This document shows, one piece after another, positions 1 through 64,000 of a DNA stretch of 64,000 nt; positions within the stretch are counted from its first letter, which is position 1; each line of letters opens with the position of its first letter. Below the pieces are notes generated by a model. That model saw nothing but the letters and a program-made list of their open reading frames with translations, ran no database searches and was not told the origin of the DNA. Made by a program: the position numbers and the translations under genes. The stretch is taken from positions 6,451,652 to 6,515,651 of the forward strand of contig CM041196.1 of assembly GCA_023078555.1 (NCBI GenBank), given 5' to 3'. This DNA comes from Ulva prolifera. Lineage: Eukaryota; Chlorophyta; Ulvophyceae; Ulvales; Ulvaceae.

Positions 1-1
1 G

Positions 2-931
2 TCGTTCATCGGGCTGCCGTTCAAGGTCGTTCCATTCCCGCAATTCGAAGTGCAGGCGCGGCTGGTTTCCCACCTGCTGTCCGGCAAGGCCGCCCTGCCG
101 TCCCAGTCAGAGATGGAGGAATGGATGGGCTCTCTGTACGGGTACGCCGCACCAGCCTCCGCTCTGCACTCCTGTGCGGCAGCTCTGGGTCGCCTTGCAT
201 CATTTTTAGGACTGCCATCCAGATATTTCACCCAGATATTCAACATTGTTCTATGTGGTCGGGCGCGCCGACCCAACACTCCTGTGTGGCACATCAGAGC
301 CTCCCAACGCTGTTGTTGGGGCGCAGCCTCCACCCGAGGCCGGGGGCCACGCCATCAGGGGCCCAGCCCCCGCTGCCACATGCTCTTGCAATTGCACATC
401 CCGTCACACGGTGATGGCATACAAGCATCCCCTCTGCAGTGTCACCTCGTGGCCCGCGGGAACCGTGTACGGCTCATGCGCATACCAATACACGTCATCT
501 GCTCGTGCACAGCTGATCTGTGCCAATTTGCGGCCACGCCCGTTCGAATCGCAGCTCCAGGAACGCTGCAAGGTGTCCCGACACATGTGCTGCTGATGCC
601 GAGTGCGCCAGAACGGCACAGCCCGAAGGACGGCGCGTCATGCAGGCAGGCCGATGAGGGCCGACTGTTAGACCGGCACGTGCACCAGCAAGGCACCGCG
701 CACTGGGACTACAACGACGAGCTGGCATTGCTCAGCGGCTGCGAGGCAAGGACACCAGAGTGGCGACGAGCGATGTGGCTCCATGCCTTTGAGCTCAGGC
801 AGAAGTACCAGCCCACGGAGTACCGGGACAAGTGGGATGACCCGGCTTCTGTGGCTGAGGCACATGCAGCATTCCGGGAGCTCTCCAGCAAGGCGGGCAA
901 GCTTGAAGACGGTGCTACAGCGGAGTCCTAG
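2..931 (+). CDS. Flavin-containing monooxygenase, 3' end only (partial)
   Basis: The window opens inside the C-terminal part of a plant-type FMO, an FAD/NADPH enzyme that oxygenates N or S atoms. The first codons read SFIGLPFKVVPFPQFEVQAR, the conserved FMO stretch before LLSGKAALPSQSEMEEW. The last exon (from about 689 to the TAG at 929-931) gives HWDYNDELALLSGCEARTPEW and later YRDKWDDPAS, which fits the FMO C-terminus. Between them a donor at 142 (GGTACGC) is likely. The acceptor is unresolved because the obvious AG at 687-688 does not match the phase left by that donor, although the frame happens to stay open from 2 to 931. A MITE (180-281) lies in this putative intron. The FAD and NADPH motifs would lie to the left of the window. 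Family identity is seen directly; substrate is unknown. Confidence 0.8.
   Translation, partial: SFIGLPFKVVPFPQFEVQARLVSHLLSGKAALPSQSEMEEWMGSLYGYAAPASALHSCAAALGRLASFLGLPSRYFTQIFNIVLCGRARRPNTPVWHIRASQRCCWGAASTRGRGPRHQGPSPRCHMLLQLHIPSHGDGIQASPLQCHLVARGNRVRLMRIPIHVICSCTADLCQFAATPVRIAAPGTLQGVPTHVLLMPSAPERHSPKDGASCRQADEGRLLDRHVHQQGTAHWDYNDELALLSGCEARTPEWRRAMWLHAFELRQKYQPTEYRDKWDDPASVAEAHAAFRELSSKAGKLEDGATAES
180..281 (+). mobile_element. hAT-like MITE, copy 1
   Basis: A 102-bp element starts with CAGCTCTGGGTC and ends with GACCCAACACTC. It is flanked by CTGTGCGG (172-179) and CTGTGTGG (282-289), a 7/8 match as expected for an 8-bp target duplication. The core, GGACTGCCATCC onward, matches five other copies in this window. 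It sits in the putative last intron of the FMO gene. Confidence 0.75.
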
Positions 932-2734
932 GCTGGTAGGAGCGGTGCATGCTGCTGGCTGCCAAGTAGCCTCCTCTGGTACAACAATTGCATGACCATT
1001 GATTTCTAACTTGGCCTAGTGGCAGGGTTGTACTGTAGTGCCTGGTTCCCGAGTTTCCTGTTGTGCCAACTTTGCCTTTCGGGGTGCCTTTAGGGGCGCC
1101 GCTATGTCGCGGCAGCATGCAATGCCGACACAGTCCAATGCGAGGTGCTGCTAGCATCGCGGAAATCGGTGGGTTTGGTACTTCGCGTAGGCTTTGTGCG
1201 CGCTCCCGGCACGAGCAGCAGTATTGTCACTTGGCTGCCCCCACCACGGCGGCCTCCCTGATGCCGCCAGTGGTGACTTGCGCACATTGGCTGTGGCAAT
1301 CCAGTGATATGGCTGCTGTTCCAGTGATATGGAAGCTATACCCCTGTTCCAGTGGTATAGCTGCCATATCACTGGGTTACCACAGTGGCAGTGATCTGCA
1401 CACATTGTCAGATCTTCCTGTGGACCTACTGTCAGGAGACACTGCAGTTTTTGCCGCGTCCTGAATCATTGTTACTGGTTGTAGACCCGATGCCTGTTCT
1501 CTGCATTGCCACTTCTCTGTGCTGCCGGGGCGGCCTGTGCTCTGCAGGCATGTACTGTCGCCGAGACCGTTCAACAATTTGTGGTAGCGTTCCTGCCCAC
1601 GCAGCACCGCCAGCTACACACGGAGCACCTGCCTTCGCATTCGCCGCCCACAACCCTGCCGGGACTGAAATAAACCACTCGTAAGGTTACCGTCTCCGCA
1701 GACGCGGCCCCGGGGAACTCCTGCACGCCGCGTGCTGCGCCTCCCAGGCCCAATCGGCGTTGTCACCGTCTATGCGGCTGCCGGCACAGGCGTGGCACAT
1801 CAGAGGGACGTGCTGCATGAGGACTACTTCGAGGACAGAGACGTAGCACCACGGGCATTGCGCATGAAGAACACACACCACATTCGTTTCAACACCGGCA
1901 ATTCGGTTATTCAGGTAGCTGTATCATCACGATGGCTGCAGGCAGAGCCACACGACGCAGCGCTGGCGTACGACAAACCATAGTGCCACAAGCGGCAGGC
2001 CAGCAGCATTCCCGATCACCATCAGCACGTGGTCCGGATCCAGTCCATTCGGAGTCGTCAATGCCATCATGTCATGTCATTTTTAAGGATACGGCTAAGT
2101 AAATCTACTAGATTACTTCACATGAACATGTTGCCCTCGCGACATGCGCGCTCAGACTGTGTTTATCCGTGCTGCGGCAGGTGACCAGCCTCCTTGTGGG
2201 GTGGTGCATGTTTGTGTTGAATTTGACAGGGACTCACATCTGCAGGAAAGCCTTCCACCGCCACCTCTTGTACATGCGCGTCCAAGCCTTCGTTGCGGAA
2301 CAGCTCACTTTACAATTGGTGTCATGACCGACAGATCTACCTGTGCCACCTGTCCTATGATGCGGAAAACGGCAAAGAAAAGATGGAAATTGGTGTGGGC
2401 TTGGCGAGCCCCCACACCGAAAAAAAAACGGCATCGTTCCAGGCAAGTCGAAAAAGCTCTGCACAGATCTAGACACCGGTGGCGAACTTCTGCACAGCAC
2501 ACTCTGGCCTGATATCGCGATGCCTCAAGGCTGCATACTCACAGAATACAAGACATTAATTAATAATTATTCAGTCATACATCACAGGCGCACTGCATGC
2601 GGCGCTGCCTCGCTGACCCTGCCCATGCGCCCCCTGCCAGACGAGTTGGATCGTAAATGCACCACAAGCAGCAGTCGAGCACAGTCCAAAAATAGAGCAA
2701 GTGGCCATGCATGCAGTTGTAATCAAGTAGCACA
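932..2734. other. Intergenic, no gene seen
   Basis: Open frames here are short, overlap on both strands and show no recognisable domain. The stretch holds the 3' flank of the FMO gene, a hairpin repeat (1292-1384) and, at about 2080-2121, a fragment of the S1 repeat tail (GGATACGGCTAAGTAAATC). Confidence 0.6.
1292..1384. repeat. FB1 foldback repeat, copy 1
   Basis: An imperfect palindrome starts TGTGGCAATCCAGTGATATGG and ends with the inverse CCATATCACTGGGTTACCACA. The unit AGTGATATGG..CTATACC is repeated inside. The same sequence forms a near-perfect 100-bp hairpin at 34257-34356 and a half copy at 46524-46574. Confidence 0.75.
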
Positions 2735-4106
2735 CTAGAGCTCATTGTTGGGCACATGCGTACGCATATCTGCAGAGGCCTCTATGCGGCGCCCCACATC
2801 GGGAACTGTGAGCTGAACTGTGCCACTGGGGCTGCTGCCAACTGCGCCACCTTGCAGCTCTTGCTGCTGCCCCGCACTGTCGACGTCACCGCCCGCGCCC
2901 TCCGCTCCACCATGCTCATGCAGCAGCTCGATGACCCACCACGCCCTGTGGAGCAGCGACGTCCGGACCCCGAGCATGTACGCCACCACCACCGCCGGCG
3001 CCGCCACGAGCGCCTGCACGCACTGCAGCCACGCCTGCGCTATCCACGAGGCCATGATCGACTTGCTCCAGGCCGAGTACTCGCGGCCCCAGCTGCCGGC
3101 GCCGATGGTGTGGCTGCGCCAGCCGCCGCCGCACTGCCACATTGCGGCCTCGCAGATGCATGCCGCGCTCTGGCGGTGGTCGATCGGGAGGCGCCAGAGG
3201 CAAGAGGGTGAGCCTGGAGGGCGCCACACGCGGAGGAATGTGCGGGGCAGGGAGTCTTCAGTTGGCCACGCGAGTTCGAATGGGGTCGGGTCATACTCCA
3301 GGACACCCGCCACACACTCTGCACCTAGCGTCGCGTCAAGTGCAGATACGGCTCTCACTCAGGACGCCAAACCGCTACATGCGGCTCGCCCATTCGTTGG
3401 TTGCTATTAGTGTTGAACTGCCTCAATTGCAGGAATTACATTGCTGCAATTCAGACAAACAGGCAGCAAGGAAGGCGCCCCGTGCAAAAGTGCAGGTATC
3501 CGGTCAAGGCAAAACAGTCAAGGCAAAACAGGACCTGATTACATGGAACATTTATATGTGATTTATATAGGCCCCACGTCGACGATCCCGCTGCGCTGCG
3601 AGGCCCCACGTCGACGATCCCGCTGCGCATTGACTCTCGCCCGTGAGCAGCGAGGGGGCCCGGCGAGCAGGGACATGAGGGGCGCCGCGGCTGCAGCTGT
3701 GAGAACCTCTCTCGAAGCAGAGCGTACCTCGGTACTCTGCATAGCATGCCGATTTCCCGGCGCTGTGGCGGACATTCGTCACCACGTGGAGCACCACCAG
3801 CACAGCCAGGAGGGTGGCAGGGATGGCAAGCAGCAGGCAGGCGGGCCATGACGGCCGCAGGCGCCGGCGCATCGAGGCAGCGCTGCTCCACGGAGATTTC
3901 CACATGCTGGGTTTGGGGCTCTGGCGTGCAAGAGACTCTTCGCCGTCGGGTGGACTTACATCGGCAGGAACCCCGCCAAGAGGGGGCTCGACAGTGGTGG
4001 TGCTTGACATGCTGGTCTGCACACCGTGGAGCTGCATTGTGCAGCAGGTGAACTGTGAGGATGCTGTGATGCAGGAGTGGCACTCGCCCTGTTGAAAAGA
4101 CGACAT
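2735..4106 (-). CDS. A-type two-helix loop protein M6 (family member)
   Basis: Predicted two exons: 4106-3728 and 3318-2735 (320 residues). Exon 1 encodes a polar N-terminal tail without signal peptide and helix 1 (LLLAIPATLLAVLVVLHVVT), then SACYAEYR; the donor GTACGC falls after the first base of the next codon. Exon 2 begins ECVAGVLEYDPTPFELAWP, continues with PRTFL and a CICEAAMWQC cysteine group, then helix 2 (VQALVAAPAVVVAYMLGVRT) and a short tail to the stop. The closest relatives are M3 and P3. The loop between the helices is probably extracytoplasmic, by analogy with sequons in the B-type and M4 loops. It lies about 0.3 kb downstream of M5, as A-type genes do in each complete cassette. 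Start is uncertain: an internal Met at MSSTTTVEPP is an alternative. No known family recognised. Confidence 0.7.
3569..3630. repeat. 32-bp tandem duplication in the M6 intron
   Basis: The unit AGGCCCCACGTCGACGATCC plus CGCTGCGC occurs twice in direct tandem inside the single M6 intron. It shows no coding or regulatory meaning. Confidence 0.8.
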
Positions 4107-4414
4107 TTGGCAAGGGATTAATGGGCTCTAGATCTGAGCCCACAGCCCGAGCGGATCCACACAGACACCCAGCAGTGCCTGGTTGTTGTTGTGAGATTCC
4201 GGCACCAGGACAATCGAGGCTCCCAGCACAAGGAATCCAAGACAATTCTAGACTGAGACAATTCTCTACGCTGGCCCTGCAAGCCACTGGCATGCTGCAG
4301 AGATCTGGCCCAAGCTTGAGACAGGTTGTGGGATTCAGGCCATCGTACAGGCCGCCTGCTGGAGGGGGCGTCAGCCATGCCCTCAAACTGGCAACGAGGC
4401 CGGTGTACCGAAGA

Positions 4415-6673
4415 CTACAATGAGCAGATGCAGACCTCGCCTGACGCTTCCTCCAAGAGAGCTTGCTTTGAGAGAGCAAGCGGCCGCTGGTAGGGTCGCA
4501 TGCACCTCACCGTCAGGCGGTGGCATGGCACAAACAACAGCAGCACCACCACAGCGTACGCCCAGCCGAGGCCGAGCTGTACCCGCCTGGCAACTTGAAT
4601 CTTGTGGCATACTGCACGGCAAAGTGGTTGCTCATGATCAGAGGCGTGGCGATTACACAGGAGTGAGTGGGTCCAGACAAATGTGGCACGGTCACTGAGA
4701 GATCGCCCAAGGGCATATATTCCACATGCACTTTACTGTGCTTTACACAAAGGGCATATGCTTGGCCCCCACTGAGGAGCAGCGGCCCATTCCCCCAATC
4801 CCATGGTACATCCTGTAGTGGTGTGCGATGCATAAACAGATAGATCCCCACGATGGGGTACCACAGCCTACATTGAAAAACAATGCTTGATGCGTTTCTA
4901 CATAAATAAACCGTGCAGCTCTGAGATGATGCTGACCTGATGCAAGTGTGTAGCATGTATGCTCAGCTTATCGGCAAGCCCTCCTGAATGATTCCAATGC
5001 AAACTTGCAGATGATGTGATTTCTCATATGAGAGAGCGCATGCATGGGAGGCGGTGAGCAGTTGACCGACAGGGAGCACGGGAGTGACAGCCGCGCCCGG
5101 AAAAGCTGCCGCAGATTCGTGCCGGCACGAACCTGGGATTGCCGGGATATGGAATCGCGTCGCCTCGCAGGATTCGAGCTGCCAGGCGCCTAGAGGCCGG
5201 ACAAATATGAGCAGGCTAGAAGAGTAGGCAAGACTGGACAGCAGCACCACGGGAAGTGTGGTGCCCAGCAGCAGGTCCCGCGCTGCCGTCCTCTGCTGCG
5301 GGCTCCAGCTCGGCCACTGCGCAAACACCGGCACGCCGGCGCGCGCGGCCACATCCGTAGCGGCATGCATGGCGCGTATGCGCCAAGCAGGAGCTTCTGC
5401 ACCAGCATCGGAGGCTGCTTCATGTGGGCCGGGGGAGAGCGCATCGTCCACAGCTCGCGGCGTGAATACGTACGCATGCAGCCCGCGCAGCACGCCGCCC
5501 AGCACGCCGCACAGCGCGGTCAAGGCCGCGCAGAGCTGCGGAAGGAACGGCACTGCGAGGAGGATGCAGGCAAAGACTGTACATGGTACTACAGTGATTC
5601 CTGCGACCGTGAACAACGCCTCAGTTGCTGCCGCGGAGGTGGCCCTGTGTGTGCGCCACTCCTGCTCGGATTCTGCCGGCTTGTATGCGCATTGAAGCAT
5701 GTCGTCCATGCATTGAACGGCTGCGGCGGGGCACTGGGTGCGGTATCTCAGGTCTTCTGTGCATGCTGAGGTGTTGAGAAAGCCGAGGGGAAAGTCGGCA
5801 GGTACGGCGCCCTCGTACGGCCACTGCAGCTCCACCGCACTGACGCCACCTGCCGCAGCGCAGCCTGCATGCATGTACATGCATGGGCAGATGCGTTTGG
5901 CGTCCTGGCGCATGAGCTGGATCATGGACGCATCTCACACCCGGCTTCGGGCCATGAATTGACCAATCATCTGGCGAGCTGGCAATACAACAATCACAAC
6001 GGACCGATACTGTCAGCTGCTTGTACGTGCACTGATCACTTGCTCTTAGTCAGCGGACTGAACACAAGGCGGCGCTGGTAAGGCCATGCGTATGCGGTCC
6101 GTGTTCGAAACATGTTGACAACCCACCGGCGCCGCAGTTTTCGTTGCACTGTTGTACAACCAGAACCAGGGTGGTGGGCCTTGACAGCGCGCCAAGCGCC
6201 GGCCGCTCTGAGCGAGAGTCTGTGCTGTGAGGCAAACCTCAAACACACACAAACGTGTGAAGCATTGTTCAGAGAAACTCGTGATGTGCATGTGTGTGGA
6301 GATTGCGAGTGGAGTGAAACTGCCAGCATTGACGTGTGCAAGCCACGGCAGGCACAGCTGCGGCGTCGGTGTTCACACCGCGATAGGACTCGTAGCAGTC
6401 GTGGTTGACGGCGGCCTGCGCCCCGCGTGCGGCCGCGGCGGCCCGCATCGCAAGTACAGTCGTGGCGGCGGGAAACGCCATCAGCACTAGCACGAGAATC
6501 ACTCGCGGCGCCGGCTCAAGCGCCACCTCCAGAACCGCAGACGCGCCGTCCGACCACATGCATTGGCTGACCCGGTGGCGGCCACGTGAGTGCTGCAGCA
6601 GAGGTATTCTCGCAGTCGGGCTGCCTGCGCCGTCGGTGTGGAGACCCTCCGGGCTGCTGTCGTGCTCGGCCTT
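4415..6673 (-). CDS. B-type four-helix loop protein M5 (family member)
   Basis: Predicted exons 6673-6379, 5864-5133 and 4611-4415 (407 residues; an upstream start exon is not identified). Exon 6673-6379 encodes SPTARIPLL, helix 1 (VILVLVLMAFPAATTVLA) and NHDCYESYR. The next exon encodes GCAAAGGVSAVELQWPYEGA, FPLGFLNTSAC with an N-glycosylation sequon, MDDMLQCAYKPAES, helix 2 and helix 3 (LLLGTTLPVVLLSSLAYSSS). The last exon, 197 bp, has no Met: VCHKIQVARRVQLGLGW, helix 4 (AYAVVVLLLFVPC) and the end SLKQ-like tail EEASGEVCICSL, stop. It is the same length as the last exon of M2. All junctions are phase 1. It lies about 0.4 kb after M4 and 0.3 kb before M6. Function unknown. Confidence 0.72.
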
Positions 6674-7115
6674 CTGCACAGCAGCACATGCATGACGGTC
6701 ATGCGAAATGCATAATCGTGCGGCAAGTATTCGCAGCGTCTGTCTGCCGCGACGAAGAAACGTCGGCGTTGCACGGGCAGGTGCATGTCTCACATCTACC
6801 GTATCGGGTGGCCTGTCTGGCCTCGTATGATGTATGGCACATATGGTCGTGCCAGGGACATGAACTGCGTCGTTGTATGCGTCATGTAGATGTATTCGTA
6901 AATTCATTCAAAAGGCACCGCCGCCACACACCATTCATCCGCACGGTGTGTGACTTGCCGTTGTCTCTGCATTGACCACCAGCAGCGATGTGGCTCAGCT
7001 GTGCTGTAATCCTGTGCGCCCTCCCGTTGCGACCTGCGTCTCCGGCCTTGTCCTTACAATTGTGTGACAGATCGTGACGCGGACCGGTGCACACAGCAGG
7101 CCCCGCAGTGCTGAG

Positions 7116-8351
7116 TCAGCTGCAGAACAGCACCTCAGCCATGATGCCCACAGCCTCCTTGCAAGGCATGCACTCCGCCGTTCCTGCAGCTGTGAGCTCC
7201 TCAAGCGGCTCCTGGCTTTCGTGTGCATGCTGCGCTGCGGCGGTGCGGCGGTAGTGGTGGAGGATGGCCAGGAGGGCCTGCGCAGCACCCAGCATGCACG
7301 CCATGAAGAAGCAGACGCATGCCGCATGGTGCTGGACGGTGGAGCTCTTGGGCGTGAAATAGCAGACGGTCTGATTGCCAAAGACGTCAAAGCGTGGAGT
7401 GGACTGGCCTCCCCATGCATGCCCTGCAGGCACAGCTGACATCAGCATGTGGGTGAACTCGAGGTATCTATCTGTCTGTTGTGAAGTGTATATACGACAG
7501 ATGTGCATCAGCTTCGAACTTCAAAGAACAGAATAGCGATATCATGTAATTTCATGCTGCTATGCAATTTCATGCTGCTATTTGGCAAGGCGCCAATGGA
7601 TTTGCACCGAAATCCGCATACAAATGCAATGTAGCTGTCTGTGACCTCCACTGGACCTGTGGTGTGCCCAGGTAGATTCCTCTCGCGGATGGTACCTACG
7701 ATGGGATTTCTGCCAGGCTAGACAGTGCCTGGTGAGACAATTGACCACCTCAGCCACGCAGTACAGGTGCACGCTACAGCGACATCTTCCAGAGGTCGTA
7801 GACATGAAGCGTTATAAGTTGCATAAGGTTGGATTACATACAATGGACGGATCCCATGCGGAGTGTTGCGGCTTGTGGTGCAAACGGCGTGACCGTATCA
7901 GCTGAAGTGATCCCTAACTGGGTCACACACTTTTCTATCCGCACGCGGCCCAGTTGCAAATCGCACCATAATAGTCACTACACTTGCATGCTTCTGCTCG
8001 TCTATGAGCCATGCGCTCCAGCACCACAGCGGAGCACAGCAAAGAACATGGCAGCGCAATGAGGAGCACTTGAAGCAGTAGTCGCGATGTCAGGCATCTG
8101 CCGACAACAGCCTTCGTCATCATGCTGGTGACCCCTTGATCGCTTTTCGCGGAGCGATCGTCAGAACGGTCTAGGCCTGCAGCTTCACAACCGGAGTCCG
8201 GGCTGCACATGTCGCGGCCATTGGCAGCGGCATCCACCTTGCCGTCATCATTCGCAACAGCAGGTGTTGAATCATTCAGAGGATGCTCCACTGCCTTGCT
8301 CGTACACGACAAGTGCACACCGACAGTGCAGCTGTCGTCTGGGCGCCTCAT
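7116..8351 (-). CDS. T2-type two-helix loop protein M4 (family member)
   Basis: Predicted exons 8351-7967 and 7423-7116 (230 residues). Exon 1 carries an acidic and polar N-terminal tail of about 90 residues, helix 1 (LLLQVLLIALPCSLLCSAVV) and EACKCSDYYG with the donor GTGCGA. Exon 2 encodes HAWGGQSTPRFDVFGNQTVC with a sequon and a cysteine, CYFTPKSS, helix 2 (AACVCFFMACMLGAAQALLA) and a tail with EPLEELTAAG. It pairs with P1 and P4 by exon structure, phase and residues. It opens the second minus-strand cassette. No known domain recognised. Confidence 0.7.
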
Positions 8352-8825
8352 GCGGATGCTCCAGGTCAGCAGAACGTCATGCGCAGGCTCAGGCGCCCAA
8401 AGCAGCGAAATGTTACATAGAAAATTGATTGATTAACTAACGCAGTAGCTTCAACGGCAGCCCTAGGCCGCGGCAGCGATCAGATGCCAGCTCCGGCAGT
8501 GATGGTCGCGATCGAGACAAATATCCCTGCATCGACGGGATCAATCCTCAGACACACCCGTTTCCAGGCCCTACTTCAGTACCGTATGTTTGAAGTTTTG
8601 CTTGTGTAGGTTCTCACGCCACGTAAGGCATACATACATGCAGCTCGACGCATGCAGCTTCCATCTCGGTCGACCTCGATGCGTACTGTCAAGTTGAAGA
8701 GTGGCCCAGCCGGCAAGGCTGCCAGAGAGTCCCCCGACACCAGATGGTACGGAGGATGGCATTGATAATGCACTGGAGAGCTGTTGCGCAACGGTCTCGC
8801 AGGACTGCAGCTGCAGAGATGGGGG

Positions 8826-9075
8826 TGGGCAGTGCCACTGGGCACTCGGTCTGCATGCACGTCCACTGGGAGCGCGGGCACCTCAGAACGCTCTGGAACA
8901 CGCTTTAAAGAGCTATAGACTGAGTAGAACAACCTGAATCGGTCTTAAGCATACTGGGCGAAACAGGTGTGAATGCCCAGCGAAACGAGGGGTTCTTGAC
9001 CAAAAGTGCTGTTTTGCCCAGCACGGCTCATATGGCGTCAAACGGCGCCCAGCGCATGCCCATTGTGCTCGGTGG
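8826..9075 (+). repeat. Dispersed repeat R3, copy 1
   Basis: Shares GCATGCACGTCCACTGGGAG, GGGCACCTCAGAACGCTCTGG and later GCCCAGCG motifs with an inverted copy at 10178-10405 and a shorter copy at 20160-20310. The repeated TGCCCAG/CTGGGCA words give it an internally repetitive look. Ends are approximate. Class unknown. Confidence 0.65.
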
Positions 9076-10177
9076 GCCGAGAACACCTCGAAAACACCAT
9101 AATATGTGTCACTGGTGATCATAGATAAGTCAGCTGGTTGTTGGTGTCCGTCTGACTGGACGGCACGGGTCGCGACGACTCGTCAGCGTGGCCACGGCGA
9201 GCGACCAGCTCGCCGGGGCTGATCACCACGATAAGGCATATATTGCTGAATAATATGTATGTTTTCTCTACTCTACAAAGCATTTGTGTCAATCGGCCGG
9301 AACAGGTTGATGAGCACACCATCCTGGCTTCGAGCTGAAAGCTCGATATCCAGACTCAACCAGCGCGAATTTTACATGTCACTTTCCGATCAGTACCTGG
9401 CCACTAGGCAAGAAGCAGTCCATTACTGGCCGTGGTCCACTGATTCTGAATTCACAAGACGGAAAGGCTGTGCTGAGGCCAAGCCTTCAGCATTGATCTG
9501 GCGTGCAGTGCACAATTTCATGAGGGTGACGCACAACGCACGCTGCTTTGGTTTTTCTCATACCATGAAGTAACAGCTCTATCTCACTGCGATACATGAC
9601 CTGATGCATCAGACCTGTGTGGTGCACGTTCACAAACATGTCAGCACGCCTACATGTGCTCACACCTGGAGTGGCTTGCAACAAAACATAGCTGACTCCA
9701 CACCGGACGCGACAATTGATTAGTCTCCGATTGAAAGACGCAGCAGCATTATATGGACTCATGGCATCTACACACGTATCTTGTGTCACACAGAAGCAGT
9801 TTAATTGTCACACAACTGGATGTTCCCAGTGTCACAAGACCCGAGCAAGGTTTAGCTCGTAAACCACCCAGCCTTTGATACTGATGTGAGCAGCCAGCCA
9901 TATACTGCTAACTCAGTCTGTGATTTAGTGTGTTGCTCACTGCACAATGCTTCCTGAGCAATCGAGGCAGCGCAATAGCATATACATCAGCAGGAGAGCT
10001 CAATACTTGACATCACATTTCCATGGTGCTTGTTTCGTGCAGTGTCGCTTCCAAGAAGGCTGCAGGTGGTGTGCAGCGACCCATACATGTCAAAACTGCT
10101 ACTGAACCGCCCACAGCACCACCAAATATCAAGACAACCTCGTTATGGGCCATGTATAACTATAATGGATGTTCTGA

Positions 10178-10405
10178 GCCCAATGGGCGAGCGCTGGGCA
10201 GCGTTGGGCAAAACTTGTCTTTATGCCCAGCCATGCATACGATTCTGACGGAGAAGTGCAACTTTGCCCAGCGACTTGAAAAAAAGATACAGTGGCACCC
10301 AGGAGGCTTTAATTAGTCTGTAGACGTTCCCAGCGCTTTCCAGAGCGTTCTGAGGTGCCCGCGCTCCCGGTGGACGTGCATGAGGGCTGAGTGCCCACCC
10401 CCCTC
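10178..10405 (-). repeat. Dispersed repeat R3, copy 2 (inverted)
   Basis: The reverse complement of this stretch aligns along its length with 8826-9075, including ATGCACGTCCACCGGGAGCG and GCCCAACGCTGCCCAGCGCT. Ends are approximate. Confidence 0.65.
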
Positions 10406-10511
10406 TGCAGAGCTTGTGAGGCACGATGCATCAGGAAGCCCTCACAGCCACCCCCTCTGCTTACAGGTATGCGTGGCCGGAAGGGGCTTGCATGGCCACC
10501 TCTGTCAATCT

Positions 10512-10580
10512 GAATTAAATTTACTGAGCCGTATCCTGAAAGGACATTGACAACTCCGAATGAACCGGACCACATATGCC
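10512..10580 (-). repeat. S1 repeat, 3' fragment
   Basis: AATTTACTGAGCCGTATCC followed by GGACATTGACAACTCCGAAT and GGACCACATA is the inverse of the S1 repeat tail seen in full at 17686-17975. Confidence 0.7.
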
Positions 10581-12346
10581 GATATGTCTGTTGTTAACGT
10601 ACACCTTAAGGATCTACACACAGCCGCGCCATGAAATCTTGAGTGTCAAGTCAGGGGGCTTAATTTTGCAATGTTTCTGCCATGTCCCTCATCCGTAGTT
10701 ACAGAATTTGTGCTGACACCCTCGACGGCAGATTCTATACGAATCTCAAGGCTGCCCGGCAGAGCCATGCTCACGAATGCGTCTGCAGCGCCATGCTCAC
10801 GAATAAGCCGGTCATATCAGCCGCGCTGACTGGATGGCCATCGCCTGCTCCACACCTCCCCCAGGCACGTCAGCGACGACAAAGGCGCTGCCGTTCACAG
10901 CCGAGGCGCAGCAGCCACAACTCCCGCTCCACCCAACTCCGAGGCGTAGCAGCAACCGGCGCACCCGGCGCTGTCACAACTCACAGCCATCTCTGACACC
11001 GATTAGTGCGCACCACTGATGGACAAACACTGTAGCGCCCGTGACCCTGCACATGACACACTATGGCAGCCGAGAGTCCGAGCGCTGCTGTGACGCCGAC
11101 CACACAGATACACCGGATAGATCATCTCTCTCTGCATCGACCCTCTGCGCCCGCACAGCCCGCCTCAGCCCGCACAGCCCGCCGGCGCCGCATCCACCAC
11201 AGCGCACACGGCTACCACCGCCGCGCCGGACGCGTGTGCCGCTCTGGACCCTCCCCCTCAGCGTCCGCACCGCCGTCACGCCTCGACTCGTCCTCAGTCG
11301 CGTGCGCCCACTCAACATGGTGTGGACCTGCACGAATCTATTCCGCTTCGCCTCGAGCGGCCTCTCTTGCAGGAGGTCGACGTTTACACCATTCCTGCTA
11401 CTCTTGCCTTGGTGTTTGACAGGTACCAAGCTGCACCGTGGATCGCCATGCATTTATCCAGTAGCGATATCATAGTGTTACCGATGTCAGCGTCAGCCTA
11501 GCAGATGAACCGCACCAACGGTTGACGCGGCTGAACGCATACCCGATTTGCCTGCAAACCTTGCAGGCAAGGACGAAAGCCTGCCGCACGCGGCCGGCCA
11601 TGTGGCGCCATATGTAAAAAAGACAGGCCTAGGGCTCAGTCCAAGAATGTGTACATGTACAGCAGCCTCGGTACAAGGTGCTGTATAAGGCTGCCATCAC
11701 TGCCTCCTGTGTTTCAACAAGGTCCCGCTCTTTGGAGCTGGTCCTTGCTGCTTGCATGTGCATAGGGAAAATGCCTTGCGGTAAGGCCGGCAGTCACCAT
11801 GCCCTCAGTCCCGGCAGCATACATCTACAAAAATACATTGGTATATAAATATTCGTGGCTGCAGGTCGTATGGTCAGCATTCACAGCAAACTGGCGCACA
11901 TTGCAGGCGCCACGACGACTGCGCATCCTAGGCAAGCATGTGACCGTACGTATACACTTTGGATGAAATGACATGCTGCATCGGGGGCAGCACACGGCGC
12001 GAACTGCACGCGTTGAAGTCATGACCAATTCTGCTGCACATGCATGAGCCCCGATCAATTCAAAGCCTGGCGGTGCAGTGCCGCAGCGGCGATGTGTACA
12101 CACATGTGTGCACATGTGACCAGCTCGAGCGATGTAGCTGAAGCCTCATGCATCTTGCGCCATATGCATGGGGTGCAGTTTTTGCCGAGAACAGCGGAAC
12201 AGCGCTGCGCAGCCGGACAGCAGCTGGCATTGCACGGTCGTGTACAGGCTGGCTCGCATCGATCCAGTGGCAACCAAGCTACGCATGCAGGAATTATCCT
12301 GGTGTCAGCCCTCTGCAAGTCCCCATGGGCTAGCGCTTCAAGGCAT

Positions 12347-12469
12347 CAGTGGTGGGTCGTCGGGCCAAGTGACACCCATCACCTCCGGACCATTAGGTGT
12401 AATTTCTATAATCTCTATGATTTCTGGGTGGCAGCCCCCTGCGGGAATGGTAGATGGCAACCGGCTCTG
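12347..12469 (-). mobile_element. hAT-like MITE, copy 6
   Basis: Begins CAGTGGTGGGTCGTCGGGCC and carries the core (inverse orientation) ATTTCTGGGTGGCAGCC. Flanks CAAGGCAT (12339-12346) and CAAGGCAC (12470-12477) form a 7/8 target duplication. It lies about 30 bp beyond the stop of M3. Confidence 0.7.
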
Positions 12470-12500
12470 CAAGGCACACACCTGCACCGCGATATCCCGC

Positions 12501-14050
12501 TCACCTCACACCACCGACTCCTCGGCGGTCACATCTACGGACTTTCAGGGTCTCCGAGTGCACGAGCTGCTGTCCTGCTGCTCCGTCTTCACAGTCATCC
12601 AGATGCATCACCGCCCAGCACGCCCGCCTTGGCAAGGATGTCTGCATCCCGATGATGTACGCCACCGTGGCAGCCGGCGCGGCCAGCACGGCCAGCACAA
12701 GCTGCAGCCATGCCTGCCAGATCCATGAAGAGAAGATGAATTCGCGCCACACAGGCGTGTAGTCTCCTCTTGCACACTGCAACATGCCGGCCTCACATGG
12801 GCACGCCGCGTATGGCTCGAGCGGTTGGCCTGCGTACGAGTACCACTGAGACCTCCAGCGTGGGTCAGTGCACCTCACGAAGGACGACTCTGGGTCCGGC
12901 CGCCAGATGTCAAGGAAGGTGCGTGGGACGGACGCCTCGGTCGGCCACAAGAGAGACGCCGCCGTGGGGTCATACTCCGAGATGCCTGCCACACACTCTG
13001 CACACGATGCATTTAAATTTGTTTTGATCAAGCACCCAACATGGTCCTGTGTTGGATGGTGTGGAGGCAGGTGTGTGGAATCAATGAGTGCTTGCGGATT
13101 CTGTTGCAGTCAGATGCAGAAACGATAGCGCTGCACTGAATGCACATCATGATGGCAGCAGCTTGGAGCTTGTCTTGAGGTCCTAGACTGCAGCAGTGAC
13201 CGGGCTCGCTGCGTCTGGATCACTGCAGTGAATCTCTGGACATCTACTCTCTGGATGGCACTCCCAAAACTGTTGCAATGCAATACAAGCCTGGGCCTGG
13301 TGCCTGGACGGCCGGGAACAACTTTCTGCTCATGCATATGGCTTCGTGTGGCTTCACGTTGACTCAGCACCGCATGGGAATCGGCAGCTTGACAACTTTG
13401 AAGTGGCGCAAGTGATGCCCGCCGCTCGCTAGAAACGTGTGCCGCGCATATTATTACACAGAGCGGCACCGTGATGTGCACATGTCGGGAACCAAATTGC
13501 CAGGAATCAACCTATTGTTGTACTCTCAATTTTTGGGGGACTGCACACTGCCAGGCTGTTCACAAGACTGCAACCTGTTGACTGCATAGTAGCTGTGGTG
13601 GAGCATACCACGGTATTCAGCGTAGCAAGCCCCCTTGCCGGCGCTGTGGCCGACCTCTGTCACTACATGTAGAACCACCACCACAGCCAGCACAGCAGCA
13701 GGGACGGCAAGAAGTAGACACGCCAGCCTGCCACTAAACCTCCGCTGCAGCTTGCGTGCATCGTGCATGCAGCTGACGCAAGTCTTGCGGACCATGTCAG
13801 CGGCTCTTGAGCTTGGGGCCAAGCTCGGGGCAGAGGCCGAGCCGGAGCCCTCACGCCTGCAGACATCCGGCGAAGCTGCTGCTGTGGATGCTCTGTCAGC
13901 GCTGCATCTGGCAACAGCCTCATCTGCCAGTGCATGCTCTTTCTTCAGGGCCTCTGTCGCATCCATGTTAACAACGTTGGGTAGGCATGCATGTGCCCCG
14001 CTACTGGACTCTTCAATGGCGTCTGCGGTGGGCTGCGTGGACGTCTGCAC
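12501..14050 (-). CDS. A-type two-helix loop protein M3 (family member)
   Basis: Predicted exons 14050-13609 and 12997-12501 (312 residues). Exon 1: a long polar tail beginning MQTSTQPTADAIEESSSG, a basic stretch KLQRRFSGR, helix 1 (LLLAVPAAVLAVVVVLHVVT) and GACYAEYR, donor GTATGC. Exon 2: ECVAGISEYDPTAASLLWP, SVPRTFLDIW, ACPCEAGMLQC, helix 2 (LVLAVLAAPAATVAYIIGMQ) and a tail ending GVGGVR, stop. Sequence and intron phase match M6 and P3. It follows M2 by about 0.8 kb and closes the first minus-strand cassette. No known family recognised. Confidence 0.72.
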
Positions 14051-14820
14051 ATTTGGAGGGTCTGACCTAGGAGCTCCTGTACAATGATGGTGTCAACGTC
14101 GAGCTGCTGGGTAGTGTCATAAATGGTACCAAATATCGCGTACCATCTGTGATCTGTATGCGCCAGGGCATGCTAGTTGTAGCGCTGCCCCGGGCCATGC
14201 ATTCAGGTGCTGGAGTGCTGTGACCATACGTTCCCGGACCACGCTAGTCACGCAATTTGCTGCACCCCTCGGCCTCAGCTTTCTCACAGAGTGGGTTGGA
14301 GACTGCCAGTACTAGTGTAATATAACCAATTGGAAAAAGTTGAAGCTACTGTGCAGATGACTCAGCTCACAAGGCTTGCGGCCAGAACATTCCGTTGCTT
14401 AAATACAACACTGACGGATGGACTCCAGTCGGACTCTCAGACTGGGCTTCACCACCGATAGGAAAGCTGTCCAACCAGCGGCCACGGCAATTGCATACAT
14501 GTGCTAGAATGGATCACGCAGAAGCAGCGTGCACGTGCTCCGGAATCATGGATTCCATTTGATTCGGGCGAGGTTCTCTGGCTGTATTTTTTTCTGCCAG
14601 AAAAAAGTGAGCATGTCAGTGAGCATGTACTCGTGTGTACTGCATTCATGATGCAACACGATAGACGTGAAGCACGCGGTCGTGAAATGCGCCCCCAAGC
14701 ACTTGGGAGGAACAAGCACCCGATGAGCGAGAGCGTGCCTCATGCATATGGGAGTCCCATGATGGGACCGTGTACACAGATCGTCGCTCATATGCCGCTC
14801 ATGATTGCGCGTGACCACGC

Positions 14821-17183
14821 TCATACACGAGAGCACACCTGAGGCCCTGAGGGCATGGCTGAAACGGCTCGCTGGGCACGGCTGAGCGGGTCCTTGTAAA
14901 TCTTCAAGGCGCGCCGCAGCGCCCAGGCCAACGGCAACGCCAGAAGCAGCGTCGTCGCCACCACGAGCACCGCAATGCGTTGCTGGGTGTCACTGACACT
15001 CTGCAGCTTGCGGCACGCTGCAAGAAGCAGTAGCGCTGGCTCAAAATGCTGGCAACACGTGGGGACACGCATACAGAGACATCAGCATGGTCCATTGCTG
15101 CATGTATGGTGATGAATTGGGCTTCACGGCCCCAACCCACGTGAGCCCCAGAGCACATGTGCAGAAACCTGACCCATCCCCACAGCATCACCTTCGGGTC
15201 AAAACATAATGTATGCATGGCCACGACAAGGACGAATGTCGACTCTGTAAGCAGTGTCAGCAACACACATGATCGTATCAGCATCATAGGGCTCCTGCCC
15301 TCCCTGCACGCCCCTATGTATGAGCAGCGAGGCAGCCACCTCAGGCTGGATCAAACACAAGGACCGGCCGGCCCTCACCGCTGCTACACCAGCAGGTGCG
15401 TGCCTGAACCACCGTGTGACATGTCTTTCAAACTGTGTGTATGCATCACATCGCGCACACTTCTATGTATGGTGATGGCGCACCTTCTTGCCCGCACGTG
15501 CATGTGTAGCATTCATATGTGCACCCGGGCCCACGGCTTTCGTGAGGCGGACGGGACCTCCCGTCGAGCCAGCCGCGAGGCGCTGTGCACACCTGCAACG
15601 GCCAGCTGGAGGCCCCGACGGCCACACAGGCACACAGCAGCAGTGATGACCCCACGAGCATCGGCAGCAGGGCGGCGGGGAGCGCGGCCCCCAGCAGCAG
15701 CTCTCCCGCCGCCCGCCGCTGCTTCACGCTCCACATGCACCAGCACGCACGCACGCGCCGCGCCGCGCGCTGCGCCGCATCCCAAGCAGCCCGCCCAGCA
15801 CCAGTCCAGCCTTGGCCGCTGCGGGTGTTGGATTCACCAGAGTGTGCAGGAGTGGCATCCAAGTGCACACTTTCAGGTTGCCCGCGCATCCACATGCATA
15901 TGCAGGCGTACACCCCCCCCAGCACCCCACACGTGTACGGCACAGCAGACAGCATGGACGGCACCTGAAGTACTTTTGGCAGAATATTCATGCGCACGCC
16001 AAGCACCTCCCCCACCGTGCCGCACATGATGCCGTTCATTGCGCCAGACAGCACATATATCGGCATACGGAGCCTCTGTAGCCACGGTGCCGCCACCAGC
16101 GCGCTGGCGAGCGCTACGCACGGAAAAAGGCAGGAGGTCGCCAGTAGCCACAAGACATCGATATTCCTCACTGACCGGATCACCTGTTCCTCCCATTCGC
16201 GGTAGGATGCCGGTGCGTGGGCACACTCTGCTGCAGCATGAGTGCACTGAACCTCGGCTTCTGGACAGGCATCCGCGCCGCCATATGCATGGTCGGATGC
16301 GCTGGGCGACAACACTTCACTGCAGGCCGTCGTATTGTGGAAGTTGACAGGGAAATGTCGGGGTAGGGCGCCTTCAAAGGGCCACTGTAGCTGCACTGCA
16401 CTCACATTGCCGGCGGCCGAACACTCTGCAGAAGGCACGTATACGTATCTTTGCAGCGAGAAGTGCAGCCATTAATTATGTGTTGGTAACATAGGCACTG
16501 TGCACGTACTACACGTACAGCAAGCGACTTCACCTCTTGGCACAGCCCAACACATGTTTCTGAGTGCTCGTCAGCGACGAGGATGTCATCGGGCATGTGC
16601 ACACTGGCGGACATGGCCCTCGTACCAATACGTGTGCACATGTGCTGAAGAACCCCCTCACGAGGTGATCATGGCGGTACCGGTGCTGCTACATGTATGT
16701 GATGCACTCTGATGAAAGTCGCAGCCAAACCAGGACACCAGCTCCACCGGCCGGTGGGGCATTATAACATTGTCAGCCTGGACCATACTGTCAGCCTGGA
16801 CACGTCCTCAAACCACGCAATTGTGACTGACAAGCCCAGGCAGCCGGCAGCACACCTCGGTACGCTTGATAGCAGCCATGCACCACAGCCTGCTGGGAGG
16901 TGATTGCACTGGACTCAGCGTGACGGGCCAATGCAAACATGGTCAGAGGGAGCACCATGGCCAGCACAAGCAGAGCACGGCTGACGGGGCGGCGAAACCA
17001 ATGCCGAGCCATGTCTGCAGTCACCCACATGCTGCGTCCCTCTAAGCTCCGAGTCCATGGCTGAGTCAGGAGCGGTTGCAAATGCGCATGTCCATGGTAC
17101 GGGGCCCCACGCACGAACTCATCTCCTGCATCTCGGAAGTCAGCCTGGACGTCGGCATGTGCATCGCCCGCCTGATCCTCCTC
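14821..17183 (-). CDS. B-type four-helix loop protein M2 (family member)
   Basis: Predicted exons 17183-16856, 16425-15484 and 15017-14821 (488 residues; an upstream start exon is likely and not identified). Exon A holds helix 1 (ALLVLAMVLPLTMFALA) and VHGCYQAYR. Exon B reads ECSAAGNVSAVQLQWPFEGA, FHNTTACSEV with a sequon, VQCTHAAAECAHAP, helix 2, a long central region with basic residues and helix 3 (LLLGAALPAALLPMLVGSS). The 3' limit of exon B is the least certain point. The 197-bp last exon encodes ACRKLQSVSDTQQRIAVLVV, helix 4 and a tail to TGA, and matches M5 in length and phase. It follows M1 and precedes M3. Confidence 0.7.
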
Positions 17184-17685
17184 CTGCAAGGAACGGGTGC
17201 GTGGGTGATGGTTGCGGTGCTCTGCGGGCGATATCCATTCAAGACGACAGTGCATGCTCCGTGTTTGTGTGTATGTCTCACGGCCTTGACCCTATACTTG
17301 GCATTGCACTGACAGTGGTCTCAGTGGCTAGCAGTGCACTGTTTTGGAACGCACATGTGGACTGCAGTGCATCCCCATTCTAGATTGAGCAGACGCACGC
17401 TGCAAACCGGACTGCAGTTCGTGGGGGAAAAAAAAGCGCACAGCTGCGTATATATGTATGCGCTCACGAGGAACGGGCAGGTACTGCAGGGATGAAGCCA
17501 ACAAGACACAATCTCAGACACAGCGTGATGTGTGTATGCCCGCAAAAACCGTAGCAGCACTGCCGTGACTCTGCCGATTCGGAATCGGCACCATGCCTGA
17601 ACGCACGGATCCACGCACCACGACATGTTCCTGGGTGACCCACTGACGAGCTTGTAATGGACGTAGACTACATGTCCAATGGGTT

Positions 17686-17975
17686 GAGGACGGATTGAAA
17701 GCTACCCCCTCCGTTTCAGGAGGTCGTGGGTTTGATTCTGCGTGCGCTTTGGGAATCGAAACGCGAAACGCGGCCGCGGCCGTACGTGACCATCTCGCTT
17801 AGCACAGGAGGAGGCCCTGTGAGTTGCGTACGGTCGTCTGAGGGGGGTTTCCAGGTGGTTTACCCCTTCGGCATATGTGGTCCCGTTAATTTGGAGTTGT
17901 CAATGTCCAATAGGAATCCTATTATTGGATACGGCTCAGTAAATTCAGATTTACTTTACTTGAATTTACATGCTG
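17686..17975 (+). repeat. S1 SINE-like repeat, long copy 1
   Basis: Starts GAGGACGGATTGAAAGC, contains a stem-loop CCTCC-GTTTCA-GGAGG, a tRNA-type B box (GGGTTTGATTC) and ends with the tail GGCTCAGTAAATTCAGATTT. It aligns nearly base for base with 43008-43256. The head looks like a pol III promoter but no complete tRNA cloverleaf is present. It lies between M1 and M2. Confidence 0.7.
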
Positions 17976-18242
17976 CGTCAAGCTGCGACAAAAAGTGCCC
18001 CGCAATGTGGCAAGAAACACGCCGCTACGCATCGGCATTAATCCATAGCTAATGTTGATAGCGCTGCAGATCTCAGCACGACACCGAAACGTAAAGACTC
18101 CAAATCCAGCATACATGCTTCATGCATATCCTACAGCGAATACTCTCCGTGCAGTCGAAGAGTTTGTAGGCTCGAGATTCACTCTGAAGGCCAACATGTC
18201 CTATATGCATGCACAGCTGGGCTCATGCATACATATGTACAT

Positions 18243-20853
18243 CTAAAAGCATGCATTGAACGGCTGAGAACTTGCGACTTGACTCTTGCATAATCGGATA
18301 TCGTCAGCTGGGCTGCAACTGTCAGTGTGGCAGCACCAGACCCGCACCTCAGTACTGTAGTACTTCGGTGGCACTACAGTGCCACCGAGTCGTGGGACAT
18401 AGGCCCCCCTCAGGCTGTTCGATGCCTGGACCGGTGTGCCAGTGGCGTCTGAGGTCCGCGACGCGGCAGCTGCAGCCGCGCCTGTCTCGCCTGTGATGCA
18501 AGCATCATATGCATCTGTGGCATCTTCCGGCTGGTGCCGATCTTCATGGTCGTCTGCAACAGTCAAGACACCGCATAGCTCTGATGAGCCCGGTCCGGCT
18601 GCTGCAGCAGCTCTGCTCCGCCTGAGTGCGCAGCATGTTGAACAACACCAGGCGATGGCCGGGGCGCAGCGGAGCGCGAAAGCTGCAAGGAAACACACGC
18701 CTGCTGCAGTCTGCCGAACTTTCCAGACTTGATATCGGGCATCAGCCACTTTGCTCGGCCAATACTCATCGCTGCCAAATGGCTCGCGCCATGTCAAAGG
18801 CGTCAATCCAGCCTGGTTGCTGTCTGCAAGTCAGATTTGATATGTCCAGATGTGTTTAAGCAATTGTTCAAACTCAGTCAAGCACAATGCACTATGCATA
18901 TGTCCGGATCCGGAGCGGCATGTTCGGTCACTGTTCTGCATGAGGGGGGTCTGCACTCAGTGCTCTACAACCCGCGTATTTTATGGAGGGATTCCCGCTG
19001 AGTTTTTCCATGTTTCAGAGGGCAAGCACCGCTGGTATGCTGAAATTTCGGAGGGCTATCCCGCCGTAATTGTTTTTGTCTGCAGGGATGCCAAAAACAT
19101 TTTGGCCTCGCTGCGCTCGCAATCATATATGTCTGCTGAAGTATGATAGTGAGGAAAATCCTTTGCATTCAATGTGTGTGAAGTTCATATACATTTACCT
19201 CCAAGGCCTGTTTGTGTGGGCAACAACAGCAACATACACATTCAGTCGCCCTCTTGCATACCAGAGGTCAGCACGCGCTCTAACTCATCACGCTCAATGT
19301 CCTGCTCATCATCATTGTCACTATAACCTACCTCCTCACCACCTTCAGTACCTGGAAGCACATCATACAAAACAGCGTCCCACGCCTCATCAGGCTGCAT
19401 GGCTACTGCCTCAGCAAGCTTACGGACGAGGAGGCCACAATTTGAATCTTTCACAAATTTCGCATACATGTCTATCATGGTGAGTGCACCCTCCTTATCA
19501 TCTATGGGCCTGTTGGGATCAAAATGCTGCTCGCGAAAGTCTTCGAATGTGATAGCTTGTTTCACACGTATTTGAGAGTCAAGGGTGGCCACATGCGTCG
19601 ATAACATCAGCGGTCGTATGATCACCGCCTAGCTGACTTCTCGCAGCCTGGTTCGTGCCGGACGTGCTAGCAACCTCATCACGAGCGCGCTTTCTGGGGG
19701 CTGACCCCTTGAAACCGAACCGACTAAGCATATCTCAAAGCGACAGGTGCACACAGCGTCTATTGGCACTTTGGGCTGTGCTTCGCAACATTATGTAGCG
19801 ATACAGAGCCAGCGTGTTGCGGCTACGGAGCAAAGCATCCAGTGACGTCTCGGAAAGTGCACCTGATCATGAGGGCACTGTGCACCTAGGTGCAGCTGCT
19901 CGTCAAGATCGCTCGCTTCGCTCGCTCGTGTGCTCGCAGCATTATCAATGTGAACACATCCCGCCCGCTGCGCTCGCACGTCGCACATTTCAGCGGGCAA
20001 GACCGCTCAGACGCCCGAGACACAGCGGGCTGCGCCCGCTGGCATTTGCTGTAACAGCCCAGTTTCAGCGGCGTAAACCGTCGACTTTTCAAAATCTTGG
20101 CGGCATAATCAGGAAAAACGTCTATTTCAGCGGGAAAACCGGCGGTTTGTAGAGCACTGGTCTGCACTCGGGCCATGCACACGTCCACCGGGAACGCGAG
20201 CCACTCAGACATCGCCCAGGGCCCTGGGCGGTGTCTATAGACTCACAATAACATACTGAATGCACACAGGCGGTCCCTGGGCGAAACGTAGAAAGGTGCC
20301 CAGGTAAAGGCCTTCTGCATGCTTGAGCATGGCTAGGCCAGCTGGCCATTTTACAAAGACAAAAATCTGTGCAACAACTTGAATCGCAGGCCGGTCGCAC
20401 CCATTAGTATCCAGGACGTGCAGAGCAGCACGCCAGCGGGAATACTGCCAGTGAGCAACACGTGGATGGCAGAACAGGCAGAACGCCGCTCGAGCTCAAG
20501 GCGTTGCTCAGTGCCTGCACGTTCACCAGCTTCTTGCGCATACCGGTAAAAAGTTTAGTTTCTTGACGTCTGTTCATGTGATGCGCACACGTCGAGCTTG
20601 CAAGGGCACCTTCCAGCATTGGAATGAGCGTGAACATGGGTGAATCCGTCGAGGATTCACTGAACTGCAAGCTGATTACGCACAAGAGCGTACGGTAATT
20701 ACAATGCGATGCAAGGGCGTCCCCTTCAAGTTCAGCTGCAGACTCTACATCTATTCCAAGACTCGGATCATCACCAGCAGCACCGGTTTCGCCGAGCGAT
20801 GATTGAACGTACGGCAAGGTCTGCACACTCTCTGCATCTCCTGGTGAAGACAT
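18243..20853 (-). CDS. T2-type two-helix protein M1, cysteine-poor loop
   Basis: The last exon (18823-18243, 193 codons) is well supported: DSNQAGLTPLTWREPFGSDE, then VRQTAAGVCFLAAFAL and helix 2, aligned with P1, P4 and M4, and a long tail ending QPFNACF. The acceptor is ACTTGCAG and phase 1. Two upstream exons are plausible by phase: 20853-20694 (MSSPGDAESVQTLPYVQSSL, acidic tail) and 20514-20401 (helix 1, AIHVLLTGSIPAGVLLCTSW, donor GTGCGA), giving 284 residues in all. Unlike the other T2 members, the loop lacks both the CxxYxG cysteine and the CY partner. The large intron holds repeats R3 and R4 and an unrelated ORF. Confidence 0.5.
18935..19080 (+). repeat. Dispersed repeat R4, copy 1
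   Basis: GTCTGCACTCAGTGCTCTAC, TTCCCGCTGAGTTTTTCC and repeated TTTCAGAGGG/TTTCGGAGGG words resemble the inverse of 20025-20180. It lies in the predicted large intron of M1. Confidence 0.5.
19242..19625 (-). CDS. Hypothetical protein, 127 codons, unlike its neighbours
   Basis: An open frame with protein-like composition: MIIRPLMLSTHVATLDSQIR, TFEDFREQHFDPNRPIDDKE, then an acidic end (SDNDDEQDIERDELERVLTS). It uses more A/T-ending codons than the surrounding family genes and has no helices for a membrane. It lies in the predicted intron of M1, same strand. I do not recognise it; a remnant of a mobile-element or viral ORF is possible, as is a small resident gene. Confidence 0.3.
   Translation of the reverse strand: MIIRPLMLSTHVATLDSQIRVKQAITFEDFREQHFDPNRPIDDKEGALTMIDMYAKFVKDSNCGLLVRKLAEAVAMQPDEAWDAVLYDVLPGTEGGEEVGYSDNDDEQDIERDELERVLTSGMQEGD
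20025..20310. repeat. R4 copy 2 (inverted) joined to R3 copy 3
   Basis: 20025-20180 is the inverse of the R4 repeat (CCAGTGCTCTACAAACCGCC on the minus strand, with repeated TTTCAGCGG words on plus). From 20160 the sequence CTCGGGCCATGCACACGTCC, CACCGGGAACGCGAG and CCCAGGGCCCTGGGCGGTGT follows R3. The two repeats therefore abut or are nested. Confidence 0.5.
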
Positions 20854-22191
20854 ATGGACTCGACAACACAGGCAGCCACAGCTGTACGTATACAGAGGCA
20901 CCCAAGCTGGCACCTAGCTGTACACACGTACCGGTACCGGCGTGCGGAGAGGAGACAAACTCTCGCGATGCACCGCGAATTTTTTTTTTACATTGCATCC
21001 AGCACTAGCCAGCTTTCTTATCAATGAACCGGCGGGCATCGGTAGGAAGGGTGAGCAAGCTGACCGCACGAAGACCACATTCAGTTGTGGATCAACTGTA
21101 GACACATGCTGACGCCACAGACGCGGTGATGTGGAAGGTGCACTGCATGTTTGATGACCTGCACAAAGATGCGGCCCCACGTCAATACGTGCTTCGTTGC
21201 AGGTTCTGTATTCACACTCTGTATTCATACGATACTATCTGAGGTCTGGAGCTTTACCTCGAGGCTGTGAGATAGTTGGCGTGAAGGAAAGCTTGAGTCT
21301 ACGCACAGCCTGGGTCAAAAGCACTTGCAGGTTCTACGGTGTGGCTGCGCATGTATGCGGAAGCACTGTTCAACAGAGAACTTCGTGCTGCAATCGTATA
21401 CACCCATTGATATTCCTGTAGCAGAGCTAGCTTGTATAAGAGCACATGTACAAGCCCACCGACACAGGCCCCCTTCCCCCCACTGTCTCGTGAAGATGCG
21501 TGTCTCGTGAAGAAGAGCCACCAGCCACAGCTCAATCTGCAATTACGGCGTGCTTGCATGATGCTGGCAAACAGTGTGAGAAGGTGGCTGTTCGTGGTTA
21601 AGGTTCCCTTTCCTCTCGGCAGACTGTGCTCTCACCTGTCGCCACATGCAACCATGCCACACGCCGGAGCCTGTGCCAGCAGTCCCGCTCGCACACGACC
21701 CGCTTGATATCCCGGCGGCGCCGTGAGAGCAGCATGCTGGAGGGTGCGCACGCGGGCGTCACGCACACTTCCACCCTCGACGGCAGAGCGCAGCAGGGAG
21801 CCCTGAAGCCTGCCGACCGGCGGCATGAGCACGGCTGCATTCAGCCGCAGCCGCCAGGGTGACGACACGGCCGTTCCACGCCGTCGCCGACAGAGCTGCC
21901 GCACACGCGGCAGCACCATTGTCAGATCGACTCCCCCCTGTGGCACTGCAGCACCTGGCTCCACCGCGACGCACGCCATGTGTCAACACAGGTTCGCGTG
22001 CGCCACTGATGGCGACGCGTTGCGCGCACAGAGCTTTGAGGCGGCACGGCGGAGCGCGCTCTGCGCCATCGCGCCCACGACACACTTCGGTGGCCTGTGT
22101 CAAACCGCAATTTCCAAGCTGAGTGCACACACATGCGCCACCCAGATCCACTCCTTGCGGCCCCCCTATAGCTACGCCCGCACGGCGGCCC
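20854..22191. other. Intergenic, no gene supported
   Basis: Between the M1 start and the cpSRP43 stop. Overlapping arginine- and proline-rich frames at 21.6-22.2 kb come from GC-rich sequence on both strands and are probably 3' UTR and flank of cpSRP43. No RNA gene seen. Confidence 0.5.
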
Positions 22192-23720
22192 TCATCGGGA
22201 CAGCGCCGGCGCAGCATCCGCCACGGCGCCCCCGTCTGCCGCCGCCGACGCCCCATTTGTGCCTGCCGCCTCGGGGCCCCCCCCGTTGGCGCCCCCACCG
22301 CTGCGTCTCCGCTCGGCCTCAAAGGCCCGTACAAGCGACGCGGCCAGGTTGTCCTCGTCCTCCCACGTCTCCGCGCCGCCGTCGCTCCACCGCGTGAGGT
22401 ACTCCCGCCCGCAGCTGCCCTCCACGTCCCGCACATCCAGGAGCTCCGTCGCCTCGGCGTACTCCAGGCCCGCCTCAAAGTCCTCTTTCACCTGCATCTG
22501 CCACATCACCCTCTAACCCAGTCTCGATCTGACGTGGCCCACTGCGAGCAATCAGTGGCATAGGTGACTCTTTTCTGGGTGAAGCGTGTTCCGTTATGTT
22601 GAATCAAAAGCATGCACCAGAGGCATAAGTGGCTGTCGGGGGAGTATGCAGGCACCGAAGTGATCCTCAGCTAGGGTCGCAGGATGATACGGGGCATTGT
22701 CAATGCGTCTGATGCCATGCAGATCAGCAGAATCAGCCCTCCTTGACGGGGCGGGGGAGGCAATGCTGTTGGGGAGGCAGCATTGATAAAGGCGGGAGGG
22801 GAAGGGCCCATACCTCATCTGAGACGAACTCCTCTGGCACCCAGGAGTCCGGGGCGCCGTCTCGCCAGCTGATGAGGTACATCGTGGGACCGTCCTCCCC
22901 GACGGCGGGCGTGCGCTTGCGCAGCACCGCCGCCGGCACCACATCCTCGTACTGGAAGTACGTGAACGCCTTGGCCACCTGCGCACACTCACAACGTGAC
23001 TGCATGCATGTCCCCCATGGTGTTGCGCCACCGAGGGCGCCAGGCCGAGCTTGCACAGGTTGTTGCATACATCTGCGCGAAATGACACGTCAGCGGCAGC
23101 ACGGCGAGCAGTCAGGCCCAGCACAGGTGAGCCCGGAGGCCGCTCCAACGGCGGTGCAGCCGGCTGTGAGAGCTGTGCTCGCTACGCGATCCTGGCAAGC
23201 ACACAGACAGACTCAGGCCGGCAGATCGGCAAGGACGCGGGGGCACGTCAGGGCCATGAACCCCTGTGCAGACGCCACGGCTGCCCCACCGCGGCCCGCA
23301 AATACACAGCGCCGCTCAGGTATCATGCCGTTCTGCATCGGCAACCTCCCACACACACGCACTGACACCCCCTGCAGTTTCAGCGCAGCCTGGGCCGGGA
23401 GAGAGGCTCATCAGAACCCTACTGGAACATGTCTTACAGATCCAGACTTCATGTCAAATTGTGGGGCAGGGGGGGGCACCGTTTCGAGGCGCATGCGCTG
23501 CTGGATGGCGGCCGCGGAGGTCATGCGCTCGCGCAGCGAGTCCAGGAGGCCGCAGACGTCGCGGCCCTGCCGGTCGGGCCGCGTCATGTCGGAGCCGCCC
23601 TCGAGCAGCGCGTTCACCGCGTCCACGTGCAGGTAGCCCGCCGCCATGTGCAGCGGCGTATAGCCCTCCGGGTCTTGCACGTCCACATCCGCACCTGCAC
23701 GCATGGCCGCCCGCTTGCCG

Positions 23721-23780
<60 letters not shown>

Positions 23781-25952
23781 GCGCGCGCGCGCGCGCAGAG
23801 CAGTGTCGGGTCATCGGGCCTGATCATATGTAACAATTCCGGATATTCAGGTCTAATTTCTGGGCGGCAGAACTGGAAATGCTGCAAAGCGACCCAAACC
23901 GGGCGCAATGATGCATCTGCCGCAGGCGCCTACAGTGGGGGCTCGGGTGCCTGCCGCATGCACGAAACAAGCAGGCCAGCATTGCTCCGCCACCGTGGCT
24001 CTGCCGGGACTGGACTCACACAGCACCCCTGCGGCCGGTGGACACTTCAGCACGCAGCACGCACCGGCGTCGAGGAGCTGGCGGCAGAGGGTGCTGTTGT
24101 TGAGGGCGGCGGCGAAGTGAAGGGGGCTGCGGCCGTCGGCGTTCGCGAGGTTGGCGACGGTGGCGCCGCCGTAGCGCAGCGCCTCGGCGAGGAACTCCGC
24201 GTTGCCGGCCTTGCACGCCGCCCAGAAGGCCTCCTCGAAGTCCCGCACGAGGTCCTCCGAGAGGTTTGTGTCGGGTTCCCACGTCATCTGGCCGTCCTCC
24301 TGCACGCGTGCGGCGGGGTCGAGGCACGCACCAAGCTGAGGCATGCATGTGGAAGCGGTGTTGATCGAGGCACGTGCAGGTGTACAGGCAGTGGTCGCAT
24401 GTTCACCGCATCTCGGCAGCAGACCGTGGGCTCTGGTGTTGCGTTTGTCTGCAAGTATGCACCTATCACTACAGTGCTGTGTTTCTTGGGGCATGGCTTG
24501 ACAGCAGCCTGGGCGACATGGATGTCACTGGCAGAGTGAACTGTGGGATGAGACCGCGGCAAGGCGTTTCTGCACACATCGTCGTCACAAGTGGCAGTGG
24601 CCATGGCTGATGTGTCAGGCGAGTGAGGGCCAATAGCTGGTGTGCACGGCTATGTCTGCCAGTCACTGTGCCATGCAGACAGCAAGCTTGGCACTACAAG
24701 GACACGAAAGCGTGTGGTGGCTGCACGGAAAGAGGGATGATGGAATGCACAGAGAGAGACTACAGTTTGGTTTGAAGAGTGGAACAGACTGGGCAAGGTG
24801 GTGTACTGCGACTGCGGATCACATTTGGCTATGATGGGTGACAGAGTGACACCAGCAATAAGCAATGGCTTGCAGACCAGCTTGATAAGGGCCAACCTCT
24901 ACTGAGCCCTCAAACGGACACAGGCAGCAATTTGCTGACCAGCTCCAGTTCAAAGTGATCAGTGAAAGTTTCACACATCCTGGCAACTTGCCATGCACAG
25001 TTCTTCGAGCCACCGCACCAGACAGATGCTGGTGGACAACAAAGTCAAGGCTCGATTGCGTTGGCCCATATGAATGGCCCATTCACACAACCATCTGGCT
25101 GCTGCGGGAGTGCAGCTACAAGGAGCACGGCGACATGGATAGAGCTGATAGCACATGCCCGTTGGAATGACTCACTGGCTTCTGAGATTTGCGGTCTACA
25201 GAAGTGCGGCTTCGCAGGACGAGTTCAGAGTTCAACATCAATCAAGTTCATGAGGGACGAGAAGCACAGAGGCATACTGAAGAGAAGCAGCAGTGGCCGA
25301 GACACGATCATGTCGATGAAGCACTACAACAGACAAATTAAGTATCCACACTACACATCATCTCGCTGCTTGTATCGGATGTCGGTGCAAGACAGAGCTG
25401 GCACGTTCTTGAGGCTGGCCTACTGTCGAGCCTGACAATAGTGCAAATGAACCTCATCAGACGTCAACGCCAATATGATTATGCCAAATGATTGGCAGCT
25501 CGTGTTGTTGTTCTTATCGGTCGCGCTGCAGCAGCCAGGCAGCATAGTGCCGAAGCAAAAACAATCAAAATGCCATGAAAGCAACGATAGCGCAAGTGAC
25601 ACCCAATCAGATGTCATCACATCCACAAAAAATGACACAAAGTAAGTGCCCTGTTATTGATTCCGGGGTTGTGGGTGCATGAATTATCACCGGCAAAGCA
25701 GACAAGCTGTCGCACCTTCCACTTTGCAAGATACTCTACGCTTGCCTCTCCAACGTCATCAAAAACGACACGAGCACTGATGACCCTGTCTACCGGTCGC
25801 AACAGACCAACTTCCTCCTCAGCAGGGGCTGCAGCAGAAGTTTCTACATCGGCAACCGCTCCGGCAAGGGTCGCTTGACGTGCCGGCCGCGCAGGCACAA
25901 CGCGCAGGCAGTTTAGTGACGGATATGGCAACGTCTTCAGACGAGCAGCCAT
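22192..25952 (-). CDS. CPSRP43: Chloroplast SRP 43 kDa subunit (cpSRP43)
   Basis: Five exons, all with GT-AG ends and matching phases: 25952-25716, 24299-24065, 23694-23480, 22978-22814, 22491-22192; 383 residues. The protein is the stromal chaperone that binds light-harvesting proteins and pairs with cpSRP54. Residues 1-40 are basic and alanine-rich, a likely transit peptide. Chromodomain 1 is split by intron 1 (VEYLAKWK, then EDGQMTWEPDTNL). Ankyrin repeats follow at about 105-225 (GRSPLHFAAALNNSTLCRQL, GYTPLHMAAGYLHVDAVNAL). Chromodomain 2 (YEDVVPAAVL, YLISWRDGAPDSWVPEEF) and chromodomain 3 (YLTRWSDGGAETWEDEDNL) complete the usual CD1-Ank-CD2-CD3 order. The Met at 25952 is the start because it directly precedes the targeting region. 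Intron 1 is 1.4 kb; intron 2 holds a CA tract and a MITE. Confidence 0.95.
23721..23797. repeat. CA/CG dinucleotide tract in cpSRP43 intron 2
   Basis: About 27 CA units (23721-23774) run into alternating GTGCGCGC up to about 23797. The alternating purine-pyrimidine order favours Z-DNA. It begins about 25 bp from the acceptor of exon 3 on the minus strand, where GT repeats lie in the pyrimidine-tract region. Confidence 0.95.
23801..23902 (-). mobile_element. hAT-like MITE, copy 2, in cpSRP43 intron 2
   Basis: Begins CAGTGTCGGGTCATCGGGCC and ends GACCCAAACCGG. Flanks GCGCAGAG and GCGCAATG match at 6 of 8 positions. The core TGGGCGGCAG and TTACATATG words in inverse orientation match the other copies. 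Confidence 0.75.
24300..25715 (-). other. Intron 1 of cpSRP43
   Basis: A 1.4-kb intron with donor GTGCGACAG after AKWK and acceptor CGTGCAG before EDGQ. The opposite strand has an open frame at 24962-25435 (157 codons) without a recognised domain. Nothing else seen. Confidence 0.8.
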
Positions 25953-26649
25953 GATCTTCGCGGTGTTGACGCCACTACTTTGGTCTGCGAGATGGTGATA
26001 GATTGTGCTCTCAACTGTCGAATTGAAAAACACAAGATTCAATGATTCTTGCGGGCATCTGTAGCCCCAGCAAGTTTTCGGAAAATGGCAAGTGTTACCT
26101 TGTAGCTCGGCGCGTAATGAAAAACACCACGGGTGAGCCCAGCTGATTCGAAGATACGAGTCGCATGGAACTGCCAGCACAGCCTGGCAAGCGCAAGATC
26201 TGGCGCCCCACGAAAGGTCTTCTCGCGGAATGTCGGCCAGAACTGAGCTTTCCGCTCGGCTCACAACTTTATGATGTACACGCTCTCTGTGTGCAAGGAC
26301 ATACGTTTGGGGAGCGCATTGATCTTTCACAGATGGCTGCCTTGGACAGGCGAATTGAAGTCAGCCCAATTACAGCACACCGTGACGTTGGCGCTTGCCC
26401 ATCTGCCCTGCTGATGCTCGCAGTCAATGCCATGATGTGATGATGGTTGATTTCGACGTGCAGCTGCTTTGGTGTGTGTAGACACGCCTCCGTCAAAGGC
26501 GCCAGGACGACGCTAGAGTCTAGCGGCCTGACGTCGAGGCCTTCTTTACCGTGGTACTCTACAGAAGACCACGCGGGGCCAAGTTGGTGAACACGGACTC
26601 ATTATGGCAAATGTACGGTCACTGCAGCCCGTGAAGCGCCACGTGAGCG

Positions 26650-27188
26650 CATGCGGGACAGCGGATGGAAGCAGCGGTGCTGGTTGGATGCGTGCGCAGT
26701 TGTAGCAGCGTCCGCCGTGCGGTCTTACGGCTCTTGACAGATGCATTGTCAACGGACATTTTGGCCCCCCTACCTGTGCTCCACGCATATGTCATGCGCT
26801 GATTCCGCCGGAAGCAGTGGACACCGCAGGTACAGCCTCTGCAAGAGGCGTGGACCTGCATTTGACGGTCAGCTGAATAGACCAGTGTCTCGAAGAGTCT
26901 GTTTCTCAGCGCATCCGCATAACGGGTCGGCAGCGCGTTCAACAGCCTCTGCCTGTACACCAAGGCTTGTTGATCACTTCGTGTCACCGCTCGATACAAC
27001 AGCGTGTAAAGCACCGTGTGTGACGGCAAGGCTCGCTACTTACCATTCACATTAGTGGGTGTATCCTTCGTGTTCAGGCGGGCATCACAGCTGAAGCACG
27101 TACTGTACTCTGCTCGCGATCGACTGAATACACTGTTGACCAGCGGTGGGGTTCTAGTCAAAAGCAGCTGGCATCGACTAGCAGACAT
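26650..27188 (-). CDS. Possible gene fragment with a Cys-rich region (uncertain)
   Basis: A candidate first exon (27188-27044) starts MSASRCQLLLTRTPPLVNSV and ends TCFSCDARLNTKDTPTNVNG at a strong donor GTAAGT. A further open frame downstream on the same strand reads YRQRLLNALPTRYADALRNR and CRGCTCGVHCFRRNQRMTYA and ends at GTAGGG. The join between them would be a 54-bp intron, which is not convincing. The paired CxxC and CxxCxC motifs could bind zinc. I do not recognise the family and give only the span. Confidence 0.2.
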
Positions 27189-27639
27189 CAACAGGCGGTT
27201 GGAAAGCAGTCGCTTGTTGCTCTGCACTTTGTCACCTGTCCCATGCACTGCTGGGGATTCGTGGCTGGCTGAGCATCAGTGCAATCGGCGCACAGTGTTT
27301 CACGACTTTGGTGTCACAAATGCCAGCCCTGAATCTAATTTCACTCGGTTCCTCATGAGAAGGCCTGCCGGTGCAAATAAGGGCCAAGCACAATCACACC
27401 GGCGTCATCTCAAATCCGAGCAGTCTGTAACAGGCAATTCCCAGCACATTTCATGTGCCAATACTAAACCAACTACTATAGTACAACTACAATTTTTAAG
27501 GAATCGAGGCTGGTATCATGTCTGGTGTCGAGCCCTACGTAGCTGTACAGCTTTTTGGTTGGCTTGATGTTGTTTGTTTGCTTTGCCATACAATGGCCAG
27601 ATATGTGTAACTTAATGACGTAGCTGTACAGCTTTCACC

Positions 27640-27995
27640 AGATGGAGCATGGATCGGAGCAGGAGCCCGAGAACAGCCCCGCGCGCGCGCCAAACGCGTT
27701 CACCGCATCGGTCCGGAGCTCCGCGGAGCTGAGCGAGCGTCCACCATGCATGGCAACACGGCAGTGCACATCGTCACGAACCGAGACAGCACGCAATACG
27801 GAGGCCCATGCATGGGCACTGGCGACCGCCACTCGTCGAGCATGCATGTGAGGTGTTCGTTCACGTGTAAACGAACACCAATGCATTGACATCCCAGACG
27901 GAGCACGGGATCCCGTCAACCGCGGCGGCGCCGAGGCGTCACACGACGGCACTGATCATGATGATCAGGCCCGGTAGCAGGTGGAATGCGAAGAT
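27640..27995 (-). pseudogene. Broken paralogue of the four-helix protein at 33.2 kb
   Basis: Pieces of the 33.2-kb protein recur across shifted frames: FHLLPGLIIMISAVV, then EHLTCMLDEWRSPVPMHG, CVLSRFVTMCTAVLPCMVD and RTDAVNAF. The intact gene has CVHEEWQWPVSMHWF, VVPRLVTLCVVILPWCV and RADAVNALG at the same places. A stop follows SAVV and at least two frame changes are needed, and the C-terminal half is absent. Upstream it runs straight into a LINE-2 tail (28012-28072). Confidence 0.7.
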
Positions 27996-28011
27996 CCAGG
28001 CATATATGTTA

Positions 28012-28072
28012 ATGTTGATTCGGATGAGATTCGGTTTCAGTATTTGTTTTCTCCCTTTCACACTTTTGTAAT
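28012..28072 (+). mobile_element. LINE-2, solo 3' end
   Basis: GATTCGGATGAGATTCGGTT, then CAGTATTTGTTTTCTCCC and CACTTTTGTAA match the end of the LINE-2 copy at 30530-31475. Confidence 0.75.
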
Positions 28073-28893
28073 ACTGGAATCCGCGCACCGGTGCACATTC
28101 GCGACACCTTCTCAACTTTGCACCTCCCACGCTCCGGATCGATCCGTCACTGCTGAGAATACAGCTCGGCCCAGCGGTGTGAGCTCGCCTGTCACAGCAG
28201 CTATGGCTGCGCAGGCATGTGCATCCCACGTACCTCGCTCATTCGTATGCATAAAACATATAAAGACGTGCGGTCACGCATGCAGCGCGCAGTCTCAACC
28301 ACCATGGCGATCAATTGCATGCTCATGCCGCATTACTGATGCGCTGGGCAACGAGCTGGCGTGCATAGTCCTGATTCCGGAGTGCTTTTGCAACCGATTG
28401 GCGTGTACAGCTGTACGACTGGATCTTCGTCGCGTCAACAATGTTCACGGGGGTGCGTTCGCGTTCGTATGTGTGACCCTTTCCAGCGATTCCCTTACGT
28501 TGACAGGCTGTTAAGGTGGCCTGTAGTGTGACATCGTCGACCGTGCGACATGAAACTGGTCCACTGACAGCGCTAGCGTGAGAGACAGCGCAGTACAACT
28601 TGCATCTGACCCTTTGTCCATTGAGCACCGTCATGACAGCATTTACAAGCACCAACTTGCTTCAAGACTTATCGTGGTTTGGCAGAGAGGCCGGAGCTCG
28701 AAGTTCCGAGGCCGGGAGGCGACGGGCTGCTAGTCTTCTTCGAGCGGCGATATGCCCCGTTGCTTGTATTGCTGAGCTAGCCAGCGCCTACGGATACATC
28801 GCTTCTGCAATCACCTCATGCAGCAGTCTGCATCACGAGTCCCCCATGGGCCGCGTTCACGTTAACGTTGGGCCAGGCCCTCGAGCTTGGCAA

Positions 28894-29001
28894 CAGTGTT
28901 GGGTCAATAGTACTCTGCAGCATTTCCATGGCTGCCACCCAGACAATACATCTAAATATTCGGAATTATCACATATGATCGGGCCTGAAGACCCAACGCT
29001 G
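28894..29001 (+). mobile_element. hAT-like MITE, copy 3 (best preserved)
   Basis: A 108-bp element with terminal inverted repeats CAGTGTTGGGTC and GACCCAACGCTG (11/12) flanked by CTTGGCAA (28886-28893) and CTTGGCAG (29002-29009). An 8-bp duplication with a CAG terminus is the hAT signature. Its core GGCTGCCACCCAGACAATAC defines the family. Confidence 0.85.
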
Positions 29002-29307
29002 CTTGGCAGACCCGCAACCGTCCCCGCGAGATCGTCGGTCTTTCAACTGCGGCCACGTGCACGCGCGCGCAGTGGCAGGAGCCCGACACATGTGCAACAG
29101 TCTGCAGTAGATGCGTCGCACCTGCACCGGCTCGTCGTATCGCTGCGAGAGTTGCGAGCTGATATTCGATATGGCCGTCGTACGCGTGCGCGATGCAGCT
29201 GGCAACGCAAGCCTGCCTCGAGCGGTCCCGGAGACGCTGATGGCGCAACAGATACTACAGAACGGCTGTGCAGTCATGCATGTATACACGTCGTATCCAA
29301 GAAGGAC

Positions 29308-29362
29308 TGTAAAGTAAAGTGAATATAAATTATCTGAACCGTATCCTATTGGACGTTGACTG
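29308..29362 (-). repeat. S1 repeat, 3' fragment
   Basis: GTAAAGTGAATATAAATTATC, CTGAACCGTATCCTATTGGA and CGTTGAC match the inverse of the S1 tail. Confidence 0.6.
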
Positions 29363-29418
29363 TAAGGGGGTGCCTTTCCACTATCGCGTTTTCGTCCATG
29401 TAGTTACAAAATGGATCC

Positions 29419-30159
29419 ATGACAACAAAACATACATGCATATGCGCGCAGGCGCCCGGGCGTGGCCGAATGGCCGGTACTCTTGAGGACTTCCTGTATG
29501 GAGGTTTCAGCTCTGGCGTTTTCGGCTGCTTCAACGACATTGACACCTGCTGCTGCTCCTTCTGCTGCCCCTGCCACGCGTACGGGCTCGTGGGCCAAGA
29601 GGCCTTCGGCCAGTACTGGCTGCCTTGCCTGGCCTGGCTCCTTGGCCCCATGGCATGCGGGTGCCTTGGCCTGCCAGTGCAGCCGTGCGGCATGCTAATG
29701 CCCACAGCCTTCCTTGGAGGATACAGCAGGCACAAGCTGAAGAAGAAGTATGGCCTCCCGACCAACGAAGTTCAAGGTGTGAGTCTAGCCATAGCTGACA
29801 TTGACACATTGTCCCACCCAGAAATACAGCAACACGAGACTGCTGCACAGCTGACATGCTCAGCGCCATTGACGCCTACGTGTCGTGGATCATTGCGTGG
29901 TTGCCTTCCAATGTGCCAGGATTGACAGCATCCACAACGCGATTGTGGGCCCAATCGCAACAAGATGTGTAACGATTACAAAATCAAGGCCGCGTGGCGC
30001 ACCATGCATGAAGCCAACCAGACGGCCTGGCCTGCAGATGTGATCACGCATGGCCTGTGCGGTTGTTGTGCGATAGCGCAAGAGCTCCGCCACATCAAGC
30101 TGAAGCGTGGCCGCAAGCAAGCCGGACATGCGCCGCACCAGCCAAGTGACTCCGTCTGA
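29419..30159 (+). CDS. PLAC8-family Cys-rich protein (copy 1)
   Basis: Two exons, 29419-29776 and 30038-30159, phase 1 junction; 159 residues, or 142 if the second Met (29470, MAGTLEDFLYGG) is used. Exon 1 shows the PLAC8 opening FGCFNDIDTCCCSFCCPCHA, a hydrophobic stretch (LPCLAWLLGPMACGCLGLP) and RHKLKKKYGLPTNEVQ. Exon 2 supplies the closing motif THGLCGCCAIAQELRHIKLK. Both Cys clusters and the KYG and QELR motifs are intact. Family members in plants and algae are membrane-associated and linked to organ size, calcium or metal transport; the role here is unknown. Paralogue at 42.2 kb with the same intron position. Confidence 0.85.
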
Positions 30160-30221
30160 TGATATGTGCAGCGTTATGACTCACTGTCTCGGAGACGATC
30201 ATGATATAGAGCTTGTTGACA

Positions 30222-30332
30222 GTTGCGGTTGAGTGCGGTTGTTTTGTTCGTGTGTGTGTGAGTGTGTGTTGATGTTGATGCGGATGAGATTCGGTTACAG
30301 TGTTTGTTTTCTCCCGTTCACTCTTTTGTAAA
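30222..30332 (+). mobile_element. LINE-2, solo 3' end
   Basis: GTTGAGTGCGGTTG, then GATGCGGATGAGATTCGGTT, CAGTGTTTGTTTTCTCCCGT and TCACTCTTTTGTAA match the LINE-2 tail. It points at the inverted copy starting at 30530, about 200 bp away. Confidence 0.8.
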
Positions 30333-30439
30333 GAACGCGCTTGTTGACAGTTGCGGCCCCTGCAACCACAGCAGTGCCATGTACGACGTATACGTCGGCC
30401 ACCTCACAAGAAGTAAACGTACATAGCTCATGAATCGTG

Positions 30440-30505
30440 ATGAGTCGTGATGCATGCTGTGTGCTGCCGTCGAGTCGTGATGCATGCTGTGTGCTGCCGT
30501 CGTCG
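30440..30505. repeat. 31-bp tandem duplication
   Basis: GAGTCGTGATGCATGCTGTG plus TGCTGCCGTC occurs twice in tandem between the two facing LINE-2 ends. Confidence 0.8.
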
Positions 30506-30529
30506 TTGACTGGTGATAAGTTACAAAAG

Positions 30530-31475
30530 AGTGAACGGGAGAAAACAAACACTGAAACCGAATCCCATCCGAATCAACTGCAACATACACTCACACACAC
30601 CCGAACACTACAACCGCACTCACAACTCAGTCCGGCAGGATCGCGTCCTCCAGGCCCGCATCATATCGCAACCCTTGCTCCCGAGAGATGACAAGCCCAG
30701 ACTTCCGATACATATCCGCATTGCCGCGCTGCAATGACACCGACAACACCCGCAGCGCCCACTGGACAAACGCGCCTTTGGAGATGCGCCCACTGGCAGC
30801 GGCCACATCCCCCAACTGACCGACGAACCTCACGGCAGCCTTGCCCATGAAGCCACACAATTCGACCGCAAACGGAACAAACCGGAACGCGGCATGGTCA
30901 GGCACGTCCCGCCGGAAGCGGTCCCGCTTCCTGTCCTCCGCCCGCTCCGCCGTCGCACCCGTCTCCCGCGCCGCAGCGGCCACGTATGAGGCCGCCGGCG
31001 CATGCGTGACCACGACGTCCACGGCCGCCATCTCCAGGCGCGGCATGACCACGACGACGTCCCCGCGGCGATTCAGCTCAACACCCGCGCCCCTCGCGAG
31101 GGCACGGTAGAGCGGCTCCAGGGCAGACTGCAGTCCGGCGTAAGAGGCGACCAGGCGCAAGGCACGAGCCAGGTTATCATGGCGCATCTGGGTCTCCTTT
31201 GCCACCTTCTTGCAGACCATGGCGTGGTCTGGTTCGGCGGCAACACATGCACTGCATTTGCACGGAGGGGGGGGGACGTCCGTCGGGACGCGGAATCGCA
31301 GGCGGTGCCACACCGCCAGGACAAACATGTCATCGCCCATGGTGAGAACGCCGCCCGGCAGAGCGGAGAGGAAGGCGCCTGGTGATATGACGCTGCCGAG
31401 GTCGGTGTGAGGGTATGGTGCCAGCCACACGTCCACGGCTTGCTCAAATGCACCGAGTATTTGCCAAATATGCAT
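30530..31475 (-). mobile_element. LINE-2: C-terminal end of a non-LTR retrotransposon
   Basis: A 5'-truncated copy with an intact end of ORF2 (31475-30627, 282 codons) and a 3' tail ending TTTTGTAA at 30531. The protein has a gag-like knuckle CSACVAAEPDHAMVC followed by RHDNLARAL, then RRGDVVVVMP, AAVDVVVTHAP and a KRDRFRRD basic stretch as in restriction-like endonucleases of R2-type elements, then PFAVELCGFMGKAA and a conserved end LRYDAGLEDAILPD. The reverse transcriptase core is missing, so this copy cannot move by itself. The LINE-1 protein has the same domain order. Confidence 0.8.
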
Positions 31476-33209
31476 TTGTCAGTTGGCTGTGTGCCTGTTT
31501 GCCACAATGGGGCGCACTGTATGCATAAGCTGCGCCTGATGTCTTGTACCCAATTGATTTAAAGACGGCGATGGTGAGCATGTCAGCAGGCATGGGAGTT
31601 AGTTGAGCAATGATGATGCAGCGTTCACAAGTCCCCACGGTTCGAGTGGGCTTGAGTGGACATGCCCAATCTGGACTGATGTGGCATGATGCGCATGATG
31701 ATCATGGGATGCCATGGGCTAACCTTGCGAATCTGCAATATCCACGCACAGCAACGAGAAGGTGGCTCACCCGTGGGTGAGCAACTTGGGTGAGCCACGG
31801 ATTCGCGATGTAATAAATCGTCAAAACGGCTCTAAAAGCTGCTCTGAACAGTCTGGAAGGTAGTTCACATTGTGCTGAAGTGAGCCTCATCGTTCTGGGC
31901 AGGATCGGACGCATTTTGGCTCGTCTGCGGGTGTCCTTGCATGGGAGGTATCATGGCGAATCGGGCTGGTTGGGCCCGCGGACTCAGTGAAGGGCTCTTA
32001 CCATGCAACTGCAAGACCTGTGAGGGGCGAGCAATCGACAGCAATGTGCGGGTACTACTATATGTATAGTATGTGCAAAGATCTAGCTTGGTATGCATCC
32101 ACCACCTGAGTTTGGAGGTCGAGGAGGCGCGAGGTGCGCTTGTGGTACAAGCATGGGCCGTGCTGAGATGACCCAAATATGTTCAGCCAGTTGGGGCTGA
32201 GGGTACATGTGCACAGGCGAGGGGACAATGATGCAGTGGGTGGAGGACGATGTAAGACTGGGGCACAAGTGTCTGCCTCTGAATGCATGCCATGCCATGC
32301 CAGTGGCTGGCATCATGATGGCCTTCACTGACACCTACTGGAAAGCTGCGGTATGCATGCCTGCCATCTCTGTGAACCATGAGTTTTGTACATGTGTCCA
32401 TCGCAAGACCTGGCCATCGCTATCAGCAGCGGGTCTCAAATCCATCATATACAGTGATGCTGTGAGGGGCCCAGCCGCGAGCCTTAAGAATTCTGCTGGA
32501 GACGGGCATACGCATAGCTTGGATGCAGGTGGGGCCTTGTCCGCTTGGCCATGGCAGCCACCATGTGCGTGATCGCTTTCGATCCCAGGGGCACAACACG
32601 GCCTCATGAGGCAGCAAGCTGGTGCAGTATAGCACGCATGTTCACACACAGGCATTTAAGTGAACATCGGGAAGTGGGGTTCTGAAGGGCCTGGTGTTAA
32701 CAGTGCCTGAAGCTACGCCTGCCAGTGGCACGTGGCCGGTGTCACCGTGTTACACGAACCTGGCGCGTGGCCGCTTCAGTACACCACCCCCGTCCAGCCG
32801 AGCCTGGTGTGACGTACACCCCCATGCATGACTTGTTCCGTACACCACCTCAGTCCAGCCGAGCCTGCTGTGGCGTCCGCCCTCATGCTCTGCATTTTTC
32901 GCCTGGCATGCACGTAGCATTACATGTCATGTACCGTACAGCACCCTCTCACATCCAGCATGCTGCACGGAACAAACACTACTATCCATGCTCCCATGAT
33001 TACAAATTAAAACATGCTGCCAGAGTTCATTTAAATGAATTCATGCACAGCAGGCACAAGTCTTAGGCCACGGCGGTGGCTACAGGCGGTGCATCCCATG
33101 CGGGCCGTAGCGCCCCTTGGCATCTTGCTCTATTCTCGCAAATCGGGTGTCAGCAAGCCTAGCATTTCTGTTACAAACCATTCCTGCTACGCACAATGCC
33201 ACTGGATTA
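31476..33209. other. Intergenic, no gene seen
   Basis: Only short overlapping frames. A small hairpin TGGCTCACCC..GGGTGAGCCA lies at about 31768-31798. No repeat family of this window was found here. Confidence 0.5.
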
Positions 33210-34001
33210 TTACAAGTCACTGTAAGCTGGGAGTGAGGCCCGCTGACGCTGCGACCGTGTCGTCCGTGGCCAGTCTTGCCCATTCCTGCGGGCCTCATGC
33301 GCCACCGCGCCATTGACAGCACGGTCAAGCGCTGGCACCACAACTTCGAAAAACGGCACCGCAATCGTGGCGTAGAACGCCAAGCACACTGCGCTGAAAG
33401 CCAACAAAGTGCCCGCAAGCACACGCATGTACCTGCCGTACAAGCGCAAGTGGCGTGTGAACGCGTCCCGGAACGACATCGCCGCCCGCCGCGGGTCAGA
33501 CAGCACGATCCACCAGTGGAGCAGGGCCGTCCAACCCCAGAAGAGACCCACGCCCAGAGCGTTCACAGCGTCTGCCCGGATCTGACCGAGCACACACCAC
33601 GGCAGTATGACAACACACAGCGTCACCAACCGGGGCACCACGCACGACGAAAACCAATGCATGGACACTGGCCACTGCCACTCCTCGTGCACGCATGCCA
33701 GGTGCTCGTGGACCTTGACATCCCAGACAGAGGCGGGCGCCCCGGCGGCGCCGAGGGCGTATACAACGGCATTGGCCATCAAGCCGGTCAGCACACGAAA
33801 TGCGCAGACCCAGGGGGCATCTGATGCAATGTCTTCCAGCCAGTGGGTCCAGGTCTGTCTATTTCCCGTGCTGCTTTCGTTGATTCTCGCGGACAGTACG
33901 GGAGCGTAGTGCTTCACTTGGGTCCACAACTTGAAGCTTAAGCCGGCGAGAGCCATGATGCTTAGCACACAAGATCGGAGCCCTGCATTGCGTTGCACCA
34001 T
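33210..34001 (-). CDS. Hypothetical multi-helix membrane protein
   Basis: A single open frame of 263 residues with four hydrophobic stretches: FRVLTGLMANAVVYALGAAG, RLVTLCVVILPWCVLG, GVGLFWGWTALLHWWIVL and RVLAGTLLAFSAVCLAFYAT. The N-terminus has an NESS sequon and the C-terminus is basic. A degenerate paralogue at 27.6 kb shares EEW.WPV.M and VNA. positions, which shows that the frame is a real protein. Upstream introns are possible because the Met lies close to a LINE-2 insertion. Family not recognised. Confidence 0.6.
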   Translation of the reverse strand: MVQRNAGLRSCVLSIMALAGLSFKLWTQVKHYAPVLSARINESSTGNRQTWTHWLEDIASDAPWVCAFRVLTGLMANAVVYALGAAGAPASVWDVKVHEHLACVHEEWQWPVSMHWFSSCVVPRLVTLCVVILPWCVLGQIRADAVNALGVGLFWGWTALLHWWIVLSDPRRAAMSFRDAFTRHLRLYGRYMRVLAGTLLAFSAVCLAFYATIAVPFFEVVVPALDRAVNGAVAHEARRNGQDWPRTTRSQRQRASLPAYSDL

Positions 34002-34077
34002 GATATGTAGGCGCTTGTGCCCGGTAGAGACAGCAGGCGGCCATGGCTAGCCCGACCATGCATGGCTAGCGCTGCTG

Positions 34078-34450
34078 CTAGTGGGCGCATCTGCCAAGGC
34101 GCGTTTGTCCAGTGGGCACTGCGGGTGCTGCCGGTGTCGTTGCAGCGGGGCAATGCGGACATGTATTGGAAGTCTGGGCTTGTCATCTCTCGTGAGCAGG
34201 GGTTGCGGTATGAGGCAGGCCTGGAGGACGCGATCCTGCAGTGCCGGACTGATAAGTGTGGTAATCCAATGATATGGCCGCTATACCACTGGACCCTTGC
34301 ACGTCGCGACGTGCAAGGGTCCAGTGGTATAGCGGCCATATCACTGGATTGCCACAATCAGTCATGAGGTGTGGGTGCGGTTGTAGTGTGATCGTGTATG
34401 TGTGTGTTGAAGTTGATTCGGAAAAACCAAAAAAAGGTTTCAGTGTTTGC
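34078..34450 (+). mobile_element. LINE-2, truncated 3' copy interrupted by a hairpin
   Basis: Encodes the LINE-2 end SGRICQGAFVQWALRVLPVS, ADMYWKSGLVISREQGLRYE and AGLEDAIL, then GCGGTTGTAGTGTG and GTTGATTCGG of the tail. The FB1 hairpin (34257-34356) splits the 3' UTR. The final tail is diverged (AAACCAAAAAAAGG). Confidence 0.75.
34257..34356. repeat. FB1 foldback repeat, copy 2 (near-perfect hairpin)
   Basis: Two 50-bp arms with no loop pair at 48 of 50 positions; the centre is GTGCAAGGGT opposite ACCCTTGCAC. The outer ends TGTGG..CCACA extend by GACTGAT/ATCAGTC after a 3-base bulge. The insertion lies inside a LINE-2 3' UTR, so it is a mobile unit rather than a fixed terminator. Confidence 0.9.
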
Positions 34451-34638
34451 TCTGACCATTGCTCACACGAGGTGACTCTCACACTAGCAGGCAGCTAAGA
34501 GGAGTTCAACCGTTCAAGTTGTTCTCGCACCTTCACGTACGCGTTCAGTAGAAGTCTGCATGCTGCGCAGCCCGCTGCGCTCACGATAGCTGAGGAGCTG
34601 TACACGTGGCAAGAGCTGCTATGTTCAACCGTCCGTAA

Positions 34639-34697
34639 TTACAAAAGAGTGAACGGGAGAAAACAAACACTGAAACCGAATCTCATCCGAATCAACC
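34639..34697 (-). mobile_element. LINE-2, solo 3' end
   Basis: TTACAAAAGAGTGAACGGGA, GAAAACAAACACTGAAACCG and AATCTCATCCGAATCAAC are the inverse of the LINE-2 tail. Confidence 0.8.
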
Positions 34698-36309
34698 GTC
34701 CGTTAGCTGTCGCGGCAGCGCTGTCGTTAGCTGTCGCTGCAGCGCTGGCAGCGCTACCAGCTGGTATGGAACTATACAACGCTGTTCTTCCTGCAGGAGC
34801 TAATAGATTGTAACAACACCAGATTTCCGCGCGCATACTCTCTTGTGACCTTCGTGCACGAGGCTGACCATCGCCGCGATCGTCGACGTCACGGTCTCTG
34901 GAGATCTCTGTCAGCTGCCTTTCCACATATGGCAATACGGAGCATTCTGTCGCGGAGGCTGTGTATATCAACTGTGAGCATGTTCATATGCGTGCATGTG
35001 ATGCGTTCAACATGTCTGCATGCGGCATTTGCGTTTACCTCACACGCGAGGGCCCGGCGGGATGTACGCGCACTTGAGCTTGCGGCGGAGGTAGAGGGAA
35101 GCCAGCAATGCTAGGCATCACCGGTGTGAACCGACGCACCGAAATTCGTACCGTTCCTGGGTAGTCATGTTTCTCGTTATTAGGGGGTCTCCCGGGTGCC
35201 CAGCCAGCACTGCAGCACCCCGCATGCATCTCGGCCCGGAGGCTGCGTGGGTGGCCTGCGAGGGTCATGTCCGGCCGAAGCCAGCAACACCGCTGCGACA
35301 CCGCTGTTGCCTCTTGAATGCCCCGAACACATCACATTGTTGTAGTGATTGTTGTAAATAATTGATTTGGTGCTGGCAGCGGCAGCGATGCAACTGTACA
35401 GTTGACCGTGCACGTAGGCGTCGGGACCGTCACTCCGCAGATTCGCTGTCGTGCCTGACCCGATTGAAAATGCTGAAGGAAAGGGATTGATATTTAGCTA
35501 CATGGTGTATGCATATGTTGCACAGCAGACGTATCGTTCTTTCGACTACTGCTCCGTCTCAGCGCTAGCGACAGTACCTTTCCATCACAGACTCCAGATA
35601 TTTTTCGACAAGTGCCGTGCAGTAGTCATTCTGTAGTGTTGAGGCTCATTGTTTACGCACATAGGTACTACAAAGTATGTATAGAGTGCGTGACGCCATC
35701 GCAGCCAGCCGTTCAAGACAGACGCGAATGATGCTATAGCCGCTTGTTATCCGATGACACAACTGATAGCTGCCGTGATGTGCATCAGGGACACGTCATG
35801 TCATCTTGCAGTGATGCCCAATGGACCACCACCACAGCTGCCATACAGGCAATGTGTGCACTGGAGCCTACTGCCTGCAGTAGCATTGGCCCGCATGCTA
35901 GCTTGCACTTTTTGTTTCTGTGTTGCAACGGATCCCATCGTTGTCTTGCTACGGAAGTCGTTGCACTGATCGCGGAAGGACAAGGTAGCACACTGATCCC
36001 AACAGCCCCACATCTGAGGCCGCACCAGGGCAGAAACAATGCATACATGGCTATTTGTCCGTTTCACTGCACATGCACGTAGGCTTACACCAACTTCACC
36101 TGGATAAGAGATGGAAAGGTACTGTCCGATCATCTTTACACCATGGTCCTCGAGAGGGAAGATGCCTCAGCAGTGAGATTGCAGGCATCGGAGCATGTGC
36201 GACACGGCAGCTTTCCACTGATTTCACTGTAAGGAAAGGCAAAAGCACCAGAATGTATAACGTTTGCAATGCAATTGATTCATGCCCTGTGGCTGTGTGA
36301 ACGTCATAG
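34698..36309. other. Intergenic, no gene seen
   Basis: Holds repeat R2 copy 1 (35165-35335). Open frames are short and without recognised domains. Confidence 0.5.
35165..35335 (+). repeat. Dispersed repeat R2, copy 1
   Basis: TTTCTCGTTATTAGGGGGTC, GGCCCGGAGGCTGCGTGGGT and CACCGCTGCGACACCGCTG align in inverse orientation with 38178-38340 at high identity. Class unknown. Confidence 0.8.
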
Positions 36310-37330
36310 ACCTGAGATTGAGTGCGCCAGCAGAGACACAGGCTACCACAACGGCCTCATTTTGTTGAGGCTGACGCCTGAAATCCATGGTCATGGTCTC
36401 TAATTTATGCACATTAACATGCCATGGAATAAGAGTTGTCAGGTCTTAAATGCCACAGTGGTGTGCTGTGGTGTGCTGTGAGAGTGCCGCAAAAGTGTCG
36501 AATTGAGTGGCAGCAGAGATATGGGCTACCTTCAGGCACTCATTGTGGAGCAGCTGATGCTGACGTTTGGCAGTGATAGTCACTGTTATATGTGCATGGA
36601 CATATCAAAGAATCACAGCTGTTTGATCTGAAGTGCCACAGTGGTGTGCTCGGGTGTGCTGTGAGAATGCCGCAAAAGTGCCGAATCGAGTGGCAGCAGA
36701 GATATGGGCTACCTTCAGGCACTCATTGTGGAGCAGCTGATGCTGACGTTTGGCAGTGACAGCCACTGTTATATGTGCATGGACATATCAAAGAATCACA
36801 GCTGTTTGATCTGAAGTGCCACAGTGGTGTGCTCGGGTGTGCTGTGAGAATGCCGCAAAAGTGCCGAATCGAGTGGCAGCAGAGATATGGACTGCCTTCA
36901 GGCACTCATTGTGGAGCAGGTGATGCTGACGTTTGGCAGTGACAGTCACTGTTATATGTGCATCGACATACCAAAGAATCACAGCTGTTTGATCTGAAGT
37001 GCCACAGTGGTGTGCTCGGGTGTGCTGTGAGAATGCCGCAAAAGTGCCGAATCGAGTGGCAGCAGAGATATGGACTGCCTTCAGGCACTCATTGTGGAGC
37101 AGCTGATTCTATCGTTTGGCAGAGATAGTCACTGTTACATGTGCATCGACATATCAAAGAATCACAGCTGCCATTTCTGAAGTGCCACAGTGGCGTGCTC
37201 GGGTGTGTGAGAGCATGCCGCACAGGTGCCCGATCGTGTGCCAACAGAGATGTGGACTACCACAATACAGTCACTGTGGAGCAGCTGTAGGTGTTGTTGG
37301 GCAGGCATGGTGCCTGACATATGCAGATGA
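36310..37330. repeat. 183-bp tandem satellite
   Basis: Three unit starts CTCATTGTGGAGCAG lie exactly 183 bp apart (36539, 36722, 36905, with a fourth at 37088). Each unit contains TGACGTTTGGCAGTGA, ATATCAAAGAATCACAGCTG and GAATGCCGCAAAAGTGCCGA. Central units are nearly identical; the outer ones (36310-36530 and from 37110) decay and carry deletions. The repeated 60-codon minus-strand frames follow from 183 being divisible by 3 and are not genes. Confidence 0.9.
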
Positions 37331-38177
37331 GCTTTTGAGATCCAAATAAGGACACAAAAAAGCTTCTTACGAGGTACACAACTCTGAGCTTACTCAATCT
37401 GAGGTGCACTTGCACCAATGCCTGCTGGTCAAGTTGAAGCTTAGCAGCTCCGGCTCTGTCTTGATTCAAGAGCGGCGCAACGAGTTGCTCCTGAAATTCT
37501 GCGGCCGGTGTGCTTTGCAATGTGTGTCAGCTGCTGTGGGGAGGTGCTCATTGAAGAATTCTGCCTCAAAAAATTCACGCACGCTTATTGCATCGACTCA
37601 ACGAAAGTTGTGCAGCAAATAAGTGCAGTCTGCAAACAGCAAACCGACTGCAACCAACTATAGGTTGCATACCGTTGCCTCGACAACAGTGGTGGTGGTT
37701 CCGGCACTGCTGCGGATGACCATGATGAATTCTTAGATCACACTGCAATGTGCTTGCTGGAATTGTTCCACCGAAAGCAGTTTGGACGCAGCTGCGATGG
37801 CAGTGCGTTGCACTGGGCTTGCATAAAATGACCCACTTATGTGAAGAGCGAAATCTACGGGCTGAAGCATAGCTATCAAAAAGTCATACAGCAAAAGCTA
37901 CTGCATTCTACCTGTCAAAAACTTGCATGTGTCCGGATATCAGGATGTGCTACCGAACGTGCGCACAGGAAGGTCGAGCTCAGAACAGAGAGCACATGCT
38001 TCGCGCCATATGGCAGAATATAAGAATATACAATTGTCTACTGACGCGGGCAACACTGTCAACACGACAGCGACTCTATGAAGCGACGGTCCGGACGCCT
38101 ACGTGCACGGTCAATTGCACGGTTGCATTACTGCCGCACCAGATCAGTCATTTACATCGAGCATAAGCGCAATGTGA
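37331..38177. other. No gene supported
   Basis: Open frames at 37257-37622 and 37841-38166 have no recognised similarity. A frame after TATAG at about 37663 reads VAYRCLDNSGGGSGTAADDH and could be an exon, but no partner was found. Confidence 0.4.
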
Positions 38178-38340
38178 TGGGTTTGGGGCCTTCAGGAGGC
38201 AGCAGCGGTGTCGCAGCGGTGTTGCTGCCTTGCGGACATGACCCTCGCAGGCCACCCACGCAGCCTCCGGGCCGATATGCATGCGGCTGGGCACCCTGGC
38301 TGGCTGGGCACCCGGGAGACCCCCTAATAACGAGAAACCA
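38178..38340 (-). repeat. Dispersed repeat R2, copy 2 (inverted)
   Basis: Inverse of 35165-35335, ending CCCCCTAATAACGAGAAACC. It directly adjoins LINE-1 sequence. Confidence 0.8.
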
Positions 38341-39202
38341 CCATTGGGGTTGGGGGGTTGTGCTGGGGGAGGCGGGGGCCTCCCCGGGCTGGGGGTTGTT
38401 GCGGTCTCGCTGTTTGTTTGCTGGGCGGCCTTGGCTGCTTGTGCTTCCGGGGCTCGTGCGCCTTGCTGTTGGGCGGGGTTCGGGTGGGGATGGGCATGTT
38501 GGCGTGGGCGTGTGTGTGGTTGTGTTACAAAGGAAAAAGCCGGAGGGGCAGGTAGCACCGCCAGGACCAAAAGGGAGAGCACAAGAAACGCAATGCGCAC
38601 GCAGCAGGAGAGCCACAGCCAACGCCAAGGCACAACGAGCACACACACACCCCCACGCTCCCACACACTACCACACGAACCACTCACTGACACCCGACCC
38701 ACGCACCCACGCACCCGCACGCGGCCCAGACCCGACCCCCAACACACACACCCACACGCCAACACGCTACACGACCCCGCCGCCCGCGCGGCAGCAGCAG
38801 CCCCATGCAGCGGCCCGGCCGGCGCCGGCCCCACACGGAAGCCGCCGGGGGCCCCCAGGACCCCCGCCCCAACGCCCCGATCAGGCCAGCCCCGGGCGCC
38901 GGAACAACACACACGGGGGCGCCCCCATCCGCGGACCCACCCGGAACGGAGCACGCCCGAGGCGCGCCGTGTTCGGGGGCCGGGGCACACGGCCGCGGCA
39001 GCACACGCCGCCTACCAGCGCGTCCGAGCCTCGGACGGCGCCCGGCCCGCGTGTGTGTGGTTGTGTGGCCGTGTCGCTGTGTCCGGCGCGGGTGCTGCCG
39101 TTGCGTGGGTGTTTTGGTGTGCGCTTCGTGTGGCTTGCTGCGTGGTGTGCGTTTCCCCTGCTTTTTGCTTGCGGTGCTACCTGCCTCGCTTGCTTTGTCC
39201 TT

Positions 39203-39205
<3 letters not shown>
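38341..39205 (+). mobile_element. LINE-1 3' end (plus) split by a second LINE-1 3' end (minus)
   Basis: GT-rich LINE-1 3' UTR runs from about 38341 to 38524 and resumes at 39066-39205, ending GCTTTGTCCTTGTAA. Between them 38525-39049 is an inverted LINE-1 3' end (starts TTACAAAGGAAAAAGCCGG). The join sites carry an identical 16-bp duplication CGTGTGTGTGGTTGTG at 38509-38524 and 39050-39065. Long frames over this stretch are low-complexity shadows. Confidence 0.8.
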
Positions 39206-39240
<35 letters not shown>

Positions 39241-39355
39241 CGCACACGCACACGCACACGCACACGCACACGCACACGCACACGCACACGCACACGCACA
39301 CGCACACGCACACGCACACGCACACGCACACGCACACGCACACGCACACGCACGT
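39206..39355. repeat. CA and CACACG microsatellite
   Basis: About 28 bp of CA repeats, then about 20 copies of the hexamer CGCACA up to ACGTTTTGG. It starts right at the LINE-1 TTGTAA terminus. Confidence 0.95.
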
Positions 39356-39639
39356 TTTGGAATCTGGGCGCATTGTTTCCTGTCGGCAAAGCCACTGATG
39401 ATTGAGAGATAGTCGCGCAGCCTGGCGTGTGGAGCACGCGCGCTGCAATCGTGAAACTATACACTGAGAACCAGCTGCGTGCCCACGAGAAAGGCTTCCA
39501 GCTTAATCTGAATCGCGATACATTTGTGCAATCAGGCCGTATCCAGTGCAAGGGGGAAAAGCTTCCCCACTGGTACGATCTGGAACCGAAGACATGGCCA
39601 GCGCAGGCGTACATCCGTCGATTCCTTGCCGCCCGCCCC

Positions 39640-39722
39640 GATGTAAAGTAAAAGTAAATCTAAATTTACTGAGCCGTATCCTATTGGACATTGACAAATC
39701 CGAATTAACGGGACCACATAAG
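39640..39722 (-). repeat. S1 repeat, 3' fragment
   Basis: GATGTAAAGTAAAAGTAAAT, CTGAGCCGTATCCTATTGGA and GGGACCACATAAGCC are the inverse of the S1 tail. Confidence 0.75.
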
Positions 39723-42167
39723 CCCATGTCAGCAAGTCCGTCCTGAATGCTTGCACCACCCTTCAAGACCAGTTCAACTTGATCGGGTCTTTGAAGGGCT
39801 GGTCGTACATGACGGAGGGCGGTGTAGTCCTGCGGTCTTTTATTGAAGCGACAGGTGCAATCATTACATCACCATTGTGCACAGCTCAACCCACAAGCTT
39901 ATACTTGTTGGTCTGCTTGGACTACCGCCGGCATTATGCGTTCCTGTGGTCATGAGATCGACACCTACCACTGCCCACCGGATGCATGGGGGTGGCGTAT
40001 GGGTATGACGGACGACGGACGCGACATGCATGACTACCCTGGGCCGAGTACAGCGCGCGGTGTTCCATGGCGCAACAGCACGATCACGTACGGGCCACGG
40101 CCGTGCACGGACACGCCGCGGTACCAGCAGGTACATGCATGTCGAACATCGAGATAGCAGACGTGCCCGTGACATGCTTGTGTACAGCCGCCTCACTGCC
40201 GCATGCAGGCGCGTGCGTCTCGCCCAGGTCGAAAGTGTCGGCGCAGCGCTGACACCAGCTGGCTAGCGCGAGTCATGGCTCACAAGCATGCTGCGCAGCA
40301 CAACATGCAGCTGTCGCTTCGCCCAATGGACCCAGCCACCGGTGAGCTCGAGCTCACGATCGTTGGCTAGCAAAAATACCTTCAAGATGCTCCCGAGGAG
40401 CATGCATGCTCATGCTCATATACCTGCAGCCGCTGCGCTCGAGCGGAGATCTCCGCGAATTCGAACCGCCTGCAGCTCCCGCGCGCGCGCAATTTCTGGT
40501 GGCCGGCGGACATTTGCCCGGAGTTCATCATGATCAATTCTTCCGGGATAATTCGGATGCGACTCGGTTTCGGTATTTGCAATTGGCTTCTTCCGTTCCC
40601 TCATTTGCAAAATTCTTCCGGGATCCTGGGTCCTGCAGGGAGCCCGCTTCCATGGGGCCACCTTCCGGATACCGGTCAGTGTCTCGAAGTGCAAGCGGTG
40701 CACCGCGGTGGCCTTGTCATGCGCCAGCGCACGCTCGCCGCCATAAACAGCAAGTTTGCTTAAGCTTAGCGACGGTGCATCGCACTGCACATTCGCGACG
40801 CCTCCTCAACTTTCAATTGTCCACGCGCCAGTCTCCAATTTCAAAGTGGCCCAGAGATGCACATGTGAGCGTGGAAATCAGGCCTATCACATAAGTACAG
40901 CCTGAGCAGCACCACAGCAGGCTTTTGGACCCGAGTGACATTTGGCCATGGGGTACCGGTAGGCATGATGCGGCTGGAGTATATGTAAGGCAGTACCGTG
41001 TACGGCCTGTAGGCCTTCAGATTCCGCGATGAAGAAGCAGTTAGCTTGAACCTCACATAAGTAGGAGCACTGGTTCCTGAATTCTGAGTATGCATGCACT
41101 CGGGCATCGTGCCTTGGGCACGCGTGGGCCACATCATGTCTGCTCCACGAGCATTGATCATTATCATAGCTGTGCAAGATGGTGAATGAGTTGAAAGGCC
41201 GGTACAAGGCAGGGGCCGCTGGCATGCATGCATACTGCAGGGGCAGGGGCATGAAGCAGCAACGGGCAGCAGGTGGGGGCACAGCTGACTCTGAAACCCA
41301 GATGCAACTTGACGACCTTGTGGCCGCTGCGGATGGTCATGATGCATGAACATATAGAGCACGTCTTGCGGAAAGACGTGCTCTATATGTTCATGCATCA
41401 TGACCATCCGCAGCGGCCACAAGTCCACGTTCACTTCGTGGCTGAAGGGTACCGTCCTTCGAATCCTGCGGCAATCGAGCTTCCGGTAGCGCAAGTCAGG
41501 TTTCATGTGATACGAAAGTTCTGAAGAGCAGGTCTTGACCTCGGTTCCATAGTTGCACAAGCGTGTGCAGGAGTGCCGATGCAGTTACAAGTGGGTCTTA
41601 CTAGCGTGTCTCACTGCGGATGCACGTCTGCACGGCTTTCGGTGTAACTCATCGATCGCGACCACAGGAGGCGATGCGAGATAGTTGCAGCTGTCCATGC
41701 ATTCCGAAGCAGAGTCCGGGTGATCAGCGGCAGCTGCAGCGGCCATGCTGCGAGGACCAGTGGTGTCTGTGGCCACGACCAGTGCGCTTTGAAGTAGCAG
41801 TGGCGTTTGACCCTCGCCATATCGCTTAGTCGACTTCTGATGTGTACAATCTGAGATGTATGTATCTTTCGGTGACAGGTTAAGGCTCAAGACAAGCGGC
41901 ATCCAACGACGTAGTGTGAACGGTGTCCGACTCGTCTGCCTCGCCTTGCTTCGACATCGACAACCGTTCAGCCGCGATCACTATCAGAGTTGTGTTGCAC
42001 GATTGACAGCTACTTGTAGCACATAGCATTAGGCTGATAGCTTGTGCACAGTGCCTCGCTTTCGAGTGAGTGCCGACAGCTCGAGCTGCGACAGCTTGAC
42101 CTGCTGCAACTAGGCACACGCAAGCTGATCGCTTACGGCCCGTCATCAGCAAGCGGCACCATCGGAG
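39723..42167. other. Intergenic, no gene seen
   Basis: Contains a diverged LINE-2 tail (about 40541-40615: GGATGCGACTCGGTTTCGGT) and the perfect hairpin at 41317-41423. Several minus-strand frames (for example 40841-41560) only exist because they read through the hairpin. Confidence 0.5.
41317..41423. repeat. Perfect 51-bp inverted repeat with 5-nt loop
   Basis: The arm 41317-41367 (CTTGTGGCCGCTGCGGATGG to AGCACGTCTT) is exactly complementary to 41373-41423; the loop is GCGGA. A transcript would fold into an uninterrupted 51-bp stem. It resembles no other repeat in this window. Confidence 0.95.
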
Positions 42168-43447
42168 ATGCAGCGCATACATGTCCCCAATCGACATGAA
42201 GTAGCTGACTATGCGACAGATTGGACGCGCAGCGGAAATGGCGGGTTCAGCTCAGGCCTCTTCAATTGCTTCGATGACCTGGGAATATGCTACACATCAT
42301 TCTTCTGCGCTTCACGTGCGCGCGCGAAGCTGGGCTTCGACTTGACATGGCTGCACCGCTTCGCCTGGATGTTTTCTTTGTGCTTTGGGAGCGCAATAGC
42401 TCCCTTGGTGGTGTATTGTCCATGTGCCTACCCATACGTGCTTTCAAACGGCGCACTCGGGGCTTACATCAGGATTCGCTTCAGAAGGAAGTATGGCCTC
42501 CCGCCCAGGATCATCGAGGGTGTGTTTCAAGCTCACAATCTTACGATGTCTAGCGCTATCTCAAATGACAGCTGCTGTGACTGGCGCATCATGCAGCTCA
42601 GTCGAAAATTCAGCATGCTGTGTGTCCAGCTGAGAAACAGTTTCAAGCTGCCTGCCAACTCAACCACATGCACCGAGCTCGTCATATATTCACGCGCTCT
42701 AGTGCTGTCCGTTTGTGAAGGAATGCTGTGCATGAGCCAGCCTGTACCAGTGCAGACTGCGTTTTTGCCCCACAGCACTTGCGCTTTCGCGGTGCTGCCC
42801 GCCTTGCTGCCTTTGTCCTTGTAACACAGCACTTGCAGGCCCAGGGGGACTCCCTCGGAGTATCCGGGCCCGTCCGACGTTTGGTGAGGCGACGACTCCA
42901 TTTCATGTGGTTCTCACAGATACAGTCGTGTGCCCGAGAAGTAATGCATTACTGATTGTGATCAGCACATGTCCAGATTAAGACTTCAGATTTCTCAGAG
43001 TTACTGTGAGGACGGATTAAAAGCTACCCCCTCCGTTTCAGGAGGTCGTGGGTTCGATTCTGCGTGCGCTTTGGGGAATCGCAACGGCCGTACGTGACCA
43101 CCTCGCTTAGCACAGCAGGAGGCCCTGTGAGTTGTGTACGGTCGTCTGAGGGGGGTTTCCAGGTGGTTTACCCCTTCGGCATATGTGGTCCCGCTAATTC
43201 GGAGTTGTCAATGTCCAATAGGATATGGCTCAGGAAATTCAGATTTACTTTACTGTGCTTTACTAGTAGTACTCCACATGTTCAAAGGCATGCGTGGTTC
43301 AAAGACACGCAGCAGAAGCCACTCTGGCATGCAGACCTTATAGTCCACACCGTGTGCGACAGCTGTGCCACAGCCCAGGAGCTGCGCCACCTGAAGTACC
43401 TGAAAAAGGTGGACTCTGGTCCCCAAAAGCTGCCCAAGAGCACTTGA
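42168..43447 (+). CDS. PLAC8-family Cys-rich protein (copy 2)
   Basis: Two exons, 42168-42519 and 43335-43447, phase 1; 154 residues. Exon 1 has GGFSSGLFNCFDDLGICYTS, a hydrophobic stretch (FAWMFSLCFGSAIAPLVVYC) and FRRKYGLPPRIIE. Exon 2 gives VHTVCDSCATAQELRHLKYL. The first Cys cluster has FFCASRARA where copy 1 has FCCPCHAYG, so one CPC-type motif is lost. The intron is 815 bp and contains a 42-bp LINE-1 3' end and a long S1 copy. The splice pair matches copy 1 exactly in position. Function unknown beyond family membership. Confidence 0.8.
42782..42823 (+). mobile_element. LINE-1, 42-bp solo 3' end with 12-bp duplication
   Basis: GCTTTCGCGGTGCTGCCCGC to CTTTGTCCTTGTAA matches the last bases of LINE-1. 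It is flanked by CACAGCACTTGC at 42770-42781 and 42824-42835, exact over 12 bp. It lies in the intron of PLAC8 copy 2. Confidence 0.85.
43008..43256 (+). repeat. S1 SINE-like repeat, long copy 2
   Basis: Starts GAGGACGGATTAAAAGC, has the CCTCC-GTTTCA-GGAGG stem-loop, the B box GGTTCGATTC (43051-43060), CGGTCGTCTGAGGGGGGTTT and the tail ending AAATTCAGATTTACTTTACT. It is in the PLAC8 copy 2 intron. Confidence 0.75.
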
Positions 43448-43599
43448 GACAATCGGTGGCAGCGCCGCCTGTTCATCCCTGGTATGATCCTCCTACAGTG
43501 TAGCTGAGTTGCGTCACCTATGGGGCAGCACTGAACCCAAATATGTGGCCGACCGGCCCGCCCAACGACAATGATGTACGGTCGAGGATGCCTCACACA

Positions 43600-43658
43600 A
43601 AGTGGACCAGAATGTCTGTTTCCGGTTCGTGTGATCGGGCCCGACGACCCAACACTGC
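43600..43658 (+). mobile_element. hAT-like MITE, copy 4 (right half)
   Basis: CCAGAATGTCTGTTTCCGG, GTGATCGGGCCCGACGACCC and AACACTG match the right half of the family. No left terminus or duplication was found. Confidence 0.55.
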
Positions 43659-43695
43659 TGTCCAGGTCTGTAGCTGCAGCATGCACTCAGCCTCG

Positions 43696-45667
43696 GCTGA
43701 TTGCCATGTGGCAGCGCCATGTGGCAGCGCAGTTGCAGGCTACGGTCGCCGAGGACGGGATTGTGGTCTGCGGCACGCCGCTCGGCACCGACGCCTTCAT
43801 TGAAGCCCACGTGAAGCAGCGCTGCCAGCACACAACGGCGCTCATCGACAAGCTGATCGGGCTGCCCCTGCCGGCGCATTCGAAGTGGGCGGTCCTGTAC
43901 TATTGCCTCCAGCACAGGGAGGCACACCTCCTCCGCAACACGAGCTGGGGTGCGCTCCGGGACTATCTGCCGACCGTCGAGGACGCCACGCTGCGTGCCC
44001 TGTGCAACATCATGGATGTGGCTGACCTGACCAAGGCTCAGGCCGAGCAGGCCCTCCTGCCTCACCGCCATGGCGGCATGGGGCTCCGGCACTACACCGC
44101 GGATGTGGCGGATGCGGCACGCCTTTCATCAGCTGCGCTGGCGAAGTGTGCGCTGGTCGACGGTGTTGAGCGTGGCCAGCCGTTCCGCGGCAGCGCAGCC
44201 GTGGAGCTGCAGGGTGTCCTTGACCGGCTGCGCGCGACGTGGGGTCACGCGATCGCCGACCTCGGCGCCGGCCCTGCTGACGCCGCAGCATGGGCGCTGG
44301 ACACCACAGCGAAGCTGCGCCTGACGCAGCTGCAGCGGGCGATATCGCGCGCTGAGGCTGACGGGCGCAAGGCCGCCATGTTTGCTGCGCTCTTCATGGC
44401 CGGCAGTGGCCGGACGTCCCAGTTCACTGAAGACGGCCAGGCGGCGGCAGCCAGATTACGCAGCTGCATGGGGGCCATGGCATCAGCTTGGCTCACGGCG
44501 CTCCCGGGTCCAGTGACGGGCCTGTCCGACCTGGAGTTTGGCGTGTACGCGCGGCTCCGGCTCGGGGAAGTCCTCCCGCCCCGTCTCAGCGGCAACGATG
44601 GCACATCCTCTGAATGCCCCTGTGGCCGCAGTGATGCGTCTGGTACGCACTCGCTGATCTGCAAGTCGCTGTGGGGTACCGTCGTGGCCCGCCACAATCT
44701 CGTCATGGAGATATGGCGCCGCATCATGGCACGCGGCGGAATCGCGTCAGCGGTCGAGCCTCACATGAGCAGGCTCCCCCGCGGCCTCGGCCCCGGCATT
44801 GGGCTCGCCCGCAACGTCCCGGACAGCACGGACGCAGCTTCCCCGTCACTCACCACCAAATCCTCACCCAACCAGGCCTCGGTCGCGCCCGCTCCTCCTC
44901 ATGGTGCCCAGGCCCCGTGCCCCACCATCCCGCAGCCTGCTCCAGCATGCCCCGACAGCGCGACGCCGTCCCCCACGGCCGACCACCTCGCAACCTCCCC
45001 CGCCCCCGCCGCGGTCGCGCCCGCTCTCTCCTATGGCGCCCAGGCACCCTCTTCCCTTACGTACGCGGCTGTCCGTGCGTCCTCCTGTGCTGCCACAACG
45101 GCGACCGGTGCCGACGCCCCCGCTGGTACGGTTGCCCCCCACACCGCGCAGGCGGTGCCGCAAGCATCGCAGCAGCCGGTCCGAGCACCAGCTGCCCCGT
45201 CGCAGGCTGTGCCCCGGTCCCGCAGACCCGCACAGCGGGGCGACATCCTTGCGTTCTTCCCGGGGGCGCCGGTCATCGGCGACGTGTGCGTCACCCACCC
45301 GCTGGCTTCCTCGAACGTCAGCGCCGCGGCGCTCCGCGACGGTGCCTCGGCAGAGGCCGCCGACCGGCGCAAACGCGAAAAGTACGGCCGGGCCGGCGCG
45401 GGCGCGTTCACGCTGGTCCCGCTGACGCATGAGACGTGCGGCCGTGTTGGCCCGGCCGCCTTTACATTCCTCAACAGGCTTGCTGATGCGGCTGCAGGGT
45501 CTGGCGCGGCCTCTCGGCGGCGTTTCCTGGATCCACCGGGAGAACGCAATGCACGATCTCTCGACGACGCTCTGTCGTGCAGTGGCGCGCCAGGTGCGCG
45601 CCGCAGCTCCGCTGATGGCACGTCACGCGGGCAAGGCAGTTTTGGCGGGACTCACAGTCCCGTCTGA
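43696..45667 (+). CDS. LINE-1 ORF2, C-terminal part (knuckle and RLE-like domain)
   Basis: About 656 codons of element protein; the open frame reaches back to 43571 into flanking DNA. It begins after the polymerase core: VVCGTPLGTDAFIEAHVKQR, SKWAVLYYCLQHREAHLLRN, and LPHRHGGMGLRHYTADV of the thumb region. A CCHC knuckle CPCGRSDASGTHSLIC is followed by RHNLVMEIWRRI. After a proline- and alanine-rich linker comes RRPAQRGDILAFFPGAPVIG, DVCVTHPLA, RKREKYGRAG and VPLTHETCGRVGPAAFTFLN, which fits a restriction-like endonuclease that nicks the target for priming. The frame is intact to its stop, so the insertion is young, but it lacks the polymerase and cannot act alone. Confidence 0.8.
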
Positions 45668-46295
45668 TGACCTCTCGCCGCTTACAGGCCATCCGGCCTG
45701 AGTGGTGGGGTGCCCCTTGGGCGCCCCGTCCGCTTGACGCCACCGATCCGTGGCCTCTGACTCCAGCTAGGCCGGGTCGGATGGGTGTACAGGATGCCTT
45801 CGTTGGCGTGTGCGGGGACTGCGGAGACGACATGGGCGATGCATTGTCCTGGGTGCGGTGCGGCGTGGGCCGGCGAGGCTGCGCGGCGGTGTGCCAGGCT
45901 GGCGTGGTATGCTGTGGCTTGGTGGGGTGGGGGTGGGTCTTGGGGCCAGGGCGGCCCCCGGCAATCGGGCGGCCATGATGGGCGGCCTCAGGCAGCAGTG
46001 TGTTGGGTTTGGCCCTGTCGTACGGCGGCGGGCGTTGTGGTGCTGGTGGTTGTGATGTTGTGTGTCGGCCGTGGGGTTTGTGCGTGCGTGTGTGGGTTTG
46101 GGTTTGTGGGTGTGTGGGTGTGTGCTTGGCGGTCTACGGATCTGTGTCTTTTGCTGCGCCGGTGCTGGGTTATTTTTTTTTTTGGCCGCGGTGGGTGTCG
46201 CGTGCGTGGGTGTCTGTGTGTTTGCTTCGTTTGTTTAAACAAACAAATTTGCTTCGTTCGCGGTGCTGCCCGCCTTGCTGCCTTTGTCCTTGTAA
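43696..46295 (+). mobile_element. LINE-1: 5'-truncated non-LTR retrotransposon with exact TSD
   Basis: Bounded by CACTCAGCCTCG at 43684-43695 and 46296-46307, an exact 12-bp target duplication. The 2.6-kb element holds the C-terminal third of ORF2 (to the TGA at 45665-45667) and a GT-rich 3' UTR of about 630 bp that ends CTTTGTCCTTGTAA with no poly(A). The 5' truncation removes the reverse transcriptase core, as usual for target-primed insertions that stop early. Confidence 0.9.
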
Positions 46296-46523
46296 CACTC
46301 AGCCTCGACGTGCATGCAAGTGAAAGACATGATGCTTGTGCACCAAAAGGCACTACAGCAGACGAGCTGCCGCTGAAGAGCAACCTGGAGTTGCTGTCTT
46401 GTCGCTTGTTGCTGCACATGTGCATGTACATGTGGGGTCACCCCCCTGCAGGTCACCCCCCTGCATAGCATGCTCTGCTGGGCTGTGCTTCAGGTCCTGC
46501 AGTGCACACTCGTTGAGCCCAGT

Positions 46524-46574
46524 TGTGGCAATCCACAATTCAGTGATATGGCCGCTATACCACTGGATTGCCAC
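46524..46574. repeat. FB1 foldback repeat, copy 3 (short)
   Basis: TGTGGCAATCCA, then CAGTGATATGGCCGCTATAC and CACTGGATTGCCACA: the two outer parts of the FB1 hairpin with most of the middle missing. Confidence 0.75.
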
Positions 46575-46756
46575 ACCAGTCGATCGCGAGGCCATCATGA
46601 GCGCATCATATATGTAGTACAAGGATGACTGCGGCGATGACTGCGCCACACTGATACATGCTGTTCAGTTGATCGGCTACTCGTGAGTCGTGCTGCATTT
46701 TTACGCAACCGTGTGGCAGGGAGAGCAGGTCTCACTGTACATATCATGATCGGAGT

Positions 46757-46835
46757 ATGCTATCACAGCATGGACAGATGATGCTCATGGTGGTGTGCTA
46801 TCACAGCATGGACAGATGATGCCCATGCATGGTGG
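46757..46835. repeat. Tandem duplication, about 40 bp
   Basis: TGCTATCACAGCATGGACAG plus ATGATG(C)(T/C)CATG..GTGG occurs twice in a row with small differences. Confidence 0.8.
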
Positions 46836-47780
46836 TTTGCACGATGCAGGCTGTGCTGGAACCGGCCAGTGGCCAAGCTCGACTGCAGTACCTCAGTACC
46901 TCAGGTTTTCAACCTGAGCTCTCCCTAGCTTGGAGGCCAATCACGAGCCTGCCAGAGAATTCCCCAGGGCGATGAGCAACCTAGAGTTGATGATACGACC
47001 GAAGCTGCACCACCTGGTACTGGCAGCCAGCCACCGATCAACGCAGGATCCTGTGTAGGATGTGATGGTGTTCTGTACCTCCTCTAGCCACTGTACAGAG
47101 CACGCATGCCAGTGGTGTTGCGCCTAAATCGGATTGAGGCTGCATGCGGGAACATGCTCGCGTGTGAGTGGCGGAGCACCGCTGTCGCTGTGCATCAGTG
47201 TGGCTGGCAGACGGTGCTGGCAACACTGTAGAAGAGGCTCTGGGTACAGCGTTCTGGAGAGCTGCCGCCCTTCTTGATTCCACTGCTCCCGCCTCAAGGG
47301 GCGTTGCCAGCAGTGACGCCGCCTCGAGGGGCGTTGCTGTGGGTGCTTAGATCTCCAGGGGCGGAGGCGGCGCCGGCAGAGGCTGTGTCGCTATCGCCGC
47401 GGAGGTTGGTGCATCAGCCCCTGAAGGCCTGCCCTGCTCCTGCTTTACGCATGGCGCAAAATATGTCTGATCCTGGCGATATGGTGTTCCTCTGTTGTGG
47501 TGGTGGAATTCGCAGGTTGATTGTCTGTGCTGGGGCCTGAGATGTGTCCAAGCCAAGCACCAACACCCCAGGGTGCTCCAGGTGTAGAGGTGATCCATCT
47601 GGCGTGCCAGAGCGGCACCGAGGCGGTGCGTGGCTCACGTGGTCGCTGCTGGTTATGCTCAGCACACTTCTGCCTTCGCAGGTGGCTGCCCCGGAGCTCC
47701 AAGGCCCCCGTGTGCTTGGCGGCCAAAATGGAGTCCACAGTCCTGGCGTGCGACGCGTACATGTGGCGTGGGCTTGTGTG

Positions 47781-47924
47781 TTACAAGGACAAAGCAAGCG
47801 AGGCAGGTAGCACCGCAAGCACGAACCAGGGGAAACCACACACCACGCAGCAAGCCACACGAAGCTCACACCAAAACACCCACGCAACGGCAGCACCCTC
47901 GCCGGACACAGCGACACAGCCACA
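47781..47924 (-). mobile_element. LINE-1, 144-bp solo 3' end with 13-bp duplication
   Basis: TTACAAGGACAAAGCAAGCG onward is the inverse of the LINE-1 3' end and about 94% like 39066-39205. It is flanked by GTGGGCTTGTGTG at 47768-47780 and 47925-47937, exact over 13 bp. Confidence 0.85.
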
Positions 47925-50117
47925 GTGGGCTTGTGTGTGCTGCTGCGGTGTGCGTGAGTTGACATCATCAGTCTTGACGGCAAGCATGTTGCTGTGAACT
48001 ACTTGCGTTGTCCTGTCTCGAGTCCATGATCCAGTGTGACTGTGCCGTTCGCAGGCCGGCACCTGGTTCTAGCCTTGTAAATTCACATGGACCAGCTGCC
48101 TGGGGAATGATCGGTATCGTTGCCGATGTGTGCAGGCTGGTGCGCCACTTGTGTAGCCGACATGATTCCTGGATGAACGTACGACTTTATCTGTTGCGGG
48201 AGAAAGACACACAGTCACAAGAAAGAAAGCAGTGGCAGGCTGCTCATGTGAACCCGCTCTCACCAGTCATTGTGTCCAGCCCGTGCATACCTTGCTGCTC
48301 GTAGACTCGTAGACTCTTGCCGTCTACAGATCTCGCCGCTGAGGTCAAGTCCGTCCACTCTCTGGCGCACACAGCCCTGCGTTAACGTTCCTGTCACTAC
48401 GGTAGCATGCGGTATACGTAGTGATCCGAAGCTGGAGCAAGTGGACTCTGCGGCCCCAAGAAGTAGGATAGCGAATCTCAATCGGAGACAGCACGCTGCC
48501 TATAGTACAGAGCTGTGAAGTTGAGAACGCAGGCGGAACAGGTGCATGTGGCCGTGGGGTGGCCGCCACAGCTGTGGCCTGTGCAACACTCCATACAGCA
48601 CCGGTGGCCACGACACCTTCAGCTGAAGCGAGCCCCTGGCTGAGCGTGGGCGTAGCAATGTAATCCGGCTGCAGGCTGAAGCGACCACGGGGACGTCACC
48701 GCCCTGCCGACACCCCCCGCAGCAGCCCCACCCGCGCTTAGCCCGGGGGCTCATTTCATCGTCGTGATTCTTGACCACGGGCTGAGCTGCGTGCAGCGGT
48801 GGGCCGTAGCCTGCCGCAGGTGCTGATGACCTGCAATACGACTGCATCGAGCGGTTCTGGCATCAGCAGCCCGTCCGCGGGCCATGCGTGTGGCGGGAAG
48901 CGCGTCAATACTTTGATCATCGCGCATCAGCGGGACGCTGTGGAGTGATGCATGGGAGGGTGTGGGGGCGCACAGGAGGAAGGAGGCACAGCGTGAGACC
49001 TAGGCATGAGACGTCTCGGTACCTATAGCTAGCTAGGCTGCAGTGTGCTTGTGATGCATGGATGCATGCGACAAGGCACATGCATCTGGCTGTGGATGCT
49101 GCCATCTGTTCATCATGACTTGTGAGCTTGAGGCAAGGCCATAACAGCTCTGCAGCCAAGGTAGCTGGCAGTGCATATCCTGTCCCACCGATGGCTGGCA
49201 GCCCGTGAGTGTGGCCCGAGGCGGAGCACGGGGTCCGCGCTTACAACGAAGCGGGCAGGCTGGAAATAGTTCGTTCGGCTGAGTGGTCAGAGTGTGGAGA
49301 GTGCTGTGGATGGCTTGGGTCTGATTTGACAGGCTGAGTCTTGCTGTTGCATGAGGGCCCAGTGCACCTCACATGCATCAACAGCCAGACAGTCACAGAG
49401 CGATGACCCCTACATCAGAGGGCAGCAAGGTCACACAGGTCGGCACAGTCAGCTTAGGTGGGGGGTCCGGCTCTGCTGTGAGCATAATACAATATGCAAA
49501 GCAGATAGTCATCTATGACAGCTGGCGCTGCTACAGCTTCACCGGGGCTGCGGCATCCAGTCGATCAGCGGATAATCCTCATCAAGTACGTTAACATACC
49601 GGCTGCAGCGAGTTTCTGCTTGCTGCAAGCTACGCAGCTTCCGTGCTGACGCTACACGTCATGTGCACGACTGGCGAATGACCACCAACCTGTACACGCG
49701 CTGACTGCGGCTGCTGGGGAACAACAAGCAGAACGTATTTAAAGCTCGTGATATCACGATGTGTGTTGGCCTAGCGCAGTGTAACGCGTCAACACCGTTT
49801 CATCTGATAGAACGTGTACAGCCGATGACTCTCCGTGAAGCTGCATCGCACCGGGGCATGCTCACATGCAGATTTCCCAGCGTAGCAGACGATATACACC
49901 TGATTGCCATCACTTACTAGCGATGCGCTGACTGGCACTTGCTCTACTCGAAACATCCTTGACGTGGACAGGCACATTGCAGACAGCGGAAATGGACGTC
50001 ACTCCCTCGTCGCCCCAGCCAAATCAGCCCGGCAAAGACAGTGACACACCAGTTGATAAATGTAAAACCTAAGCTGTTAGCATCGTCGACGCGCAAAGCC
50101 CTCGAGCGGATTCAGAG

Positions 50118-51919
50118 ATGAGTTCGAGAGCTGCCCACACCCTTCCGGTTCCTCTCGTCCATGACTCTGCGGCCGAGGGTCTACAAGATTCGAACAGGCA
50201 ATCCTGTACAACCATCGTAGGGCTTCGGGTCCGGCTGATCACTTTCAGCGCCCCGTTTTGCCTGCTTTGCTCGGCTGTGGTGCTGGAGTGCATGGCATAC
50301 CTGCGGAGCGCAGCATGCAGCAACGTGTACATCGCAGGTGCGCGTCTACAGCGTGATAGCTACTCCTGCGACCAAACATTGAAGTCGATGTACCGAGATA
50401 GATGCCAGGCGCAATAGGTTCTTAGGGATGTGCACACCGACCTGCAGCATGGGGCTTTCGGCAGTGTGACTCGGCACCGGTACTATAGTACACCAAGCTG
50501 CCCTATACATGTCCAACTAGTAGGTTCACATCTGGAATTGCGTCAATCGATAAAACACCGCTTCAGCTTGCACGTTCCGTCGCAGAAGCGCGCAGTGCTT
50601 ACTGTACACCGACGCCACGGACGTGACTTTGTCCAGCCGCGCACCCAGCTTGACGACGTGCTCGAAGCAACGTGAGCCAGGGCAATGATGTGTGATAACT
50701 TTCTTGGGGAGACGAGTGGCGATCGGACACGGATGTCGATTGATGTGCACCGTCTACATGTTCGAATGTATAGTCGAATTACGTCAGCAGATTGAGCAGT
50801 AAGAGTCATGATTATGGTTGTAGAATGTATGTGATGTCTACTTGATGCTGTGTTTTGAGGGGGCCTTCCTCGCGTTGGTCATGTTCACCACTGTGGAAGT
50901 AGCGACAGCGAGCGCAGCTGCAGCAATGGAGCTACAAATCAACATACCTATGTAGCATATGATGCTGCTAGCCAGAAATGCATTGGCACTCTAGCCATAT
51001 GGCTGATCCAGGACTTCCGCCTGGGAACCATTAATGCAACAGCACCATTCATGGTCAAAGCCTTCCGTTTGCATTTGGCTGGCAGATGCAGGCAAGGCGA
51101 AAGCACAGTAGGTCGTTCTGCATATGTGCCACTACTTTGCTTCCCATACTTCCAATGCCACGCGCCCGAGCAAGACGGTTTCTTGACCTCGAGACGTGCA
51201 TGGGTTTTGCCCAGCTTGGCCAGCTTGCCCAGCTTTTTGCCCGCAACGAACGCTGCCATTTCAGCAACCGGTGATCAGAGCCTGCACCCCTTGGTAATTG
51301 AGATTTCATCCAGGGCGCCATGTTGAACAGCTTTTTCGTGCTATCGGTCGCATGTCGACATGTCAATGCAAACTAGTTCGCAGACAGGCTCATTGTGCAA
51401 ATGTCCTGATGCCAACGGCGCAGTGGTCTTCTCCAGCAGAGGGTCGCCGCGGCGGCAATATTGATGCCATGTGCAAAGGAACTGGCTGCGGCGCGTGCTT
51501 GCCATCTCCATTGCACAACACACCAGTAGACTCAGCATGCGAGACACAGTGATTCCTCATCTGACTACACCACAAAATTATCTGACGACTGGCCACACCA
51601 GGAAGCAGCATGCATACAAGCGGGCCTTTGACATGCAGGCGATGTGTACAGCCACCCTTACGACCTGAGCAGCGACATGTTTGGCAGCTGGTGCTGCTAC
51701 GACATGAAGCGGAGAGACACGGCCCAGCACAAGCTCGCGAGGCTCTGTGTCTACATGGCCGTTGCGGCCGCGCTGGTGTTGGTGGGGCTGTGCTGTCGGC
51801 AGCGCCAGCGTGGCGGGGCCCGACACGTTGTCGAAGCGGCGGGCGCAGGTGGCTGTTGGGCCCCTAGACGATCCTGCGGCAGGGAGGGCGCGAGTGAGCT
51901 GGCAGAGCTGGAGGTGTGA
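50118..51919 (+). CDS. T2-type two-helix loop protein P1 (family member)
   Basis: Predicted exons 50118-50337 and 51639-51919 (166 residues). Exon 1: short polar N-terminus, helix 1 (LITFSAPFCLLCSAVVLECM) and SAACSNVYIA with the donor GTGCGC. Exon 2: GDVYSHPYDLSSDMFGSWCC, then the basic KRRDTAQHKLAR, helix 2 (LCVYMAVAAALVLVGLCC) and a tail ending ASELAELEV, stop. The end resembles GSELADLEV of P4. It opens the first plus-strand cassette. The 1.3-kb intron shows nothing else convincing; an open frame at 50430-50675 was not assigned. Confidence 0.65.
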
Positions 51920-52117
51920 TGCCGTCATAACTGGCTGCTTGCTTCTGCAACATCTCGAATGTGAATTTGCTGGTGCTGTTGCTGACAACTGCCGTCTGAC
52001 TGGGTGATGCCGCTTTTTCACAACTGTCTTCAAGGAGGAGGAAGTTCTTGCCACAGCAAGGGCTTCAGTCTGGACTGTGCTGGTGAGTGGGCTAGCTCCT
52101 CCAGCTGTATGTAGTTA

Positions 52118-52222
52118 CAAAGGACAGAGGCCGGGCAGTGAGCCGTTGCCAGGAATACACACGCAAATCCACTCACGCAGTCATGGCACTAGGCCGGGCA
52201 CGAGCACGTACCACAGCTCGGC
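52118..52222 (-). repeat. LINE-like 3' end, diverged copy
   Basis: GTTACAAAGGACAGAGGCCG and the inner AGTCATGGCACTAGGCCGGG match 55563-55680 along about 110 bp. The terminus GTTACAAAGGAC is the inverse of the LINE-1 end GTCCTTGTAAC, which suggests a related LINE family. Confidence 0.65.
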
Positions 52223-52282
52223 CGTGCTGTGCGCTGCTCCTGCGTGTGCTTGCATGCATGTGTGTGCGCCCAGTTGGCAGTC

Positions 52283-53150
<868 letters not shown>

Positions 53151-53457
53151 CAGTTGGCATCAGAGCGCTGGACACGGATCGTGGTCCCCATAGTTCAGGC
53201 AGTCTCACAAAGGGAGACCCACATCAGGCGCATCCCAAATTGGCATTCTGCCGGGCGCCTATAAGCCAGGCATGTCCAGCACTCTGTACACCCCCCATGC
53301 CGGCCAACCTTAAGCGTCCACAGCAGCCTGCAAAAAGGTCGACGCCCACACCGGCATGTGACTTTACAGTCGACACCCACACAAGCTACGAGAGCTTCAC
53401 CTGGTCATGCCGGGACCATGTGCAAACCTTCTATGGACTTGCACACATGCTCTGCAG

Positions 53458-55736
53458 GAGCCCCGAGGCGACGGCCAGCGCACAGCGCGCGCAGCACAGC
53501 GCCCGCGCAGCCCGTCCGTCTCCCCCACAGCACGCCTGCTCGTCAACCAGGGCCACGACGCCCACTTGACCGACGGCATGCGCACCCCCGGCAGCCCCAT
53601 CTTTCGCATCATGCTGGGACTAGCGCTGCTGGCGGCCCCTGTGGCCACTGGCATCGCCGCGGCCCGCGCCGAGGCGGCCGCGCGCGGCCGCCAGGCTATC
53701 GTGAACCACCACTGCTACATGGTGTACAGAGGTGTGCTCGAGTAAGCTGAGTGCATCGCCGACACCGCCTGTGCATGCCGCCGGGGCGTGGCATAATGCA
53801 TGACGCAGTCGGCATCCTCGTCAGCTGGCAATCCTTTTGTGCCGTAACGATTGTACCCATTGGGCGCCTGTAAATTTCCCAGCATTGGGTCTTGTTCCGG
53901 TGCTCTGTCGTATTTCTAGCATGCTTGCATATGGACCAGCTGCTTGAATTGCCGCGCAGCCTCGCCGCAAATGGCGAACACGCGTGCTGCTGTGCAGGGT
54001 GCGCGGCGGAGGCCGGCATGGCAGCCTCGGAGCTCCGATGGCCGTACGAGGGCGCCCTCCACGACGGCTTCCCCTTGGGCTTCGTACCTGTCGAAGAATG
54101 CGCATCCCCGCAGATCAACATCGCCGAGGTGTGCGGCGGCAGCCGCAACATCAGCAGCAGCACCGCCCAGTGCTGCTGCGCGCAGGAGATGCACGACTGC
54201 TCCATCCTGCCCTCGGACAGTGTGGACGCATGGCGCGCCCGCAGCGCGCGCGCCTGGGCCTGGGTCGAGGCCCTCCGCACCGCATTCGCGGCCACCGCCA
54301 TCCCCTGCGCCATGGCCGCATGCATGCTACTCGCCACCGGCCCCCTCCTCGCACGAGTCTTCCCCCGCTGCAGTGCCATGCATGTAGATCATGCGGAGGA
54401 CAAGGGGGGGTGCCACCAGTGGTGGGGGTGCGTTGCGGCGCGTGCGCGGATGTGCGGTGCCTCCGTGTGCGGGGGCGCGGTGCGTGCCGGCCATCGGCTG
54501 GCGGACGCCGCATGCACGCCGTGGCGAGTGTGGAGCAGGGACCAGCGGCAGGACGGCCTGCGGCTGCTGCTGGGGGCGGTGCTGCCGGTGACGCTCACCA
54601 TCGCCGTGATCGTGTCTGCCGTCACGCTGCAGTTCCTCGCCGTTAGCTGCACACATCAGCGCTCGCTCTGCGAGCTCAACCGCATATCTTACAGTAAGTG
54701 GTACAGCAGACATCCAGCTGACGCGGGTGTGCTTCTGTGCTGCTGCTGCTGCTGCTGCCATGCATGCCATGATGCTGCGGAGCACATCTTCGTGCGCGTG
54801 CCGCTGCGTGGTCGACATGTCGACTGCCATGGTTGCACGCATGACCTGTCGAGCATGTGACGCGACTGCCGGCGCCGTTGGTCATGTCTGTCTCACCCAC
54901 AGCACGCCTGCTGGTGGACCCAGACCAGTACGTTTGCTCCACCCCCGGCAAGCAGACCCCATCTGTTTGGTCTGGGGGCATCGTTGCTTTTGGGCAATTG
55001 GCTTCCTGTTTGGGCGTGTTTGTCTGCGCAACAGTCTTGTTGTTTTCACATTCAAGCAGTCTGACCTCGCTCTGCGTGTCTAAAGCATCGCATGGAAGTG
55101 CTATCCCTATGCGAGTCAGCGCTATTATATGCTCATCAGGATGTACTGCAGCTGTGGCTTGGCCTACCTTGGGGAACTTAGAGCTACGTAGCCATAGCCG
55201 CAATCACGTGCTCGGTCTGTGCAGCCTAAGCACATCTGGCTTGTGCAGGTTGCGGCGAGTTCTTCTACTTCTGTGAGCAGAGGGAGGTGCTTGCCGATAA
55301 CCTCCTCATGCCGACGTCCTCGATGGCGTTTCTCTGCTGCGTGCTAGGCACGTGGTGCGTGGGTCCGTTCGTCAAGCGCTTGCACAGCGCACGCGGCACC
55401 ATTCTTGCTCATAACAACCCAGGCGTGGCCGTCGGTGATGAGAGTGCGGTATGCTCTGCTCGCCTGAAGCTTGCCATTTCAGGGCGTGTGTGTGCAAGCG
55501 GCGCAGGAATGATGTCTGCTGGCGTCGTCTGTTGCATAGCGCCGCTTGTCATCTTGCTCTACGTATGTATTTACAAAGGACAGAGGCCGGGCATGCGACC
55601 GGTTCTCGGAATCCATCCTCGAACCTATTCACTCAATCATGGCCCTAGGCCGGGTACGAGCACACACACCGCAGCCCTACCGGCATGTATGTATGTGAAT
55701 ACTTTCTCCCCCGTGATCATTTTGCGCACGCGCTGA
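53458..55736 (+). CDS. B-type four-helix loop protein P2 (family member)
   Basis: Predicted exons 53458-53731, 53998-54693 and 55249-55736 (about 485 residues; an upstream exon or the Met at 53407 supplies the start). Exon A: SPTARLLVNQG, helix 1 (IMLGLALLAAPVATGIA), IVNHHCYMVYR. Exon B: GCAAEAGMAASELRWPYEGA, FPLGFVPVEECASP, a NISSS sequon, CCCAQEMHDCSILPSDSVDA, helix 2, and helix 3 (LLLGAVLPVTLTIAVIVSAV); donor GTAAGT. Exon C: SCGEFFYFCEQREVLADNLL and helix 4, WCVGPFVKRL. Exon A is 274 bp, the same as in P5. From 55563 the frame runs into a LINE-like repeat, so the native end is probably lost or earlier; a donor-like GTATGC at 55449 is an alternative. Confidence 0.68.
55563..55680 (-). repeat. 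LINE-like 3' end, second copy, in the P2 3' end
   Basis: TTTACAAAGGACAGAGGCCG, AATCATGGCCCTAGGCCGGG and TACGAGCACAC match 52118-52222. It overlaps the last part of the P2 open frame. Confidence 0.65.
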
Positions 55737-56018
55737 CAGACTGGTCCATCGCTGGATGGTGGGGGCATGCGTATGTGTTGGGGCTGACGCAGCCTGCCTG
55801 GAGCATGAACGCGGCCAAGTAGGCAAGTAGACAAGTAATTTCAGTTTCGAAGGATAGCTCCGCTCGCGACCAATCGACCTCGGCTGCGCTGAGGGGACGT
55901 AGCCATGCGCCACATGCATCCTTCTGCGCACGTGGCTGAGCATGTTTTCTGTGACATGGCGCACAGTCCACTGTTTGGCCAAGAAAGAGAATGCGCCCAC
56001 ACGACATGGGGCCTGAGC

Positions 56019-57667
56019 ATGCAGGAACCACCCGATGCACAGCAGGAACAGCAGGCACCTGCTCCACCTGAGCCTGAACCCACGGCAGCAGATGTAGCCG
56101 ATCAAGTCAGCTCACCAGCTAGCTGCGGTGACGGGCCCCATTCCTCCACCGACGAGACCGTGCCAGCTCCCTGGAGCTCACGTAGCGTATGGTGGAGCAC
56201 CGCCAGCGACCTGCGCAGACGGACCGCGGTCGTGGCGGCTTGCGTGCAGCTGCACTTGCGGCGGTGTGTGGCTGCGTGGCTGCCGCTAGGCGCCGCTGCG
56301 GCTGTGCTGGCGGTGGCGCTGCTGCTGAACGTGGTCACCACCGCGCGGGAGGCTTCGGTGACTGGGCCCTGCTACAAGGAGTACCGCGGTGCGTTTGCCT
56401 AGGCCTGCACGCCGCTTGAGTCGCAATTGCTCTTCAGTGAGGCGTGTACCGTGGTGGAAAGACAGCACTGCCATGGTGCACCTGGCTGACAACTATGGCT
56501 GATGTTTTCTGGCTGAAGTTGGCAAGAAGTTCAGTGACGAATCCTGTTGATCTGATGTTGGTGCTGACGCTGCCGCGGGGCAGTTATCACTTCAAGAGCG
56601 TTGGCTTGTACATCTCGCAGCTGTGCACCGTTCGACCAGCACCATCGCAGAAGCCTGTTTGGAATTTGTAGAGGCTCAGGCAAGCGGTCCCTGTTCTTGC
56701 CTTTTCTGAGAGCAGCACGCATGCCCACCAGCATGCCTGCCACCTGGCCGCTCTACGCTGCATTGCCACTGCTTTGGATTATCTTGGAGTAGGTCTGCAT
56801 CGCACTCGAGCTCGCAGAGAGCATGCCAGTGGCCGCAGCAGACCCTAGCATCTGACCTGAGCACAGCTCACATGGCACTCCTGTCGTATAACCACTCGCA
56901 ATTCTGTCAAACATTCAGAATCACCAATGCAAGTTTGGGCCGTCGTCCACGGCCACCGCTGCGTCGCACTCCAGCTGTACTTGCACATTTAAGGTACTGA
57001 CGTTTCTAGGTTCTTGCCGCTAGGCTGATGTTGGGAGTTTGCTTCACACGCGGTGTCCGGATCATGTATGAGACTGCTGCAGTTGCTTTTGTTGCCCCGG
57101 GCGCGATCACCGTGGCGGTGATTCAGATACAACTCGGTGACTCCCTGCACGCATCCACCAGTGACAGGTCGACTTGCGTCATTTTCAGGGCTGCCATCGT
57201 GAAATCAGACCTGACAATTCGGAGTTGTTGCAAATGATTGGGGCTCGCCAGTGTTGGCATGCAAATGCGTACATCGCTACTGCTGTGGTGCAGGGTGTGT
57301 GGCGGGCATACATGACTACGACCCCTTGCACGCCGTCGCCTTGCACTGGCCGAACCAGGCCTCCCTACCCAAGACCCTCGCCTGGGGGGACATCGACCCC
57401 CACTACCTCCCGCCCGGCCCCCCCGAGGACGTGACCCGCGTCTGCAGAGACCAGCTGCTGCTCTGCGCGAGGAAAGGGAGATGGTTCCGGCGGTCCGTCC
57501 GGGCGGCCTGGAGGTGGCAGGCGTGGCTACAGGCGGTCGCGGCGGTGCTGTTGGGGCCGGGGGTGGCTGTGGCGTACATGCTGGGGGTGCGGACGTCGTT
57601 GCTGGGCACAGCGTTGTGGGTGATCGAGCACGATCTTTCACCCCTGTCGCAGCAGTTGCCGGCGTAG
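56019..57667 (+). CDS. A-type two-helix loop protein P3 (family member)
   Basis: Predicted exons 56019-56388 and 57294-57667 (247 residues). The Met at MQEPPDAQQEQQAPAPPEPE was chosen because it matches the polar start of M3; an upstream Met at 55905 is in frame. Exon 1 has an acidic and proline-rich tail, helix 1 (LGAAAAVLAVALLLNVVTT) and GPCYKEYR, donor GTGCGT. Exon 2: GCVAGIHDYDPLHAVALHWP, SLPKTL, CRDQLLLCARKG, helix 2 (AVAAVLLGPGVAVAYMLGVR) and SLLGTALWVIEHDLSPLSQQ to the stop. A diverged MITE (57158-57256) lies just before the acceptor. It follows P2 by about 0.3 kb. Confidence 0.72.
57158..57256 (+). mobile_element. hAT-like MITE, copy 5 (diverged), in the P3 intron
   Basis: CAGTGACAGGTCGACTTGCG, CAGGGCTGCCATCGTGAAAT and CAATTCGGAGTTGTTGC follow the family consensus. 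Flanks GCATCCAC and GCATGCAA match at 6 of 8. Confidence 0.6.
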
Positions 57668-59365
57668 GCATGGCGGAGAGGGAGGGTGGTGTGAACGTGT
57701 TTGTTTGGGTACTATCCTACGCCGTGTGACGTCCGCGTTGGAAACATAAGTCCGTTTTGTTCTTTTTTGCTTGTGAAGTTAAAGCATGCAGTAGTGGATT
57801 TGCTAGCTAGCCGTATCCTTAGTGGATCTGATAGCTCTGGGAAATCGGGACCACATGCCGCTCTTCATGGCAGCTAGATCAGTCTCCGTCTTCCTCCACA
57901 TGCATGCGAACGGAACGTGTACTCGATACTTTCGACACTGACCCTGTGTTTCTACTGTGATACTGCAATGCAAGGTGGTCTGGCTGGAATCGGTGGCTTA
58001 TGTGCGATGGGCCATTAAGGTACGGGAGGCAGTGTGCCGTGTGAGCCTGCGAACGGGTATACCTGCAGCATGCATATGCCGATCGCTTTGGCAGACGAAC
58101 CAGACTGCGCTTGTGGTCACAGCAGCGGGCCGTCTAGACCTGGTTCGAGGCCTCCGCGTGGACAAGCGCGTGTGCGCTGGCACCGCCTTGCATGTCGCCG
58201 TTCGGAGGGGAGGCTCCACAGTTGCACGGGCAGCAACCATGTTGAGCAAAAAGCGCCAACCCCGGAGGGTTCATTGTCAACTGATGAAGACGGGATGCCT
58301 ATATAATACTAATTGAGTGGCAGCTACACACGCAACAACCCAACCCATTCAGGTGCACGAATGCATATGGTGATCCACTGGTGGAAGGGGAAGGATGCAC
58401 AGACGTCCATGTTGCAAGGACGAAGCCGGAGAGACAAAGTCGGAGGGAGGCTGCACTGCAGGCATCATGTAGCGTACGCGGCCTTTCCTGAGTTGGCATG
58501 CCTGTCCTTCCGTGTCATGCATTGAGGTTGTACCAGTGCCGTGCGCACAGCATACCCCTTGAACGCTCACCCACTCCGGCACCGTGCCGCGCACACGCTG
58601 CTGTGCAGAGGCTGCCGAGACAACCTCGTCGATGCGATCCTAGGCCTCGCGCAGCAGCCGCAGTGCACCCGGGCGCCACCGCACTCGTCCAAGGCCGTGT
58701 TGTGCCCCTGGCCACCCTCCTCGTAGTTGTGACACCGTGGCCGCTGTGTTGGCAGGCAAAACGCATTTAAACCGAACCATGCAGCTGCAGCTGGGGATTG
58801 TTAAGGCATTAATTCCACAATCGGACTGAACCGAGTGAGCGTCCCAGCATGAGTAGTTACTGGTGTCAACTCGACGTGAACATGCATGTATGACAGATCA
58901 CTGGCGAGTGAATATGCATGTGCGATGCACTGGCAAGTCGGTCAGCACATGCTAGCACTGAATATGATCAAACTCATCAGCTGTGCCACCTACACATGAT
59001 GCGTGGCAAACAACTTTGCTTGGAAGTTGTAATGACATAGACGCAGCGGCTGCGGCGCTGTGCTGACAGAGCTCGGGCGATGTCGCAAATTACGCAGCTT
59101 CTGTTCTCACGCTGCGCCACACGTCGACGTCCTTCGCCGCGATCTCTCCGCTCCTCAGCACAGTGCATGCGACTTCGCGTACAATCGTCGCGACACCAAA
59201 AGACAGCTCAATCGAATCAGGTGTTGGTGAAGGTCCAGTCGCTTTGCATGACCATGCATTCCAGTAGCTCTCACAGCACAGTCACACTCCAGTGAGCTTC
59301 CTCCCGACCGGTAATCTACAGCCATTATGTTGCCAGGCCCCTTCTAGCCCTCAACTTGAAGCTAC
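57668..59365. other. Spacer between two cassettes, no gene seen
   Basis: Contains an S1 tail fragment at about 57780-57860 (GCCGTATCCTTAGTGGATCT, GGGACCACAT). Short frames only. Confidence 0.5.
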
Positions 59366-61234
59366 GTGGATAAAATCGCGCGAAGGCATGTAGCTGACGC
59401 TGAGATGCGCGTGAGATCCCGAGCTGGGACGCCTGCAGCTGCAGGCAACGATCCGGCTCCTGGTCATGGTGGCCCTGCCGAGACTCCGGGCAGAACGACG
59501 CAAAGAAGTTTGAAGATGCATCACTTTGTTTTGATCGGGCTGGCCGCTGTCTGTGCCAGTGTCTGCTTTTCAATCTCCGCTGCATCGTTGAGAGGTGTAG
59601 CATATCATCGGGCCGCAGAGTGCAGCCCCTTTTACATTTCAGGTGTGATACAGTACCATGCGTCTGAAGCTGTGTATGAAGTCTACACATGTTACCGAGG
59701 GTCGGGGAGCCATGCGGTCGTGAAAGTGCTTCCGATCTCTGTACAGTAATTCAATTGCTCGGTTCCACTTCCGCCACCACTGAGTGTCCCAGCTCACACA
59801 ATTACCGTTTTTCACAGCGAAGTTGGGACCATTCATACAATTGCGGCAGATGTAAAAGAATCGCTGGCGTCCGGGCATGCTTGATGCCATACCGAAGCAG
59901 ATGTCCTCTCCGCAGTTGATCAGCAAGTTTCCGCGATGAAGTCACGACACGCTGCAAATCATATTCCTGACCATCATCCGCAGTCATGTTTGTCCACTAC
60001 GGGAAGTCGCCGGATCCTCGTTTGCGTTGTCCAGGACCACATCTGCATTCACACACCTGAGGTCGGGGCGTCGGGTCGGGGCAGGGCAGGTGCAGCGAGC
60101 ATCAAGTCGACGACAGAGCTAGGGACATCCATTGGATTCCAATTGTTTGTTGCACTGGACCTGTCGTGGTCACAGTCCCAGAACTCTCGCGCGTGACTTG
60201 TCTTGTGGGCAGTAACAGTTGTCCAGTGTGCAAGCATCGTTCACAGAGCCGCCTGAAGTATGTGCAGCTAGGCTACGTCATGAAAATGCTTGTTATCTAC
60301 AGACTGTTATGAGATAGTCTGGCAAACATACTCTGTCGAGATGAATGTGCGTGAGCCTGGACATCTTTGCTTAGTGTCCGATGTACCAACCCACAGGACT
60401 GCTGCTGTGATGATGCCAATCTCGGCGGTAATTCGCGCTCCAATGATGTGGTAAACGATCACTCGCGAAGGCATCTTCGGCATCAGAGAGATGAACAACT
60501 ATGCCAGTGAGCTAGATAGGAAAAGGAAGACACAGGTCATGACTCATGAGCGCTGCATTTGGCAGCTGGTGACCTCAGCGACCAGGCATCCTGAGCTCCC
60601 TTGCATCGGCACACATGCTTTCGGTAAGAACATGTTCTCTCTGCAAGTCCACACTCCGCCGTAAAGTGCTCAACCACAGCAATGAGGCCATGGCAAAGCC
60701 ACTGGAGCAGTTCTGCATGCTTGTGATCAGCACATGTAATATACACAACAGCAGTCAGTCATGCTCTATTTGCATCATCTTGTAGCATTGCAAGGCGCAA
60801 GTAGCAGTAGCAGTTGTGGTATGGCATGAGTACAACACGTTACACAGATGCAGAAACCCCTCCTGTCCGCAGGAAGAATTTGGACTAATCATTTTGAATG
60901 GAAGTATGATAAGGGGAACCGATGGCAGTGCTACTACTTGGACCGCAGGAAGACAGCTCAGTACCGGGCGGCCAGCGTCTGCATCTTTGCGGCATTTGCG
61001 GCGCTGCCGCTGGCGCTGGCAGTTTGCAGATGGCAATACCTGTTGAGTGGCACCCGCCAGACTCCGGGCCACGGAGGCCAGGTGAACGCGATGAATACCT
61101 TCTCAGGCTGTCCAGACGGTAGTGAGCTAGAAGGTAGTGAGTTGGCAGATCTGGAGGTACTGCTGCCGTCTCTGCATGTATTCATGGTGACAAGCAAATG
61201 CGTAACACAACAATGCACGCTGCTCAATGAATGA
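59366..61234 (+). CDS. T2-type two-helix loop protein P4 (family member)
   Basis: Predicted exons 59366-59642 and 60873-61234 (212 residues). Exon 1: polar tail with GTPAAAGNDPAPGHGGPAET, helix 1 (FVLIGLAAVCASVCFSISAA) and AAECSPFYIS with donor GTGTGA. Exon 2: GRIWTNHFEWKYDKGNRWQC, CYYLDRRKTAQYRAASV, helix 2 (CIFAAFAALPLALAVCRW) and a tail with GSELADLEV. Cys and aromatic positions match P1 and M4. It opens the second plus-strand cassette. Confidence 0.68.
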
Positions 61235-61473
61235 TGTGTGTCAGCATGTGGTGCCGCCGGCAGAGCGCGTGGCACCCGGACACACAGCTGTGTGAACACT
61301 GAAGTATCTCCGTGCTCCAAATCTATCACATGCGAACAACACGTCAATGCGGGCCCCAGCGTGAGTTCCCGTGTGGTGCATCGCCAACAACCATGTCTTC
61401 GCTGGGTGACCCAGCCTTGCCGCACCTGCTTCAATACCATCGCGAGCACATCGGCTAGCTAGCAATCGCAGAG

Positions 61474-63752
61474 ATGCAGAGGAACGGCACGTGCTGTCAT
61501 GTCGCCCGTTGTTGCACATATTGCTGCGCTCCTGCTTGTGTGAGTAGGCCTACATGCACATACAGCTTCCCTGCAGGCGCCACAAGCTGCGGGTCAGCGC
61601 ACAGCGCGCACAGCACAGCGCTCACGCAGCCCGTCCGCCTCCCCCACAGCACGCCTGCTGGCCGGCCAAGGCCGCGACCCTCGCCCGGTGCTGGGACTGC
61701 AGTCGCTGCGGAGCCACCGCATACGGATCGCGCTGGCCGTAGCGCTGCTGGCGTTCCCTGTAGCCACGAGCATCGCCGCAGCGCGCACCGAGGCGGCCGT
61801 ACGAGGCGCCCAGGCTGCTGTGAACCACAACTGCTACGTGGAGTACAGAGGTGTGCTTCTGCGAGCTGCACCAGTCGGCGGGCTTGGGCATCGGTCCGTT
61901 GTGATACGATAGTATATTGTGACAGCCCGGCATGTCTACATCACTTCACCAATTCGCACAAGTTCGATAGAGCAGCCGGTGTGATGTCGGGGCCCGTGTA
62001 CGATACTTTTTGGCGCGGCAAGGTGATCCAGCTCGCAGCCTGACATCGAAGCAATTCTGATTAGTATTCAGTGATTACCCCAGCGTGAATCCAAGGCCTG
62101 AAACTGCCCCCCACCCGGCGAGGACTCTTGCCGAGGAGCACAGAATTCCCACATGTCGTCAGAGATATGTGCAGGGTGTGCAGCCAAGGCAAAATTGAGC
62201 GCCGCGGACCTGCAGTGGCCGTCTGAGATGTCCCTCGCCGGCGTCTTCCCCCTGGGCTTCCAGCCCCCTGCACACTGCTCGACTCTGGTGCCAACCGCCT
62301 TTGACCTCCGCTCGTGTGACACCGCCAGCGCCCCCAGCTGCTGCTGCTCACAGGTTATGCTCGACTGCGCCATCCGGCCCTCAGAGAATGTGTACGCGTG
62401 GCGGGACGGCCGCGCGCACGCGCTTGCCTGGGCTCAAGTCCTCTGGGCAGTGGCTGCGGCGGCCGCGGTGCCCTGCGCCGTGGCCGCCGGGGTGCTCCTC
62501 GCTCCCGGCCTTGTGGCCAAGGCGCTGCACTGCGCCTACCGGGCGGTGGCGGTGGCCACTGCGCCGCTGCGGCGCTACAGCGAGGAGCAGCAGCGGGACG
62601 GCGCGCAGCTGCTGCTGGGCGTCGTGCTGCCGCTCGCGCTGCTGCTCGCGGTGGCTGTGTCTGCACTTGCGTTGCAGTGGGCCGCACATCACCGCTTACA
62701 GGTGTGGCAGCGGTGCGTCGACAAGGACCGGCATGCGGGCGGCCGGGGTGCGGGTATGCTTCATCGCTGCTCTTCTGTGTACTTGCGCTGCTGCGCATGC
62801 TGCCGTATGCGGCGAATATCCGTCAACGTTCATATGCTCTTCTGCTGCTGCTCGCACATGCATGAGCGCAGTGGCCACACACCTCATGTTTCCCGAATGA
62901 CCCTCAGCCGGGCGTAGCTGCTGCCAGTGCCTGTTCTCAGGCCCGGTGGATGCTTCACCAATGCGTCCCCAGCACTGCTTTGATCGATCAGTGGGGCATT
63001 GTATCCTTGTGCGCGCAGACGCATGATACACTGCCGTTCGATGCACACCACGCTTCGTGATCGCCTGATTTTCGATGCTGCAAATACAGGCGTGCAGACC
63101 CTCGTCGAGCTGAAAGATGCCGAAGTCTGGTGCCACTCGATGGTGCACGCATGAACGGCACGGCCAGTCGTCTCCCTTGGCCGGGCTCGTGTCCTTGTGT
63201 GCGGCAACCGGCATCATGATACGTGAGTATACACGGGCGCTGTCGACTCCACAGTGTGGAGGAGGTCGTAAGTGATGTGTAATTGCGAATTTCTGTGCAG
63301 GCTGCAGTGTTATGACCTTTGGAAGTGATCTAGAGCGGCATACAGCAAACTTCCTCATGACGGCAGCGTTCTTCATCGCAATCCCGTGCTGTGCTGTGGC
63401 CACGTGGTGCGCAGACCCGTTTGTGAAGCGCCTCCGCGGAGCCGCTGCCGCCATCCTTGCCCAAGACGCCGGCGGCACGGATATCCCCATCGATGCATCG
63501 AGTGCCACCGTGGATCAGCCGGTGTGCTTTCCTTGCTCCAGGCATCGCTGGAAGTACTGCACGAGGTGGCCGCACATGCATGCATACACACTGGCCAAGC
63601 GTGGACACATGCTGGGGGGGGAAGGGGCACATCCAGGAAGGGATCACTGCACGATCCAGGTGTCCATGCAGCACATCATGCTATCATGCATGGACCCCTG
63701 CAGTTTGCAGCAGTATGGCCCAAGCGCCCTGGCAATATGGCAAGCAGGGTAG
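61474..63752 (+). CDS. B-type four-helix loop protein P5 (family member)
   Basis: Predicted exons 61577-61850, 62175-62753 and 63301-63752, with a possible start exon 61474-61539 (MQRNGTCCHVARCC; the intron would be only 37 bp). Exon A: GQRTARTAQRSRSPSASPTA, helix 1 (IALAVALLAFPVATSIAA), VNHNCYVEYR. Exon B: GCAAKAKLSAADLQWPSEMS, FPLGFQPPAHCSTL, SCCCSQVMLDCAIRPSENVY, helix 2 and helix 3 (LLLGVVLPLALLLAVAVSAL); donor GTATGC. Exon C: GCSVMTFGSDLERHTANFLM and helix 4, WCADPFVKRLRG. The 3' end is uncertain: the frame continues to 63752, with a donor-like GTGTGC at 63522. The A-type partner expected next would lie beyond the window. Confidence 0.68.
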
Positions 63753-64000
63753 CGGTTTCTCAAGACACTGCGAACGGTGTGAGAACACACAAATTGGAGG
63801 TTCATCTTTGCCCGAGTATCAATGTTCTCATTTATGTGTATGTATGCATATATGCAAGCGCTGGCGGGATGCATGCTGATTGGGAGTTCGAACTGCTGTT
63901 GAAAAGGAAGCACTTGAGCATCGACTGCACCGCATTGGTTACACCGTTGTAGCTGCCCTGTCAGTCATTTGATTGTGCGCTTTGGTCAATGCCCGGCTGC
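63753..64000. other. 3' flank of P5, nothing seen
   Basis: An alternative frame runs to 63952 (VLIYVYVCIYASAGG) without support. Confidence 0.4.

What the first reader, a model, noticed from the sequence alone, without database searches (positions are those of the whole stretch)
2735..63752. A three-gene membrane-protein cassette (T2-B-A) present four times
Eleven genes fall into three types by exon structure and residues. In transcription order they run T2-B-A (M1-M2-M3), T2-B-A (M4-M5-M6), T2-B-A (P1-P2-P3), T2-B (P4-P5, cut by the window). Gaps inside a cassette are mostly 0.3-1 kb. Keeping three diverged paralogues together through duplications suggests that their products work together, for example as a hetero-oligomeric receptor, channel or recognition complex. 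I recognise no described family with this arrangement; novelty is an inference.
Basis: partly seen in the sequence, partly recalled or inferred. Interest (0 to 1): 0.92.

Follow-up and report, generated by a model that had tools for sequence, protein, structure and literature searches.

The report
Eight-pass membrane protein gene, six copies
What looked like three neighbouring membrane-protein genes kept in the same order is most likely one gene, copied six times along one chromosome of a green alga, for a membrane protein of no recognised family that seems to cross the membrane eight times and to be a doubled four-pass unit.

Summary
The exons and their T2-B-A order are real, and two further sets with the same order lie left of the window: six sets on one chromosome. 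Single-exon searches of the genome found no other set except on a near-identical redundant contig. The three "genes" are most likely parts of one gene. Joining T2, B and A by two phase-0 GT-AG introns gives four complete seven-exon models (two in the window), 800-1001 aa, no internal stops, intron phases 1-0-1-1-0-1 in each. A splice matrix trained only on the 22 introns inside the parts puts the best donor after T2 or B in phase 0 in 11 of 11 tails scanned, and the best acceptor before B or A in 9 of 11. The gaps have intron length; one B part has no ATG. Hydropathy gives eight membrane segments; the long loops hold even cysteine numbers. The first half aligns with the second end to end: a duplicated four-pass unit. 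No Pfam match was better than E 0.01 and no PDB match than 0.14. There was no RNA; the sixth copy's A part would fall in a 6.3 kb run of N; structure models were poor; the function (disulfide-stapled scaffold or receptor) is inferred.

The parts
7967..8351 (-). c3 gene, exon 1 (T2: N-tail, TM1, first cysteines of loop E1)
   Evidence: phase-1 donor GTGCGA
7134..7423 (-). c3 gene, exon 2 (T2: loop E1, TM2, cytosolic linker)
   Evidence: phase-0 donor GAG|GTGCTG
6379..6673 (-). c3 gene, exon 3 (B: linker, TM3, CYESYR)
   Evidence: acceptor GTGCAG, phase 0
5133..5864 (-). c3 gene, exon 4 (B: long loop E2, TM4, linker, TM5)
4436..4611 (-). c3 gene, exon 5 (B: loop E3, TM6)
   Evidence: phase-0 donor GAG|GTCTGC
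3728..4016 (-). c3 gene, exon 6 (A: linker, TM7, CYAEYR)
2735..3318 (-). c3 gene, exon 7 (A: long loop E4, TM8, C-tail)
18348..18823 (-). c4 gene, exon 2 (T2 part; exon 1 not found, second E1 cysteine absent)
   Evidence: phase-0 donor GAG|GTGCGG
16856..17183 (-). c4 gene, exon 3 (B)
15484..16425 (-). c4 gene, exon 4 (B: E2, TM4, TM5)
14839..15017 (-). c4 gene, exon 5 (B: E3, TM6)
13609..14044 (-). c4 gene, exon 6 (A: TM7)
   Evidence: the best-scoring acceptor in this stretch is another site, not in phase 0
12501..12997 (-). c4 gene, exon 7 (A: E4, TM8)
50118..50337 (+). c5 gene, exon 1 (T2)
51639..51913 (+). c5 gene, exon 2 (T2)
   Evidence: the relative P0008 is 86% identical
53458..53731 (+). 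c5 gene, exon 3 (B)
53998..54693 (+). c5 gene, exon 4 (B: E2, TM4, TM5)
   Evidence: relative P0001 differs at 3 of 231 residues in the exon against 4 of 80 in flanking read-through
55249..55448 (+). c5 gene, exon 5 (B: E3, TM6)
56025..56388 (+). c5 gene, exon 6 (A: TM7); another phase-0 acceptor at 56250 scores higher
57294..57667 (+). c5 gene, exon 7 (A: E4, TM8)
59405..59642 (+). c6 gene, exon 1 (T2)
60873..61156 (+). c6 gene, exon 2 (T2); donor placed by homology, a better-scoring phase-0 donor lies at 61082
61577..61850 (+). c6 gene, exon 3 (B); no ATG in the open frame before TM3
62175..62753 (+). c6 gene, exon 4 (B: E2, TM4, TM5)
63301..63521 (+). c6 gene, exon 5 (B: E3, TM6), ending at a phase-0 donor CCG|GTGTGC; no next exon is seen up to 64000, after which the sequence reads N

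Best explanation
Each T2-B-A run is one nuclear gene of seven exons that encodes one eight-pass membrane protein (N- and C-terminus inside): T2 supplies TM1-TM2 with short loop E1, B supplies TM3-TM4 with long loop E2 and TM5-TM6 with short loop E3, A supplies TM7-TM8 with long loop E4. The protein is an internal duplication of a four-pass unit (short-loop hairpin plus long-loop hairpin), which is why B looks like an A joined to something T2-like. Six copies, in two old classes (c1,c3,c4 and c2,c5,c6), sit on one chromosome of a green alga. Proposed working, inferred only: the disulfide-stapled loops E2 and E4 form a rigid extracellular or lumenal face that binds a constant partner, and the eight helices serve as a scaffold or receptor platform, somewhat as tetraspanins do; long variable linkers face the cytosol. 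Shown by computation: exons, order, copy number, compatible phases, even cysteine counts, and the repeat for the long-loop hairpins. Inferred: splicing across T2-B and B-A, topology, membrane location, function.
For: (1) Four complete models without internal stops, all introns GT-AG, phases 1,0,1,1,0,1 in 4 of 4; the two partial copies fit as far as they go. (2) Matrix trained on the 22 phase-1 introns only: the best donor in the read-through tails after T2 and B is in phase 0 in 11 of 11 tails scanned (M1's was not scanned) and is the chosen site in 10; the best acceptor before TM3 of B and TM7 of A is in phase 0 in 9 of 11 and is the chosen site in 7. For independent sites chance would be 5.6e-6 and 0.0014; paralogues are not independent. 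(3) T2 tails share E|GT in 6 of 6 and B tails |GTNTGC in 6 of 6 (GTGTGC in 4), and diverge after it. (4) The T2-B and B-A intervals have intron length (p = 0.50); gaps inside sets (10 measured, 114-1487 bp) are all shorter than the four between sets on one strand (1737-6393 bp). (5) B of c6 has no ATG in its frame. In relative P0004 the upstream B frame of c3 is shifted and the only Met of c3 exon 3 before TM3 is changed (M117T) (by reading). (6) Local profile alignment of half 1 with half 2 runs from TM1 to the end, 298 columns, E 1.5e-13, score 101.6 against 92.7 for the long-loop hairpins alone; the intron pattern is itself 1-0-1 / 1-0-1. (7) Eight hydrophobic segments in c1, c2, c3, c5 (two overlapping peaks counted as one in c1 and c5); long loops hold an even number of Cys in 11 of 11, 29 of 32 TM cores hold Pro, 5 of 32 a charged residue.
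Against: No transcript was available. The training introns and the joins were placed by hand (donors chosen to fit the acceptor's phase). Predicted sites are weak in places: B of c2 has no good phase-0 acceptor (-2.8 for the chosen site; the best site is not in phase 0), B of c1 3.7, T2 of c6 and of c3 have weak donors (2.9, 4.1), and in A of c4 a site outside phase 0 scores higher. The relative P0007 of the c3 T2 exon ends eight residues before the predicted donor, which could be a stop there, harmless to separate genes. A-tail donors, meant as a negative control, were also consistent (best in phase 2 in 5 of 5, scores 0.6-10.4), so either the method over-reads or a further 3' exon exists. 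For c3 exon 3 the relatives show no excess conservation over the read-through (6 of 128 against 1 of 36; 13 of 140 against 1 of 36). The T2-like half of the repeat is not significant alone (T2 against the second half of B: E 0.07). Short loops hold an odd number of cysteines in 4 of 11. Function has no direct evidence.
Confidence: 0.78

Rival explanations
1. Three separate neighbouring genes: T2 (2 TM), B (4 TM) and A (2 TM), duplicated as a block and co-regulated, their products forming a hetero-oligomer.
For: Each part has its own stop, and an in-frame ATG upstream exists in 15 of 16 models; relative P0007 may be truncated before the predicted donor; concordant deep split in the separate A and B trees.
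Against: Phase-0 donors (11 of 11) and mostly phase-0 acceptors (9 of 11) at matching places, intron-sized gaps, no ATG in B of c6, upstream B frame shifted in a relative, and an end-to-end half-to-half alignment once the parts are joined.
Confidence: 0.15
2. One polycistronic mRNA with three ORFs, a mode known from green algae and explained there by leaky scanning.
For: Short gaps, 4 of 10 under 200 bp; polycistronic nuclear mRNAs occur in green algae (PMC11291117, passages seen).
Against: In that paper leaky scanning is limited by start sites upstream of the second ORF; the five T2 models hold 7-22 extra ATGs against 6.8-16.8 expected and the six B models 13-38 against 13.8-28.6: no depletion. 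Does not explain the phase-0 splice sites.
Confidence: 0.04
3. The protein is an ion channel or transporter built as a pseudo-dimer of two four-pass units, not a scaffold.
For: Internal duplication of four-helix units and a proline in 29 of 32 TM cores are also seen in channels and transporters (general knowledge).
Against: Only 5 of 32 TM cores hold a charged residue; no Pfam or PDB transport family matches convincingly; among relatives the loops change least.
Confidence: 0.2
4. A diversifying surface recognition family (allorecognition or immunity) with variable ectodomains.
For: Array with two old classes, a B-type relative P0003 whose best match here is only 55% (66 of 119 residues, to the B of c5), a broken A copy to the left.
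Against: In five of the eight relatives, those with loop sequence and a clear counterpart, the loops are more conserved than the rest (6 of 281 against 29 of 509 residues changed, p = 0.019); dN is below dS in all eight paralogue pairs tested, loops included, wherever dS could be computed.
Confidence: 0.08

Closest known systems
Tetraspanins (Pfam PF00335), by topology of one four-pass unit
   Same: Four helices, short first loop, long cysteine-rich second loop with even cysteine number, ends inside (topology here from hydropathy; the family's traits from recall)
   Different: Two units fused in one chain; no CCG in any of 22 loops; cysteines in the short loop; no Pfam match at E <= 1
Claudin / PMP-22 / MP20 superfamily (PF13903)
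   Same: Four-pass, one long loop with W and a late Cys pair; a single sub-threshold match, E 0.01, 16.1 bits against a cut-off of 29.1, in 1 of 6 B proteins
   Different: No GLW in any of 22 loops, loop order short-long, two units per chain, no match of the joined proteins
Polycistronic nuclear loci of green algae (PMC11291117, passages seen)
   Same: Coding parts with small spacers, always in one order
   Different: Here the spacers carry phase-0 splice sites and upstream ATGs are not depleted

Membership tests
Tetraspanin | Match to the family profile | tested here: not met
   No Tetraspanin hit at E <= 1 in 6 B, 5 A, 5 T2 and 4 joined proteins
Tetraspanin | CCG motif in the large loop (recalled) | tested here: not met
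   Absent from all 22 loops examined
Tetraspanin | Four TM, small then large loop, N and C inside (recalled) | tested here: inconclusive
   Hydropathy only; each half fits but the joined chain has eight TM
Claudin superfamily | Profile match above cut-off | tested here: not met
   16.1 bits against 29.1, 1 of 6 B; no match in the genome at E <= 1 with PF13903, exon by exon
Claudin superfamily | W-GLW-C-C signature in loop 1 (recalled) | tested here: not met
   No GLW in any of 22 loops
Polycistronic locus read by leaky scanning | Few ATG triplets before the downstream ORF | tested here: not met
   No depletion in T2 or B models
Polycistronic locus read by leaky scanning | One mature mRNA with several ORFs | not testable with these tools
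   No RNA data at hand
Single seven-exon gene (this report) | Compatible splice sites joining T2, B and A without stops | tested here: met
   4 of 4 complete copies, 2 of 2 partial ones as far as they go; best site in phase 0 for 11 of 11 donors and 9 of 11 acceptors
Single seven-exon gene (this report) | Spliced mRNA across T2-B and B-A | not testable with these tools
   No RNA data at hand

The most novel reading that the evidence does not exclude
A previously undescribed superfamily of double-tetraspan proteins: eight-pass, disulfide-stapled surface proteins born by fusion of two copies of a four-pass (short loop, long loop) unit, restricted to one green-algal lineage and kept as six copies in two ancient classes, acting as a self-contained pseudo-dimeric scaffold or receptor.
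Probability: 0.5. Interest if true: 0.6.

Novelty: new variant of a known kind. Interest (0 to 1): 0.5.

Why it matters
It replaces a three-gene heteromer story by one orphan gene family with a readable origin: the intron pattern 1-0-1 / 1-0-1 and the half-to-half alignment point to a duplication of a four-pass membrane unit. It also warns that open frames with their own stop and upstream ATG can make the exons of one multi-pass membrane protein look like a gene cassette in an intron-rich algal genome. If confirmed, it gives algal cell biologists a small, well defined family to test by knock-out and localisation.

Tried and rejected
Three-gene cassette with hetero-oligomer: set aside after the splice test. 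Leaky-scanning polycistron: rejected on ATG counts. TGTAA as poly(A) signal to tell gene ends: not enriched after the 16 model stops, uninformative. Claudin or tetraspanin membership: not met. Two AlphaFold models of exon pieces (c3 exon 4 and c4 exon 7; pLDDT 49.5 and 55.5, pTM 0.27 and 0.30) are too poor for a fold search, which I did not run. Scans of viral contigs (B profile) and of prokaryote genomes (A profile) found no relative. The broken A copy left of the window keeps an acceptor-like AG before the exon, so it is no processed copy that could prove the transcript. Exon 1 of M1 was sought by profile and by splice matrix and not found. Naming the alga failed (paper searches, listings only); a chlorophyll a/b-binding protein fits a green alga by recall. 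Paper searches for an earlier description (listings and abstract starts only) showed nothing fitting; three listings are no proof of absence. Searches looked for polycistronic loci; PMC11291117 was seen as passages, not read whole.
Full report
SETTING. The window is C1:6451652-6515651 of an 88.9 Mb, 44-contig eukaryote genome. A chlorophyll a/b-binding protein read from it has the make-up of green-lineage LHCII, by recall. I name the sets from left to right c1, c2 (left of the window), c3 (M4-M6), c4 (M1-M3), c5 (P1-P3) and c6 (P4-P5).

OBSERVATION. In 244 kb the same profile finds 6 B, 5 A and one broken A; a T2 profile finds 6 exons; first-exon profiles find 11 A/B and 5 T2 exons, with M1 missing. 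Order is T2-B-A in c1-c5 and T2-B in c6. Whole-genome searches with one B, one A and one T2 exon give nothing else at E < 0.05 except contig C25, whose first 10 kb are 99.5% identical to window 53025-42993 and hold both exons of the T2 of c5 at 100%. Single-exon searches are of limited reach: the T2 query found only 4 of the 6 T2 copies known here, two of them at E about 0.1.

ANATOMY OF THE PARTS. B has three exons, A two, T2 two; introns inside the parts are GT-AG and phase 1; the acceptors set the phase and the donors were chosen by hand to fit. In A and B they interrupt the codon before a cysteine codon, after CYxxYR in the long loop; in T2 they follow C...G. A and B are homologous (hhalign E 3.2e-13; 6.4e-15 for the blocks); T2 is not detectably related alone (0.07 against the second half of B). 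In eight paralogue pairs third codon positions differ most over the whole models and dN is below dS wherever dS could be computed (separate-gene models). The separate A and B trees share the split {c2,c5(c6)} | {c1,c3,c4} with support 97-100; inside the second class they disagree (A pairs c3 with c4, B pairs c3 with c1), the T2 tree leaves c2 unplaced, and the joint A+B tree supports these splits at 25-95 only.

WHY ONE GENE. T2 open frames share a tail ending ...E|V, where E|V is GAG|GT, and then diverge; B frames share x|VC, where that is |GTNTGC, the donor type of the other introns. The B frame of c6 has no ATG. I therefore trained a splice matrix on the 22 phase-1 introns only and scanned the tails after T2 and B (11; M1's was left out) and the heads before the first TM of B and A (11). 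The best donor is in phase 0 in 11 of 11 and is the chosen one in 10; the best acceptor is in phase 0 in 9 of 11 and is the chosen one in 7. Exceptions: B of c2 (best site not in phase 0, no good phase-0 site), A of c4 (best site not in phase 0, the phase-0 site second), T2 of c6 (another phase-0 donor scores higher), B of c1 and A of c5 (another phase-0 acceptor scores higher). Controls: best acceptors before T2 are out of phase 0 in 5 of 5 and mixed; donors in the A tail are best in phase 2 in 5 of 5, with scores 0.6 to 10.4. In c1 and c4 such a donor overlaps the stop codon. So a short further 3' exon is possible in some copies; no conserved peptide was found after A (best E 0.006, between c3 and c5). 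Joined, c1, c2, c3 and c5 give 905, 1001, 916 and 800 residues without stops, phases 1,0,1,1,0,1 in each; c4 (lacking exon 1) and c6 (cut) fit as far as they go. The 11 phase-0 intervals are 282-1544 bp, the 22 phase-1 introns 231-1301 bp (p = 0.50); the four gaps between neighbouring sets on one strand are 1737-6393 bp while the ten gaps measured inside sets are 114-1487 bp (separate-gene models; c4 and c5 lie head to head about 31 kb apart).

VARIANTS. Three searches found eight exon-level relatives in unnamed public contigs, strains or sister species (in each only 8000 candidates were scored). At least P0001, P0002, P0004 and P0005 read through introns, so they are genomic. P0001 differs from c5 exon 4 at 3 of 231 residues and at 4 of 80 in the flanking read-through; P0002 from c3 exon 4 at 15 of 234 (one of these is its start codon) and 6 of 13. 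For c3 exon 3 the contrast is absent: 6 of 128 against 1 of 36, and 13 of 140 against 1 of 36, counted over the long separate-gene exon. P0004 is in another frame upstream of the predicted acceptor and has lost the only Met of exon 3 before TM3 (by reading). P0008 matches the T2 exon of c5 at 86%. P0007 ends eight residues before the predicted c3 donor: a stop there would speak against the joined gene in that strain, or mark a null allele. P0005 and P0007 are both listed with a longest contig of 5357 bases, so they may share one contig. In the five relatives with loop sequence and a clear counterpart here, loops change less than the rest (6 of 281 against 29 of 509, p = 0.019); P0003, P0004 and P0005 were not in that count.

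THE PROTEIN. Hydropathy gives eight segments in c1, c2, c3 and c5 after merging two overlapping peaks in c1 and c5; c4 lacks TM1 and shows one extra hydrophobic stretch; c6 shows six. Long loops E2 and E4 hold 4-8 cysteines, an even number in 11 of 11; short loops hold 2-7, odd in 4 of 11 (loop borders set by hand). Local alignment of half 1 (T2 plus the first hairpin of B, five copies) with half 2 (the second hairpin of B plus A, five copies) covers 298 columns from the first to the last helix, E 1.5e-13, score 101.6. Most of the score comes from the long-loop hairpins (92.7 alone), but the alignment extends without being forced through the T2 part. The intron pattern repeats as 1-0-1 / 1-0-1. 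Hence a duplicated four-pass unit.

KNOWN FAMILIES. No Pfam match of these proteins is better than E 0.01, and that one is below its cut-off. PDB sequence searches with the B, A and joined profiles gave no convincing match (none; best E 0.14; best E 0.33). No relative was confirmed in viral contigs or prokaryote genomes. Tetraspanin and claudin marks fail. The two structure models have pLDDT 49.5 and 55.5 and say nothing.

FUNCTION. Inferred only. Even cysteine counts in the long loops and loops that change little suggest an oxidising, outer or lumenal side with a constant partner; few charges in the helices speak for a scaffold or receptor more than a transporter. I give the scaffold or receptor reading about 0.4 and a channel or transporter 0.2.

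Noticed in passing
window 29404-29925 (+) and 42129-42824 (+): Two PLAC8-family coding stretches (E 1.3e-9, above the cut-off; 4.6e-5, below it) between c4 and c5.
   Followed up: partly
window 36444-37287: Tandem array of a 183-base unit, 4.6 copies, 92% matches, with open frames on both strands.
   Followed up: no
window 52286-53134: About 425 copies of TG; under the one-gene reading it lies inside the second intron of c5.
   Followed up: no
G000:C25 (25,140 bases), locus L050: Redundant contig, 99.5% identical to window 53025-42993 over its first 10 kb; only that part was compared.
   Followed up: partly
within -50220 to -49906 (-) and about -33616 to -33545 (+), window coordinates, left of the window: Two complementary pieces of an A-type exon 7 on opposite strands, about 16 kb apart: perhaps a copy broken by a rearrangement.
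   Followed up: partly
window coordinates 64001-70333: A run of 6,333 N directly after the window, where the last exons of c6 would lie.
   Followed up: no
window 30556-30816 against 33965-34357; 17647-18049 against 42945-43444: Repeats of 76-94% amino-acid identity in six-frame translation, the first pair inverted, perhaps mobile-element remains.
   Followed up: no
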